A stretch of DNA of 64,000 bases from Crossaster papposus (taxonomy: Eukaryota > Echinodermata > Asteroidea > Velatida > Solasteridae), in assembly GCA_037893245.1 (NCBI GenBank), contig JBAIAA010000109.1:62001-126000 (forward strand), in the 5' to 3' direction. Below the pieces are notes generated by a model. That model worked only from the letters and a program-made list of their open reading frames with translations. It ran no database searches and was not told the origin of the DNA. Both the position numbers and the translations under genes were made by a program. This document shows positions 1 to 64,000 of this stretch, piece after piece; the stretch's first letter is position 1; every line of letters begins with the position of its first letter.

Positions 1-440
1 CTTTAGGGTGGGTTTTTGCGGGGCACGCGAACGATTTGCGAAGGATGCGAATGCCAAAAAAATTGCAAAGTCAACATTCGTATTTTTAAGTTTCCAAAAG
101 TTTGCAAAACATGCGCGGGGGTTCGGAATCGTCGTCATTTATTGTTCGCGGGAGTCCAGTCTAGTCCATCACATTGTAGATTTAATTATAATATTTGAAT
201 CATTTCTTTGTATGCCTAATGTAAATAAATTGTACACAACTTGAGGAAGAATATTATTAGAAAGTTGTCTGTTTCCATTGATTTCTTGGAAGTCGCATTC
301 TTGCAGCCTATTTTTTGCTTCCTCTGATCAGTCCGCAAAATGTCTAAGTTGAGAGTTCGTTTTTATTCCTCAAAATGACGAATTTTATGGTAACGAATAT
401 ACATGATGTACATCGATCGTACAAGGTCCATAAATCAAAC
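1..440. other. no gene recognised
   Basis: Unique sequence before the first minisatellite. Short open frames occur on the plus strand (8-244), but they have no recognisable domain and no splice context. I see no gene here. Confidence 0.5.
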
Positions 441-598
441 GAGGGGGCGAGTCGGTCAGGGGGCGAGTCGGTCAGGGGGCGAGTCGGTCAGGAGGCGAGT
501 CGGCCAGGGGGCGAGTCGGTCAGGGGGCGAGTTAGTAAGGGGCGAGTCGGTCAGGGGGCGAGTAGGTAAGGGGCGAGTCGGTCAGGGGGCGAGTTGAC
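441..598. repeat. 16-bp minisatellite
   Basis: About ten head-to-tail copies of a 16-base G-rich unit, consensus GGGGGCGAGTCGGTCA, with variants (GTTAGTAA, GTAGGTAA, one-base-shorter units) towards the right end. The unit length is not a multiple of three, so the open frames across it are a by-product of the repeat and not evidence of a protein. Confidence 0.9.
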
Positions 599-2096
599 CT
601 ACAATCGATTATTCAATGGCAACGCGTTAGTTGATAGACGCCGCTGGTCCGGTGGTCACGACGCATGTTGGCGGTTGAGAGCTGGTTGATCATTATACAT
701 GTACCTCATCATGGGTTATTATTATTTTATTATTATTATTTATTTCTGGTAATGAAACCAAGGATCCCCCAAAAGCACCCTGGGCACTGTAGCTTGTAAG
801 CCTGAAGAAACCTGTAGAGAGAAGACATTGAAAAGAAGGTACAGGTTTAGAGGTGAGAGGACAACCCCAGGTGCGGATCCAGGGGGGGGGGGGGGGGGGT
901 CCTGGGGTCCGGACCCACATTTTGACTGGATTTTTTTTAAGTTGTTTTTAATTAATTTTTTTTAAATGTTTGTTAATGGTTTTTTTATGTATTTTATATC
1001 AGAGCAAAATAGCAGCGTGGTGCTTTCTGTAAAAGATTCCCAATAGATCAAAACGATCAAAATGTATAAGAAAATAGGCTCATAATGTCCCAGAATGAAC
1101 CTCAGATCTTCTATACTGTAAAAAAAATTCTGGTGGAGAGCCCCCACACACCCCGCCCATGGGTAGGATCAGGACCTCACATTCATAAATTCATGCATCC
1201 GCCCCGATGAACCCCAGAAGAATATCCTGGGGAAAACCCACAGACTCGGGTAGAGACTGAAAACCCAATCCACATAATTATTAGCCCAGAATTGAATGTT
1301 CTCGTGAAAGAACGTAGTTGTCTGCTGTGGCGTAAAGTAACATCGGGGTGGGGGATATACACCCCCACTTTTTGGACATTTTTTGTATACCATACATAAT
1401 GGTATAAGGCGTCCATGACTGTGGACAAGGAAACAAATGCACATACCATATTTTCTCACGCGAGAAAAATGTAATTCTGGATGGAAAGAACACTCCTATG
1501 TGACGTGTTCCTAGATCCTGTGGCAAAACAAAACCGCACAGACAAACGAATCTCGCGCGAGAAAAATTCAATTTATGATGCAAAGTACACTTACTGTAAT
1601 TCCGTATAATGCGTCCCTTTTGGACAAGACATCAATTATATAGTGATTTCAGCAAACTTCGCCACACAAGTTAAGTAATTATTTATTTTAAACACTTCAA
1701 CCTGCCGCTAGAGAACGCTACAACATGTTATAGCATCACCGGTAACTTATTTTGTAAAGTACAACCTAGCCACGGAGACTGACATCGTTGAAAGTAAGTT
1801 CACATTTTCCACTTTCAATTTATAAGAGGAGGGGCGACAATTTTGTTGCCCTCCCTCTCCAAATTTGGCCTGTGCAAGCTGTACACCGTCACTGCATATG
1901 GAAAAGCTATTAACCTTCTCTCACTTGCGCTGTAGAACTGAGGTCGTTAAGAATTAATTTATCTTAAGAGCAATTTCAATCGGAATCGGCACTTCTGAAA
2001 AAAACCTTTACCGCGGTCACGCGGTGTAAAAAAAACCACACGCGACCGGGACAGTAAAAGTATACACAAAGAGCGCAAAATAAAATTTGCAACTAA
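599..2096. other. no gene; low-complexity and TE-like sequence
   Basis: Holds a TTA-rich microsatellite (about 718-750), a run of about 18 G (881-899), and two similar stretches around 1440-1600 that both contain CGCGAGAAAAAT. No conserved coding frame or splice pattern was found. It is probably decayed interspersed-repeat sequence. Confidence 0.5.
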
Positions 2097-3201
2097 ATGT
2101 TTTCTAATGATTGCCGTTTTGTCACGAATGTAATAGTGCCCCCTTTTGTTTTACGGGTTTCCGTGTTTTCACGAATGCCTTTATATATAAAGAGACTTCA
2201 CCCAGCTGTGCAATTCACCTCCGAGATTTCCAATGAGACCATCACCTTCCTCGACATCAGTGTGTCAATCAATGGCAATTCTCTCTCCACTTCAGTCCAC
2301 TACAAGGCTACCGATTCTCACAGCTACTTGCATTATGAGTCGTCTCACCCCAAGAAATGCAAGGATGCCTTCGTCGTATTTGCAGCGAGGATAACCAGTT
2401 TAAACAGCGAGGCAAAGAAATGAAAGGTTTTTTCCAACGACGTGGATACCCATCATAATGTGACTGATGGTGCGCTTCGCAGAGTTTCATCGGTCACCCG
2501 CAATGCCGCCATGGAACAAGCCCCTCCCAAGCAACAAGGTCGTCTCCCTCTTGTTCTTACCTACCACCCCCTCAACATGGCTGCCAAGAATATCCTCCTC
2601 AAGCACCTCAAGACGTTGCAGGAAGATCCAGCAACCTGCGCCATAACCCATAACCCCCCTGTGTTCCTTTAGACATGACCGCTCCATCAGCAACCATGTT
2701 GTTCGGTCAACACTCCCTAGCACCACTTGTACCATCCACAACGGCCCCTTCAGAACTGTTCCCTGCAAGCGTCCAAGATGCAAAACTTGTGCACATGTTG
2801 ACAATACATCATCCATCACTGGTCCCCGAGGCTATTTCAACATCCGCGGCCATTTCAAATGCACCACTACTAATCTTGTTTAATGTATTAAGTGTACTCG
2901 CTGTGGCATGCTTTATATTGGAGAAACCAAGCGCCGACTTGCCGACCGTTTTACGGAGCATCTCCGAAGCGTTCGGCTGAAACAACCTAGCCTGGCTGTC
3001 GCCCAACACTTCGGCGCGCCATCTCACTCCACCAAGGACATGAGCGTCTGCGTTGTTTCCTCGGCGTCGTCGGACACGCAGCGCCGATCTTTGGAACAGC
3101 GTGTGATGTTCAAACTGGGCACGCTCCAACCTGACGGGATGAACGCGGAGTTTACCTTCAAGACAAGAGTACAGCATGTAAGAAGACCGGCTAAAAAATG
3201 A
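2097..3201 (+). pseudogene. Penelope-like retroelement remnant (reverse transcriptase C-terminus plus GIY-YIG endonuclease)
   Basis: A broken element read over three plus-strand pieces. Piece one (2097-2423) ends in the block typical of Penelope-like reverse transcriptases: ITFLDISV, then STSVHYKATDSHSYLHYES, then HPKKCKD. After a frameshift the frame resumes as RRICSEDNQF and RRGYPS and then hits a stop. The linker (about 2540-2880) reads PLVLTYHPLN and later CKRPRCKTCAHV, GPRGYFNI and FKCTTTN. The last piece (2908-3201) is a GIY-YIG-type nuclease segment, LYIGETKRRLADRFTEHL, followed by LEQRVMFKLGTLQPDGMN. In this class the reverse transcriptase copies element RNA at a nick made by the nuclease. 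At least one frameshift and two in-frame stops (near 2456 and 2672) make it inactive. The 5' half of the reverse transcriptase is absent. The family assignment rests on remembered motif order and not on a search. Confidence 0.85.
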
Positions 3202-3924
3202 GTTATAGGGCGACCAACGTATGTCTTCAAGAAAGTATGGGTTCTTCAGATATTTATAGCATACTACGTCGTTACCCTCGGGCATCTTAACTATGAACGT
3301 ATCGTCCCTATTAAACTCCAAGTTAATGATATAGGTTTCTCTAATTTAAGATGGTCGACTTATAGTTTTACATACGGCTTTCTAAGTCATAGGGCGACCA
3401 GTACTAAAATATACCATAAAAGGGCGACCGCGAAAAAAATATGTTTCATAATCACAATCATGTATTGTAGTGTAATTTGACAATCAGAATTAGAAGCAAG
3501 TACTGCAGTGGTACAACGTTTGAGGACAGCTAGTACGCTGCGACCAATAGGGCGACACGATTTGCCCACAAGCACGCGCGCGTCATAATTATTTTGATAT
3601 GTGGTCCACCTATGGGTGGCAATATATAGCTTATCAAGTGCATGTACTCATGGGCAAACTAAAGGCGTATTTGCATTATACTTTAAAGGCACACTACTGA
3701 TTTTTTTTCACAGAATGATAATCGTTGGTAAATCCCTAGGTTTTATCCCAGTAGCAGAGAGATATCTGGAATACTAGATTTGCCATGGAACATCGTGAAA
3801 TTTCTCATTTCAGTAACCTTTTGGAATTTATGAAAACCATATCCACAATATTGCTGTTTCGCTTTAAGGAAGTTGGAAGGGTGATAGGAACAATAATGAG
3901 ATTGGGGGAAATCAAAAAGTAACA
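3202..3924. other. no gene recognised
   Basis: Sequence between the Penelope-like remnant and the next minisatellite. The phrase AGGGCGACC recurs three or four times (about 3205-3560), suggesting more repeat debris. No coding frame with support. Confidence 0.45.
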
Positions 3925-4002
3925 CTGATGATTCATTTTATTAATTCGTAAACCTTCATTCCAAGACGGAATTGCTAATTCATAAACCTTTATTACACAG
4001 AT

Positions 4003-4200
4003 ATGCAAACCTTACAGACTACAAAAAGTAATAATTTTTCTTTCGAAAGAGTAATACAAATGCCAATGCATTGGGCAACAGTAAATTTTAAGAGTAATCA
4101 CAATGTTCAAGTACAGAATATAGCTAGAAAATTTCAAGAGTATAACAGCATGACTCAACATCCAAAAGATTCATGGTTGGCATCTGTAATTCCAAGATGC
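4003..4200. repeat. non-satellite segment, first of two copies
   Basis: Unique segment inside the 38-bp array, starting ATGCAAACCTTACAGACTAC and containing GCCAATGCATTGGGCAACAG. It is repeated with small differences at 4485-4712, and its first 30 bases appear again near 5264. The minisatellite has therefore been duplicated together with an internal spacer. Confidence 0.8.
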
Positions 4201-4484
4201 CCGGCATTGCCAAATCGTAAACCAGTCATTCCAAGATATCTTAGAATTGCTAATTCGTAAACCTTCATTCCATTGCTAATTCATAAACCTTCATTCCAAG
4301 ATGCCTGGCATTGCTAATTCATAAACCTTCATTCCAAGATGCCCGGCATTGCTAATTCATAAACCTTCATTCCAAGATTCTCAACATTTCTAATTCATAA
4401 ATCGTTTATCCAAGATGCCCAGCATTGCTAATTCATTAACCTTCATTCCGAAATGCTCGGCATTCCTAAACCATCATTACACAG

Positions 4485-4712
4485 AGATGCAAACCTTACA
4501 GACTACAAAATACAAAATACATGTAGTAATAATTTTTCTTTCAAAGAGTAATACAAATGCCAATGCATTGGGCAACAGTAAATTTTAAGAGTACATGTAA
4601 TCACAATGTTCAAGTATAGAAAATAGCTAGAATTTTCAAGAGTAACAGCATGTCTCAAAATCCAAAAGAGTAATTATTAGGATCTGTAATTCCAAGATGC
4701 CTGGCATTGCTA
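4485..4712. repeat. non-satellite segment, second copy
   Basis: Copy of the 4003-4200 segment. Compared with that copy it carries extra ACATGT-containing insertions (for example TACATGTA within TACAAAATACATGTAG), the same kind of short insertion seen throughout the lectin array. Confidence 0.8.
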
Positions 4713-5575
4713 AATCGTAAACCTTCATTTTAAGATATCCCGGGATTGCTAATCCGTAAACCTTCATTCCAAGATATCCCGGCATTGCTAACTCATAAAA
4801 AGTTTATCCAAGATGCCCGGCATTGCTAATTCATAAACCTTCATTCCAAGATGCCCGGCATTGCTAACTCATAAATCGTTTATCCAAGATGCCCAGCTTT
4901 GCTAATTCATAAACCTTCATTCCAAGATGCCCGGCATTGCTAACTCATAAATCGTTTATCCAAGATGCCTGGCATTGCTAATTCATAAACCTTCATTCCA
5001 AGATGCCCGGCATTGCTAACTCATAAATCGTTTATCCAAGATGCCCGGCATTGCTAATTCATAAACCTTCATTCCGAGATGCCCGGCATTGCTAACTCAT
5101 AAAATGTTTATCCAAGATGCTCGGCATTCCTAATTCATAAACCTTTATTTCAAGATGCCCGGCATTGCTAATTCATAAACCTTCATTCCGAAATGCCCGA
5201 CATTGCTAATTCATAAACCTTCATTCCGAAATGCCCGGCATTCCTAAACCATCATTACACAGAGATGCAAACCTTACAGACTACAAAATACATGTCGTTT
5301 ATCCAAGATTCTCGGCATTTCTAATTCATAAATTGTTTATCCAAGATGCCTGGCATTGCTAATTCATAAACCTTTATTATGGGATGCCCGACATTGCTAA
5401 TTCGTAAACCTTCATTCCAAGATGCCTGGCATTGCTAATTCATAAACCGGCCAAGATGCCCCAGCATTGCTAATTCATAAACCTTCATTTATTAAACCTT
5501 CATTCCAAGATTCCTGACATTTCTAATTCATAAATCGTTTATCCAAGATGCCCGGCATTGCTAAATTTGTTTAGG

Positions 5576-6203
5576 CATATCAAAAGAAACCAACGCATTA
5601 CCAATGATTTCTTTCATTGCAAGGCAACACCAACATACCCCAATACTAAAGAACAAGAGACACTGCACCGCAATGCACTCCAATGCAATGGCAACTTTCT
5701 CCCCAGGCCCACTCCTCTTTGACAAGCAGAAAAGCAGCTGGGGTTTAGGCACCTTTCTGTTCAATGATTAACCTGAGCCCAAGCTGTCAGTATAAAACTG
5801 TAAAGACAAGTAGGACTGGTGAGAACCATGAATAACCTCCTTTTATACAAATCCTTGGCATAATTGAGCAGAATACAGACAGCAATACTAGAGATTACTA
5901 TACATCATACATATTCCTGATCCAGAGCCACATTATCACTGTTCCATTCACCATCACGTGCCAACCGGTATTATAGCTGTTTCCCCAAGGGCATACGCGA
6001 GCATTCACGCACAGGGCAAATCCGCACGCGTAGTAGACTAGCACACGGGTAAGCTAAATAAGCTACCTACCCTCAAACCATTTTCGTATACTATTTCAAT
6101 TGGTGACTTTTGGGTAGGAAGATCTAGAATAGTCTGTGATCAGAGTGTTAAGAATATGTTCTGAAATTGAGCCCTTCAGTTGCCAGATCCATTTTCAACA
6201 ATT
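5576..6203. other. no gene recognised; 3' flank of minus-strand gene
   Basis: Non-repetitive sequence downstream (minus strand) of the last exon ending at 6204. A 67-residue minus-strand open frame (5561-5764) has no recognisable domain. Any 3' UTR of the gene should lie just left of 6204. Confidence 0.4.
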
Positions 6204-6349
6204 TTAATATACACTCAATTTGTCAGCGACTTTCTGTCGATGTTTTGTTCGCTCATTAAAAACCTTTGTCTTGATAAGCTGCATCTTGTCCTTGGCCCCG
6301 GCAAGTATGTTGGGATGTTTGGCAAGAAATGCTTCAACTTCTCGCTTGC
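6204..6349 (-). CDS. last coding exon of unidentified minus-strand gene
   Basis: On the minus strand an acceptor (pyrimidines then TCTAG) at 6350 opens a frame that needs one base from the preceding exon and runs 48 codons to a TAA. The peptide starts KREVEAFLAKHPNILAG and ends KHRQKVADKLSVY; it is charged and probably alpha-helical. I do not recognise the family. The nearest upstream exon found (7858-7751) ends in a phase that does not fit, so a small exon between them is probably missing from this list. Splice borders and a clean stop support the call, but no homology was available. Confidence 0.55.
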
Positions 6350-6721
6350 CTAGAGGGTAAGAATAATAGTAAATTTTTAAGATGATGCAGAGGTAATTGT
6401 TCCCATGATCTATAAACAAGTATACAGGACAGAGTACAACAGCATGCCGTTGACTTTTCATTGAACAAATCAACAATGTGAAATTTTGAAACAAACAATA
6501 CAGAATGTACCTGGAAAAGAAAAACAAGTTTTCGGGTAAATTACTAAATAACTTATTTTTCAAAAAATGTATCATTGGAAAGCTCATGTTCTCTTTTTTC
6601 ATATTACACCATAAACGTGATCAATGAATCACGCATGTCCGATTACTCCGATTGCCAGCGGCGTGAACATTATCACGAGCCAAAGTACATGACTTAAGTT
6701 CGCAGATCTGTATGTCAGTTA

Positions 6722-6879
6722 TATAAAACAAATATTGAGTGGCTTTAAATTGTGAAAGGGGAGGAATATTATCGCTCGGTAAAATCTGGACGTTCGCCTG
6801 GTGAAATAAAAAAAGTCCAGATTTTACCTCGCGATAATAATCCCTCCCATTCCACTCTGAGCCACTCAATAGTTGTATA
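6722..6879. mobile_element. fold-back MITE, 158 bp
   Basis: Near-palindromic element. The left end reads CAAATATTGAGTGGCT and the right end AGCCACTCAATAGTTG. The inner arms pair through GTAAAATCTGGAC with GTCCAGATTTTAC. Its termini match the fold-back at 24419-24597, so the two belong to one family, apparently bounded by TA. Non-autonomous; no ORF of its own. Confidence 0.75.
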
Positions 6880-6989
6880 CTAACCAATTCTGTTTGTTTG
6901 CAATTTCCTTCCTTTCCTTCCTTTTTTTGCGTACGCATGCGCATTCCAATTACGTCAAGCCCAAGTAGGAATTTATTTGAATTCGGCAC

Positions 6990-7186
6990 GACGATGGCAC
7001 GATGTTTGACGCAACGCCGTGCTACAGTCCTGGAGCAAGGCACAGCTTGTCGTGTAGCAAGGCAGAGTCAAATTTAATTAAACGGTTTGCGTCAAACGTC
7101 GTGCTACTGTCGCCCTACTGTCGTATTTAATGGACGATTCTCAGAGTAATTGCATTCGACACGGTGGGAGCACGACGTTTGACGCA
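6990..7186. repeat. three copies of a hairpin-forming motif
   Basis: GCACGATGTTTGACGC (about 6991) appears inverted as GCGTCAAACGTCGTGC (about 7089) and again direct as GCACGACGTTTGACGC (about 7170). The first two copies can pair as a stem with a loop of roughly 85 bases. Function unknown; probably transposon ends. Confidence 0.6.
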
Positions 7187-7750
7187 GGCCTCACAGTCAT
7201 TGTTTGCCTATTTGGTGGATTAGTGCCTTCAATGCCTTGCCAAATTGGTTCCTTTGTGGTGAGCCAGATTAAAGATAAAATATTACAGAGAAAATGAGCT
7301 TTCCAATAAGGCGTACATTTTTTGAAAAATAATTCTGAATTATCGAGTAATTTACGTAAAACTTTTTTTTCAGGGAAACCCTGTAGGGAACAATTTGAGA
7401 TGCTTGGTGTCATTCAAATCATTTGTTTGCAGACTCAAATGCCAACAATCAAGATTAATGACCCATCTGTATGCTTCCACAAACTACCTCAAATGTACCA
7501 TTCATAACCATTGAAAATGAGCCTTGAATCTCTATTATCAGCTGCTACTTTGATCCCAACTTCATTTTGGCCATTTTAACGATCTAGTTTCTTGGGCATG
7601 CATGCCTCTGTTACTGTGTATTTTCAACAACTGATGACACACCCAACACAGCAAAAAGAAGTACATGTAAATATTGAAACTAGTGTACTCAATCTTAGAG
7701 AATGACTTAGTGATTACACAAAACATAACCTGCTAATTACTTAGTCTTAC

Positions 7751-7858
7751 CTGGAAGAGACCCCTTCGTCCCTTTCATAGACGTGTCCATAATGTATGAT
7801 GAAAAGGCCCTTCTGACAGTCCAAGCATCTGAAGGTTGCCAGTGAGTGTACTTTTATC
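7751..7858 (-). CDS. internal exon, CxxC-containing peptide
   Basis: Minus-strand exon of 108 bases between a TTCTTTTCACAG acceptor (7859) and a CTTCCAG/GTAAGA donor (7750). The only open frame starts with one base of a split codon and reads IKVHSLATFRCLDCQKGLFI, then IHYGHVYERDEGVSS. The Cys-x2-Cys pair could be part of a zinc ribbon, but no second pair is visible here. Length is a multiple of three (phase 2 in, phase 2 out). Likely the same gene as the exon at 9186-9113. Family unknown. Confidence 0.65.
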
Positions 7859-8222
7859 CTGTGAAAAGAATAAACAAACAATACAACCGTTTCATTATAT
7901 ATATGTTATCAGCTCCAGACAAAAACTGAGAAGTCTGCTTGGATGGAAACCTGTGTTCTTGTTGTGCTTGATTAGCCTTAACGAAGCCTCGTACACAGAA
8001 AGCTTAACCCATGGCTAAAAGCAATGGATTGGTACAAATTAAAGCAATTCGACAGGCATTTGTTCCAAAGGGTTTATCATCAGGCTAAACACTTTGATTT
8101 CCACAGATAGGATGTAAGACTTGCACATGTATACTGCTCATCAGGTTACCTAGTCCACATTCATCCATTCTTCCTATGATTTCTCTGTTACTTCATTAAC
8201 CCTAACCATCCTCAATCCTCCT

Positions 8223-8430
8223 AAATCCTCCTTGTGGTTTGAGGATTTTTGATGATTGAGGCTGAATGGTATTTGAGTAGAAAGGGATTTTGGAGGATTG
8301 AGACCGAATAGTATGTTTTAGAAAAGGATTTAAGGATTAGGGCATTTGGGGGTTTTTTCAGAAAAGAATTTTGGATGATTGAGGCTGCATGGTGTTTGAT
8401 GTAAAACAGGATGTTGGAGGATCCATGGCA
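8223..8430. repeat. degenerate ~42-bp tandem repeat
   Basis: About five degenerate units around the phrase GGATTTTGGAGGATTGAGGC. Related phrases recur at 8897-8985 on the other side of the poly(C) tracts, so the intervening 8430-8895 may have been inserted into the repeat. Confidence 0.65.
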
Positions 8431-8718
8431 TATACTGTTGGGACAAATTGACAAATTTGGAGGGTTGCGGGTTGGGATTTATTTCATTGTTATTTTTCTT
8501 GTACTGTACACTACTCATACGTGTACATGTCACCATATGTTACACAGTGCACTGACCGCGAAAATTGTTTATAAAATTGGTCATAAAATTATGCATTACC
8601 CTCAATGCACTGTGTTGAAACCTTGGCACAAATCTTGCTTTGTTTGTTACAAAGCCAGTGGAACATTCCATTAACAAAAACACCAAACAAAGCTGAACCC
8701 TATGTCCCCTCCATTCCA

Positions 8719-8780
8719 TTCTTCCCCCCCCCCCCCCCCTCCATTCCCTTCTCCCCCCCCCCCCCCCCCCTCCCTCCCTC
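8719..8780. repeat. two poly(C) tracts
   Basis: Two runs of 12-18 C separated by TCCATTCCCTTCT. The proline-rich open frames they generate are artefacts of composition. Confidence 0.9.
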
Positions 8781-9112
8781 CCGCCTTCTATCTGGCAATA
8801 ACTACAATAAACCTGGTCAGTACTAAAGTACGAGGCCCCTCCCCCCCTATCACTTCCTCATTTCCAACCCAGCAGCTCTTTTGGTGTGTGTATTTTTAGA
8901 TTGGAGGATTGAGGCAGTGGGCACACTCATTTTATTTAGAGCACAACATTTTAGAGGATTCTGGACGATTAAGGCTGAATGCAAATGCATATGTTGAAAA
9001 TTCAGGATGGTTCCCCGAAAAAAGGCCTCGTGGGTTTAATACTCGTCGTTTATATAAACACGAACCAAAATTGCCCGATCACAGAATTTCTTTAAATTCC
9101 TTCAATACTTAC

Positions 9113-9186
9113 CTTTTACTTGCTTTCTAGCTGGTTTGCAAATGTAATCGTCATCACTTGATGAGTTTCTCTGTCGTTTCGACAAA
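9113..9186 (-). CDS. internal exon with LSKRQR-SSSDDD motif
   Basis: Minus-strand exon of 74 bases with donor AAAAG/GTAAGT at 9112 and a weaker acceptor (TGTACAAG) at 9187. The frame reads LSKRQRNSSSDDD, then YICKPARKQVK. A basic patch followed by Ser and Asp, a likely casein kinase 2 target context, mirrors LSRRRKLSSSDDE in the exon at 9881-9783. The codons differ mostly at silent positions, which argues that this frame is the real one. The phase does not fit the flanking exons with the canonical donors; donors four bases further on in this exon and in 9881-9783 would restore phase. The acceptor is uncertain. Confidence 0.55.
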
Positions 9187-9782
9187 CTTGTACAAATCAA
9201 GACTATTATTGGTACTGTGCCTCAGATCATTTACAATGTACCTGTGTATAAATGGGGTGCAATACAAATATCACTGTGAGGCCCGAAGACTTGAAATCCT
9301 TTTATTGGAAAGAAAACGTGAAAAGTACAATATAGGACCCATTATCACGTACTACAAAAAGGAACAACGGGGCCAATTGTTTACTTTTCAGTTTTTCGTT
9401 CCAACAAAAGGTTTTCACGTCTTCGGGCCTCATACTGTTTATCAAATGCAATTAATACAACTAATCAGTTTATTGTAACAATCAGGGATATGTGTCAAGT
9501 ATATCTAATTGATCACTAATAATTCCCATCTCATTTTAAATTCTATCCAATTTCACAGTTCTGTCATTACCAGGCAAGTTCAAAGTTTTCTTGCAGCAAT
9601 TAGTTTGTAAACTGATGGACCTGGACAAATTTACCAGCTAAAATAAATATTCCCTGTTGCAAAATATCCTAACAATTAAGCTACATTGCAGCCACAAGAA
9701 GACTTTAATACTGGCCTCATACAGTATAATTTATGTGAAATAAAAACCAAGCACACTCATTTCTGTATTCATTACTACTCAC

Positions 9783-9881
9783 CGTCTGAACATGCTGTCG
9801 GAGGTTCATCATCACTTGATGACAGCTTGCGTCTTCTGGACAGATCTGCATCTTTTTCAGGCTTGCGTCTTCTGGACAGTT
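9783..9881 (-). CDS. internal exon with two LSRRRK motifs
   Basis: Minus-strand exon of 99 bases with a strong acceptor (TTGATTTCTACAG) and a strong donor (CAGACG/GTGAGT). Frame: LSRRRKPEKDADLSRRRK, then LSSSDDEPPTACSD. The LSRRRK unit is repeated twice inside the exon and again as LSKRQR in the next one, indicating exon-level duplication. Basic patches of this type often act as nuclear localisation signals; that is inference. A second frame is also open throughout (NCPEDASLKK...), so the frame rests on the match to the 9186-9113 exon. Confidence 0.6.
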
Positions 9882-10656
9882 CTGTAGAAATCAAGACTTT
9901 TATTTTGCAGACCATAATGGATTTCACACGTTTCAGGTACCATAGTCTCAGACAAGGTCATTCAGACTATCTCTGTGGTATAGAATATGTTCAATGCAGT
10001 TGCAATTTTTTTTTAAACTATATTACGACACCATAATCATGATGAAAAGGTCACGCATGAGTGAGCAGGGACAATTTGTACTTGACATTTGTTCAAAGCT
10101 CGTTGATCATTTCTTATTTGTGTTGAACTGTGGACTTCGCAGGAAGGTCACAATCAGGGAAACGCTTTATGTAGTCTTTGCTTTATGTACTTTATGTAGT
10201 CAGAATACATGCGCAAATATAAATGCGGAAAAACCGCGACACACAAGTGAAAACATTTTTACAAATAAATTGTGAATTCACCAAGTAACCCCTGTACAGA
10301 CAAATCAGAAAACAGCTTTATCCCTTTATATTTTAGGTGAGATGTCTGCCATTCCCAGACCATATTAATATTTGGGTGCACTTTGGGTGCATTATTCAGA
10401 CGAGCGCACACAAGTTTAAACAATGTGTGTGAAAGTCTGGCCTTGCAGATATAACCTTGCCAGGCATGGATCCCAGTGCAGCACAATAAAGTGGGTTTAT
10501 TATATTTCTGTATCACAATGCACCTTGACCCGCAGCTGTTTTAAAGTTTCTCAAAATGCACTCTGCTTCTCAACATTCGAGCATGGCCCATATGGAATTG
10601 CAGATGCATTGTATAAAAATAGCTATCATCGGATTCATCCGTAGTCCTACCGGTAC

Positions 10657-10694
10657 CTTCTTGTGAGGTGCACTGGAAAGAGATTTGCTGTCAT
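10657..10694 (-). CDS. small internal exon
   Basis: Minus-strand 38-base exon: acceptor TTATATTTAG at 10695, donor AAGAAG/GTACCG at 10656, with an alternative donor six bases further on (CCG/GTAGGA). Joined to the 13449-13285 exon the split codon becomes Asp and the frame reads DDSKSLSSAPHKK. The donor region contains TACCGGTA, one of the putative excision-scar octamers discussed in the findings; such a scar could have created the alternative donor. Confidence 0.5.
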
Positions 10695-10847
10695 CTAAAT
10701 ATAAGAAAAATGGAACAAGTAAATTGTTAATCACACAATACTTTCCCATTGATCAGAGTAAGTGACATGCAGATATATTAAAAGACTTGGAAAACTAAGT
10801 TTTGGAGTGCCGTAACTTTTCACAGAGACTGAATTAGGTTCCAATAC

Positions 10848-12038
10848 AGGGGTTTTCCTTAACTTTTTTTTTCAGTGGCCCGCCGGGCTACCTAATTAGA
10901 GTTTTCAGTCGCCCGAAAGCATTTTCAGTGGCCACGTGTGCATTTGCCATACTGTGTTTTTCACCGAGGTTACGCAACGCCAACTGCATTGTCCGACCTT
11001 CCGCGAAAGCCCGCCGCGCGTTTGGTAAAATTGCCGTAACGCGGCACGGCAGGGCACGGCACGGCACTTCACAGCCGGCCAGCCCACTGCTTGTTGTAAT
11101 CGCTGATCTTGCGGGAAGATTTAATTTGCATCCGCCACAAAAGCTATCAAAACTAAACCTCGCATGTGACAACAAAACTGGCGGAGTTATTGTAAAAGCA
11201 TATTAAATGTTTAAGGTTGAAAACATTTTTGGAAAAAAACCGGAGAATGTTGGCCTAAATCAATCTTTCACACGATGAACGAACGCCGAGCTGACCAACA
11301 CACCACACAAGGCGAAGCGTAAACAGAATGCAGGAGAATGCAGGAAACATGCCGCGGTAGAACATTTTGTAGAAACACGCTACATCGCTCAAGAAGGACA
11401 AGCGTTACTACCTCGAAAGAAATACATTAACAGAAAATAAAAAAATAGGAAAGGGCGACCATGATCTGATAATTAACCTGCAGGATATGACTTTCTTCAT
11501 TGAGGTTTGTTTGCCAGGCATTTTTACATCTTACGATGTCAAATTCGACCATTTCGCGTAACGGAAAAATACATGCATGTCGGCCATGGACTGGTTTCGG
11601 TCCTTAACTTTGTCCATTGAAGCGTGCGGCGGAAACCAATCCAACAATGCGCCTGCATTATGCATGCTTTGCATAGGGCGAGCACATGGCTTTTTGGCAC
11701 CATCACCGTTTTTACGTACGCTTGCGGTAGGGATGTACATGTATGTGTGCCGCACAGGCCATGCAGGCCATGCGCGCCATGCGCTAGCGCTAGCCATAGC
11801 AAGCAGGCTATAAACATCGCGAATCTGTATCGATCCTATCTCTGCAATGCACGTGCGCGTGCACTGTTGTGTAAAGGTACTGCTGTACATGTACTAGTAA
11901 ACAGTTGATCTGGGAAATCACATGTAATGTATTCAATATTTTAACTCGCCGGCCGGACGACCGAGGCAGTGTTTTGAGTCGTCCGTGGCTGTTTTGGGTC
12001 GCATTTGGCGAGCTGGCGACCGCTAAGGGGAAACCCTG
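10848..12038. mobile_element. DNA transposon-like insertion, ~1.2 kb, CAGGG termini
   Basis: Left end CAGGGGTTTTCCTTAAC and right end CTAAGGGGAAACCCTG form imperfect terminal inverted repeats, flanked on both sides by CAATA (10843-10847 and 12039-12043). The interior is GC-rich with CGGCACGG-type repeats and contains no long ORF. Phrases such as CCGCCGGGCTAC resemble ACCGCCGGACTAC in the insertion near 28140. The CAG-type terminus recalls hAT elements, but a 5-bp flank duplication is short for that superfamily, so the class is open. Confidence 0.65.
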
Positions 12039-12246
12039 CAATAGAATTCTCCCAGTCGAAAAAAGGCGTGACCTCTGACCACAGCACAGGATTAAGTACA
12101 GCATCTGTTCTCGCAGGCCAGAATTGTGTAGGCCAAGCTTAGTATTTGTCATAAAACTGTTAATCATAATCTCTGGTTTGTTAAAACTGTTTAATTAATG
12201 GTCAGTCCAACATTCTCACACTGGTGTGAATGACCTTAATATTCAT

Positions 12247-12500
12247 GACATGGGCCCAATTTCATAAAACATGTAAGCACAACAATTTGCTTAGCATGAA
12301 AATTCTTGCTATGTAAAAAACAGGGTTACAAATCAGCAGTTCTTCAGTAGGTGATGTTTATTGTTTGTGACTGGTATTCAGCTGGTTTTTACTTAGCTTG
12401 AAAAACGCATGAAGTTTTGGCTGGTAACCTGTTTTTACTGAGCAAAGCTATTTTTGTTATAAGCATTTTTTTTCTGCTTGCATGTTTTATGAAATTGGTC
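12247..12500. mobile_element. fold-back MITE, TAAGCACAA family
   Basis: Starts near CCAATTTCATAAAACATG and ends near CATGTTTTATGAAATTGG, an inverted pair. The interior phrases CTTAGCATGAAAATTCTT, CAGCTGGTTTTTACTTAGC and TTGGCTGGTAACCTG are shared with the copies in lectin units 1, 2 and 4 (21330, 32390, 48105). Confidence 0.8.
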
Positions 12501-12576
12501 CCTGAAGCAGCGTTCTCACAAGGATTTTTTCCAAGGGTGGGGGAAATCCATCGCCACAGCAGTTTTGAAATTAAGG

Positions 12577-12603
12577 AGGGGGGGGGGGGGGGGGGGGGGG
12601 GGG
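12577..12603. repeat. poly(G) tract
   Basis: Run of about 27 G preceded by GGAGG. Length is likely unstable and unreliable in an assembly. Confidence 0.95.
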
Positions 12604-13284
12604 TCCAAAAAGGAATTTATAAACCTTAGAATGGGAATAAATGAGTACAATTGACGCATGTCTTGTTTGTTTTGCACGCGTGGCCATGTGAATGGTGCTG
12701 CGGCCTCGATCTACAACTTATTATTATTATTACTATTTATTTTATTTTTTTAAATAATAAAACAGAGAAAATCTGCATAAATATATTTAGGTGCAAATTA
12801 TATCAAATTTACATCTAATTTTTATTAAAGTATAAAATAATATCAATTGGTAAAAAATTTATTACAAATTTACTGAAAGATCTACCGCAGCGAAGCGAAA
12901 CACGTGACAATGCATTCTGACGTAGGCACTAATGTACACACAGAAAATAACTTGTACACAGCGCTAGCGAGTCTAGTCGCGGACGGCTGCATTGTTAGCG
13001 GTCACAGAATGTCTTCTAATCTCCATATACCTTCTGAGGAACTGCTTCCATGATCGTCATTCACGTACATGTTTTTCCTTGTCGCAAGTCCTGTTGGCGA
13101 GTGCATACAGTAACAGTGCGTCTGAAATGTATCTCAATTCCTACATGATAATCCAAATGAAAAAAGGTTATTTCTTAACACCAACAAAATGATTTGGTAT
13201 TGTGAAATATGATGCTCAATAGCTAAAATGAAGATGTCACTCAAAAGCTAAAATGAAGATATCACACAAAATTTCACACTGTAC

Positions 13285-13449
13285 CTGGCAACAATGGACT
13301 AATCTCACTTTCTCCACTGCTTCCAGATAAGCCCATACAATTGTCTTTGTAACGTCGGTATGGGTAAAACACTTGATTTATTTCACTCTCTCTAGTACCG
13401 GCATACAACTGCCCTTTAATGCCACTGCAGCTGCCTGTTGCCACGTCAA
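13285..13449 (-). CDS. internal exon of minus-strand gene
   Basis: Minus-strand exon of 165 bases: acceptor AATCATAG at 13450, donor TTGCCAG/GTACAG at 13284. It begins with two bases of a split codon that, with the final G of the 22-base exon at 13972-13951, makes Val, and reads DVATGSCSGIKGQLYAG, then VFYPYRRYKDNCMGLSG and SGESEISPLLP. It ends with one base that joins the 10694 exon as Asp. Phase agreement on both sides is the best support for this stretch of the gene model. Three Cys, Ser-rich end; family not recognised. Confidence 0.7.
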
Positions 13450-13589
13450 CTATGATTAAAAATACAGAAAACATGTAAACAATATATGTTATAAACTACC
13501 CAACACTATAAGAAAGCTCCAGAAAGTATAGACGTAAGCAGTCTCACCCCAAGAGGGCGCTGTTGCCTACAACTGCAATGAACTGAGCC

Positions 13590-13625
13590 CACAGACATAA
13601 ATAACCTAGGTTATTTATGTCTGTG
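13590..13625. mobile_element. 36-bp perfect palindrome flanked by an 8-bp duplication
   Basis: Positions 13590-13625 are a perfect palindrome: CACAGACATAAATAACC, a central TA, then the exact reverse complement. It is flanked on both sides by ACTGAGCC (13582-13589 and 13626-13633). An 8-bp target duplication is the hAT signature, so this could be a minimal end-to-end relic of a hAT-type element. Confidence 0.8.
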
Positions 13626-13950
13626 ACTGAGCCCCATACAATTTAACAATCAACAAATCTATCCAAAAATCACAACAAATTTCACAACAAATATTCGGTC
13701 TATGATTTAGAACAATAAGAGTAAACTATCTGATCATGTGCAAAGGAGTTAAGCCCCGATATAGGCAGAATTTATGCCAGAGTTCTACAGAAATGTCACT
13801 ATAACTTATACACTACACAACATTCCATAAACGGCACTAAAAGTAAACACAATCCGTGCCAAAACGATGCCTTTTTTACCTCCCAAATTATGCTAAAACT
13901 GTTCATAACCGATTATATAGTAAACTACGAAATCTAAGAAATCTTCTTAC

Positions 13951-13972
13951 CGCTGGTTAGGGATCCAGGGTC
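13951..13972 (-). CDS. 22-base microexon
   Basis: Minus strand: acceptor TAGATTTGTAG at 13973, donor AACCAGCG/GTAAGA at 13950. It reads DPGSLTS plus one base. The phase fits perfectly between the exon 15014-14880 (ends at a codon border) and 13449-13285. It lies downstream of the acidic last exon, so it is probably used when that exon is skipped. Confidence 0.55.
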
Positions 13973-13997
13973 CTACAAATCTAGACAAACTTAGTGA

Positions 13998-14003
13998 TTT
14001 ATT
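13998..14003 (-). terminator. AATAAA poly(A) signal
   Basis: AATAAA on the minus strand, about 50 bases after the end of the open acidic frame (TAA at 14054-14052). It suggests that a transcript can end here, making the acidic exon a last exon. Confidence 0.5.
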
Positions 14004-14247
14004 CTGCAAAACCTGAAGTAACGGTGTAGCGAACACGTTTTTCGCGATCCATTAAAAAGGTGAATAGCGCCCTCTGTTGAACACTGATGAATAATCCAAC
14101 CCAAAACAGTCTTCATCGGCTGATCTGCCATATTGACAGTTCTCGTCATCAGATTCACCTGACTCAGCCTCATCATCTGATTGGTCTGATTCAGGCTCAT
14201 AAACTGATTGGTCAGACTCGCTTTCTGATTGGCCGAACTCATCTGAT

Positions 14248-14497
14248 TGGCTGGACTCATCTCATTCCGATTGGCCAGACTCGTCGATCTCACTATCTGA
14301 TCGGCAATACACGTCATCTGATTGGCCGGACTCGTCGATCTCACCATCTGATCGGCAATACACGTCATCTGATTGGCCGGACTCGTCGATCTCACCATCT
14401 GATCGGCAAGACACGTCATCTGATTGGCCAGACTCGTCGATCTCACCATCTGATCGGCAAGACACGTCATCTGATTGGCCGGACTCGTCGCCCTCCT
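14248..14497. repeat. 51-bp tandem repeat
   Basis: Four full copies plus degenerate flanks of a 51-base unit containing CTGATTGGCCGGACTCGTCG. Degenerate relatives of the CTGATTGG phrase continue left to about 14160. Unit length preserves the reading frame. Confidence 0.9.
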
Positions 14498-14498
14498 T
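14262..14498 (-). CDS. acidic 17-residue-repeat exon (possible alternative last exon)
   Basis: Minus-strand acceptor TTGCTAG at 14499 opens a phase-0 frame of 78 codons. It consists of four copies of a 17-residue acidic unit, consensus DDVSCRSDGEIDESGQS, encoded by an almost perfect 51-base tandem repeat. The frame stops at TGA (14264-14262). In the same frame it then stays open for a further 69 codons (14261-14052) of equally acidic sequence (DESSQSDEFGQSESES onward), ending NRGRYSPF and TAA, followed by AATAAA. The TGA can be explained by a 6-base insertion relative to the neighbouring repeat phrase. Because 51 is divisible by three, other frames are also open, including 14087-14587 on plus; acidity, the splice site and phase favour this one. 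Likely an unstructured, phosphorylatable tail. Confidence 0.6.
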   Translation of the reverse strand, partial: KEGDESGQSDDVSCRSDGEIDESGQSDDVSCRSDGEIDESGQSDDVYCRSDGEIDESGQSDDVYCRSDSEIDESGQSE

Positions 14499-14879
14499 CT
14501 AGCAATAGGATTTTACAATGGAAAATTGTACGGTTAATTGGCAAAATGTTCACTCACTGTGTACAGCAATGTGGGCGGGGCTTGTGATGGGGTTATAGCC
14601 GAGGAAAACGTTCTCTGCACTGCTTGTTCATGATCAACATGCATGAAGATTGGAGAATTTGTCAAATACCACAAACTAATTTCCGAAGAAGGGGCATTAT
14701 GTATAAGGCAGCTTCTTAAGTTACAGTAGCCACTACATGTATACAAACCAAATTCTCTACATTATTTTGTGTAAACACTGCTAAATTTAAAGATTGCCCT
14801 AAAAATAAAAGTACACTCACATTAATACGGTACATGCACATTATACATTTAAATGTGAATATCTCATCATTACCGGTAC

Positions 14880-15014
14880 CTCATTCTGCGAGGAAGTTTG
14901 CTCCTCAAGCCTAGCAACAGGTTGCTCCTCGTGCCCAACACCAGCAGGTTGCTCCCCGTGCCCGGCACCAGCAGGTTGCTCCCCGTGCCCGGCACCAGCA
15001 GGCTGGTGGTTTGT
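14880..15014 (-). CDS. internal exon with 9-residue Gly/Ala/Glu repeats
   Basis: Minus-strand exon of exactly 45 codons: acceptor TTTTTGCTCTTGTTCAG at 15015, donor AATGAG/GTACCG at 14879. It begins TNHQPAGAGHGEQPAGAGH and contains about three copies of the 9-residue unit GEQPAGAGH (27-base repeat), then EEQPVARLEEQTSSQNE. Phase 0 at both ends, so it can join either the acidic exon at 14498 or the microexon at 13972 without changing frame. The donor overlaps TACCGGTA. Low-complexity linker-like peptide; family unknown. Confidence 0.65.
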
Positions 15015-15431
15015 CTGAACAAGAGCAAAAATAAGGCAATAAAGCAAAATCGCAATAGTCAAACTCAAGGAATGTCATGTTCGTTTACTTTACAGTAATG
15101 CCTCTTTCAAATGAATAAGGTTTTGTGCTCATAAATTCTCAAAAGCTGCGAGGCAAGCAACAATAAAAAGATTACGTAAAATAATAGTGTTATAGCTTTT
15201 GATGTATTTCAGAATTTGGTGGCAATACTGTTTGTGCCCTAACCGTACTACATGCAACAGTCAAACAAATAATACGGTTTACGCACCGAGCCTATAGTAC
15301 TTGGTCCAACAAATACTTTGACCCACAATTTGGTTTGGGTCAATTAAGTACGAACAATAGAATGTCCTCATGCTGCGCCCCTTGTTGGTATTATAAGTTG
15401 AGATTACACGTTATACCACAGGTAGGGTTAC

Positions 15432-15457
15432 CAAGCCCGTTTGTGTTTCTCCATTCC
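15432..15457 (-). CDS. candidate 26-base microexon
   Basis: Minus strand: acceptor CTATTTACAG at 15458, donor GGCTTG/GTAACC at 15431. If real it completes the split codon left by the 17339-17276 exon, reads GNGETQTGL and ends at a codon border, exactly the phase the next exon needs. The phase fit is the only reason to report it; a short AG...GT pair like this can occur by chance. Confidence 0.3.
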
Positions 15458-17275
15458 CTGTAAATAGACCAATGCAGTAGGCCACACCCCTTAAAAGATT
15501 GACCAATCACAGTGCACAATTGTACCAATGTCAGGCCTGGTAAATGGCGACAATGATTTGATGGACCCAAAATTCGTGCCAAAATTACATTCTAGAGCCA
15601 ATATCACATCTATACTAAAATCACAATTCCATTTTTGTATGGAAATCACACCAAGGCCGTGCACTGCTCAACCGTGACCGACCATGGTCCTTTCTCTGGA
15701 CCTATCAATGAGTGTATTGTATACCATCGACGATCAGTTCCAATGGTGTATCCTACCTTTAAACTACAAAATGTACATCATCATCTGATGGTACAACATG
15801 AACAATGGAACAACTTAAGCCTCATTCTTAATTTTATAACATTTGTATTAAATTTGTTTACTAATCTTTTTTTTAAGCTGGATGATTTGTTGTCTCGTTT
15901 TACGTTCCACGAATACAGGATCATTAACAAGCTTGCTATACTACCGGTACATGCAAGGCAATAAACACACTACCCTACCGGTAGGCAACGGAAACTACCT
16001 CGTCACATATTGATCTTTAGAAAATTGCCAGCTGCATGGCGTTGCTTTTGTCAAATTACTGACGTACAGAATTTACAAAAAGTTACACACCGATGAACTG
16101 CATATCTTGTTTTCGTTATGTCAGCCACTGACGTCATTTCAAAGCAATTGTTTGACGAATGGAAATGCTAATGTGTCTGCCTTGAAGTTAGCATGTCAAT
16201 TTGATGCAATTTTTCACTCGATCCAAAACGATTAGAACTATATTTGGTGTTATAGATGAAGAAAAATTACAGAAACAAGTTTGTGTAATTTGGCGCATGA
16301 GTTTTTATAATACGGATCAACGAACATTCAACTAAATACACAGGCCAGCATGACCCCTGAACTTTAAACACTTGTACGTATCTGTCCACACTAAATGATA
16401 CATTTAGAATGAATTTTCAACTTTAAATGTTTGCCCTCATTTTTTGTCGGGAAAGATTTACAGGTTAATAATTAAGATGTAACGATTGTCACAAAGACAG
16501 ACACTTTTCTTTCCCAAATGTCATCGCGTCATGTTTTATGCTGCATCCAAAAGATATCTAGGTCCAGCTATCCTGCGCACATTGGAAATTATGCGGGGAT
16601 GCACAGTGCTGACAATAAATGTGCCAGCCGAACCTGTAGCTCTGAAAGCCGTGTTTCAGACACGGCCTATTTTTAAGCGGATGGCACAATGCACGTGCAT
16701 GTACACGTACATGTACCGCGGTTTATACGGACAGCGGACCAGCTACAGTATACCGTGCCTGGCATGTTTTGCGACACTTGTGCAACAGAACTGCGCTTGC
16801 AGGAAAGAGCGAAATTGGTTTGTAAAAGATCGTACAAATTCTGTTTATTATGATTTAAAAAAAAATAAAAAAAAAAATAATTGGGTCGGGTTGTTTTTGA
16901 GTGTCGGGGACGATCACCAACTTTATTTTTGCATGTAGCCTTAAGGTATAACATGTGTACAAATCCTACTGTGGTAAAAGACTTGAAGATGGTTTTCCAT
17001 TGGGGTTTGTCAGGCTGTTAAATCCAACAGAAACCAATAGAAGATTGAAGAGTGCTGAATCCCGTGGAATCCAACAGTTACAACTATTAATTTTCTGTTG
17101 GACTACACAGATCAAATTTACCAGAAACTCTTTGATATTTTTTAATTCAGCAAGCTTATAGGGACCAGTATAAGTTTATTTGATTTCAGAATTTGTTACA
17201 GGAAGGAAAGCTAAGATGACGTGAGCTTTACATTTGAAACTTTTGAGTCTTGCCGTTCGTTTGACTTTAACTTAC
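15458..17275. other. probable intron; no exon recognised
   Basis: Large interval between candidate minus-strand exons. A 150-codon plus-strand open frame (16486-16938) ends in A-rich sequence and has no domain I recognise. TACATGTA and TACCGGTA octamers are common (15940-15990, 16700). Confidence 0.45.
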
Positions 17276-17339
17276 CTGGTAACGGTTTGATCTTTTTGTG
17301 GAGTTCGGCTAACGCTTGTAAATGGATGATGTGCTCTAC
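17276..17339 (-). CDS. internal exon of minus-strand gene
   Basis: Minus-strand exon of 64 bases with an excellent acceptor (TCTTTTTTTTAG) and donor (ACCAG/GTAAGT). Frame one reads VEHIIHLQALAELHKKIKPL plus Pro and one base, an amphipathic helical peptide. A second frame (RAHHPFTSVSRTPQ) is also open, so the frame is not certain. This is the most 5' exon I can place; the start codon and promoter were not found. Confidence 0.6.
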
Positions 17340-18214
17340 CTAAAAAAAAGAAAGAGAAACAAAAACATAATTGTTAGATTTGGAAAGTGGACCATGACAT
17401 CCGTCATGAAGATACCGGTATCTTACCTACTGTATGTAGGCAATGCTCGGGGGAAAATGATGAGATTCTACTTTCGTCTCCTAGGCTAGTCAAGTTGGTG
17501 CACTGGTTACTTTTTCCTTGCCTTCCATAATTATCATGAAATGCTTAACCATTTTGCGCCGGGTGACGTATATAAACGCAAAAACTTCCCCAAATTCAAA
17601 ACGGATGACGCATAAAAACGCCAAGTTCAAGTTCAGAAATGTACCGGTATGTCAGCAGCGAGCCAGTCTGGAAATACGTGGGTGTGCTTCCAGGCACTAT
17701 CAGCCTGAACCCGCTTCGGATCGAGTTTCGTTAAAAATAATCCCGCCCCTCGGCTCGGCGATGTTAAAATAATCCCGGCGCGAACTGGTTAACCCCGACT
17801 CCCTACCCCATTTTTCTTACACATAACCTGAATCCTGCCAAATCCTTCAATTCCAAAGTGTTAAAACTCCATGTAACTTGAATCCTGCAAAATCCTAAAT
17901 TTTTTTTTTTACTGGTGACCACTGCCTGAATCCTGCAAAATCTGTATGTAAACATAATGACACATTCTGAGAGACGGTGGCACTGCATACAAATGTATGC
18001 AGTGCCACCGTCTCCCAGAATGACGTCATATGTTTACATACAGACAGAGATTTGACCTCGCGCTTTTCAGATTTCTGGCTGTGCAGGCGCAGACAAAAAA
18101 GGCCTCTAAATAAACGTATTTCTTACTTAATTTACCCAATTTTTGTGTTAGTAATTATTTAATCTATACTCTGCCACAAAAACACACAAAAAAACCAAAA
18201 CTTTTAGTTCCCCT
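17340..18214. other. no gene; left border of lectin array
   Basis: Contains a possible minus-strand donor (CAGTAG/GTAAGA near 17434), two copies of CTTGAATCCTGCAAAATCC-like sequence (17825-17945) and the strong palindrome at 17943-18041. Homology to the lectin repeat unit begins at about 18215. Confidence 0.5.
17943..18041. repeat. 99-bp near-perfect palindrome
   Basis: Left arm begins GTATGTAAACATAATGACAC and continues into GACGGTGGCACTGCATACA; the right arm is its reverse complement with only a few mismatches. No loop to speak of. Probably a fold-back transposon; it would extrude as a long hairpin. Confidence 0.85.
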
Positions 18215-18228
18215 TTAAAAAAAAAAAA

Positions 18229-18303
18229 TCAATGGTTTTCATGGGATTCGATTTCGCGCCTCAGGATTATAATCCTGTGCCTTATCCACTACGGTACAGC
18301 AAT
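18229..18303 (-). repeat. tRNA-like (SINE-like) sequence, unit 1
   Basis: Minus strand reads CTGTACCGTAGTGGATAAGG (box A-like) and later CGAAATCGAATCCC (box B-like), with a short self-complementary arm around CAGGATTATAATCCTG between them. The arms are too irregular for a working tRNA. Related copies sit at the same place in the other units. Confidence 0.4.
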
Positions 18304-19198
18304 GTCTTGTTCAGTTGCATAATTATATTATGTGATAGCTCTTTCGTAGTACAGGACACGACCAATATGGTTAAAACCATCTGATGACAACAGTTTACAA
18401 AGGTCGTTTTCCAAAACCACAGCTATAGGCTCCGACACCCTCCCCATTGCCAAATTGTCATTTAAAAAAAAAAAATACTTGAACTCTCTGACAGGTGTTC
18501 AGACTTTTCAGACGAAATGATGACCACCGGGTACTTCAGCTACACATGTAGTGTTTAAGCGCAATATTGGTAATAGCGTCAACATTAAAATTGGTAAAAA
18601 ATATTATCGGGCACAATGAATGTTTAAGAAAGTGATATGAAACAGTAATCATTCAAAAAGTAATTTACATTTAAGTATTACTGTTTTAAGTGATGCCGAT
18701 GATGTAAGTTTGTCATCATAAGTACAAAGGAGTCTAGATTTTGTTTTGTAACGCAACTCATAATATTTGCGACTTTACATTTCAGGCTGTCAATTCAGGT
18801 TTGGTATAAATCGTCCTTCCTTGAACGTAATCAGCTTGTGGCCTTCGGTAGAAGGAGTTGGCATAGTAACCAGATAATAACCTCTCAATCTCATTAGATT
18901 TACTGGAACTAAATCAATATCATGGACAGTTCGTGTTGTCATTTGTATAAGCTATAATAATGCAAAGACTCCTCTTAATAGACGACTTTATCTCTGACTT
19001 TCTCATTCAAGTTTTGAGAATGGAATCAACGAGCGTGAAATTGATATGAACGCATATGCAATCTCCAGATTGTCCAGGTTTTTTTTTGGCGTAGCATGAC
19101 GACAATTAGTTAAAACGAATTAAGAGTGCACTTCAGCGCTTAACGTTTGTCCAGAATCTTACCGAACGATGAGGTTATCAGCTTACGATAAAACATCA

Positions 19199-19606
19199 GC
19201 CAATCAAAGGCTACGGTTTGTAAATTTAGGGAATACTGACCAATTACTAGTCACTGACGTGAATGACGTACTCACTTGAATAACCAATCAGAGAGAATGA
19301 GAGATACACATCGTCTGCCTCAACCCATTCCTTTCTGTAAACTATACCAAGTCCCACCATCGCCAGGCCTCTGTATATCACAGGAGCATCATAGCATTTG
19401 TATAGAGAGGACAGCAGCCGAAAGCAGTACGGCTCGACTTTTAGTCGTTGAACAACCATTGTGGATAGTTCAATCAGACACGACAACTTGGTAGATTTTT
19501 TCCCCCGTGATTTCAACTATAATTATGTGGCGCGCATTATACAAAAACAAATAAAACAAACTGTGATCGACGTTACGTCATCTGATTTGAACGAATCCTT
19601 TAAGTA
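19199..19606 (+). promoter_or_regulatory. promoter of lectin copy 1
   Basis: The 400 bases before each lectin gene are strongly conserved between units. Visible motifs: CCAAT boxes at 19200 (CCAATCAAAGG) and 19284 (CCAATCAGAG); two TGACGT half-sites at 19255 and 19264; a TATA-like TATACAAA at 19538; and TTACGTCA, a CRE/ATF-like site, at 19573. If the TATA-like box is used the 5' UTR is only about 35-40 bases. Motif identity is by eye; no TSS data. Confidence 0.5.
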
Positions 19607-20653
19607 ATGGAAGCAATGGCGAAACTGATGTTTACTGGGTTGCAACTATTTCACATAATATTCATAATATGTCAGGGAGCTACCTCGTCCGTCTCTGGAT
19701 ATGAAACTTCTTATGCAGGGAAACATGCGTTTTATGCCGCAGAAAATCGCGCCCTAAAAGGGTTTGCGTTTGCAACCAAAATTGTACGATCTCGTGTCAT
19801 CTGCGGACGTGAATGCAGCATGGATCAACATTGCAAGTCTTTTAACTTTAATGACTGCAGTAAAATGTGCGAGTTAAACCATGCCATAAGACGGCAGCAT
19901 CTCGACTACTTCAATGCAACTCAAGGGAGCGTGTACTTTGATGCAGATGAGGACACGCCTCTCTACTCACTGGCTGATAGTTCCTTGAATCGCTACAGAA
20001 GTTGCAAGTTGCTCTTAGATGCTGGTTATCGTTCAAGCGGTATCTACACAATCTACCCAGAGGGAATCGGCAATGACAGTCTTCGTGTCTACTGTGACAT
20101 GGAAACTGACGGCGGGGGATGGATCGTGTTTCAGAGGCGACAAGATGGCAGCGTGGACTTCTACCGTAACTGGGCCGACTACCAGTCTGGCTTTGGCGAT
20201 CTGTCCGGTGAGTTCTGGTTGGGTAACGACAACTTGGTGACTCTGACGTCTGATGATTCACGTGGATCATGGGAGCTACAAGTTGACTTAAAGGACTGGG
20301 AGAACAACACGGCATGGGCAAAGTACTCAGATTTCCAAATATCCCCCGGTGAGTACAATCTGAATTATGACGAATACGATGCCAGCAGCACTGCCGGCGA
20401 CTCTCTTGGGAATCACAGAGGGCGTCCCTTTACGACAAAGGATCGTGACAATGATGATACACCAAGACGTAATTGCGCACAAAGGCACACAGGAGCCTGG
20501 TGGTTTAATCGGTGTTTTATATCTCACTTGAATGGTGGATATTACCCAGATGAGAATGCTGGTGATACCAAGGGCGTACAATGGCGTACATGGGAGTCGC
20601 GTTTTTATTCTATGAAAGCATGTAGCATGAAAATGCGTGAAATTGGATGTTGA
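19607..20653 (+). CDS. secreted PAN/apple plus fibrinogen-domain lectin, copy 1
   Basis: Intronless gene of 348 codons. Residues 1-27 are a signal peptide (hydrophobic core LQLFHIIFIICQG). Residues about 40-112 form a PAN/apple-like domain with Cys 66, 70, 76, 84 and 88 (CGREC, KSFNFNDC). Residues about 128-346 are a complete fibrinogen C-terminal domain: RSCKLLLDAG, CDMETDGGGWIVFQRRQDGS, FWLGNDNL, the calcium site DRDND (279-283), then NCAQ and TGAWWFNRC, SHLNGGYY and KMRE. Cys133/163 and 290/303 match the two usual disulfides. Potential N-glycosylation at N103, N156 and N233. Related proteins (ficolins, tachylectins, FIBCD1, invertebrate FREPs) bind acetylated sugars on microbes or self glycans; that role is inferred. 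It ends with an extra Cys (GC). The start is the first ATG after the promoter. No AATAAA is seen close downstream. Confidence 0.93.
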   Translation: MEAMAKLMFTGLQLFHIIFIICQGATSSVSGYETSYAGKHAFYAAENRALKGFAFATKIVRSRVICGRECSMDQHCKSFNFNDCSKMCELNHAIRRQHLDYFNATQGSVYFDADEDTPLYSLADSSLNRYRSCKLLLDAGYRSSGIYTIYPEGIGNDSLRVYCDMETDGGGWIVFQRRQDGSVDFYRNWADYQSGFGDLSGEFWLGNDNLVTLTSDDSRGSWELQVDLKDWENNTAWAKYSDFQISPGEYNLNYDEYDASSTAGDSLGNHRGRPFTTKDRDNDDTPRRNCAQRHTGAWWFNRCFISHLNGGYYPDENAGDTKGVQWRTWESRFYSMKACSMKMREIGC

Positions 20654-23000
20654 ACGGCATATATATATTGTTTTGAATAGGTTTTCCCAGATGATATCAG
20701 AAATGTGCACATTCGTTTGTAAAAGTTTAATTCAATTTCGCGCTGATTTTGATAACGAAGTATATTTACAAGTGCAAAAATGAGCATTTGGTTTCATTTT
20801 GTATTACTCAAAAAAATGGATGTGCATAACGTTTCATTTAAACGATAACAAATCCGTGATTAGGCGTTCGGTTTGACGCATACGTGGCCGATTATTAAGA
20901 ACGTGTAAACTATTTTGCAGCAAATAGATTTGTCGTTGTGTCGCGGCCTGAATTTAATTATCGTTTTCATAAGTTAACATTTAAATTCGTTGGTTGTATT
21001 GCGCATGCAGTGGGAGGTTTCAACCAATGAAGGGTCATGGGTCAGACATGTTGAAGTCCAAATTTAATGTGACACTGAAAAAAAGGTTAAAACCGTCTGG
21101 ATCATGTTTTATCCGCCGTTTAAAAATAGAAAAATAGTCTCCAAATTAGTCGACCAATAGAGAACTCGGGTATTTATGATTTGTATTTTAATGTATTTTC
21201 TCTCTCATTTTAAGGACATACAGTAGGGGGGAAATGTCTGAAAATGGTTGTACTACATGTACAGTATGCATGCAATGCGGTTCGCAGCTGTCACCTCTCT
21301 AATGTTTCAAAAGACTATAGACCACCTGGTACCAATTTCATGGAGCTGCTAAGCACAAAACAATTGCTCAGCATGAAAATTCTTCCTTTGAAAAAATAAA
21401 AAACCCTTTCAGGTGATGTATATAGTTAGTGATTAATTCAGCTGGTTTTTACTTAGCATGAAAAGCACATAAAGTGTTGGCTGGTAACCTGATTTTACTG
21501 AGCAAGATTTGTTTGTGCTAAGCAAATTGTTGTACTTACACAATGTAGCAGCTCCATACAATTGGCCTCTGGTTCAGTTCCCCATATGTTACCTTAGTTA
21601 ACACATAACTGAAATTTGCTGCACATTTAGCAAAATCGATTGTTGATAAAATTAGAAGGAACACTACTGTATATGATTGCGGATGTGCATTCGAATTCGC
21701 GCTAAAATTAATTATCGATACTAAATTCAGTGCACATTCTGGAAATAGTACGCTGATTTTTTTTGCGACTAAATGTACCTTCATGGAAAAAGAATGATCA
21801 ATTGTTAAATAGAAAACGGGACTGGAACGTTCATACTATTTCGCAAGAAAACGAATGCATCTTTTACAAACTAATGTGCACATTTCCCGATATCGTCTGG
21901 GAAAAACTATATTAGGTTTTTCCGGCCAATTTAAACAATTGAATTCAGATTAACACTCGACTCATTTAATTTTGTTTCAAATTGAATTCTCCATTGCATC
22001 AGTATTTAACAGTCAAAAGGAGTAATTCCATTACAGCAGTTAGCAGTCACTGGCCAAATAAGATCATTCCAATTAACGAGGTCATTAACAATTTTTCTAA
22101 TGTTCACATTCAAATTCGTATTTACCTACATGTATGTAAAGGCGAATTCTGAAGAGAATACAGAATTACATTTATTCTGCGTTATACCTTTAAGTAAAGC
22201 ATTTTTTTTACAAAAAGAAGAAATGGGAATGGGGAAAACAATCCACATGAAAAGAACAACCTTTTGTATTAGTTAATTTTATAACGACCCCCTGAAATGT
22301 TAAGCTTTAATTTCTTAAAAGCATTTTTTGTTTTTAATTCGACATGGTCCGAACATTACCAGAAATAAAAAATAAAACATAAAGACCAGTGCAAACGATC
22401 CCAAGACAATAGCGAAATATTTGTTTTTTTCATTTCAAATTTATCACCATAACGTTTTTAACTTTACCTAACACTCTTCTAAATACAGGGTACAGGCTTT
22501 AGCCGGGAAAACCTACAAGTATAGTAGAAATGTAACTGAAGAATGGTGAAACTTAAGTTTTGAATGCCTATACCTGAAATAGAATGACTGAAACGAACCT
22601 GAATGAAAAGAACGAAATCATGTGTGCACAAACACGAAATTGAATGCAATAGTAACTAAAAAAAACACACCCTAGTTTGATTGAATTAGGGGGAAAAGCG
22701 TAAATTTGAATGCGTGTTTAATGAAATTCAATATATTTGTGATAAAATTGGCCGGGAAAACATTATGAATTTCAAATATTTGTTTTAGTTATAATAATAG
22801 TTTTCACTTGTAATTCATTGTACCATCCAGATTACCATCGTACACCTTTAATACGTTACATTGTAGAATAAACATTGTGTCCGACAGTACTGTCAACACT
22901 GTGTTCAGCCATCGCAACTTTGCTAGCCACTTCTATAAAAAAATGTCAGAAGCTAAACATTGCGCATGTACAGTAATTATAAGAATGAATGAAAAATCGC
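20654..23000. other. 3' flank of lectin copy 1
   Basis: Non-coding sequence shared with units 2 and 4. Units 3 and 5 lack roughly 20655-21915. Contains a TAAGCACAA MITE at 21330-21560. No gene recognised. Confidence 0.6.
21330..21560. mobile_element. fold-back MITE, TAAGCACAA family, unit 1
   Basis: Inverted termini CATGGAGCTGCTAAGCAC and GCAGCTCCATACAATTGG, with the same interior phrases as 12247-12500. Present at the same place in units 2 and 4. Confidence 0.8.
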
Positions 23001-23009
23001 GTTTAAAAG

Positions 23010-23520
23010 GAATAACAAGACAGTATTTAGAAAAGTGTTTCAATGTTAAAGACATGTTTAAAATTGGCCAAAAACTGTTTTATGCTACCGGTATTTTAAA
23101 ATATTTTTTTATTCAAATTCACGAACTCTCACGTTCAATTCCGTCTAGAAAAATTACAAGCTTTTTCCGAACCAATTTAGTCATTTATCATTTAATGTCA
23201 AAGTGTGGTCACTCTGTTTAAACATTGGATTGAGAATATTTGTCATTACAGATGAAATTGGTCTAAGCTGTTGCTATAGACGAATCTGGTCTGTAATGAC
23301 GAATTTTTCTCGACCTGGTGTTTAAAGGGGGTGACCAAACGTTTAAATTGAATGATAAATTACTTAATTGGTTTGGTAAAAGCGTGGGAAATTTTTCTTC
23401 GAATGAAATTGAATTTGAGTGGGTAAATTCGAAGATGAAAAAAAAAACAATGTTTTAAAATAGCCAAGAAAACCTATAAAAATATAACCTTTAAAGGAAA
23501 GTTCTTTTTTGGGGGGCTGT
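23010..23520. repeat. long imperfect inverted repeat, unit 1 (central stem 23232-23311)
   Basis: Two arms of roughly 200 bases meet at a 79-80-base hairpin. In this copy the central stem GAGAATATTTGTCATTACAGA pairs with TCTGTAATGACGAATTTTTC, with a few mismatches. Outer arms match in reverse complement, for example AACCAATTTAGTCATTTATC against the region containing GATAAATTACTTAATTGGTT. Conserved in all five units. It could be an old fold-back transposon or a hairpin RNA source. Confidence 0.7.
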
Positions 23521-23967
23521 TATCAACTATTGTCAAATTATAGTCAAAATGCATACGATACTAAATGAACATGTACGCGTTTGCTTCCGCGCATTGTCGC
23601 GAAATATTGACATGATCTGGCCTATACCCAGCATTGAGAGGACTTAGTCGACACATTTCGGTTACATTATGTGTTAATAGTCGACACATTTCGGTTACAT
23701 TATGTGCTGCGTAGTTTTCATTGTATAATTATATTTATAGAGTTGTGTTTAATGATATTTTACTATTTTGTAGATAAGCTAGATCAGTTCAGTTTTTTGG
23801 CAGTTGTGCCTCATATGAATCTGTTTGATAATAATAATTATTACTAAAAAAAAATAGAGCTTTTTTTTTAGGCCTGTGCTTAAGTTGATTGAGTGTTTAT
23901 GAGCTAAATATTATTGTTGCACACACGATAATGTAACTCTAGGTTTTCAGCTAACTGTATTTTGCAT

Positions 23968-24422
23968 TATAACACCTCACTCACAGATTCTGTGTCTTGA
24001 TTGGCCGAGAGCGTGTCACGTGTCACTTGCTATTTTTACTTGCGCTCCAAAAAGACTATACCACGCAGCCTCGTTCTGAAAAAGTACTATGCGCATAGCA
24101 ACACACGTACTATGCGCATACATGTAGCAACGAAAGCGTGATTGAAACCCAGACGTGTGTTTCGGTGCATTGCGTAAACATTGCTCTATCAGTATCACCC
24201 TCGCACCCGTTCTTCAAGGCAACAAAGTACACGTATGATCGAGAAAAAGGGAACGAAGATACAAATAGTTGGGTGCCCTTTAAAAACGCAAATTTAACGT
24301 ACATTTCTTTCGTAAACAACGCACTGCTTGCACGTAGGTTGACACTGAATTCGGAGATTTTTTGTCATTACTATACTTTCAGGAAGCTTAAATTGTGCAG
24401 AATCTGTGAGTGAGGTGTTATA
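23968..24422. mobile_element. fold-back element with 25-bp perfect TIRs
   Basis: Left TATAACACCTCACTCACAG (continuing ATTCTG) at 23968-23993 and its exact reverse complement at 24398-24422. Absent from the other units, where TTTTGCACTGTAG is continuous, so it inserted after duplication. Interior contains CGTACTATGCGCATA twice. No transposase. Confidence 0.85.
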
Positions 24423-24597
24423 AAACAAATATTGACTGCTTTATTTTGCGGTATAGTAAAACTAGCCTCCCTCGATGATCCATGGAGCATTCTATTTTCC
24501 CTCGGCTTCGCCTCGGGAAAATAGAATGCTCCATGGATCACCTCGGGAGGCTACAGGTAGTTTTACTATACCACTCAAAGCAGTCAATATTTGTATA
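24419..24597. mobile_element. fold-back MITE with 25-bp hairpin core
   Basis: Abuts the previous element. Termini AAACAAATATTGACTGCTTT and AAAGCAGTCAATATTTGTAT. The centre (24477-24539) has two perfect 25-base arms, GATCCATGGAGCATTCTATT onward, around the loop TCGGCTTCGCCTC. Same family as 6722-6879. Confidence 0.85.
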
Positions 24598-24667
24598 CTG
24601 TAGTTCACACCAGTGTGAAGGATGTTTTATCGATGACTTCATTGTCTTGGCATATTATTGTGTGACA

Positions 24668-25036
24668 TTTAAAGGGATCGTACACGTTTGATAATTGGAA
24701 CCCATTGTTTGTTTCAATCCTATATAGTTATAGATATATACCATAAAGCTAACCTGTAAAAATTTCATTTCAAAAGGTGGTAGCGATTTTAAGATATTGC
24801 CGAAAATCTGGAGCGGTTATTACAAAGTACCACGCAGGAAGAATAATCTGCATTGGAATACATAGTCTGAGAGTCACTGCAGTAACGCTTCTCAGATTCA
24901 AATTTTTGGGGATTAAAAGTGATATCTTTTCCCATAACCGCAGCACTTCGAAGTGAAGCTGCTGTACTTCTTACCCAGTAGGTTTTTATTGCCATTAATT
25001 TTTGGAGTAATTACCAACTGTATACGACCCCTTTAA
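24668..25036. mobile_element. MITE with TTTAAAGGG termini
   Basis: Left TTTAAAGGGATCGTACACG, right TATACGACCCCTTTAAA. Other units read CATTTAAATCTTTG with no insertion, so TTTAAA (or TTAA) is the duplicated target. About 360 bases, no ORF. Confidence 0.8.
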
Positions 25037-25235
25037 ATCTTTGTAAGTTTGTGTAAATTTGAGGATTTTTGAATTAATTGCAATTGTACTTTTGTCTACA
25101 GTGTGGTTAGACTTAATTATTTTTTACTGTGCAAACTGTGTGCAGACTAGATGGATTTTAAGTCAGTGATTTAGGTCTGATACTGTATTTTAACAAGTCA
25201 TATTTTGTGTACATTGCCAGACGTGTATCCCAGGC

Positions 25236-25526
25236 ATGTCTGTGCCAGACTTTATTTCTAAGTCACATAGTGCTTTAGCTAAGACCATAGTTTGGGCATT
25301 CACATATATTTTACGTGAATATGATGAAGATGCTTGTCCTGTTGGTAGAAGTGTGGTAAATAGTATTGCAGCTGCATTGAATGATAGATTCATTGCATTT
25401 TTTAATTCTTTGAAAAGCCTAGTAAAGATACTGAATTACAGTCACCTGGCCTTATTAAATGTACATTTAATTGTACCTGTTGTCATACAGTTGAAGTGGT
25501 ACTACATGTATTTTGGAGGAGGCTGA
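25236..25526 (+). CDS. MSVPDF ORF, unit 1; unknown function
   Basis: A 96-codon open frame starting MSVPDFISKSHSALAKTIV, then AFTYILREYDEDACPVGRS and ALNDRF. The first 60 residues are well conserved in units 3, 4 and 5; beyond that frames diverge through small indels. Downstream phrases (EEAEPLVIEPVLIEAANF; GVLVSLTASVFNDSLHVVSL) are open in other frames, as if a longer coding region had been broken. Possibly an exon or relic of a gene or transposase; I do not recognise the family and claim no function. Confidence 0.35.
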   Translation: MSVPDFISKSHSALAKTIVWAFTYILREYDEDACPVGRSVVNSIAAALNDRFIAFFNSLKSLVKILNYSHLALLNVHLIVPVVIQLKWYYMYFGGG

Positions 25527-26352
25527 GCCACTTGTTATGGAGCCAGTTTTAATTGAAGCTGCTAACTTTGTAATGTCGAGGTGACAGGAGAAGTTCTTGT
25601 TTCTTCTGCTGCCAGTGTTTTTAATGATAGCCTCCATGTACAGTAGTTACATACCGGTACATGTACCGGTAGCTTGAGTAGCCAGATGGCGAAGCCGAGG
25701 AAAAAGGGTTTTGAACCAAATGTTGTTCATCGTAAAGATTTTATTTAAAAGTACCTGTATGATATAAACATTCACACAACCATCCATTAAAAATGGGGCG
25801 TTTTTATGTTATTCTCATTTAAAACAAAATTCTGGTGTCAGAAAAGTGACCCCCGACACTCAAGCTGTTTTGTTATAGTCTGATTTCAGCCAATAAAGTG
25901 TTCACCTTTTGTGGACGTGTAAAAAAAAAACATTTCTGAATTGATGCAGTGTGCAATTTATGGGAAAGTATGCACACAACGTGTATCGTACATTGAATGA
26001 TAATTACTGGGAAAACGTGTGCGTGCATGTCGTGTCCGATGTAAACAACCAATTTGTTTTCATCTTTTCCCATTATGTCAATTTCCTTTTAACCATGAAA
26101 TTTAAAAAAGGAAACAATCCAAAACATGATATTTTGGAGGATTTCAGGACATACATGTACTGTAGTACCCATTTAATTAAGTACGGTACAGGTACATGTG
26201 TACATGTACATGTATTGTATTAACTGAGCAAAAGAATATACTGTACATGTAGAAAAGAATAGACGATGGATAAAATAATGAACTGATTGAGAAGTTTGCA
26301 AAGATAAATGTCTTTGACAAAAAGAAACAAATTGCACTGCCAAAACCTGACC

Positions 26353-26737
26353 TTAGGTAGGATACACCATTGGTAATTGCTTGAATTATCATTCATGGGT
26401 AGATTTGGGGGGTTGTATTTCATAGTAAATATCATTTAACTGACCTGTCTGAAGTTTTACAATCATGGATGCCGAGAAAAGCACGAAAAACAGCGTCTGT
26501 TTTCAACCGGCATTGGGCAGTTATTCTTATGTTATCTTTGTTTTTTCGCATTCGCCGTCCGGCGATCGCGAATTTTTCTTCATAATTTTAAATTTTTTTT
26601 TATAATTACCGGATATCTAGCGCAATCATTGTGCTGGATGCCAAGAATCATTATTTACTTTCAAATGAGTAAGATATTTCTTAATAATTCGGTAGTAAAT
26701 ATTTTTGATATTTGCAAATTGTGTATACTACCTTTAA
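26353..26737. mobile_element. MITE, GGTAGTATACACC family, unit 1
   Basis: Inverted termini GGTAGGATACACCATTGG and GTGTATACTACCTTTAA with TTAA at the border. Interior carries ATGGATGCCGAGAAAAGCA. The family has four further members at 49656, 51775, 52159 and 60592. Confidence 0.85.
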
Positions 26738-27147
26738 GTTAATTGAAGAATGCTTGCAGTTAACAAGGCCGGCGATTCTGCCCAAAATATGGTGAATGGT
26801 ACCCCCTAAAGTTGGTTATTCTCTTGAGACTCGTGGGGAAAGGAGCCCAAAACTCCTGAGAAAAGAAATAATAGTTTTTTACCAGAAATTTCTCCAATTC
26901 TACTAGATGGAAAGTTCTCCTACCCCGAGCCAAATCTCTCCAGGATTGTATAAGCCTCGTTTATAGTCGGTCGCGCGACTCAAACATTAACGCAAAATCA
27001 TCCGATACAGGCGGTTTATAGTTGCAAGTCAGGTTCTCGAATTTTATTTTCCTTGACAAAAACAATCATCCAAACCACAAATTAGCAAAAAGAAAATGTT
27101 GCAAATGACCAACAAACCTTTTTAAGAAAAAAAAAAAAAAAACTTAA

Positions 27148-27222
27148 AATTAATGGGTTTCCATAGGATTCAATTTTGCGCCTCCAGATTTATAATCCTG
27201 TGCATTACCCACTACAGTACAG
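27148..27222 (-). repeat. tRNA-like (SINE-like) sequence, unit 2
   Basis: Minus strand contains CTGTACTGTAGTGGGTAATG and a box B-like AAAATTGAATCC, more decayed than in units 1 and 3. Confidence 0.35.
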
Positions 27223-27392
27223 CAATGTCTCGTTCAGTTGCATAATTCTATAATGTGATAGCTCTTTCGTAGTACGTAAATAAAAGTCGCGTCCCGTGGC
27301 GGGACACGGTCATTTTTTTAGAAAAACCATCCGATGACAACATTTTACAAGGGTCGTTTTTCAAAAACCTAGCTACAGGCTCCGGACTCCAT

Positions 27393-28465
27393 TAAGGCCG
27401 TGCCGGTTACCAGGGTACCCGTAACCCGACCGCTGATTGCGGGTACCCGGCTCCAATTTATTGATTTTATTACCCGAAACTGCCTTTGTAAATGTTGACA
27501 CATTATTTCAGAAAGGTAAGCGTCTTTTATGTTCATTGCGTGCCGATAAATTGTTAGAAAACATCTGAGTAAAACGTCTTTACTGACAATTTCTCGATGT
27601 CTAGATAGCAGCCTAACAGATGATTGTGCTTTCTTTGTAGTCATTGTGATACAAAAATGCCTTTGAAGTCTATTTACCGACAATTCTGACAGCTGCTTTA
27701 ACTTGGGCTGACATTGTATCAGTGTTTTGTTACAGTTGTCCTTTGAGTAAGTTTTTCCGAGGTTTACTTTTTGGAAAATGTGCTGAATTAATTCACGATC
27801 CCACGGACCCGTACCTGGAATGTGGTTTTGAAACCTGATACTGCAGGAGAGGTATTTGCTTCTATTATATCAACTCTGCGGCCAGCCGGGAACGCATCTG
27901 CGGTCGGCTTTTTTGCTACATTTCGTGTCGGCTCACTCAAAGGATTTAAGTCATTGAACCTTATTTATTTTTGAAAAAGACGTGCCACTGTAGGCGTGCA
28001 ATTATGGGGAGCGGCAAGTCAATTCATTTACAAACATTTTTTACAAGCTGAGAGTAAACTCCACGTAATACGGGATCGCTGTTGACAATCTGGCTCTGAA
28101 AACCGCGCACTTAACTTATCTTGTTTTGTTTTTTTCACTGGACCGCCGGACTACTTAGAAAAGGGTTTTGACTAGACCGCCGCTGTTTTGAGTGACTAGA
28201 ATTTGTTTGCGTCGAACCCTGAGTTGCAAAGTAGGCCCGTGCATTTGTTTAGTTGCGGAATGCAGGGGAAGTAAGCACGCCATGCCAGTGCGGCAGTCGC
28301 GCTGCACCTTGCTAGTGGAGTGAGCGGGGATGTACATGCACGTGCCGACGCGGTGTATACTTCCGGGTTTTTGTTATGATTCTAATAATAGTCACGGGTA
28401 CCCGGGTACCCGACCGCGACGAGAATAGGGTACCCGGGTCCCGTACTACCCGTAAACGCACACCC
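27393..28465. mobile_element. 1.07-kb insertion rich in GGGTACCC
   Basis: Interrupts CTCCGACACCATTACCATTGCC, which is continuous in other units. The ends carry clustered GGGTACCC, CCCGTAACCCGACCG and CCGGGTACCCGACCG phrases in inverted orientation. No transposase frame found. Phrases near 28140 resemble the 10848-12038 element. Confidence 0.65.
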
Positions 28466-28890
28466 TTCCATCACCAAATTTTAAAAATCTTGTTTAAATA
28501 CTTGAAACCTTTTCATAGCTGTTTAGACTTTTCAGACAAAATGATGACCAACATGCCATCTTTCCTTTTCTTTTCAATTTTTGGTGGGTTGACCCGTGGT
28601 GTTTTGAAGAATTCTCACCCAAAGAAGACCACCGGGTACTTTAGCTAGTGTTTAAGCGCAATATTGGTAATAGCGTCAACATTAAGATTGTTAAAATTAT
28701 CGGGCATAATAAATGTTTAAGAAAGTGATATGAAACAGTGATCATTCAAAAAGGCATTTAAGAGTGGGTCCACGTAAATATTTCATATAAGTGTCCTCGG
28801 CATTTATTTTGTTTTTAATATGAAAGGACTTGTTGAGCAATGCTGTATTAATAATGTTTTAGTTCACAACGAGTATTGTTTCCTCCTTGT

Positions 28891-29103
28891 ATATAATAAT
28901 AATAATATCTTGGATTTATATAGCGCTTTTCACAACCGAAGGGCATCTCAAAGCGCTTCCAACATTATTACCCCTGGTCACTGGGCCATTTTCAATCCTT
29001 AAACCATCTCAGCTCCCTGGGGAGTATACAGCCTGTGCTGCAATATACGGGTATGCGCTACTAGGCTAAATCAATCACAATAACTATCTCTGCCCTCACA
29101 GGT
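28891..29103. mobile_element. SINE-like insertion with ATA-rich head, upstream of copy 2
   Basis: Starts with (ATA)n, then TTGGATTTATATAGCGCTTT and CATCTCAAAGCGCTTCC, and ends GCCCTCACAGGTGCC. A second copy is at 36267-36485. Units 4 and 5 lack it. Such ATATAGCGCTTT sequences are frequent in marine invertebrate DNA; the class is not settled. Confidence 0.65.
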
Positions 29104-30239
29104 GCCACCAATAGAATGTTATCAGAAAATGGTACATGTATGTAAGAAATGCTGTGGAGGAGGTTTGTCTAGGTTTTCGCCGTCAAAAATGCTGCTTATT
29201 CAGTAGGAGTAATTTACAGGCCTACAACTCACTCCTATAAATTAAAAAAAGGAGCCGGATTCATAAAAGTACATTTTGTGTGTGTATTATTACCTTAAAC
29301 CGAAGGAAAACCTCAAATTTCATTTTTTCAGTTTTTGGGGAAAATAACCATTTTTGATGCAGTACTGCCTAAAGAGGATACAATCCCCAAAACTTTTCAC
29401 ACCAGAAAAAAAAAGAACCAATGTTTGCTCCAAGCCAATCCAAAAGGAAAACATTCTGAGACCCCTGGCAAGTTGACCTTTTGAGGGACAAAAATAGGGA
29501 AAACATTACATGTTTACAAGTTCTAAAGACAAGCTTTAACACATGTTCTGAAAATAGCATAAGGGTGACATTTAAAACATTTTTTTCTCAAGTAAGGGCA
29601 GTGATGATTCTTTGTAATGATATAGTTGATAAATTTGCATTTTGGGTGGGTGATTTTTTAAAATTATAAGCAAAACACAACAAAACGTGTTGGCATTGCA
29701 ACAGGCCATAAACAAAATGTACATGTACAATGTAAGTTCTATTTTCGTTACTTGCTTACCAAGTCCTTTCATATTAAAAAAACACCATAATTGTCGAGGA
29801 CACTTCTTTGAAATATTTACGTAGAGCCACTCTTAAGTATTTTTTTTTTTTTTTTTTGTGATGGCGATGATGTAAGTTGTCCATTGTGATCATCAATACA
29901 AAGGAGTCTAGATGTTGTTTTGTATAACGCAACTCATAATATTTGCGACTTCATTAAATTTCAGCTTGTGGCCTTCGGTAGAAGGAGTTACCATAGTAAC
30001 CAGAGAATTGCCTATTAATGTCACTGGATTCATTAAAACTAGATCAATATCGTGGATAGCTATAATATTACTGTAAAGACTCCTCTTAATAGACGACTTT
30101 ATCTCTGACTTTCTCATGCAAGTTCTGAGAATGGAATCAACCAGCGTAAAATTGATATGAACGCATATGCAATCTCCCGATTGTCCGTGTCTTCAGCGCT
30201 TAATGTTTATTCAGAATCTCACAGACCGATGAGGTTATC

Positions 30240-30652
30240 AGCTTACGATAAAACATCAGCCAATCAAAGGCTACAGTTTGTAACTGCAGGAATACTGACC
30301 AATTACTAGCCACTGACGTGAATGACGTACTCAATTGGTTAACCAATCAGAGAGAATTAGAGACACACGTCGTCTGCCTCAACCCATTCCTTTCTGTAAA
30401 CTATACCAAGTCCCACCATCGCCAGGCCTCTGTATCACAGGAGCATCCTAGCAAAGAGGACAGCAGCCAAAAGCAGTGCGGCTTGAATTGTAGTCGTTGA
30501 ACAACCATTGTGGATAGGTCAATCAGACACGACAAATCGCTAGATTTTTTCCCCCGATTTCAACTATATGTTGCGCACATTATACAAAAAATAATAAAAC
30601 AAACTGAGATCGACGTTAAGTCATCCGATTTTAACGAATCCTTTAAGTATAA
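30240..30652 (+). promoter_or_regulatory. promoter of lectin copy 2
   Basis: Same layout as copy 1 with the double TGACGT retained and TTGGTTAACCAATC forming a palindromic CCAAT pair near 30336. The CRE-like site has become TTAAGTCA, losing the CG core. Four extra bases (TAAA) precede the ATG. Confidence 0.45.
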
Positions 30653-31696
30653 ATGGAAGCAATGGCGAAACTGACCTTTACGGGGTTGCAACTATTTCAC
30701 ATAATATTTATCATATGTCAGGGAGCTACCTTGTCTGTCACTGGATATGAAACTTCTTATGCAGGGAAACATGCGTTTTATGCCGCAGAAAATAGCGCCC
30801 TAAAAGGGTTTGCGTTTGCAACCAAAATTGTACGATCTCGTGTCATCTGCGGACGTGAATGCAGCATGGATCGACATTGCAAGTCTTTTAACTTTAATGA
30901 TTGCAGTAAAATGTGCGAGTTAAACCTTGCCATAAGACGGCAGCATCTCGACTACTTCAATGCAACTCAAGGGAGCGTGTACTTTGATGCAGATGAGGAC
31001 ACACCTCGCTACTCACTGGCTGATAGTTCCTTGAATCGCTACAAGAGTTGCAAGATGCTCTTAGATGCTGGTTATTGTTCAAGCGGTATCTACACAATCT
31101 ACCCAGAGGGATTCGGCAATGACAGTCTTTGTGTCTACTGTGACATGGAAACTGACGGCGGGGGATGGATCGTGTTTCAGAGGCGACAAGATGGCAGCGT
31201 GGACTTCTACCGTAACTGGGCCGACTACCAGTCTGGCTTTGGCGATCTGTCCGGTGAGTTCTGGTTGGGTAACGACAACTTGGTGACTCTGACGTCTGAT
31301 GATTCACGTGGATCATGGGAGCTACGAGTTGACTTAAAGGACTGGGAGAACAACACGGCATGGGCAAAGTACTCAGATTTCCAAATATCCCCGGGTGAGT
31401 ACAGTCTGAATTATGACCGATACGATGCCAGCAGCACTGCCGGTGACTCTCTTTTGTATCAAAAAAGGCATCGCTTTTCGACAAAGGATCGTGACAATGA
31501 TTATGCACCAGAACTTAATTGCGCACAAAAGTACACAGGAGCTTGGTGGTTTAATGGGTGTTTTGAGTCTCACTTGAATGGTGGATATTACCCAGATGAG
31601 AATGCCGGTAATGCCAAGGGCGTACAGTGGAAATCATGGAAAATGCAATATTCTATGAAAGCATGTAGCATGAAAATGCGTGAAATTGGACGTTGA
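30653..31696 (+). CDS. secreted PAN/apple plus fibrinogen-domain lectin, copy 2
   Basis: 347 codons, same architecture as copy 1: signal peptide, PAN-like domain with five Cys, fibrinogen domain with DRDND calcium site, NCAQ and GAWWFNGC. Two Arg-to-Cys changes (residues 142 and 160, GYCSS and LCVYC) add two cysteines near the start of the fibrinogen domain. The ligand-side loop differs: LLYQKRHRFS before the calcium site, YAPELNCAQKYTG after it, and MQYSMK with one residue fewer near the end. Intact frame, so probably functional. The gene ends IGR. Confidence 0.92.
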   Translation: MEAMAKLTFTGLQLFHIIFIICQGATLSVTGYETSYAGKHAFYAAENSALKGFAFATKIVRSRVICGRECSMDRHCKSFNFNDCSKMCELNLAIRRQHLDYFNATQGSVYFDADEDTPRYSLADSSLNRYKSCKMLLDAGYCSSGIYTIYPEGFGNDSLCVYCDMETDGGGWIVFQRRQDGSVDFYRNWADYQSGFGDLSGEFWLGNDNLVTLTSDDSRGSWELRVDLKDWENNTAWAKYSDFQISPGEYSLNYDRYDASSTAGDSLLYQKRHRFSTKDRDNDYAPELNCAQKYTGAWWFNGCFESHLNGGYYPDENAGNAKGVQWKSWKMQYSMKACSMKMREIGR

Positions 31697-32389
31697 ACGG
31701 CGTATATATTGTTTCTAATAGGTTTTCCCAGATGATATCAGAAATGTGCACATTCGTTTGTGAAAGTTTAATTCAATTTCGCGCTGATTTTGATAACGAA
31801 GTATATTTACAAGTGCAAAAATGAGCATTTGGTTTCATTTTGTATCACTCAAAAAAATGGATGTGCATAACATTTCATTTAAACGATAACAAATCTGTGA
31901 TTAGGCGTTCGGTTTGACGCATACGTGGCCGATTATTAAGAACGTGTAAACTATTTTGCAGCAAATAGATTTGTCGTTAAAAACGCGGCCTGAATTTAAT
32001 TATCGTTTTCATTTGTTAACATTTAAATTTGTTGGTTGTATTGCGCATGCAGTGGGAGGTTTCAACCAATGAAGGGTCATAGGTGAGACTTCATACACGT
32101 ACATGTATGTAGGAGTCCAAATTTAATGTGACACTGAAAAAAAAGTTAAAACCGTCTGGACCATGTTTTATCCGCCGTTTAAAAATAGAAAAATAGTCTT
32201 CAAATTAGTCGACCAATAGGGAACTCGGGTATGATTTGTATTTTAATGTATTTTCTCTCTCATTTTAAGGACATAAATGTACATTGTACATGTAGGGGAG
32301 ATATGTCTGAGAATGGTTGTACTATGCATGCAGTGCGTTTCGCAAGTGTCACCTCTCTAAAGTTTCAAAAGACTATAGACCACCTGGTA

Positions 32390-32615
32390 CCTATTTCATG
32401 GAGCTGCTAAGCACAAAACAATTGCTCAGCATGAAAATTCTTCCTTTGAAAAAAATTAAAAACCCTTTCAGGTGATGTATATTGTTAGTGATTAATTCAG
32501 CTGGTTTTTACTTAGCATGAAAAGCACATAAAGTGTTGGCTGGTAACCTGATTTTACTGAGCAAGATTTGTTTGTGCTAAGCAAATTGTTGTACTTAGCA
32601 GCTCCATACAATTGG
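32390..32615. mobile_element. fold-back MITE, TAAGCACAA family, unit 2
   Basis: Same element and position as in unit 1 (CATGGAGCTGCTAAGCAC to TTAGCAGCTCCATACAATTG). Inherited by duplication. Confidence 0.8.
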
Positions 32616-33934
32616 CCTCTGGTTCAGTTCCCCATATGTTACCTTAGTTAACACATAAATGATTTCCAATGCTTGACAGACATACATTTTTTTTAAATGC
32701 GCAGGAAATTTGCTGCACATTTAGCACAATCGATTGTTGATAACATTAGAAGGAACACTACTGTATATGATTGCGGATGTGTATTCGAATTCGCGCTAAA
32801 ATGAATTATCGATACTATATTCAGTGCACATTCTGGAAATATAGTACCCGGAATTGAATTCTCCATTGCAGTATTCAACAGTCAAAAGGGGTAATTCCAT
32901 TTCAGCAGTTAGCAGTCACTGGCCAAATAAGATCATTCCAATTAATGAGGTCGTTAACAATTTTTCTAATGTTCACATTTAAATTCGTATTTTCCTATAT
33001 AAAGGCGAATTCTGAAGAGAATACAGAATTACACTTATTCTGCGTTATACATGTACCTTTTAGTAAAGCATTTTTTTTACAAAAAGAAGAAACGCGATTA
33101 GAAATGGGAATGGGGAAAACAATCCACATGAAAAGAACAACCTTTTGTATTAGTTAATTTTATAACGACCCCCTGAAATGTTAAGCTTTAATTTCTTAAA
33201 AGCATTTTTTGTTTTTAATTCGACATGGTCCGAACATTACCAGAAATAAAAAATAAAACATAAAGACCAGTGCAAACGATCCCAAGACAATAGCGAAATA
33301 TTTGTTTTTTTCATTTCAAATTTATCACCATAACTTGTTTAACTTTACCTACTGTAACACTCTTCTAAATACAGGGTACAGGCTTTAGCCGGGAAAACCT
33401 ATAGTAGAAATGTAACTGAAGAATGGTGAAACTGAAGTTTTGAATGCCTATACATGAAATAGAATGACTAAAACGAACATGAATGAACAGAACGAAATCA
33501 TGTGTGCACAAACACGAAATTGAATGCAATAGTACATGTACATGTAGCTAAAAAGAAACCCTAGTTTAATTGAATTAGGGGGAAAAGTGTGAATTTAAAT
33601 GCGTGTTTAATGAAATTCAATATATATTTGTAATGAAATTGGCCGGGAAAACATTATGAATTTCAAATATTTGTTTTAGTTAAATGTATAATAATAGTTG
33701 GCACTTGTAATTCATTGTACAATCAAGATTACCATCTTACACCTTTAATACGTTACATTGTAGAATAAACATTGTGTCCGACAGTACCGTTAACACTGTG
33801 TTCAGCCATTGCAACTTGCTAGCTACTTCTATAAACATTTTTCAGAAGCTAAACATTGCGCGTTTAATTATAAGAACGAATGATAAATCGCTAGATATTT
33901 TTGATCAATACCATGTTCGTGTTTGAACGCATTT

Positions 33935-34440
33935 AAAAGGAATAACAAGACAGTATTTAGAAACGTGTTTCAATGTTAAAGACATGTTTAAAATATGCCA
34001 AAAACTGTTTTATGCTATTTTAAAAAAGAAATTATTCAAATTCACGAAATCTCGCATTCAATTTTGCCCGGAAAAAAAAACAAGCTTTTTCCGAACCAAT
34101 TTAGTCATTTATCATTCATTGTCAAAGTGTGGTCACTCTATTGAAACATTGGATTGAGAATATTCGTCATTACAGATGAAATTGGTCTAAGCTGTTGCTA
34201 TAGACGAATCTGGTCTGTAATGACGAATATTCTCGACCTGGTGTTTGAAAGGGTGACCTGGTGTTTAAAAGGGTGACCAAGCGTTTAAATCGAATGATAA
34301 ATTACCTAATTTGTTTGGAAATGTTTGTTCGAACGAAATTGAATTTGAGAGTGGGTAAATTCGAAGATAAACAAACATGTTTTAAAATAGCTAGGAAAAC
34401 CTATACAAATATAACCTTAAAAGGAAAGTTCTTTTTTTCT
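33935..34440. repeat. long inverted repeat, unit 2 (central stem 34156-34234)
   Basis: Here the central 21-base stem is perfect: GAGAATATTCGTCATTACAG (plus A) at 34156-34176 and its exact complement at 34214-34234, with a 37-base loop containing an inner GTCTA/TAGAC pair. The size resembles a miRNA precursor but the outer arms extend far beyond that. Confidence 0.75.
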
Positions 34441-35146
34441 GGCTGTTAACAACTATTGCCAGATTATTGTCAAAATGCGTACGATACTAAATAAACATGT
34501 ACCGGTACGCGTTCGCTTCCGCGCATTTATTGTCGCGAAATATTGATATGATTCGTGCCTATACCCAGCATTGACAGTACTTGATCGACACATTGCGGTT
34601 ACATTATGTGCTGCGTAGTTGTTATTGTATAATTATATTTATAAAATTGTGTTTAATGATATTTTACCATTTTGTAGATAAGCTAGATCAGTTCATTTTT
34701 TTGGCAGTTGTGCCTCATATGAATCTGTTTGATAATAATTATAATTACTAAAAGATATTAGAGCCATTTTTTTAGGCCTGTGCTTAAGTTGATTGAGTGT
34801 TTTTGAGCCAAATATTATTGTTACACACACGTTAATGTAACTCTAGGGTTTCAGCTAACTGTATTTTGCACTGTAGCTCACACCAGTGTGAAGGATGTTT
34901 TATTAATGACTTCATTGTATTGGCATATTATTGTGCGACATTTAAATCTTTGTAAGATTGTGTCAATTTGACGATTTTTGAATTAATTGCAATTGTACTT
35001 TTGTCTACAGTGTGGTTAGACTTAATTATTTGTTACTGTGCAAACTGTGTGCAGACTAGATGGATTTTAAGTCAGTGATTTAGGCCTGATACTGTATTTT
35101 AACAAGTCATATTTTGTGTGTACATTGCCAGACGTGTATCCCAGCC

Positions 35147-35254
35147 ATGTCTGTGCCAGACTATTTCTAAGTCACATACATGTAGTGCTTCAGCTGAGAC
35201 CATAGTTTGTGCATTCAAATATATTTTACGTGAATATGATGAAGATGCCTGCCC
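35147..35254 (+). pseudogene. MSVPDF ORF remnant, unit 2
   Basis: Starts like the other copies, but loss of bases in GACTTTATTTC breaks the frame after MSVPDYF. A TACATGTA insertion lies at 35177-35184, and after DEDACP the sequence jumps by deletion into the unit tail. Non-functional. Confidence 0.6.
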
Positions 35255-35605
35255 GAAATATGGTGAATGGCACCCCGGAAAAGTTTGTTATTCTCTAGAG
35301 ACTTGTTGGGAAAGGAGCCCAAAACTCGTTAAGAAAGAAAATATTTGGTTATTTTTTTTACTAGAATTTTCTACAATTCTACTAGATGGAAAGTTCTCAC
35401 TCCTCCTACATGTACAGTACATGTACCTCCGAGCCAAATCTTTTCAGTATCGTAAAGCCTGGTTTATTATAGTCGGTCGCGCGACTGAACAATTGACGCA
35501 CAATCATCCGATACAGGCGGTTTATTTTGCAAGTCAGGTTCTCGGATTCTATTGCAAATGACTAACAAACCTTTTTAAGAAAAAAACTTAAAAACAAAAA
35601 ATCAA

Positions 35606-35682
35606 TTGGTTTTCATGGGATTCGATTCCGCGCCTCCGATTTAATAATCCTGTGCATTATCCACTACGGTACAGCAATGTCT
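35606..35682 (-). repeat. tRNA-like (SINE-like) sequence, unit 3
   Basis: Clearest copy: minus strand CTGTACCGTAGTGGATAATG (box A-like) and GCGCGGAATCGAATCCCATG (box B-like). Anticodon arm irregular. Confidence 0.4.
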
Positions 35683-36266
35683 CGTTCAGTTGCATAATTC
35701 CATAATGTGATAGCTCTTGTGTGGTACAAAAATAAGAGTCGCGTCCCGTGCAGGACACTATCATTTTTTATAAAAACCATCTGATGACAACATTTTACAA
35801 GGGTCGTTTTCCAAAACCCCAGCTATAGGCTCCGACACCATTACCATTGCCAAACTTTCAAAATCTTTTTAAAATACTTGAAACTCTCTCACAGCTGTTT
35901 AGACTTTACAGACAAAACGATGACCAACATGCCATCTTTTCTTTTCTTTTAAATTTTTGGTGGGTTGACCCGTGGCGTTTTGGAGAATTCTCACCCGAAG
36001 AAGACCACCGGGTACTTCAGCTAGTGTTTAAGCGCAATATTGGTGATAGCGTCAACATTAAGATTGTTAAAATTATCGGGCATAATAAATGTTTAAGAAA
36101 GTGATATGAAACATTAATCATTCAAAAGGACATTGAAGAGTGGGTCCACGTAAATATTTCATATAAGTGTCCTCGGTATTTATTTTGTTTTAAATATGAA
36201 AGGACTTGTTGAGCAATGCTGTATTAATAATGTTTTAGTTCACAACGAGTATTGTTTCCTCCTTGT

Positions 36267-36485
36267 ATATAATAATAATAATGTCTTGGATTTATATAGC
36301 ACTTTTCACACCCGAAGGGCATCTCAAAGCGCTTCCAACATTATTACCCCTGGTCACTGGGCCATTTTCAATCCTTAAACCATCTCAGCTCCCTGGGGAG
36401 TATACAGCCTGTGCTGCAATATACCGGTATGCCCTACTAGGCTAAATCAATCACAATACTGTAACTATCTCTGCCCTCACAGGTG
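36267..36485. mobile_element. SINE-like insertion with ATA-rich head, upstream of copy 3
   Basis: Same insertion and site as 28891-29103, differing by short changes including TACTGTA at 36457-36463 in place of TA. Confidence 0.65.
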
Positions 36486-37639
36486 CCACCAATAGAATGT
36501 TATCAGAAAATGGTATGTAAGAAATGCTGTGGAGGAGGTTTGTTTAGATTTTCGCCATCAAAAATGCTGGCTATTCAGTAGGAGTAATTCACAGGCCTAC
36601 ATGTACAACTCACTCTTATAAATTAAAAAAGGAGCCAGATTCATAAAAGTACATTTTGTGTGTGTATTATTCCTTGGTATTATTACCTTAAACCGAAGGA
36701 AAACCTCAAATTTTCTTTTTTCAGTTGTTTGGGAAAATAACCATTTTTGATGCAGTACTGCCTAAAGAGGATACAATCCCCCAAACTTTTCTCACCAGAG
36801 ATAAAAAGACCAATGTTGGCTCCAAGCCAATCCAAAAGGAAAACATTCTGAGACCCCTGGCAAGTTGACTTTTTGAGGGACAAAAATAGGAACAAATTTC
36901 AATTTTACAAGTTCTAAAGACAAGCTTTAACGCATGTTCTGAAAATAGCATAAGGGTGACATTTAAAACATTTTATTTTTTTCTCAAGTAAGGGCAATGA
37001 TGATTCTTTGTAATGATATACATGTAGTTGATAAATTTGCATTTTGGCTGGGTGATTTTTTCAAATTATAAGCAAAAGACAAAATGGCCTGTTGGCATTG
37101 CAACAGACCATAAACAAAATGCAAGTTCTATTTTCGTTACTTGCTTACCAAGTTATTTCATATTAAAAAAAACACCATAATTGACGAGGACACTTCTTTG
37201 AAATATTTACGTAGACACACTCTTAAGTATTGTTTTTGTTTTTTTGTTGTGATGGCGATGATGTATGCAAGTTGTCCATTGTGATCATCAATACAAAGGA
37301 GTCTAGATGTTGTTTTGTAACGCAACTCATAATATTTGCGACTTCATTAAATTTCAGCTTGTGGCCTTCGGTAGAAGGAGTTACCATAGTAACCAGAGAA
37401 TTGCCTCTTATTGTCACTAGATTCATTAAAACTAGATCAATATCGTGGATAGCTATAATAATACTGTAAAGACTCCTCTTAATAGACAAATTTATCTCCG
37501 ACTTTCTCATGCAAGTTTTGAGAATGGAATCAACCAGCGTAAAATTGATATGAACGCATATGCAATCTCCCGACTGTCCGTATCTTCAGCGCTTAACGTT
37601 TATTCAGAATCTCACAGACCGATGAGGTTATCAGCTTAC

Positions 37640-38051
37640 GATAAAACATCAGCCAATCAAAGGCTACAGTTTGTAACTGCGGGAATAATGACCAATTACT
37701 AGTCACTGACGTGAATGACGTACTCACTTGGTTAACAAATCAGAGAGAATTAGAGATACACGTCGACTGCTTCAACCTATTCCTTTCTGTAAACTATACC
37801 AAGTCCCACCATCACCAGGCCTCTGTATCACAGGAGCATCCTAGCATTTGTATAGAGAGGACAGCAGCCGAAAGCAGTACGGCTTGACTTGTAGTCGTGG
37901 AACAACCATTGTGGATAGTTAAATCAGACACGACAACTCAGAAGATTTTTTCCCCGTGATTTCAACTATATGTGGCTCGCATTATACAAAAACAAATAAA
38001 ACAAACTGTAATCGACGTTACGTCATCTGATTTTAACGAATCCTTTAAGTA
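37640..38051 (+). promoter_or_regulatory. promoter of lectin copy 3
   Basis: Retains the double TGACGT (ACGTGAATGACGTAC) and TTACGTCA. The downstream CCAAT box is mutated to AACAAATCAGAG. TATA-like ATTATACAAAAAC present. Confidence 0.45.
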
Positions 38052-39098
38052 ATGGAAGCAATGGCGAAACTGACTTTTACTGGGTTTCAACTATTTCACA
38101 TAGTATTCATCATATGTCAGGGAGCTACCTCGTCCGTCTCTGGATATGAAACTTCTTACGCAGGGAAACATGTGTTTTATGCCGCAGAAAATCGCGCCCT
38201 AAAAGGGTTTGCGTTTGCAACCAAAATTGTACGATCTCGTGTCATCTGCGGACGTGAATGCAGCATGGATCAACATTGCAAGTCTTTTAACTTTAATGAC
38301 TGCAGTAAAATGTGCGAGTTAAACCTTGCCACAAGACGGCAGCATCTTGACTACTTCAATGCAACTCAAGGGAGCGTGTACTTTGATGCAGATGAGGACA
38401 CACCTCTCTACTCACTGGCTGATAGTTCCTTGAATCGCTACAAAAGTTGCAAGATGCTCTTAGATGCTGGTTATTGTTCAAGCGGTATCTACACAATCTA
38501 CCCAGAGGAATTCGGCAATGTCAGTCTTCGTGTCTACTGTGACATGGAAACTGACGGCGGGGGATGGATCGTGTTTCAGAGGCGACAAGATGGCAGCGTG
38601 GACTTCTACCGTAACTGGGCTGATTACCAGTCTGGCTTTGGCAATCTGTCCGATGAGTTCTGGTTAGGTAACGACAACTTGGTGACTCTGACGTCTGATG
38701 ATTCACGTGGATCATGGGAGCTACGAGTTGACTTAGAGGACTGGGACGGTAACGCGGCATGGGCAAAGTACTCAGATTTCCAAATATCCCCGGGTGAGTA
38801 CACTCTGAATTATGACCAATACGATGCCAGCAGCACTGCCAGTAACTCTCTTGGGTATCACAGAGGGCATCGCTTTACGACAAAGGATCGTGACAATGAT
38901 GATGCATTGAAATTTAATTGCGCACAAATAAACAAAGGAGCCTGGTGGTTTAATCTGTGTTTAGCGTCTCACTTGAATGGTGGATATTACCCAGATGAGA
39001 ATGCCGGTGATGCCAAGGGCGTACAATGGCGTTCATGGAAATCGCGTTCTTATTCTATGAAAGCATGTGGCATGAAAATGCGTGAAATTGTATCTTGA
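38052..39098 (+). CDS. secreted PAN/apple plus fibrinogen-domain lectin, copy 3
   Basis: 348 codons, same domains. Specific features: Cys at 142 (GYCSS), PEEFGNVSLR, DWDGNAAW, SNSLGYHRGHRFT before the calcium site DRDND, then ALKFNCAQINKGAWWFNLCL. The last third from codon 183 to 320 is identical at DNA level to copy 4 (38600-39011). The C-terminus KSRSYSMKACGMKMREIVS instead resembles copy 5, as does the 3' flank. Intact frame. Confidence 0.92.
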   Translation: MEAMAKLTFTGFQLFHIVFIICQGATSSVSGYETSYAGKHVFYAAENRALKGFAFATKIVRSRVICGRECSMDQHCKSFNFNDCSKMCELNLATRRQHLDYFNATQGSVYFDADEDTPLYSLADSSLNRYKSCKMLLDAGYCSSGIYTIYPEEFGNVSLRVYCDMETDGGGWIVFQRRQDGSVDFYRNWADYQSGFGNLSDEFWLGNDNLVTLTSDDSRGSWELRVDLEDWDGNAAWAKYSDFQISPGEYTLNYDQYDASSTASNSLGYHRGHRFTTKDRDNDDALKFNCAQINKGAWWFNLCLASHLNGGYYPDENAGDAKGVQWRSWKSRSYSMKACGMKMREIVS

Positions 39099-39394
39099 AT
39101 GCCGTATCCTATATATTGTATATTATATAGGTTTTCCAGGCCAAATTAAAAAAAAAAAAAATCATTCAAATTAACACCAGGCTTATTCAATTTCGTTTCA
39201 AATGAACGCTTTGTTGCATCAGCATTTAACAGTCAAAAGGAGTAATTCTATTTCAGCAGTTAGCATTCACTGGCCAAATAAGATCATTCAAATTCACGAG
39301 GTCGTCAACCATTCAATTGGCAAACATTTTTTAATGTTCACATTCAAATTCGTATTTACCTACAGTATATAAATTCTGAATTAAGAGAATACAG

Positions 39395-39890
39395 AATAAC
39401 GGGTACACGGTTACACGGTTACCCGACCGTTCAAACGGTTACACGGTTACATCTTTCTCCGGTTCGGATCTTTTTTTAAATATTAAAAAAAAAAAAAAAT
39501 AATAATATTTTTTTATTTTTTTTTAATACAAAAAACCTATCAATTTTGTCAACTTTGTCCGGGTTTCGTTGGAGCTTTGGTTGGGAAAAGAGATGGTTTT
39601 GTTGGAGCAGGTCAAAAAAAGTACAAATGATTAAATTGTGTATGGACTGATAGCTTATCTAACATCATGTACTGTAGTCGGCCTACATTACAAAAAGTGA
39701 TGCAGACAATTAGCAATCGCAGAACTGCGCAAATTAGAAGCACTAATTAGATATGCATTACAGGCCCGTGCATTTTTTTTATTATTATTATTATTATTAT
39801 TGTGGTTTTTTTTGTTTTGTTTTTACATTGGTTACGGTTAACCGTAAAACATACGGTTACTCGGATAATTTGATAACCGCAAACTGGCAG
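39395..39890. mobile_element. 0.5-kb insertion with CGGTTAC repeats, unit 3 only
   Basis: Left end has repeated ACACGGTTAC and GGTTACCCGACCG; right end has GGTTACGGTTAACCG and CGGTTACTCGGATAA. AT-rich centre with poly(A) and (ATT)n. It replaces about 60 bases found in the other units. Class unknown; similar terminal style to 27393-28465. Confidence 0.6.
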
Positions 39891-40734
39891 GCTTTCATTT
39901 TGGAATGAAAAGAAACGCGATTAGAAAAAGAACTGTGGAAACAATATACAAGAAAAGAACAACCTTTTTGTTTTAGTTAATTTTATAACGACCCCCTGAT
40001 AATTTTAAGCTTTTGTTTCTTAAAAGCATTTGCTATTTTTTTTAAGTGATATGGTCCAAACATTAGCAGAAATAAAGAATAAAACATAAAGACCAGTGCA
40101 AACGATCACAAGACAATAGCGAAAGATTTAGTTTTCATTTCAAACTTACCACCATAACCTTTCAAACATTACATAACACTCTTCTAAATAAGGGGTACAG
40201 GCTTTAGCCGGGAAAACCTATAGTAGAAATTTAACTGAAGAATGGTGAAACTGTAGTCTTGAATGCCTATACATAAAATAGAATGACTAAAACGAACATG
40301 AATGAAAAGAACGAAATCATGGGTGGACAAACACAAAATTGAATGCATAGTAACTAAAAAGAAACCCTAGTTTGATTGAATTAGGGGGAAATGCGTGAAT
40401 TTAAATGCGTGTTAATGACATTAAATTAATTTGTGATGAATTTGGCCAGGAAAACCTATATGAATTTCGAATATTTGTTTTAGTTATAATAATAGTTAGC
40501 ACTTGTAATTCATTGTACAATCAAGATTACCATCTTACACCTTTAATACGTTGCATTGTAGAATAAACATTGTGTCCGACCGTACCGTCAACACTGTGTT
40601 CAGCCATCGCAACTTGCTAGCCACTCCAAAAGTTAAACATTGCGCTTGTATAGTAATTATAAGAATGAATGATAAATCACTAGATATTTTCGATCAATAC
40701 CTTGTTCGTGTTTGAACGCGTTTAAAAGGAATAA

Positions 40735-41220
40735 CAACACAGTATTTAGAAACGTGTTTCAATGTTAAAGACAGGTTTAAAATTGGCCAACAAATGTGTT
40801 ATGCTATTCTAAAATATTTTTTATTCAAATTCACGAACTCTCACGTTCAATTCCGTCCAGAAAAATTACGAGCTTTTTCCAAACCAATTTAGTCATTTAT
40901 CATTTAATGTCAAAGTGTGGTCACTCTGTTTAAACATTGAATTGAGAATATTCGTCATTACAGATCAAATTGGTCTAAGCTGTTGCTATAGACGAATCTG
41001 GTCTGTAATGACGAAAATATTCTCGACCTCTATTTAAAAGGGGCGACCAAACATTTAAATCAAATGATAAATTACTTAATTGGTTTGGTAAAAGCATGGG
41101 AAATTTTTCTTCGAACGAAATTGAATTTGAGTGGGTAAATTCAAAGATAAAAAAACCCCCAATGTTTTAAAATAGAAAGTAAAACCTATACAAATATAAC
41201 CTTAAAAGGAAAGTTCTTTT
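40735..41220. repeat. long inverted repeat, unit 3 (central stem 40944-41024)
   Basis: Central arms GAGAATATTCGTCATTACAG (plus A) and TCTGTAATGACGAAAATATT (plus CTC), two extra bases on the right arm. Outer arms as in the other units. Confidence 0.7.
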
Positions 41221-41906
41221 TTTCTGGCTGTTAACAACTATTGTCAAATTATTGTCAAAATGCGTACGATACTAATAAACATGTACGCATTCACTTCCGC
41301 GCATTTACAAAATGTATTGTCGCGAAATATTGATGTGATTTGTGCCTATACCCAGCATTGACAGGACTTAGTCAACACATTGCGGTTACATTTTGTGCTG
41401 CGTAGTTTTCTTTGTATACTTGTAATTATATTTATAGAGTTGTGTTTAATGATATTTTACAGTTCATTTTTCTGGCAGTTGTGTCTCATATGAATCTGTT
41501 TGACAATAATAATTATTACTAAAACAAATTAGAGCCATTTTTTTAGGCCTGTGCTTAAGTTGATTGAGTGTTTTTGAGCCAAATATTATTGTTACACACA
41601 CGTTAATGTAACTCTAGGTTTTCAGCTAACTGTATTTTGCACTGTAGTTCACACCAGTGTGAACGATGTTTTATCATTGACTTGGCATACTATTGTGTGA
41701 CATTTAAATCTTTGTAAGATTGTGTCATTTAGAGGATTTTTGTATTAATTGCAATTGTACTTTTGTCTACAGTGTGGTTAGACTTAATTAATTTTTACTG
41801 CGCAAACTGTGTGCAGACTAGATGGATTTTAAGTCAGTGATTTAGGTTTGATACTGTATTTTAACAAGTCATATTTTGTATACATTGCCAGATATGTATC
41901 ACAGCC

Positions 41907-42113
41907 ATGTCTGTGCCAGACTTTATTTCTAAGTCACATAGTGCTTTAGCCGAGACCATAGTTTGTGCATTCACATATATTTTACGTGAATATGATGAAG
42001 ATGCATGTCCTGTTGGTAGATGTGTGGTAAATAGCATTGAAGCTGCATTAAATGATAGATTCACTGCATTTTTGAAATTCTTTAAAAAGCCTAGTGAATA
42101 TACTGAATTATAG
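41907..42113 (+). CDS. MSVPDF ORF, unit 3; unknown function
   Basis: 68 codons: MSVPDFISKSHSALAETIV, AFTYILREYDEDACPVGRC, then a different C-terminus (FKKPSEYTEL) after a small indel. See 25236-25526 for discussion. Confidence 0.35.
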   Translation: MSVPDFISKSHSALAETIVCAFTYILREYDEDACPVGRCVVNSIEAALNDRFTAFLKFFKKPSEYTEL

Positions 42114-43005
42114 TCACCTGGCCTTATTACGTGTTGTCATACAGTTGAAGTGGTAGGTACAATTTTGGAGGAGGCTGAGCCACTTGTTATTGAGCCAGTT
42201 TTAATTGAAGATGCTAACTTTGTAATGTCGAGGTGACAGGAGGAGTTCTTGTTTCTCTTACTGCGAGTGTTTTTAATGATAGCCTCCATGTAGTTAGCTT
42301 GAGTACTTTAAAGTGTTATTTACTTGGTGTGCCAGATGGCGAAGCTGAAGGAAAAGTGTTTTGAACCAAATGTTGTTCATCGTAAAGAATTTATTTAAAA
42401 GTACCTGTACGATATAAACATTCACACAACCATTCATTAAAAATGGGGCGTTTTTATGTTATTCTCATTTAAAACAAAATTCTGGTGTCAGAAAAGTGAT
42501 CCCTGACACTCAAGCTGTTTTGGTGTAGTCTGATTTCAGCCAATAAAGTGTTCACCTTTTGTGGACATGTAAAAAAAACATTTCTGAATTGATGCAGTGT
42601 GCAATTTATGGTAAACACACAACGTGTATCGTACATTGAATGATAATTACTGGAAAAACAGGTGCGTGCATGTCGTGTCCGATGTAAACAACCGAATTGT
42701 TTTCATCTTTTCCCATTATGTCAATTTCCTTTTAACCATGAAATAAAAAAAATAAAAAAAATCTAAAGCTTGATTATTTTGGGGGATTTCAGGACATAGT
42801 ACCCCTTTAATTAAGTACGGTACAGGTACATACATCGTGTACATGTACGGTATTGTATTAAATTAGCAAAAGAATACGGTAATATACCGGTACGTACATG
42901 TAGAACAGAATAGGCGATGGATAAAATAATGAACTGATTGAGTAGTTTGCAACGGTATAATGTCTTTGGAAAAAAAAAAAAAAATTGCACCGTCAAAACC
43001 TGACC

Positions 43006-43914
43006 TTAAAGTTAAATTCCAGGCTCAATAATATGGTAACATACCGACTCCGCAGAGAATTTGTTTTGATTTGTAATTGAGAACGACACACGCGCTTATT
43101 ACATGTACATGTATATTAACGATTTCTTGCCATTCAGGAGTACAAGGGCGCGGCCATATTGTTTAAATTTTCCCGCCACGGCCGGGAAATTATGACGTAC
43201 ATGTAGTGTCTGCACCTCAATGCACATCGCTTTATAAAGGGGTTGCATTGACGTCACGCGCACTACGCGTACGCGCTAATCGCACGTACAACCATGCGGA
43301 GCGGTGAGGTCAAACAAAGTGTGTTTGACCTCACCGCTTCGCCCGGTTGTACGTGCGATTAGCGCGTACGCGTAGCGCGTGTGACATCACATGCATTAAC
43401 TTTATTGCCTGTTGTTCGCACTGGTATCCCACCTTGACGCGGCCAACTACAATAAGTGTGTATGTTGTACGGCGCCCGACTTTTGCGAGTACATGTATTG
43501 CATTTCTGTTTTTGTATTTTCTGAGAAGAATAGAAAATCTGTGAGCTAGTAATTATGGCATCAGGTCCTTCTCCGTATGATTTTGAGCGGCCACTTTCAC
43601 ATATACAGTACACATTGTGTATACACTATGCCGTACACAAAAGGGTTCACTTGCATTCCTTGTGCGTGCAGGGCAGCTATCGATTGGGCTTCGTATACTG
43701 ATGGTGCAGACACTACTGTATGTCACAATATCTCGGATGTACCGATAAACCAGAACAAAATGGCGGCTCGCATGACGGTAAGCGCAGTGCGATAAAATCT
43801 CTGTTTTATATGATTACCGAAACCGATAAAAATTAAATAAAAATCAAGTCAAAATGGCAATTGACACTCTTTAACATTATGCATTTATAAACTATGGGTG
43901 GAGTTTCCCTTTAA
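43006..43914. mobile_element. DNA element bounded by TTAA, unit 3
   Basis: Starts TTAAAGTTAAATTCCAGG and ends GGTGGAGTTTCCCTTTAA, weakly inverted; units 1 and 2 lack it. Interior holds ATGGCATCAGGTCCTTCTCC and AAAATGGCGGCTCGCATGAC, short open frames without a recognisable transposase. The same element lies in unit 4 (54000-54766) at the same site, so insertion preceded their separation. Confidence 0.7.
43236..43399. mobile_element. 164-bp palindromic MITE nested in the unit 3 element
   Basis: Flanked by CTTTAT on both sides (43230-43235 and 43400-43405); unit 4 has a single CTTTAT at this point. Arms pair almost perfectly (CGCGCTAATCGCACGTACAA and its complement; GGTGAGGTCAAACA and its complement). 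A recent nested insertion with a clear pre-insertion allele in the neighbouring unit. Confidence 0.9.
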
Positions 43915-44289
43915 GTTAATTGAAGAATGCTTGCAGTTAACAAGGCCGCGATTCTGCCCAAAATATGGTGAATGGTACATGTAATTTGACAAGTTGGTTA
44001 TTCTCTAGAGACTCGTGGGGAAAGGAGCCCAAAACTTGTGAGGAAAGAAAATATTTTGTTAGTTTTTTACTTCAAATTTATCCAATTCTACTAAATGGAA
44101 AGTTCTTGCTGTGCCTACCCCCTGAGTCAAATCTCTCCAGTATCGTAAAGCCTGGTTTATAGTCGGTCGCGCGACTGAAACATTGACGCACAATCATCCG
44201 ATACAGGCGGTTTATAGTTGCAAGTCAGGTTCCAGATTTTATTGCAAACGACTGACAAACCTGTTTAAGAAAAAAACTTAAAAACTAAA

Positions 44290-44372
44290 AATCAATTTGT
44301 TTTCATGGGATTAGATTTCGCGCCTCCAGAGAAATAATCCTGTGCATTATCCACTACGGTACAGCAATGTCT
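44290..44372 (-). repeat. tRNA-like (SINE-like) sequence, unit 4
   Basis: Minus strand CTGTACCGTAGTGGATAATG and GAAATCTAATCCC; the box B match is weaker than in unit 3. Confidence 0.35.
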
Positions 44373-44965
44373 CGTTTAGTTGCATCATATAAAAACCATC
44401 TTACATGTATGACAACAGTTAACAAAGGTCGTTTTCCAAAAATCACAGCTATAGGCTCCTAACACCCTCGCCATTGCCAAAATTGCAAAATCTTGTTAAA
44501 ATACTTGAAACCTTCTCACAGCTGTTTAGACTTTTCAGACGAAATGATGACCAACATGCCATCTTTCATTTTTTTCTTCAATTTTTGGTGGGTTGATCCG
44601 TGGTGTTTTGGAGAATTCTCACCCAAAGAAGACCAGCGGGTACTTCAGCTAGTGTTTAAGCGCAATATTGGTAATAGCGTCAACATTAAGTTTGGTACAA
44701 AATATTATCAGGCATAATAAATGTTTAAGAAAGTGATATGAAACAGTAATCATTCAAAAAGGCATTTAAGAGTGGGTCCACGTAAATATTTCATATAAGT
44801 GTCCTCGGCATTTTTGTTTTGTTAATATGAATGGACTTGTTGAGCAATGCTTTAGTTGGGTTCTGTATAAATAATGTTTTAGTTCACAACGAATATTGTT
44901 TCCTCCTTTTATATGCCACTAATGGAATGTTATCAGAAAATGGTATGTAAGAAATGCTGTGTGTG

Positions 44966-44966
44966 T

Positions 44967-44999
<33 letters not shown>
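44966..44999. repeat. poly(G) tract
   Basis: About 34 G after GTGTGTGT, replacing GGAGGAGG of the other units. Confidence 0.95.
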
Positions 45000-45002
<3 letters not shown>

Positions 45003-45984
45003 GTCTAGATTTTTGCCGTCAAAAATGCTGCTTATTCAGTAGGAGTAATTCACAGGCCTACAGCTCACTCTTATAATTTGAAAAAGGAGCCGGATTTATA
45101 AAAGTACAATTTGTGTGTGTACTATTACTTTAAACCGAAGGAAAACCTCAAATTTAATTTTTCAGTTTTTTGGGAAAATAACAATTTTTGATGCAGTACT
45201 GCCTAAAGAGGATACAATCCCCCACAATTTTCTCACCAGATATGAAAAGACCAATGTTGGCTCTAATCAAATCCAAAAGAAAAATATTATGAGACCCCTG
45301 GCAAATATATGGAATAGGGAACAAATTTCAATTTTACAAGTTCTAAAAACAAGCTTTAACGCATGTTCTGAAAATAGCATAAGGGTGACATTTAAAACAT
45401 TTTATTTTTTTCTCAAGTAAGGGCAATGATGATTCTTTTTATTGATATAGTTGATAAATTTGGATTCTGGCTGGGTGAATTTAAATTATAAGCAAAACAC
45501 AAAATGGCCTGTTGGCATTGCAACAGGTCATAAACAAAATGTACAATGTACATGTAAGTTCTATTTTCGTTACTTGCTTACCGAGTCCTTTCATATTAAA
45601 AAAACAACATAATTGACGAGGACACTTATTTGAAATATTTACGTTGACCCACTTTTAGGTTTTTTTTTTTTTTTTTAAGTGATGGCGATGTTGTAAGTTT
45701 TCCCTTTTCATCATTAATACAAAGGAGTCTAGAGTTAGTTTTGTAACGCAAAGTTCTCAAAATATTTGCGACTTTATTAAATTTCAGCTTGTGGCCTTCG
45801 GTAGGAGTTACCATAGTAACCAGAAAATGGCCTGTTATTGTCACTAGATTCAGTAAAACTAGATCAATATTGTGGTAGCTATAATAATACTGGAATCAAC
45901 CAGCATGAAATTGATATGAACGCATGCAATCTCCCGATTGTCCGTGCCTTTAGCGCACAGACCGATGAGGTTATCAGCCTACGA

Positions 45985-46385
45985 TAAAACATCAGCCAAT
46001 CAAAGGCTACGGTTTGTAACTGCGGGAATACTGACCAATTACTAGCCACTGATGGGAATGACGTACTCACTTGGTTAACCAATCAGAGAGAATTAGAGAT
46101 ACACGTCGACTGCTTCAACCCATTCCTTTCTGTAAACTATACCAAGTCCCACCATCGCCAGGCCTCTGTATCACAGGAGCATCCTAGCAAAGAGGACAGC
46201 AGCCGAAAGCAGTACGGCTTGACTTGTAGTCGTTGAACAACCATTGTGGATAGTTAAATCTGACAAGACAAATCATTATTTGTTTTCCCCCGATTTCAAC
46301 TATATGTGGCGCACATTATACAAAAACAAATAAAACAAACTGTGATTGACGTTAGGTCATCTGATTTTAACGAATTCGTTAAGTA
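45985..46385 (+). promoter_or_regulatory. promoter of lectin copy 4
   Basis: The first TGACGT is lost (CTGATGGGAATGACGTAC) and the CRE-like site has become TTAGGTCA. CCAAT boxes, including the palindromic TTGGTTAACCAATC, are intact. Confidence 0.45.
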
Positions 46386-47429
46386 ATGGAAGCAATGGCG
46401 AAACTGACCTTTACTGGGTTGCAACTATTTCACATAATATTCATCGTATGTCAGGGAGCTACCTCGTCCGTCTCTGGACATGAAACTTCTTATGCAGGAA
46501 AACATGTGTTTTATGCCGCAGAAAATCGCGCCCTAAAAGGGTTTGCGTTTGCAACCAAAATTGTACGATCTCGTGTCATCTGCGGACGTGAATGCAGCAT
46601 GGATCAACATTGCAAGTCTTTTAACTTTAATGACTGCAGTAAAATGTGCGAGTTAAACCTTGCCATAAGACGGCAGCATCTCGACTACTTCAATGCAACT
46701 CAAGGGAGCGTGTACTTTGATGCAGATGAGGACACACCTCGCTACTCACTGGCTGATAGTTCTTTGAATCGCTACAGAAGTTGCAAGATGCTCTTAGATG
46801 CTGGTTATCGTTCAAGCGGTATCTACACAATCTACCCAGAGGGAATCGGCAATGACAGTCTTTGTGTCTACTGTGACATGGAAACTGACGGCGGGGGATG
46901 GATCGTGTTTCAGAGGCGACAAGATGGCAGCGAGGACTTCTACCGTAACTGGGCTGATTACCAGTCTGGCTTTGGCAATCTGTCCGATGAGTTCTGGTTA
47001 GGTAACGACAACTTGGTGACTCTGACGTCTGATGATTCACGTGGATCATGGGAGCTACGAGTTGACTTAGAGGACTGGGACGGTAACGCGGCATGGGCAA
47101 AGTACTCAGATTTCCAAATATCCCCGGGTGAGTACACTCTGAATTATGACCAATACGATGCCAGCAGCACTGCCAGTAACTCTCTTGGGTATCACAGAGG
47201 GCATCGCTTTACGACAAAGGATCGTGACAATGATGATGCATTGAAATTTAATTGCGCACAAATAAACAAAGGAGCCTGGTGGTTTAATCTGTGTTTAGCG
47301 TCTCACTTGAATGGTGGATATTACCCAGATGAGAATGCCGGTGATTCCAAGGGCGTACAGTGGGAATCATGGAAAATGCCATATTCTATGAAAGCATGTA
47401 GCATGAAAATGCGTGAAATTGGACGTTGA
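46386..47429 (+). CDS. secreted PAN/apple plus fibrinogen-domain lectin, copy 4
   Basis: 347 codons. N-terminal half close to copies 1 and 5. Has Cys at 160 (LCVYC) but Arg at 142. From codon 183 the DNA is identical to copy 3 for 412 bases (46934-47345), including ALKFNCAQINKGAWWFNLCL. The last 25 codons (MPYSMKACSMKMREIGR) and the 3' flank match copy 2. It therefore looks like a mosaic made by gene conversion. Frame intact. Confidence 0.92.
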   Translation: MEAMAKLTFTGLQLFHIIFIVCQGATSSVSGHETSYAGKHVFYAAENRALKGFAFATKIVRSRVICGRECSMDQHCKSFNFNDCSKMCELNLAIRRQHLDYFNATQGSVYFDADEDTPRYSLADSSLNRYRSCKMLLDAGYRSSGIYTIYPEGIGNDSLCVYCDMETDGGGWIVFQRRQDGSEDFYRNWADYQSGFGNLSDEFWLGNDNLVTLTSDDSRGSWELRVDLEDWDGNAAWAKYSDFQISPGEYTLNYDQYDASSTASNSLGYHRGHRFTTKDRDNDDALKFNCAQINKGAWWFNLCLASHLNGGYYPDENAGDSKGVQWESWKMPYSMKACSMKMREIGR

Positions 47430-48104
47430 ACGGCGTATATATTGTTTCTAATAGGTTTTCCCAGATGATATCAGAAATGTGCACATTCGTTTGTGAAAGT
47501 CTAATTCAATTTCCCGCTGATTTTGATAACGAAGTATATCCGGGTTTCATTTACAAGTGCAAAAAAGAGCATTTGGTTTCATTTTGTATCATTCAAAAAA
47601 ATGAATGTGCATAACGTTTCATTTAAACGATAACAAATCCGTGATTAGGCGTTCGGTTTGACGCATACGTGGCCGATTATTAAGAATGTGCAAACTATTT
47701 TGCAGCAAATAGATTTGTCGTTGTGTCACGGCCTGAATTTAATTATCGTTTTCATTTGTTAACATTTAAATTCGTTGGTTGTATTGCGCATGTAGTGGGA
47801 GGTTTCAACCAATGAAGGGTCATAGGTGAGACTTCATACATGTAGGAGTCCAAATTTAATGTGACACTGAAAAAGGTTAAAACCGTCTGGATCATGTTTT
47901 ATCCGCCGTTTAAAAATAGAAAAATACTCTCCAAATTAGTCGACCAATAGGAAACTCGGGTATTTATGATTTGTATTTTAATGTATTTTCTCTCTCATTT
48001 TAAAGACGTGGGGGAGATATGTCTGAGAATGGTTGTACTATGCAAGAAGTGCTTTTCGGTGTCACCTCTCTAATGTTTCAAAAGACTATAGACCACCCGG
48101 TACC

Positions 48105-48325
48105 AATTTCATGGAGCTGCTAAGCACAAAACAATTGCTCAGCATGAAAATTCTTCCTTTGAACAAAATTAAAAAAACTTTCAGGTGATGTATATTGTTA
48201 GTGATTGATTCAGCTGGTTTTTACTTAGCATGAAAAGCACATAAAGTGTTGGCTGGTAACCTGATTTTACTGAGCAAGATTTGTTTGTGCTAAGCAAATT
48301 GTTGTTCTTAGCAGCTCCATACAAT
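48105..48325. mobile_element. fold-back MITE, TAAGCACAA family, unit 4
   Basis: Same element and site as in units 1 and 2; absent from units 3 and 5 because of the shared 3'-flank deletion. Confidence 0.8.
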
Positions 48326-49655
48326 TGGCCTCTGGGTCAGTTCCCCATATGTTACCTTAGTTAACACATAAATGATTTCCAATGCTTGACAGACATACAT
48401 TTTTAACAAATGCGCAGGAAATGTGCTGCACATTTAGCAAAATTGATTGTTGATAAAATTAGAAGGAACACTACTGTATATGATTGCGGATGTGCATTCA
48501 AATTCGCGCTAAAATGAATTATCGATACTAAATTCAGTGCACATTCTGGAAATAGTACCCGGTACGCTGATTTGTTTACGACTAAATGTACCTTCATGGA
48601 AAAATAATGATCAATTGTTAAATAGAAAACGGGACTGGAACGTTCATACTATTTCGCACGAAAACGAATGCATCTTTTACAAATTAATGTGCACATTTCC
48701 CGATATCGTCTGGCAAAACCTATATTAGGTATTTCCGGCCAATTTAAACAATTGAATTCAGATTAACACTAAACTCATTCAATTTTGTTTTAAATTGAAT
48801 TCTCCATTGCATCAGCATTTAACAGTCAAAAGGGGTAATTCCATTTCAGCAGTTAGCAGTCACTGGCCAAATAAGATCATTCAAATTAACGAGGTCATTA
48901 ACAATTTTTGTAATGTTCACATTCAAATTCAGATTTACCTACATGTATATAAAGGCGAATTCTGAAGAGAATGCAGAATTACACTTATTCTGCGTTATAC
49001 CTTTAAGTAAAGCATTTTTTTACAAAAAGAAGAAACGCGATTAGAAATGGGAATGGGGAAAAACAATCCAAATGAAAAGAACAACCTTTTGTTTTAGTTA
49101 ATTTTATAACGACCCCCTGAATGTTAAGCTTTAATTTCTTAAAAGCATTTTTTTGTTTTTAATTTGACATGGTTCGAACATTAGCAGAAATAAAGAATAA
49201 AACATAAAGACCAGTGCAAACGATACAAGACAGTAGCGAAGGATTTAGTTTTCATTTCAAACCTACCACCATAACCTTTCAAACTTTACCTAATGCTCTT
49301 CTAGATACAGGGTACAGGCTTTAGCCGGGAAAACCTATAGTAGAAATTCAACTGAAGAATGGTGAAACTGAAGTTTTGAATGCCTATAAATGAAATAGAA
49401 TGACTAAAACGAACCTAAATGAAATCATGTGTGCACAAACACGAAATTGAATGCAATAGTAACTAAACAGAAACCCTATATATTTTGATTGAATTAGGGG
49501 GAAATGCGTGAATTTGAATGCGTGTTAATGACATTGAATTAATTTGGGATGAATTTGGCCGGGGAAACCTATATTAATTTCGAAAATTTGTTTTAGTTAT
49601 AAGAATAGTTGGCACTTGTAATTCATTGTACAATCTAGATTACCATCTTACACCT

Positions 49656-50164
49656 TTAAAGGTAAAAGTAGAATACACCATTGGTAATTGCTTGAAATAC
49701 ATGTACTGTACATGTATCATGAATAGGTGGATTTGGGGGGTTGTATTTTTATAGTAAATGCCGTTTTAACTGACCTGTTAGAAGTTTTACAATCATGGAT
49801 GCCGAGAAAAGCATGAAAAACAGCGTTTGTTTTCAACCGGCGTCGAGCAGTCATTCTTATGTTATCTTTGTGGTGTTTCAACCGGCGTCGAGCAGTCATT
49901 CTTATGTTATCTTTGTGGTGTTTCAACCGGCGTCGAGCAGTCATTCTTATGTTATTTTTGTGGTGTTTTTTATCGCCGTACGGCGATCGCGAATTTTTCT
50001 TTATAAAATTCAATTTTCCGGAATAATTACAGGATATCTACATGTTGCGCAATAATTTTGCTGGATGCCTAAAAAAATATTTTATTTTCAAATGAGTAAG
50101 ATATTTCTTAATAATTCGGTAGTAAATATTTTCGATATCTGCAAATGGTTTATACTACCTTTAA
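49656..50164. mobile_element. MITE, GGTAGTATACACC family, with 45-bp triplication
   Basis: Inserted at TTTAA between CACC and TACG. Contains three perfect-to-near-perfect 45-base tandem units (49831-49965) starting TTTCAACCGGCGTCGAGCAG. The unit keeps frame, so an open frame of 86 codons (MDAEKSMKNSVCF...) runs through it. I regard that frame as non-coding. Confidence 0.8.
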
Positions 50165-50334
50165 TACGTTGCATTGTAGAATAAGCATTGTGTCCGACAG
50201 TACCGTCAACACTGTGTTCAGCAAACGCAACTTGCTAGCTACTTCTATAAACATTTTTTCAGAAGCTAAACATTGCGTGTAATTATAAGATTAAATGATA
50301 AATCGCTAGATATTTTTGATCAATACCTTGTTCG

Positions 50335-50880
50335 TGTTTGAACGCGTTTAAAAGGAATAACAAGACAGTATTTATAAACGTGTTTCAATGTTAAAGACAT
50401 GTTTAAAATTTGCCAACAAATGTTTTATGCTATTTTAAAATGTTTTTTTATTCAAATTCACGAACTCTCACGTTCAATTCCGTCCAGAAAAATTACAAGC
50501 TTTTTCAGAACCAATTTAGTCATTTATCATTCAATGTTAAAGTGTGGTCACTCTGTTTAAACATTGGATTGAGAATATTTGTCATTACAGATCAAATTGG
50601 TCTAAGCTGTTGCTATAGACGAATCTGGTCTGTAATGACGAATATTCTCGACCTGGTGGTTTAAAAGGGTGACCAAACGTTTAAATCGAATGATAAATTA
50701 CTTAATTTGTTTTGTAAAACCGTGGGAAATTTTTCTTTGAACGAAATTGAATTTGAGAGTGGGTAAATTCGAAGAAGAACAAAAAAACCATGTTTCAAAA
50801 TAGCCAGAAAAACCTATAAAAATATAACCTTCAAAGGGAAGTTCTATTTTTTCTGGCTGTTAATAGTGCTGGGACAAATC
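50335..50880. repeat. long inverted repeat, unit 4 (central stem 50571-50649)
   Basis: Central arms GAGAATATTTGTCATTACAG (plus A) and TCTGTAATGACGAATATTCT (plus C); the single T/C difference would be a G-U pair in RNA. Confidence 0.7.
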
Positions 50881-51434
50881 GGAGGTTTTCAAAACCGAAT
50901 AACCGAATTTGAAAATATCGAATAATCGATCCTCCGAATTCGTTAATCGGTTTACAAAATCCAAAAATGTATTATTTTTTATTTTATTTGTTTATTTTTT
51001 TATATTTTTTTAAATTTTTTATTTTTTTATAAAAGTGATTTTAATGGGTTAAGTGACATGGAAGTTGCGTTCTCCAATACGTGCTATCAGCTACTTCAAA
51101 CAGAATGTCTTTCCGCGTACCAGCTGACTGTATTCATGAGTTTATCTAGTGGCTCGTGTTTATTCACGTAACCATTGAATCGATGACAATGGCGCACAGC
51201 CAGCCTTGCTCATTAACTTCGCCGCGCTTGAGCTATCGTCTACGGAACCAATTCAAATCAGAATTTCAAAATGAACAACTTTTTTTTCTTTTCTGCCCAG
51301 AAATCGTAAAAAGAGCAGTCCCCTTTTTTTTTTTTTTTTTTTTTTTTTTTCCCGAATATTTGGTTCCAAATTCCAAACCGGTTTGTGGAAGCACATTCGA
51401 ATAACCGAATATTCGGTTTTGAGTCCCAGCACTA
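50864..51434. mobile_element. hAT-type non-autonomous element, unit 4 only
   Basis: TIRs TAGTGCTGGGAC and GTCCCAGCACTA, with inner AAAACCGAATAACCGAAT at both ends. Flanked by GCTGTTAA and TCTGTTAA, an 8-base duplication with one mismatch; the other units read GGCTGTTAACAAC uninterrupted. Interior AT-rich with long poly(T) (51319-51350). No transposase. Confidence 0.88.
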
Positions 51435-51774
51435 TCTGTTAACAACTATTGTCAAATTATTGTCAAAATGCGTACGATACTAAATGAACATGTACGCTAT
51501 CGATTCCGCGCATTTATTGTCGCCAAATATTGACATGATCTGGTCTATACCCAGCATTGAGAGGTCTTCATCGACACACTTCGGTTAATACATTATGTGC
51601 TGCGTAGTTTTCGTTGTATAATTATATTTATAGAGTTGTGTTTATTGATATTTTACCATTTTGTAGATAAGCTAGATCAGTTCAGTTTTTTGGCAGTTGT
51701 GCCTCATATGAATCTGTTTGATAATAATAATTATTATTAAAAACAATTAGAGCCATTTTTTTTTAGGCCTGTGC

Positions 51775-52162
51775 TTAAAGGTAGTATACACCATTGGTAA
51801 TTTGTTGAATTATCAGGAATGGGTGGATTTGGGGGGTTGTATTTTATAGTAAATATCGTTTAACTGACCTGTCCGAATTTTTACATTCATGGATGCCGAG
51901 AAAAGCATGAAAAACAGCGTTTGTTTTCCACCGGAGTCGAGCAGTTATTCTTATGTTATCTTTGTTTTTTCGCGCTCGCCGGACGGCGAGAATGAATTTT
52001 GGTTTATACAATTCAATTTTTTTGGAACAATTACAGGATATCTAGGGCCCTTATTTTGCTGGATGCCTACAATCATTATTTACTTTTAAATAAGTAAGAT
52101 ATTTCTTAATAATTCGGTAGTAAATTTTTTCGATATCTGCAAATGGTGTATACTACCTTTAA
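51775..52162. mobile_element. MITE, GGTAGTATACACC family, tandem copy a
   Basis: Inserted at the TTAA in GTGCTTAAG. Ends AAAGGTAGTATACACCATTG and GGTGTATACTACCTTTAAA. Directly joined to a second member. Confidence 0.85.
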
Positions 52163-52540
52163 AGGTAGGATACACCATTGGTAATTGCTTGAATTATCAT
52201 GAATAGGTAGATTTGGGGGGTTGTATTTTATATCGTTTAACTGACCTGTCCGAAGTTTTACAATCATGGATGCCGAGAAAAACACGAAAAAAAGTTTTTT
52301 TCAACCGGCGTCGAGCAGTTATTCTTATGTTATCTTTGTTTTTTCGCTATCGCCGGCCGGCGATCACAAATTTTTCTTTATAAAATTCTAATTTTCGGAA
52401 TAATTACACAATATCTAGCGCAATCATTTTGCTGAATGCCTAGAATCAATATTTACTTTCAAATGAGTAAGATATTTCTTAATAATTCGGTAGTGAATAT
52501 TTTCGATATCTGCAAATATATGGTGTATACTACCTTTAAG
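52159..52540. mobile_element. MITE, GGTAGTATACACC family, tandem copy b
   Basis: Shares the TTTAAA at its left border with copy a. Unit 5 has one member at the same site (60592), so b or a was added later by insertion into the duplicated TTAA. Confidence 0.85.
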
Positions 52541-52900
52541 TGCTTGAGTGTTTTTGAGCCAAATATTATTGTTACGGACACGTTAATGTAACTCTAGGTT
52601 TTCAGCTAACTGTATTTTGCACTGTAGTTCAGTCACACCAGTGTGAAGGATGTTTTATTAATGACTTTATTGTCTTGGCATATTATTGTGTGACATTTAA
52701 ATCTTTGTAAGATTGTGTCAATTTGAGGATTTTTGAATTAATTGCAATTGTACTTTTTTCTACAGTGTGGTTAGACTTGATTATGTTTTTACTGCGCAAA
52801 CTGTGTGCAGACTAGATGGATTTTAAGTCAGTGATTTAGGTCTGATACTGTATTTTAACAAGTCATATTTTGTGTACATTGCCAGATATGTATCCCAGCC

Positions 52901-53155
52901 ATGTCTGTGCCAGACTTTATTTCTAAGTCACATAGTGCTTTAGCTGAGACCATAGTTTGTGCATTCACATATATTTTACGTGAATATGATGAAGATGCAT
53001 GTCATGTTGGTAGAGGTGTGGTAAATAGCATTGAAGCTGCATTGAATAATAGATTCATTGCATTTTTTAATTCTTTGAAAAGCCTAGTAAAGATACTGAA
53101 TTACAGTCACCTGGCCTTATTACGTGTTGTCATACAGTTGAAGTGGTACCGGTAG
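52901..53155 (+). CDS. MSVPDF ORF, unit 4; unknown function
   Basis: 84 codons: MSVPDFISKSHSALAETIV, REYDEDACHVGRGVV, then LKSLVKILNYSHLALLRVV. A TACCGGTA insertion (53147-53154) alters the frame at its end. Confidence 0.35.
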   Translation: MSVPDFISKSHSALAETIVCAFTYILREYDEDACHVGRGVVNSIEAALNNRFIAFFNSLKSLVKILNYSHLALLRVVIQLKWYR

Positions 53156-53999
53156 ATACAATTTTGGAGGAGGCTGAGGTACTTGTTATTGAGCCAGTTT
53201 TAATAGAAGCTGCTAACTTTGTAATGTCGAGGTGACAGGAGGAGTTCTTGTTTCTCTTACTGCGAGTGTTTTTAATGATAGCCTCCATGTAGTTAGCTTG
53301 AGTACTTTAAAGTGTTATTTACTTGGTTTGACAGATGGCGAAGCCGAGGGAAAAGTGTTTTGAACCAAATGTTGTTCATCGTAAAGAATTTATTTAAAAG
53401 TACCTGTACGATATAAACATTCACACAACCATTCATTAAAAATGGGGCGTTTTTATGTTATTCTCATTTAAAACAAAATTCTGGTGTCAGAAAAGTGATC
53501 ACTGACACTCAAGCTGTTTTGGTGTAGTCCTATTTCAGCCAATAAAGTGTTCACCTTTTGTGGACGTGTAAAAAAAAAACATTTCTGAATTGATGCAGTG
53601 TGCAATTTATGGGAAACACACAACGTGTATCGTACATTGAATGATAATTACTGGGAAAACGTGTGCGTGCATGTCGTGTCCAATGTAAACAACCGATATG
53701 TTTTCATCTTTTCCCATTATGTCGATTTCCTTTTAACCATGAAAATAAAAAAATAAAAAAAATCTAAAACATGATTATTTTTGGGGATTTCAGGACATAG
53801 TACCCCTTTAATTAAGTACGGTACAGGTACATACATCGTGTACATGTACGGTATTGTATTAAATTAGCAAAAGAATACGGTAATATACCGGTACGTACAT
53901 GTAGAACAGAATAGGCGATGGATAAAATAATGAACTGATTGAGTAGTTTGCAACGGTATAATGTCTTTGGAAAAAAAGAAAAAAATTGCACCCCTGACC

Positions 54000-54766
54000 T
54001 TAAAGTTAAATTTCAGGCTCAATAATATTTTACCTAGTCTAAAAGAATATATGGTAACATACAGACTCCGCAGAGAATTTGTTTTGATTTGTTATTGAGA
54101 ACGACACACGCGCTTATTACATGTACATGTATATTAACGATTTCTTGCCATTCAGGAGTACAAGGGCGCGGCCATATTGTTTAAATTTCCCGCCACGGCC
54201 GGGAAATTATGACGTACATGTACATGTAGTGTCTGCACCTCAATGCACATCGCTTTATTGCCTGTTGTTCGCACTGGTATCCAACCTTGACGCGGCCAAC
54301 TACCGGTACAATAAGTGTGTATGTTGTACGGAGCCCGACGTTTGCGAGTACATGTATTGCATTTCTGTTTTTGTATTTTCTGAGAAGAATAGAAAATCTG
54401 TGAGCTAGTAATGATGGCATCAGGTCCTTCTCCGTATGATTTTGAGCCCACTTTCACTTGTACAGTACACATTGTGTATACACTATGCCATACACAAAAG
54501 GGTTCACTTGCATTCCTTGCGCGAGCAGGGCGGCTATCGATCGGGCTTCGTATACTGATGGTGCAGACACTATGTCACAATATCTCGGATGTACCGATAA
54601 ACCAGAACAAAATGGCGGCTCGCATGACGGTAAGCGCAGTGCGATAAAATCTCTGTTTTATATGATTACCGAAACCGATAAAAATGAAATAAAAATCAAG
54701 TCACAATGGCAATTGACACTCTTTAACATTATGCAATTATAAACTATGGGTGGAGTTTCCCTTTAA
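54000..54766. mobile_element. DNA element bounded by TTAA, unit 4
   Basis: Orthologous to 43006-43914 without the nested palindrome. Contains an extra TACCGGTA (54301-54308) where unit 3 has TA. Confidence 0.7.
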
Positions 54767-54968
54767 GTTAATTGAAGAATGCTTGCAGTTAACAAGGCCG
54801 GCGATTCTGCCCAAAATATGGTGAATGGTACATAAGTATGTATCTTGACAAGTTGGTTATTCTCTAGAGACTCGTGGGGAAAGGAGCCCAAAACTTGTGA
54901 GGAAAGAAAATATGTTGTTAGTTTTTTACTCCAAATTTATCCAATTCTACCAAATGGAAAGTTCTTGC

Positions 54969-55004
54969 TCTGCCTACCCCCCCCCCCCCCCCCCCCCCCC
55001 CCCC
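54969..55004. repeat. poly(C) tract
   Basis: About 34 C replacing a short CCCC stretch of other units. Confidence 0.95.
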
Positions 55005-55169
55005 GAGTCAAGTCTCTCCAGTATCGTAAAGCCTGGTTTATAGTCGGTCGCGCGACTGAAACATTGACGCATAATCATCCGATACAGGCGGTTTATAGTT
55101 GCAAGTCAGGTTTCAGATTTTATTGCAAACGACTGACAAACCTGTTTAAGAAAAAAACTTAAAAACTAA

Positions 55170-55235
55170 AAATGAATTGGTTTTCATGGGATTAGATTTC
55201 GCGCCTCTGGAGAAATAATCCTGTGCAGTACAGCA
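55170..55235 (-). repeat. tRNA-like (SINE-like) sequence, unit 5
   Basis: Shortened copy: minus strand retains GAAATCTAATCCC but has lost the TAGTGGATAATG box. Confidence 0.3.
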
Positions 55236-56759
55236 AGGTCTCGTCTAGTTGCATTATATAAAAACCATCTTATGACAACAGTTTACAAAGGTCGTTTTCC
55301 AAAACCACAGCTATAGGCTCCGACACCATCGCCATTGCCAAAATTGCAAAATCTTGTTAAAATACTTGAAACCTTCTTACAGCTGTTTAGACTTTTCAGA
55401 CGAAATGATGACTAACATGCCATCTTTCATTTTTTCCCCAATTTTTGGTGGGTTGACCCGTGTGTTTTGGAGAATTCTCACCCAAAATAGACCACCGGCA
55501 CCGGGTACTTCAGCTAGTGTTTAAGCGCAATATTGGTAATAGCGTCAACATTAAGTTTGGTACAAAATATTATCAGGCATAATGAATGTTTAAGAAAGTG
55601 ATATGAAACAGTGATCATTCAAAAAGGCATTTAAGAGTGGGTCCACGTAAATATTTCATACCGTATAAGTGTCGTCGGCATTTTGAGGGGTTTTAATATG
55701 AAAGGACTTGTGAGCAATGCTTTAGTTGGGTTCTGTATAAATAATGTTTTAGTTCACAACGAATATTGTTTCCTCCTTTTATATGCCACTAATGGAATGT
55801 TATAAGAAAATGGTATGTAAGAAATGCTGTGGAGGGGGTTAGTCTAGATTTTCGCAGTCAAAAATGCTGCTTATTCAGTAGGAGTAATTCACAGGCCTAC
55901 AACTCACTCTTATAATTTGAAAAAAGAGCCGGATTTATAAAAGTACAATTATTTTGTGTGTGCACTATTACATGTACCAAATAAACCGAAGGAAAACCTC
56001 AAATTTAATTTTTCATTTTTTGGGGGTAAATAACCATTTTTGATGCAGTACTGCCTAAAGAGGATGAAATCCCCCCTAACTTTTCTCACCAGATATGAAA
56101 AGACCAATGTTGACTCTAATCAAATCCAAAAGAAAAATTTTCTGAGACCCCTGGCAAGTTGACTTTTTGACTTTTTGAGGGACAAAATAGGGAACAAATT
56201 TCAATTTTACAAGTTCTAAAAACAAGCTTTAACGCATGTTCTGAAAATAGCAGAAGGGTGACAATTTTTTGACATTTAAAACATTTTATTTTTTTTCTAA
56301 AGGGCAATGGTGATTCTTTTTAATGATATAGTTGATAAATTTGAATTTGGCTGGGTGATTTTTTTTCTAATTATAAGCAAAACACAAAATGGCGATGATG
56401 TAAGTTTTCCATTGTCATCATCAATACAAAGGAGTCTAGAGTTGGTTTTGTATCGCAACTCATAATATTTGCGACTTTATTAAATTTCAGCTCCCGGCCT
56501 TCGGTAGAAGAAGTTACCATAGTAACCAGAGAATTGCCTCTTAGTGTCACTAGATTCATTAAAACTAGATCAATATCGTGGATAGCTATAATATTACTGT
56601 AAAGACTCCTCTTAATAGACGACTTTATCTCTGACTTTCTCATGCAAGTTTTGAGAATGGAATCAACTAGCATGAAATTAATATGAACGCATATGCAATC
56701 TCCCGATTGTCCGTGCCTTTAGCGCACAGACCGATGAGGTTATCAGCTTACAATAAAAC

Positions 56760-57163
56760 ATCAGCCAATCAAAGGCTACGAATTGTAAATTTTGGGAATA
56801 CTGACCAATTACTAGCCACTGACGTGAATGACGTACTCACTTGAATAACCAATCAGAGAGAATGAGAGATACACATCGTCTGCCTCAACCCATTCCTTTC
56901 TGTAAACTATACCAAGTCCCACCATCACCAGGCCTCTGTATCACAGGAGCATCCTATCATTTGTATAGAGAGGACAGCAGCCGAAAGCATACGGCTCGAC
57001 TTTTAGTCGTTGAACAACCATTGTGGATGGTTCAATCAGACACGACAACTCGGTAGATTTTTCCCCCGTGATTTCAACTATATGTGGCGCACATTATACA
57101 AAAACAAATAAAACAAACTGTGATCGACGTTACGTCATCTGATTTGAACGAATTCTTTAAGTA
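56760..57163 (+). promoter_or_regulatory. promoter of lectin copy 5
   Basis: Double TGACGT, CCAATCAGAG, TATA-like ATTATACAAAAAC and TTACGTCA are all present, as in copy 1. Confidence 0.5.
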
Positions 57164-58210
57164 ATGAAAGCAATGGCGAAACTGCCCTTTACTGGGTTGC
57201 AACTATTTCACATAATATTCATCATATGTCAGGGAGCTACCTCGTCCGTCTCTGGATATGAAACTTCTTATGCAGGGAAACATGTGTTTTATGCCGCAGA
57301 AAATCGTGCCCTAAAAGGGTTTGCGTTTGCAACCAAAATTGTACGATCTCGTGTCATCTGCGGACGTGAATGCAGCATGGATCAACATTGCAAGTCTTTT
57401 AACTTTAATGACTGCAGTAAAATGTGCGAGTTAAACCTTGCCATAAGACGGCAGCATCTCGACTACTTCAATGCAACTCAAGGGAGCGTGTACTTCGAAG
57501 CAGATGAGGACACACCTCGCTACTCACTGGCTGATACCGGTAGTTCCTTGAATCGCTACAGAAGTTGCAAGATGCTCTTAGATGCTCGTTATCGTTCAAG
57601 CGGTATCTACACAATCTACCCAGAGGGATTCGGCAATGACGGTCTTCGTGTCTACTGTGACATGGAAACTGACGACGGGGGATGGATCGTGTTTCAGAGG
57701 CGACAAGATGGCAGCGAGGACTTCTACCGTAACTGGGCCGACTACGAGTCTGGCTTTGGCGATCTGTCCGGTGAGTTCTGGTTGGGAAATGACAACTTGG
57801 TGACTCTGATGTCTGATGATTCACGTGGCTCATGGGAGCTACGAGTTGACTTAGAGGACTGGGACGGTAACACGGCATGGGCAAAGTACTCAGATTTCCA
57901 AATATCCCCCGGTGAGTACAGTCTGAATTATGACCAATACGATGCCAGCAGCACTGCCGGTGACTCTCTTGGGTATCACAGAGGGCGTCCCTTTACGACA
58001 AAGGATCGTGACAATGATGATGAACCACAACGTAATTGCGCACAAATGCAAACAGGAGCCTGGTGGTTTAATCGGTGTTTTGAGTCTCACTTGAATGGTA
58101 GATATTACCCAGATGAGAATGCCGGTTATCCCAAGGGCGTACAATGGCATTCATGGAAATCACGTTTTTATTCTATGAAAGCATGTAGCATGAAAATGCG
58201 TGAAATTTGA
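57164..58210 (+). CDS. secreted PAN/apple plus fibrinogen-domain lectin, copy 5
   Basis: 348 codons starting MKAMAKLPFTG. Same domains. A 6-base insertion (TACCGGTA at 57535-57542 in place of TA) adds Thr-Gly in the linker between PAN and fibrinogen domains (ADTGSSLNRY). Arg at both 142- and 160-equivalent sites, so no extra Cys there. Ligand loop: GYHRGRPFT, DRDNDDEPQRNCAQMQTG, WWFNRCFES, NGRYYPDENAGYPK. A G-to-T change creates TGA two codons early, so it ends MREI. AATAAA is present at 58267-58272, about 55 bases after the stop. Confidence 0.92.
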   Translation: MKAMAKLPFTGLQLFHIIFIICQGATSSVSGYETSYAGKHVFYAAENRALKGFAFATKIVRSRVICGRECSMDQHCKSFNFNDCSKMCELNLAIRRQHLDYFNATQGSVYFEADEDTPRYSLADTGSSLNRYRSCKMLLDARYRSSGIYTIYPEGFGNDGLRVYCDMETDDGGWIVFQRRQDGSEDFYRNWADYESGFGDLSGEFWLGNDNLVTLMSDDSRGSWELRVDLEDWDGNTAWAKYSDFQISPGEYSLNYDQYDASSTAGDSLGYHRGRPFTTKDRDNDDEPQRNCAQMQTGAWWFNRCFESHLNGRYYPDENAGYPKGVQWHSWKSRFYSMKACSMKMREI

Positions 58211-58266
58211 TGTTGAACGCCGTATCCTATTGTATATTATGTTGGTTTCCAGGCCAAATTCATTCA

Positions 58267-58272
58267 AATAAA
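58267..58272 (+). terminator. AATAAA poly(A) signal of copy 5
   Basis: AATAAA about 55 bases downstream of the stop codon. Unit 3, with a related 3' flank, reads AATTAA at this place. Confidence 0.45.
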
Positions 58273-58509
58273 CACCAGGCTTATTTAATTTTGTTTCAAA
58301 ATGACAGCTTTCTTTTGTTGCATCAGCATTCAACAGTCAAAAGAAGTAATTATATTTCAGCAGTTAGCATTCACTGGCCAAATAAGATCATTCAAATTCA
58401 CGAGGTCGTCAACCATTCAATTGGCAAACATTTTTTAATGTTCACATTCAAAGTCGTATAATTTACCTATATAAAGGCAAATTCTGAATTAAGAGAATAC
58501 AGAATTACA

Positions 58510-58851
58510 CAGGGTTCTAGCCACGGTGGGCGGCGCCGGGCGATACCTCCCGGTACTGCAAATCTCCGCCAGGCTCTTGGGTTCAAATTGGCTGTGCCGC
58601 CCGGCACAATTTTGTTTTTGTTTTAAATTAAATTATGGGCACAAAAGAAAGAGAGGAGATACATGTACAAAGTCACGTTAATCATGTTCGTGTAGTAATT
58701 TATTTTATTAACTTAGCTAGACTTTCACAGAAACATGCAAAAATGAACTGGACCCCCGGCCGTGAGGCGCGAGAGCTCCGCTTGCTGCGCTCACAACGCT
58801 TCGCAATCTGATAATTTACCCGGCACTAAAAAAGTCCTAGCTAGAACCCTG
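58510..58851. mobile_element. hAT-type non-autonomous element, unit 5 only
   Basis: TIRs CAGGGTTCTAGC and GCTAGAACCCTG with a perfect 8-base target duplication GAATTACA (58502-58509 and 58852-58859). The other units read GAATTACACTTATTC uninterrupted. GC-rich ends, no transposase. Confidence 0.93.
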
Positions 58852-59754
58852 GAATTACACTAATTCTGCGTTATACCTTTAAGTAAAGCATTTTTGAACG
58901 AGAAGAAATACGATTAAAAAAGGAACTGTGGAAACAATATACAAGAAAAGAACAACCTTTTGTTTTAGTTTATTTTATAATGACCCCCTGGTAATTTAAA
59001 GCTTTTTAAAAGCTTCTTTTAAAAGTTTCTTAAAAGCATTTGCTATTTTTTAATTTGACATGGTCCAAACATTAGCAGAAATAAAGAATAAAACATAAAG
59101 ACCAGTGCAAACAATCACAAGACAATAGCAACAGATTTTGTTTTCCTTTCAAACTTACCACCATAACCTTTTAAACTTTACCAAACACTCTTCTAAATAC
59201 AGGGTACAGGCTTTAGCCGGGAAAACCTACTGTATAGTAGAAATTCAACTGAAGAATGGTGAAACTGTAGTCTCGAATGCCTACTACATTAAATAGAATG
59301 ACTAAAACGAACCTGAATGAAAATAATGAAATCATGTGTGCACAAACACGAAATTGAATGCAATAGTAACTAAAAAGAAACCCTAGTTTGATTGAATTAG
59401 GAATTTGAATGCGTGTTAAGGAAATTGAATTAATTTGTGATGGATTTGGACAAGAAACCTATATTTATTTTGAATGTTTGTTTTAGTTATATTAATAGTT
59501 GGCACTTGTAATTCATTGTACAATCAAGATTACCACCTTACACCTTTAATACGTTGCATTGTAGAATAAACATTGTGTCCGACAGTACCGTCAACGCTGT
59601 GTTCATCAAACGCAACTTGCTAGCTACTTCTATAAACATTTGTTCAGAAGCTAAACATTGCGAGTGTAATTATAAGAATGAATGATAAATCGCTAGATAT
59701 TTTCGATCAATACCTTGTTAGTGTTTGAACGCGTTTAAAAGGAATAACAAGACA

Positions 59755-60240
59755 GTATTTAGAAACGTGTTTCAATGTTAATGACATGTTTAAAATTGGC
59801 ATAAAATTGTTTTATGCTATTTTAAAATATTTTGTTATTCAAATTCACGAACTCTCACGTTCAATTCCGTCCAGAAAAATTACAAGCTTTTTCCGAACCA
59901 ATTTCGTCATTTATCATTCAATGTCAAAGTGTGGTCACTCTGTTTAAACATTGGATTGAGAATATTCGTCATTACAGATAAAATTGATCTAAGCTGTTGC
60001 TATAGACGAATCTGGTCTGTAATGACGAATATCCTCGACCTGGTGTTTAAAAGGGGTGACCAAGCGTTTAAATCAAATGATAAATTACTTAATTTGTTTG
60101 GTAAAACCGTGGGAAATTTTACTTTGAACGAAATTGAATATGAGAGTGGGTAAATTCGAAGAAGAAAAAAAAACATGTTTCAAAATAGCCAGGAAAACCT
60201 ATAAAAATATAACCTTCAAAGGAAAGTTTTCTGGCTGTTA
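59755..60240. repeat. long inverted repeat, unit 5 (central stem 59958-60036)
   Basis: Central arms GAGAATATTCGTCATTACAG (plus A) and TCTGTAATGACGAATATCCT (plus C), one mismatch. Outer arms extend as in unit 2. Confidence 0.72.
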
Positions 60241-60591
60241 ACAACTACGGTATTGTCAAATTATTTTCAAAATGGGTACGATACTAAATAAACATGTACG
60301 CGATCAATTCCGCGCATTTATTGTCGCCAAATATTGACATGATCTGGCCTATACCCAGCATTGAGAGGACTTCATCGACACATTGCGGTTACATTATGTG
60401 CTGCGTAGTTTTCATTGTATAATTATAGAGTTGTGTTTTTTTGATATTTTACCATTTTGTACATGTAAGCTACATGTACCGGTAGATCAGTTCAGTTTTT
60501 TGGCAGTTGTGCCTCATATGAATCTGTTTGATAATAATAATTATTACTACATGTAAAAACAATTAGAGCCATTTTTTTAGGTCTGTGCTTA

Positions 60592-60982
60592 AAGGTACAT
60601 GTAGGATACACCATTGGTAATTGCTCGAATTATGATGAATAGGTAGAGATTTAAGGGGTTGTATTTTATAGTAAATATCGTTTAACTGACCTGTCCGAAG
60701 TTTTACAATCATGGATGCCGAGAAAAACACGAAAAACAGCGTTTGTTTTCAACCGGCGTTGGGCAGTTATTCTTATGTTATCTTTGTTTTTTCGCTATCG
60801 CCGGCCGGCGATCACGAATTTTTCTTTATAAAATTCTACTTTTCGGAATAATTACACAATATCTAGCGCAATCATTTTGCTGAATGCCTAGAATCATTAT
60901 TTACTTTCAAATGAGTAAGATATTTCTTAATAATTCGGTAGTGAATATTTTTGATATCTGCAAATGGTGTATCCTACCTTTC
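60592..60982. mobile_element. MITE, GGTAGTATACACC family, unit 5
   Basis: Same insertion site as 51775 in unit 4. Its left TIR is itself interrupted by TACATGTA (60596-60603) where the family has TA. Confidence 0.85.
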
Positions 60983-61351
60983 AGTGCTTGAGTGTTTTTG
61001 AGCCAAATATTATTGTTACACACACGTTAATGTAACGCTAGGTTTTTAGCTAACTGTATTTTGCAATGTAGTTAGCACCAGTGTGAAGGATGTTTTATCA
61101 ATGACTTCATTGTCTTGGCATATTATTGTGTAACATTTAAATCTTTGTAAGATTGTGTCAATTTGAGGATTTTTGAATTAATTGCAATTGTACTTTTGTC
61201 TGCAGTGAGGTTGAACTTAATTATTTTTTTTACTGCGCAAACTGTGAGCAGACTAGATGGATTTTAAGTCAGTGATTTAGGTCTGATACTGTATTTGAAC
61301 AAGTCATATTTTGTGTACATTGCCAGATGTCAGATATGTAGGCCAGCCATG

Positions 61352-61687
61352 TCTGTGCCAGACTTTATTTCTAAGTCACATACATGTTGTGCTTTAGCTG
61401 AGACCATAGTTTGTGCATTCACATATATTTTACGTGAATATGATAAAGATGCATGCCCTGTTGGTAGAAGTGTGGTAAATAGCATTGAAGCTGCATTGAA
61501 TAATAGATTTACTGCATTTTTTAATTCTTTGAAAAGCCTTGTAAAAATACTGAATTATAGTCACCTGATCTTATTACGTGTTGTCTTACTCACAGTTGAA
61601 GTGGTAGATACAATTTTGGAGGAGGTTGAGCCACTTGTTATTGAGCCAGTTTTAATAGAAGCTGCTAACTTTGTAATGTCGAGGTGA
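61352..61687 (+). CDS. MSVPDF ORF, unit 5 (longest copy); unknown function
   Basis: Open from the conserved ATG for 111 codons, and open upstream to 61295. SVPDFISKSHTCCALAETI contains two extra residues from a TACATGTT insertion (61381-61388). Continues through LKSLVKILNYSHL and ILEEVEPLVIEPVLIEAANF. A second frame (61684-61920) continues GVLVSLTVSVFNDSLHVVSL. The conservation of length here suggests the ancestral ORF was longer. Family not recognised. Confidence 0.4.
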   Translation, partial: SVPDFISKSHTCCALAETIVCAFTYILREYDKDACPVGRSVVNSIEAALNNRFTAFFNSLKSLVKILNYSHLILLRVVLLTVEVVDTILEEVEPLVIEPVLIEAANFVMSR

Positions 61688-61945
61688 CAGAAGGAGTTCT
61701 TGTTTCTCTTACTGTGAGTGTTTTTAATGATAGCCTCCATGTAGTTAGCTTGAGTACTTTAAAGTGTTATTTACTTGGTTTGCCAGATGGCGAAGCCGAG
61801 GGAAAAGTAGGGAACTGTTCCTTGTATTCAGGGATTGTAATTGACTACACAATAGTGGTAACTGTTAACAGGATCACAGTACAAATACATGTACCTCACA
61901 TTCGGGGCGTTTGTCTATAGATGCCAACCATAATGCTTTGTATTT

Positions 61946-62408
61946 GTGACCGGCTCTACAAAAAGGTGTCTTAAGTCGCGCTTTGCACTATTATGTAATG
62001 ACCTGCTCAACGTTGAGAGGGTAAACATTTCATCAAAATGTGTTTTTTATTTGTTGTCATGAATGAAATCTTTAATACCTACCTGTACAGTTTAAGGTTT
62101 CATTCAAAGAAATGTTGATTTTGATGAATAAGTGGAAAAAACGATCATTTTGTGTGCATCCTTCTGTTGTACCGGTAGTACAACAGAGCCGGCTATTTCA
62201 AAGCCTGTTTTCTCAGTTGTGTAATTTGAACTCCGAAAAAGCAATCATTCTGTAAACATATCGTGTCTTCAAAATGGGAGGGGCTATGGATCTCTATTGT
62301 ATATTAAATGAAAGCTTACATTGTGGGCTTTCTTACCATGTATATAACTCAATTTCTTTTTTTTGCGACATACGGTACATGTAAGACACCTTTTTGTAGA
62401 GCCGGTCA
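61946..62408. mobile_element. fold-back element with TGTGACCGGCTC termini
   Basis: Left TGTGACCGGCTCTACAAAAA (then GGTGTC) and right TTTTTGTAGAGCCGGTCACA are inverted repeats of about 26 bases. Interior unique. TSD not clear. Lies in the non-repeated sequence after unit 5. Confidence 0.8.
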
Positions 62409-62559
62409 CATTTGGCTATGTACTGCTATTGTCAGCTCAAGTTGCCTCTGCATAAGTGTTTTTTTGCTCTTAATCATTAAAAGAGATTTATCTGCACCGT
62501 ATTAGCTCATTTCATTGTATAATGTATACAGTTGTATTTTGTATTTTTTTCCCAACTTA

Positions 62560-63060
62560 GGAGTCACTGATATTTGCGATACAAGTCGAGTCGAGTCGAG
62601 TCGAGTCGAGTCATTTTAGAGAAGTGATTCGAGTCGAGTCGAGTCATTAGGTCAAGATGGTCGAGTCGAGACACTGTGTGTAGTCGAGTTGAGTCATGTA
62701 TTTAGCTTGAGTCAATTCAAGTCACTAATAAATAAACACGTTACAGAAACACAAGGTGGAAATCCATGACACGAATGTTTGTTGTATCGTGGAGGAAGGA
62801 AAACGTGTACAGACGGTCACTGTATAATATTCCCTGTGTACTTATTATTCGCCAACATAAACGTGACATGAACCGATACTGGCGTAAGTCGTTTTGCTCT
62901 TATTTTAGAGACTCGACTCCAGTCATTCTGATAAGGGACTCGAGTCGAGTCGAGTTATTTGTCTGCGGTCGGGTCGAGTCGAGTCATTTACCCATCGGGA
63001 CATGAATCGAGTCAAGTCGCCAACAAATGTAACTCGATTCAAGTCGAGTCAATGACTCAG
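62560..63060. mobile_element. TE-like sequence rich in GAGTC
   Basis: Clusters of (GAGTC)n and GAGTCGAGTC at 62587-62650 and 62935-63060 flank a central unique segment, the right cluster being more degenerate. Resembles the subterminal repeats of some hAT elements; ends not defined. Confidence 0.5.
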
Positions 63061-63173
63061 GTCATTACAACTCTGTTCTATTTTTGTTTCAATACACAAG
63101 TACAAACTAAAAGCGCTTGCTCTATGGTAAAATAAAAATTGAGTTGTCTGATTTTCTTTGTGTGGAGCTTAAG

Positions 63174-63234
63174 CCCCCCCCCTCCCCCCTCCCCCCCCCC
63201 CCCCTCCCCCCCCCTCCCCCCCCCCCCCCTCCCC
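63174..63234. repeat. C/T-rich low-complexity tract
   Basis: Runs of C interrupted by single T over 60 bases, at the junction between unique sequence and the sixth array unit. Confidence 0.95.
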
Positions 63235-63920
63235 AAGGTCAACAGTTTACAAAGGTCGTTTTGCAGAACTCCAGCTATAGGCTCCGACTCCATCACCATA
63301 CTTTCAAAAGCTTGTTAAAATACTCAATTTTCGGTGGGTTGACCCGAGGCGTTTTGGAGAATTCTCACCCAAAGAAGACCACCGGGTACTTCAGCTAGTG
63401 TTAGATAAAGCGCAATATTGCTAGTAATAGCTTCAACGTTATGATTGTTTATAAGATTGGTCGGGCATAATGAATGTTTAAGAAAGTGATATGAAACATT
63501 GATCATTCAAAAAGGAATTTAAGTATTTGTTTTTAGTGATGGCGATGATTTAAGTTTTCCATTTGTCATCATAAATACAAAGTAATCTAGATCTTGCTTC
63601 GTATCGCAACTCATAATATCTGCGACATCATTACATTTCAGGCTGTCAATTCAGGTTATATATCAATCGTTCTTCTTTAAACGTAATCAGCTTGTGACCT
63701 TTGTTAAAAGTAGTTGGAATAGTAACCAGATAATTACCTCGATAATTACCTTAGATTCACTCGAACTAAATTAATATCATGGACAGTTGGTGTTGTCATT
63801 TTTAAAGCTATAATAATTGTAAAGACTCCTCCTAATAGACGATTTTTTCTCTGACTTAATTTCTCATTCAAGTTTTGAGAATGCAATTAACCAGCGTGAA
63901 ATTGATATGAACGCATAAGA
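63235..63920. repeat. partial sixth array unit (upstream block only)
   Basis: Matches the upstream block of the lectin units from CAGTTTACAAAGGTCGTTTT to GAAATTGATATGAACGCATA. Like unit 1 it lacks the 1-kb internal segment and keeps the GGCTGTCAATTCAGGT segment missing from units 2-5. Homology stops at about 63920, before the promoter motifs; no sixth lectin gene is visible in the last 80 bases. Confidence 0.75.
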
Positions 63921-64000
63921 TCAACAAAGCGAGGTCAAGTCTAGAGGGATTTTAACTTTCACACAGCATTTATATTTTTCTCAAATATGTACATGTAAGA

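Follow-up and report, generated by a model that had tools for sequence, protein, structure and literature searches.

Why does a plain TA in one unit of a tandem gene array so often face a short, mostly palindromic insertion at the same TA in another unit? The window analysed here, a stretch of 64,000 nucleotides within a 1.02-Gb animal assembly, contains a five-unit array of intronless PAN + fibrinogen-C genes whose units differ in this way, mainly by the octamers TACATGTA and TACCGGTA. The first-pass annotation read these differences as excision footprints of a TA-targeting transposon. The analysis covers a single assembly of 1,841 contigs and uses its assembled sequence only.

The array and its scar sites

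The five genes are arranged on the forward strand as follows.

19607..20653, + strand: unit 1 gene, intronless ORF of 348 aa, PAN_1 + Fibrinogen_C; plain TA at 19978
30653..31696, + strand: unit 2 gene, ORF of 347 aa; plain TA at 31024
38052..39098, + strand: unit 3 gene, ORF of 348 aa; plain TA at 38423
46386..47429, + strand: unit 4 gene, ORF of 347 aa; plain TA at 46757
57164..58210, + strand: unit 5 gene, ORF of 348 aa; in-frame TACCGGTA scar

The individual scar sites, to which no strand is assigned, are listed below; fractions give the compared copies that have a plain TA.

17413..17420: TACCGGTA outside the array; plain in 5/5 segmental copies (L081-L085)
22127..22134: TACATGTA; shared with unit 4 (48940); plain at 32996
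23086..23093: TACCGGTA; plain in 4/4 other units
29133..29140: TACATGTA; plain in 2/2
33048..33055: TACATGTA; plain in 3/3
33350..33356: TACTGTA, a Sleeping Beauty-type 5-bp footprint; plain in 2/3
33533..33546: compound TACATGTACATGTA; plain in 3/3
34500..34507: TACCGGTA; plain in 4/4 units; common to paralog L107 on another contig
35177..35184: TACATGTA; plain in 3/4 units and in paralog L106; the fourth unit (61381) has a decayed scar, TACATGTT
36598..36605: TACATGTA; plain in 3/3
37019..37026: TACATGTA; plain in 3/3
49698..49716: compound TACATGTACTGTACATGTA within a TTAA-flanked MITE; plain in 4/4 other MITE copies
53147..53154: TACCGGTA; plain in 2/2
54301..54308: TACCGGTA; plain in 1/1
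55659..55665: TACCGTA; plain in 3/3
57535..57542: coding TACCGGTA, adding two residues (ADTGSSL vs ADSSL); plain in 4/4 other units
59228..59234: TACTGTA; unit 1 has TACAAGTA at the same TA, and three others are plain
60246..60252: TACGGTA; plain in 3/3
60548..60555: TACATGTA; plain in 4/4
60596..60603: TACATGTA in the terminal repeat of a TTAA-flanked MITE; plain at 51782

The site at 57535 is the one scar within a coding ORF, and the plain length is found there in 33 of the 34 gene copies among the genome matches listed. At 59228, two different insertions occupy one TA across the units. The MITE search returned best-scoring copies only, which is biased against scars, and was not used for a rate.

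All twelve scar/plain pairs put forward by the first-pass annotation were recovered, with the octamer at its position and a plain TA in the partner, although one partner (22184) lies a base further on, at 22185. The partner named for the scar at 60596, position 52166, falls on the junction inside a tandem MITE, and 51782 is the better one. When 30-base flanks are compared without gaps, both sides agree at 25 or more positions in seven of the twelve pairs. In the remaining five, one side agrees less well, mostly beside another nearby indel.

Insertions of 5-6 bp concentrate at TA

The expected excess of 5-6-base insertions at TA is borne out. Among the 43 distinct insertion loci of this size in the array, TA is duplicated at 27 (p ~1e-19), against a TA frequency of 7.8%, with AC and GT next at six loci each. 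At the 68 loci of 2-4 bp, TA and AT are each found 11 times. A palindromic core is present in 15 of the 19 six-bp TA insertions (CATG in 10, CCGG in 5; p 3e-15). The eight five-bp TA insertions have the cores CTG (4), CAG, CCG, CGG and TCC (one each), so that seven have the form TACNGTA, which is that of Sleeping Beauty footprints, and TCC is a misfit. Both complementary pairs, CTG/CAG and CCG/CGG, are represented. The 6-bp class predominates, with 17 of the 24 C..G loci, or 15 of 22 when only CATG and CCGG are taken. The 3+2 and 3+3 footprints expected from CAG ends, TACAGTGTA and TACAGCTGTA, were each found zero times. In pairwise comparison over 45,960 aligned bases of the array, 66 scar differences stand beside 2,898 substitutions, about 1 per 44, a ratio from non-independent pairs and a loose scar pattern. 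Tc1 and Sleeping Beauty use A/T-rich targets; unlike these, the scarred TAs are seldom preceded by T, at a frequency of 0.14 for 28 scarred TAs vs 0.34 in the background.

Both octamers are over-represented in the window. Under a second-order Markov model, TACATGTA occurs 58 times vs 2.8 expected and TACCGGTA 18 times vs 0.66, making them the two most over-represented TA-NNNN-TA words; under a dinucleotide model, they also occupy the first two ranks among palindromic octamers. Genome-wide, TACATGTA has 318,073 copies, not all of them scars, and its reversed control word has 145,386, only 2.2-fold fewer, partly because the control word falls inside (TACATG)n. In a 180-kb sample outside the window, no enrichment of TACTGTA was found (13 vs 13.9 expected), and TACCGGTA occurs only twice vs 1.1 expected. 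On contig C1, where the first 100 listed sites per word were used and sites less than 60 bp apart merged, TACCGGTA is clustered (variance/mean 5.65 vs 1.0 random), and TACATGTA is not clearly so (1.99 vs 1.10 random, with a random maximum of 3.07). The clustering of TACCGGTA is compatible with local hopping and also with segmental copying, and local hopping is not claimed.

Polarity and sharing of the scars

The array contains 90 scar words, of which 73 can be aligned to another copy. Twenty-seven of these, at 26 sites, have a plain-TA partner; 19 have at least two plain partners and 13 at least three. The earlier description of the scars as usually private to one unit applies to 22 of these 27, but 46 of the 73 alignable words are without a plain-TA partner. 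Among the 46, 35 recur unchanged in one or more other copies and are therefore older; the other 11 differ otherwise. Judged by comparison among the copies, the plain TA appears to be the ancestral state and the scar the derived one.

The proposal that the window's many octamers are fossils of cut-and-paste activity needs narrowing. The private insertions are footprint-like, but some octamers belong to tandem (TACATG)n tracts and many were inherited via duplication, so not each is a separate scar.

Candidate source elements

Tc1-like elements that are flanked by TA and have CACT ends occur in the assembly. L040 and L041 have CA..TG ends, CACTACTC, and the single end read in the L032 family, CACTGGCG, starts with CA. 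For L043, the TA duplication is exact in all six empty copies; for L041, 12 of 14 empty copies fit a TA duplication, and the remaining two vary in the TA repeat number of a TATATA target. No footprint was found in any of the 20 empty copies of L041 and L043, and footprints of the L040/L041 and L032-family elements themselves were not seen. CAC ends such as these would not yield TACAGTA/TACTGTA.

In the L032 family, four of six TA-flanked left ends lie within ACATGTA, i.e. in TACATGTA (p 9e-8). The family comprises only nine end matches, six of which were used; L034 and L037 (no TA; the flank recurs inside L038, so that they do not count as independent sites) and L105 (diverged end, no TA) were left out, and counting all nine gives 4/9. 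By contrast, the sites of L040-L043 and L045 all lie outside TACATGTA (0 of 5), a count that excludes L044, which showed no outer ends.

No CC-ended element was found among 482 TA-flanked inverted-repeat matches in ~284 kb (sample plus window): ten begin with CA and one, uninspected, with CC, and most of the 60 listed are internal segments of known elements, or palindromes of other kinds. Among the 33 listed large insertions between units, no element-bearing allele at a scar was recognized: where the duplication is clear it is TTAA, 5-bp or 6-8-bp, a clear TA duplication is absent, and several boundaries are ambiguous. The paralog matches listed likewise include no filled scar site. A boundary search for repeats starting after TA returned TTAA MITEs and the candidate CAGTGCAAAA, which was rejected, as a looser search gave a close match at one place only. 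Family searches gave matches dominated by a bacterial contig for PF13358, 40 matches for PF03184 (pogo) and none for PF01359, whose control likewise matched nowhere.

The first-pass annotation had named three observations that would refute footprints: insertions equally frequent at non-TA sites, a tandem-slippage pattern lacking an excess of single insertions, and the lack of a TA-flanked element with matching ends. None of these was found for the CA class; for the CC class, no matching element was identified in the ~284 kb.

Alternative explanations

A TA-cutting nuclease or domesticated transposase, acting with template-free end addition and no resident element, would account for the lack of a filled allele at any scar in the sequences read. 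However, the two specific palindromic cores, CATG and CCGG, and the complementary 5-bp pairs require templating, e.g. by inverted element ends, and random end addition would not yield the same cores repeatedly; we regard this explanation as quite improbable. That the scars came first and the plain TAs are precise deletions, or that gene conversion shifts old scars between units, is very improbable. Some scars are indeed common to other copies (22127 with 48940; 35177 with the decayed 61381; 34500 with L107), but three or more plain copies stand opposite 13 of the 27 scar words, the plain length prevails at the coding site as noted above, and 17413 is plain in all five copies; moreover, conversion spreads scars and cannot make them.

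Slippage during replication, or lengthening of a (TACATG)n microsatellite, finds some footing in the abundance of this tandem, with 7,246 forward matches of an 18-mer. One unit in the window faces two in five of five copies read at 11736, tract length varies also at 16708, and 54215 differs from 43198 by one unit. Such whole-unit changes beside an existing unit were found at few sites, e.g. 11736 and 54215, and not as the general pattern. Many derived scars, the 27 words with a plain partner, arose at a TA without an earlier unit, and CCGG, CTG and CGG cores are not copied from an adjoining unit, making slippage highly improbable as the source of the octamers. Selection for binding sites of the Iroquois/homeodomain type has been argued for Phytophthora promoters: passages of PMC3520976 place TACATGTA upstream of 12,070 genes, do not expect a transposon footprint, and cite an Irx preference for TACATGTA. 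Binding would cover retention but not a 6-bp insertion at TA, and it leaves TACCGGTA, TACNGTA and the coding-sequence scar unaccounted for; as an origin of these words it is scarcely credible. An assembly or sequencing artefact has a negligible probability. Although one assembly was judged from its assembled sequence, the scar at 34500 is identical on a second contig (249/250 bases match), and the scars obey one grammar at one dinucleotide.

Excision footprints as the probable explanation

We consider it likely that the private insertions are excision footprints of TA-inserting Tc1/mariner-type cut-and-paste elements with CA..TG and CC..GG ends. Their polarity, strict TA site, palindromic cores, the TACNGTA class and the presence of CA..TG Tc1-like elements all favour this reading, while an element-bearing allele at the scars and a CC..GG-ended element are missing from the evidence. 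The mechanism is already known; its scale here is unusual.

Insertion would duplicate TA, as shown for L043 and consistent for L041. By analogy with Tc1 and Sleeping Beauty, the transposase would cut 2-3 bases inside each end, the break would be joined without a template, and the end bases would be left, in one or two copies, between the two TAs. The pairing of the classes suggests that ends starting with CA would give TACATGTA (2+2 bases) or TAC(A/T)GTA (3-base overhangs with a central mismatch), and those starting with CC TACCGGTA or TAC(C/G)GTA. Each hop would leave one scar and no added copy; therefore, scars could far outnumber elements.

Scars are themselves TA targets and appear to be struck repeatedly, at a higher rate than random TAs: five second-or-later events were counted against 0.49 expected (p 1.5e-4). 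Such repeated hits may build compound scars and, probably, tracts of (TACATG)n. The position of the L032 family in TACATGTA likewise suggests that scars may be reused as targets. An extended version is tentative, and we think it rather doubtful: elements would favour their own scars, each cycle creating targets, so that scars nest into palindromic arrays, (TACATG)n microsatellites arise and the genome becomes a hop-by-hop odometer whose commonest (6-bp) scars preserve the frame and are stop-free in coding sequence. A 6-bp CATG or CCGG insertion at TA created a stop in none of 640 contexts tested for each.

If the footprint explanation is true, the octamers would allow past excisions to be counted, element classes to be sorted by end bases and local hopping to be tested, and would open the question of how frequently gene families gain codons from footprints. 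Where TACATGTA is abundant elsewhere, this explanation would also provide a reading other than that of a binding site.

Comparison with known systems

In the parts cited, footprint papers mainly concern engineered transposons; the putative footprints described here are a major class of small insertions. According to PMC3520976, which cites Eide and Anderson 1988, TACATGTA is a Tc1 excision footprint of C. elegans, and the same TA-CA-TG-TA product is seen here. The footprints of Caenorhabditis elegans Tc1 are cited there as rare, whereas the word reaches 58 copies in 64 kb here, besides its genome-wide abundance, in which not all copies are scars. The array also differs from Tc1 in its second class, TACCGGTA, and in having only a candidate source element: L040/L041 and the L032 family resemble the predicted source in being TA-flanked with a CA start. 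Sleeping Beauty has the consensus footprints TACAGTA/TACTGTA, as given in PMC4378557, and the same words occupy five of the eight five-bp TA loci of the array; in contrast to that system, the 6-bp class predominates here and a CCG/CGG version is present.

The tandem array and its copies

The assembly spans 1.023 Gb in 1,841 contigs, and the window corresponds to bases 62001-126000 of contig C109. An ORF scan of the window located five ORFs without introns, each 347-348 codons long:

19607, intronless ORF
30653, intronless ORF
38052, intronless ORF
46386, intronless ORF
57164, intronless ORF

The five array units are spaced 7.4-11 kb apart, and much of their coding part is 94-98% alike. Both ORFs that were translated (two of the five) encode a PAN_1 domain followed by a Fibrinogen_C domain, a combination that points to an animal source. 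At least 34 close copies of this gene occur on 13 contigs among the genome-wide matches listed. Before 18.6 kb, six of seven queried pieces of the window have copies elsewhere at 93-99% identity (on C109, C999, C203, C279 and other contigs); copies of the seventh piece (16708) reach only 80-85%.

Insertions of 5-6 bp are concentrated at TA sites

The first-pass annotation paired twelve scar octamers with a plain TA in another unit. All 12 octamers and all 12 plain TAs are present, one coordinate being off by one. The flanks, described as otherwise the same, align cleanly and ungapped on either side in seven pairs, and the other five match more poorly on one side; for the scar at 60596, gapped alignment yields a better plain partner than the quoted one.

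Insertions were listed from gapped unit-versus-unit alignments with well-matched flanks only, giving 590 observations, 383 unique inserted segments and 265 loci once merged. The suspected excess of 5-6-bp insertions at TA is evident, as TA is duplicated at 27 of 43 such loci although it makes up 7.8% of dinucleotides (p = 1e-19), and every other dinucleotide accounts for six or fewer. The 68 loci of 2-4 bp show no such bias, with 11 at TA and 11 at AT. Among the 19 TA loci of six bp, the cores are CATG (10, TACATGTA), CCGG (5, TACCGGTA), CAAG, CTTG, AATG and an AT-rich repeat; palindromes make up 15 of the 19 (p = 3e-15 versus 1 in 16). The eight five-bp TA loci contain CTG (4), CAG, CCG, CGG and TCC, and longer cores at TA include CCCGG, CACAATG and CAAAATG.

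One scar, at 57535, lies in coding sequence and adds two residues to the protein (ADTGSSL versus ADSSL). A query with the plain flanks listed 34 gene copies, among which the extra 6 bp occur only in unit 5; units 1 and 3, absent from that listing, are plain here by unit alignment.

Polarity, age and nesting of the scars

Merging yielded 90 array scar words, 73 of them with an alignable partner. At least one plain-TA partner exists for 27 (26 sites), at least two for 19 and at least three for 13. Scars were proposed to be usually private to one unit, which holds for 22 of the 27. Of the remaining 46 alignable words, 35 recur unchanged in one or more other copies and 11 differ otherwise. At 59228, one unit carries TACTGTA, another TACAAGTA and three a plain TA. 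The scar at 34500 is common to a paralog on contig C279 (249/250 bases), in which 35177 is plain. The 19-mer TACATGTACAGTACATGTA occurs in opposite orientations at two different loci, 35407-35425 and 49698-49716, each copy being a perfect palindrome about one central base.

The scars 49698 and 60596 are located inside TTAA-flanked MITEs, and the compared MITE copies are plain. The MITE is roughly 385 bp long, with a TTAA duplication, and lies at:

26355-26739, MITE
49659-50164, MITE
51778-52541, MITE, tandem dimer
60592-60985, MITE

It has very high copy number (5,281 first-look candidates genome-wide) and may be piggyBac-like, judging by its duplication only.

Seven scars outside the array were each set against 4-8 copies. 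TACCGGTA at 17413 faces a plain TA in 5/5 copies. The scars at 7662, 10648, 14734 and 15942 are present in every copy compared, save point changes, and are therefore older. At 11736 and 16708, the copies vary by TACATG tract length. Near 15936, comparison with two further loci (L086, L088) finds paralogs with TATA versus TACAGTA at one site, which might be two differing repair products from a single excision.

Among the scar words that have a plain partner, four are compound:

21254, compound scar
26152, compound scar
33533, compound scar
49698, compound scar

They hold five second-or-later events versus about 0.5 expected under random TA hits (p roughly estimated at 1.5e-4), which fits either scars being targeted again or compound repair.

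Abundance in the window and the genome

Both octamers are abundant in the window, as first noticed, with 58 TACATGTA against 2.8 expected from trinucleotides and 18 TACCGGTA against 0.66. Genome-wide, each octamer outnumbers its reversed control word (318,073 versus 145,386 for TACATGTA; 41,190 versus 14,746 for TACCGGTA), and the window is richer than the genome mean about three-fold and seven-fold, respectively. A 180-kb sample outside the window, containing repeat-rich stretches and one bacterial stretch, holds 39 TACATGTA (3.7 expected), just 2 TACCGGTA (1.1), 16 TACAGTA (13.0) and 13 TACTGTA (13.9). On contig C1, TACCGGTA is strongly clustered at ~1.4-1.6 Mb (19 and 16 per 100 kb, with a mean near 4 in the listed stretch), which may reflect local hopping or segmental copies.

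Candidate source elements

A PF01498 profile search of the assembly yielded 302 candidates, 150 of which are scored Tc1-like matches. TA-flanked elements, expected if the scars are footprints, do exist: every Tc1-like element with both ends read is TA-flanked.

L040, L041: ends CACTACTC, TA-flanked, arms 99% and 95% identical
L042/L043: ends AACAC, TA-flanked
L045: TA-flanked, one end CACTGAAC, other end diverged GACTGAAC

Empty copies of the L041 and L043 sites exist because these sites fall in repeat. All six for L043 show exact TA duplication; for L041 (target TATATA), 12 of 14 fit TA duplication and two differ in TA repeat number. None of the 20 carries a footprint. The L032 family has nine end matches, six with TA, four of these after ACATGTA, compared with 0.9% for TAs overall (p = 9e-8); no such preference appears at the L040-L043 and L045 sites (0/5). 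The right end of the L032 element was looked for and not found, and no CC..GG-ended element was identified in about 284 kb. In the L032 family (L038 1786-1942), tandem repeats are present inside the L032 element, and the sequence downstream holds an inverted palindrome.

Among 33 listed large inter-unit insertions, several with unclear boundaries, none shows a clear TA duplication; where a duplication is clear, it is TTAA or 5-8 bp long. Unit-specific insertions include 58509-58852, with 8-bp GAATTACA repeats at its ends (hAT-like by length), and 43235-43400, with 6-bp CTTTAT repeats at its ends (unclassified). Many scars with zero filled sites among the insertions examined are compatible with cut-and-paste, in which each hop would leave one scar at constant copy number; the source element stays a candidate. 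In 28 plain alleles, A or C is favoured and T depleted just before the scarred TA. Targets of Tc1 and Sleeping Beauty are A/T-rich, unlike these flanks. This base preference counts against the footprint reading, as does finding neither a filled site among the listed insertions nor a CC..GG-ended element in the stretch scanned.

Contig C8 (L014, L028, L029; 5.3 Mb, GC 0.48 in L014) looks bacterial from its sequence, its aconitase sharing 85% identity with the enzyme from an uncultured Endozoicomonas. DDE_3 (IS630-like) transposases gave 148 of 150 scored matches on C8 and two on C1027 (L030, L031), and the two C8 copies that were compared share 99.2% identity across 1,451 bp. C8 probably represents a bacterium associated with the animal, carrying a massive IS load and co-assembled with its host.

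Comparison with known excision footprints

The array insertions are real, depart from randomness and are most plausibly excision footprints of Tc1 type, for which the source elements are candidates. Their density is unusual, and we found no description of genome-scale footprints of this kind in titles and abstract starts of open-licence literature. TACATGTA is abundant upstream of Phytophthora genes, where the excerpted report does not expect a transposon origin (PMC3520976); our polarity test in recent duplicates is applicable there also.

In the excerpts of the reports cited here, Sleeping Beauty excision leaves 3-nt overhangs (PMC7827188) and consensus footprints TACAGTA/TACTGTA, adding 5 bp (PMC4378557), ZB, another Tc1/mariner element, leaves zero to three base pairs behind (PMC7913693), and TACATGTA is cited as a rare C. 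elegans Tc1 footprint (PMC3520976). Most short scar words could derive from element ends of two classes, CA(G) and CC(G), whose remnants would be joined 2+2 or as mismatched 3-nt remnants. Both classes have similar proportions of 6-bp and 5-bp loci (10:5 for CA, 5:2 for CC), as would be expected from one process acting on two ends. As far as those excerpts describe them, both the Tc1 form TACATGTA and the Sleeping Beauty form TACAGTA/TACTGTA are seen in the array, which differs from both systems in an extra parallel pair with C/G replacing A/T (TACCGGTA; TACCGTA/TACGGTA).
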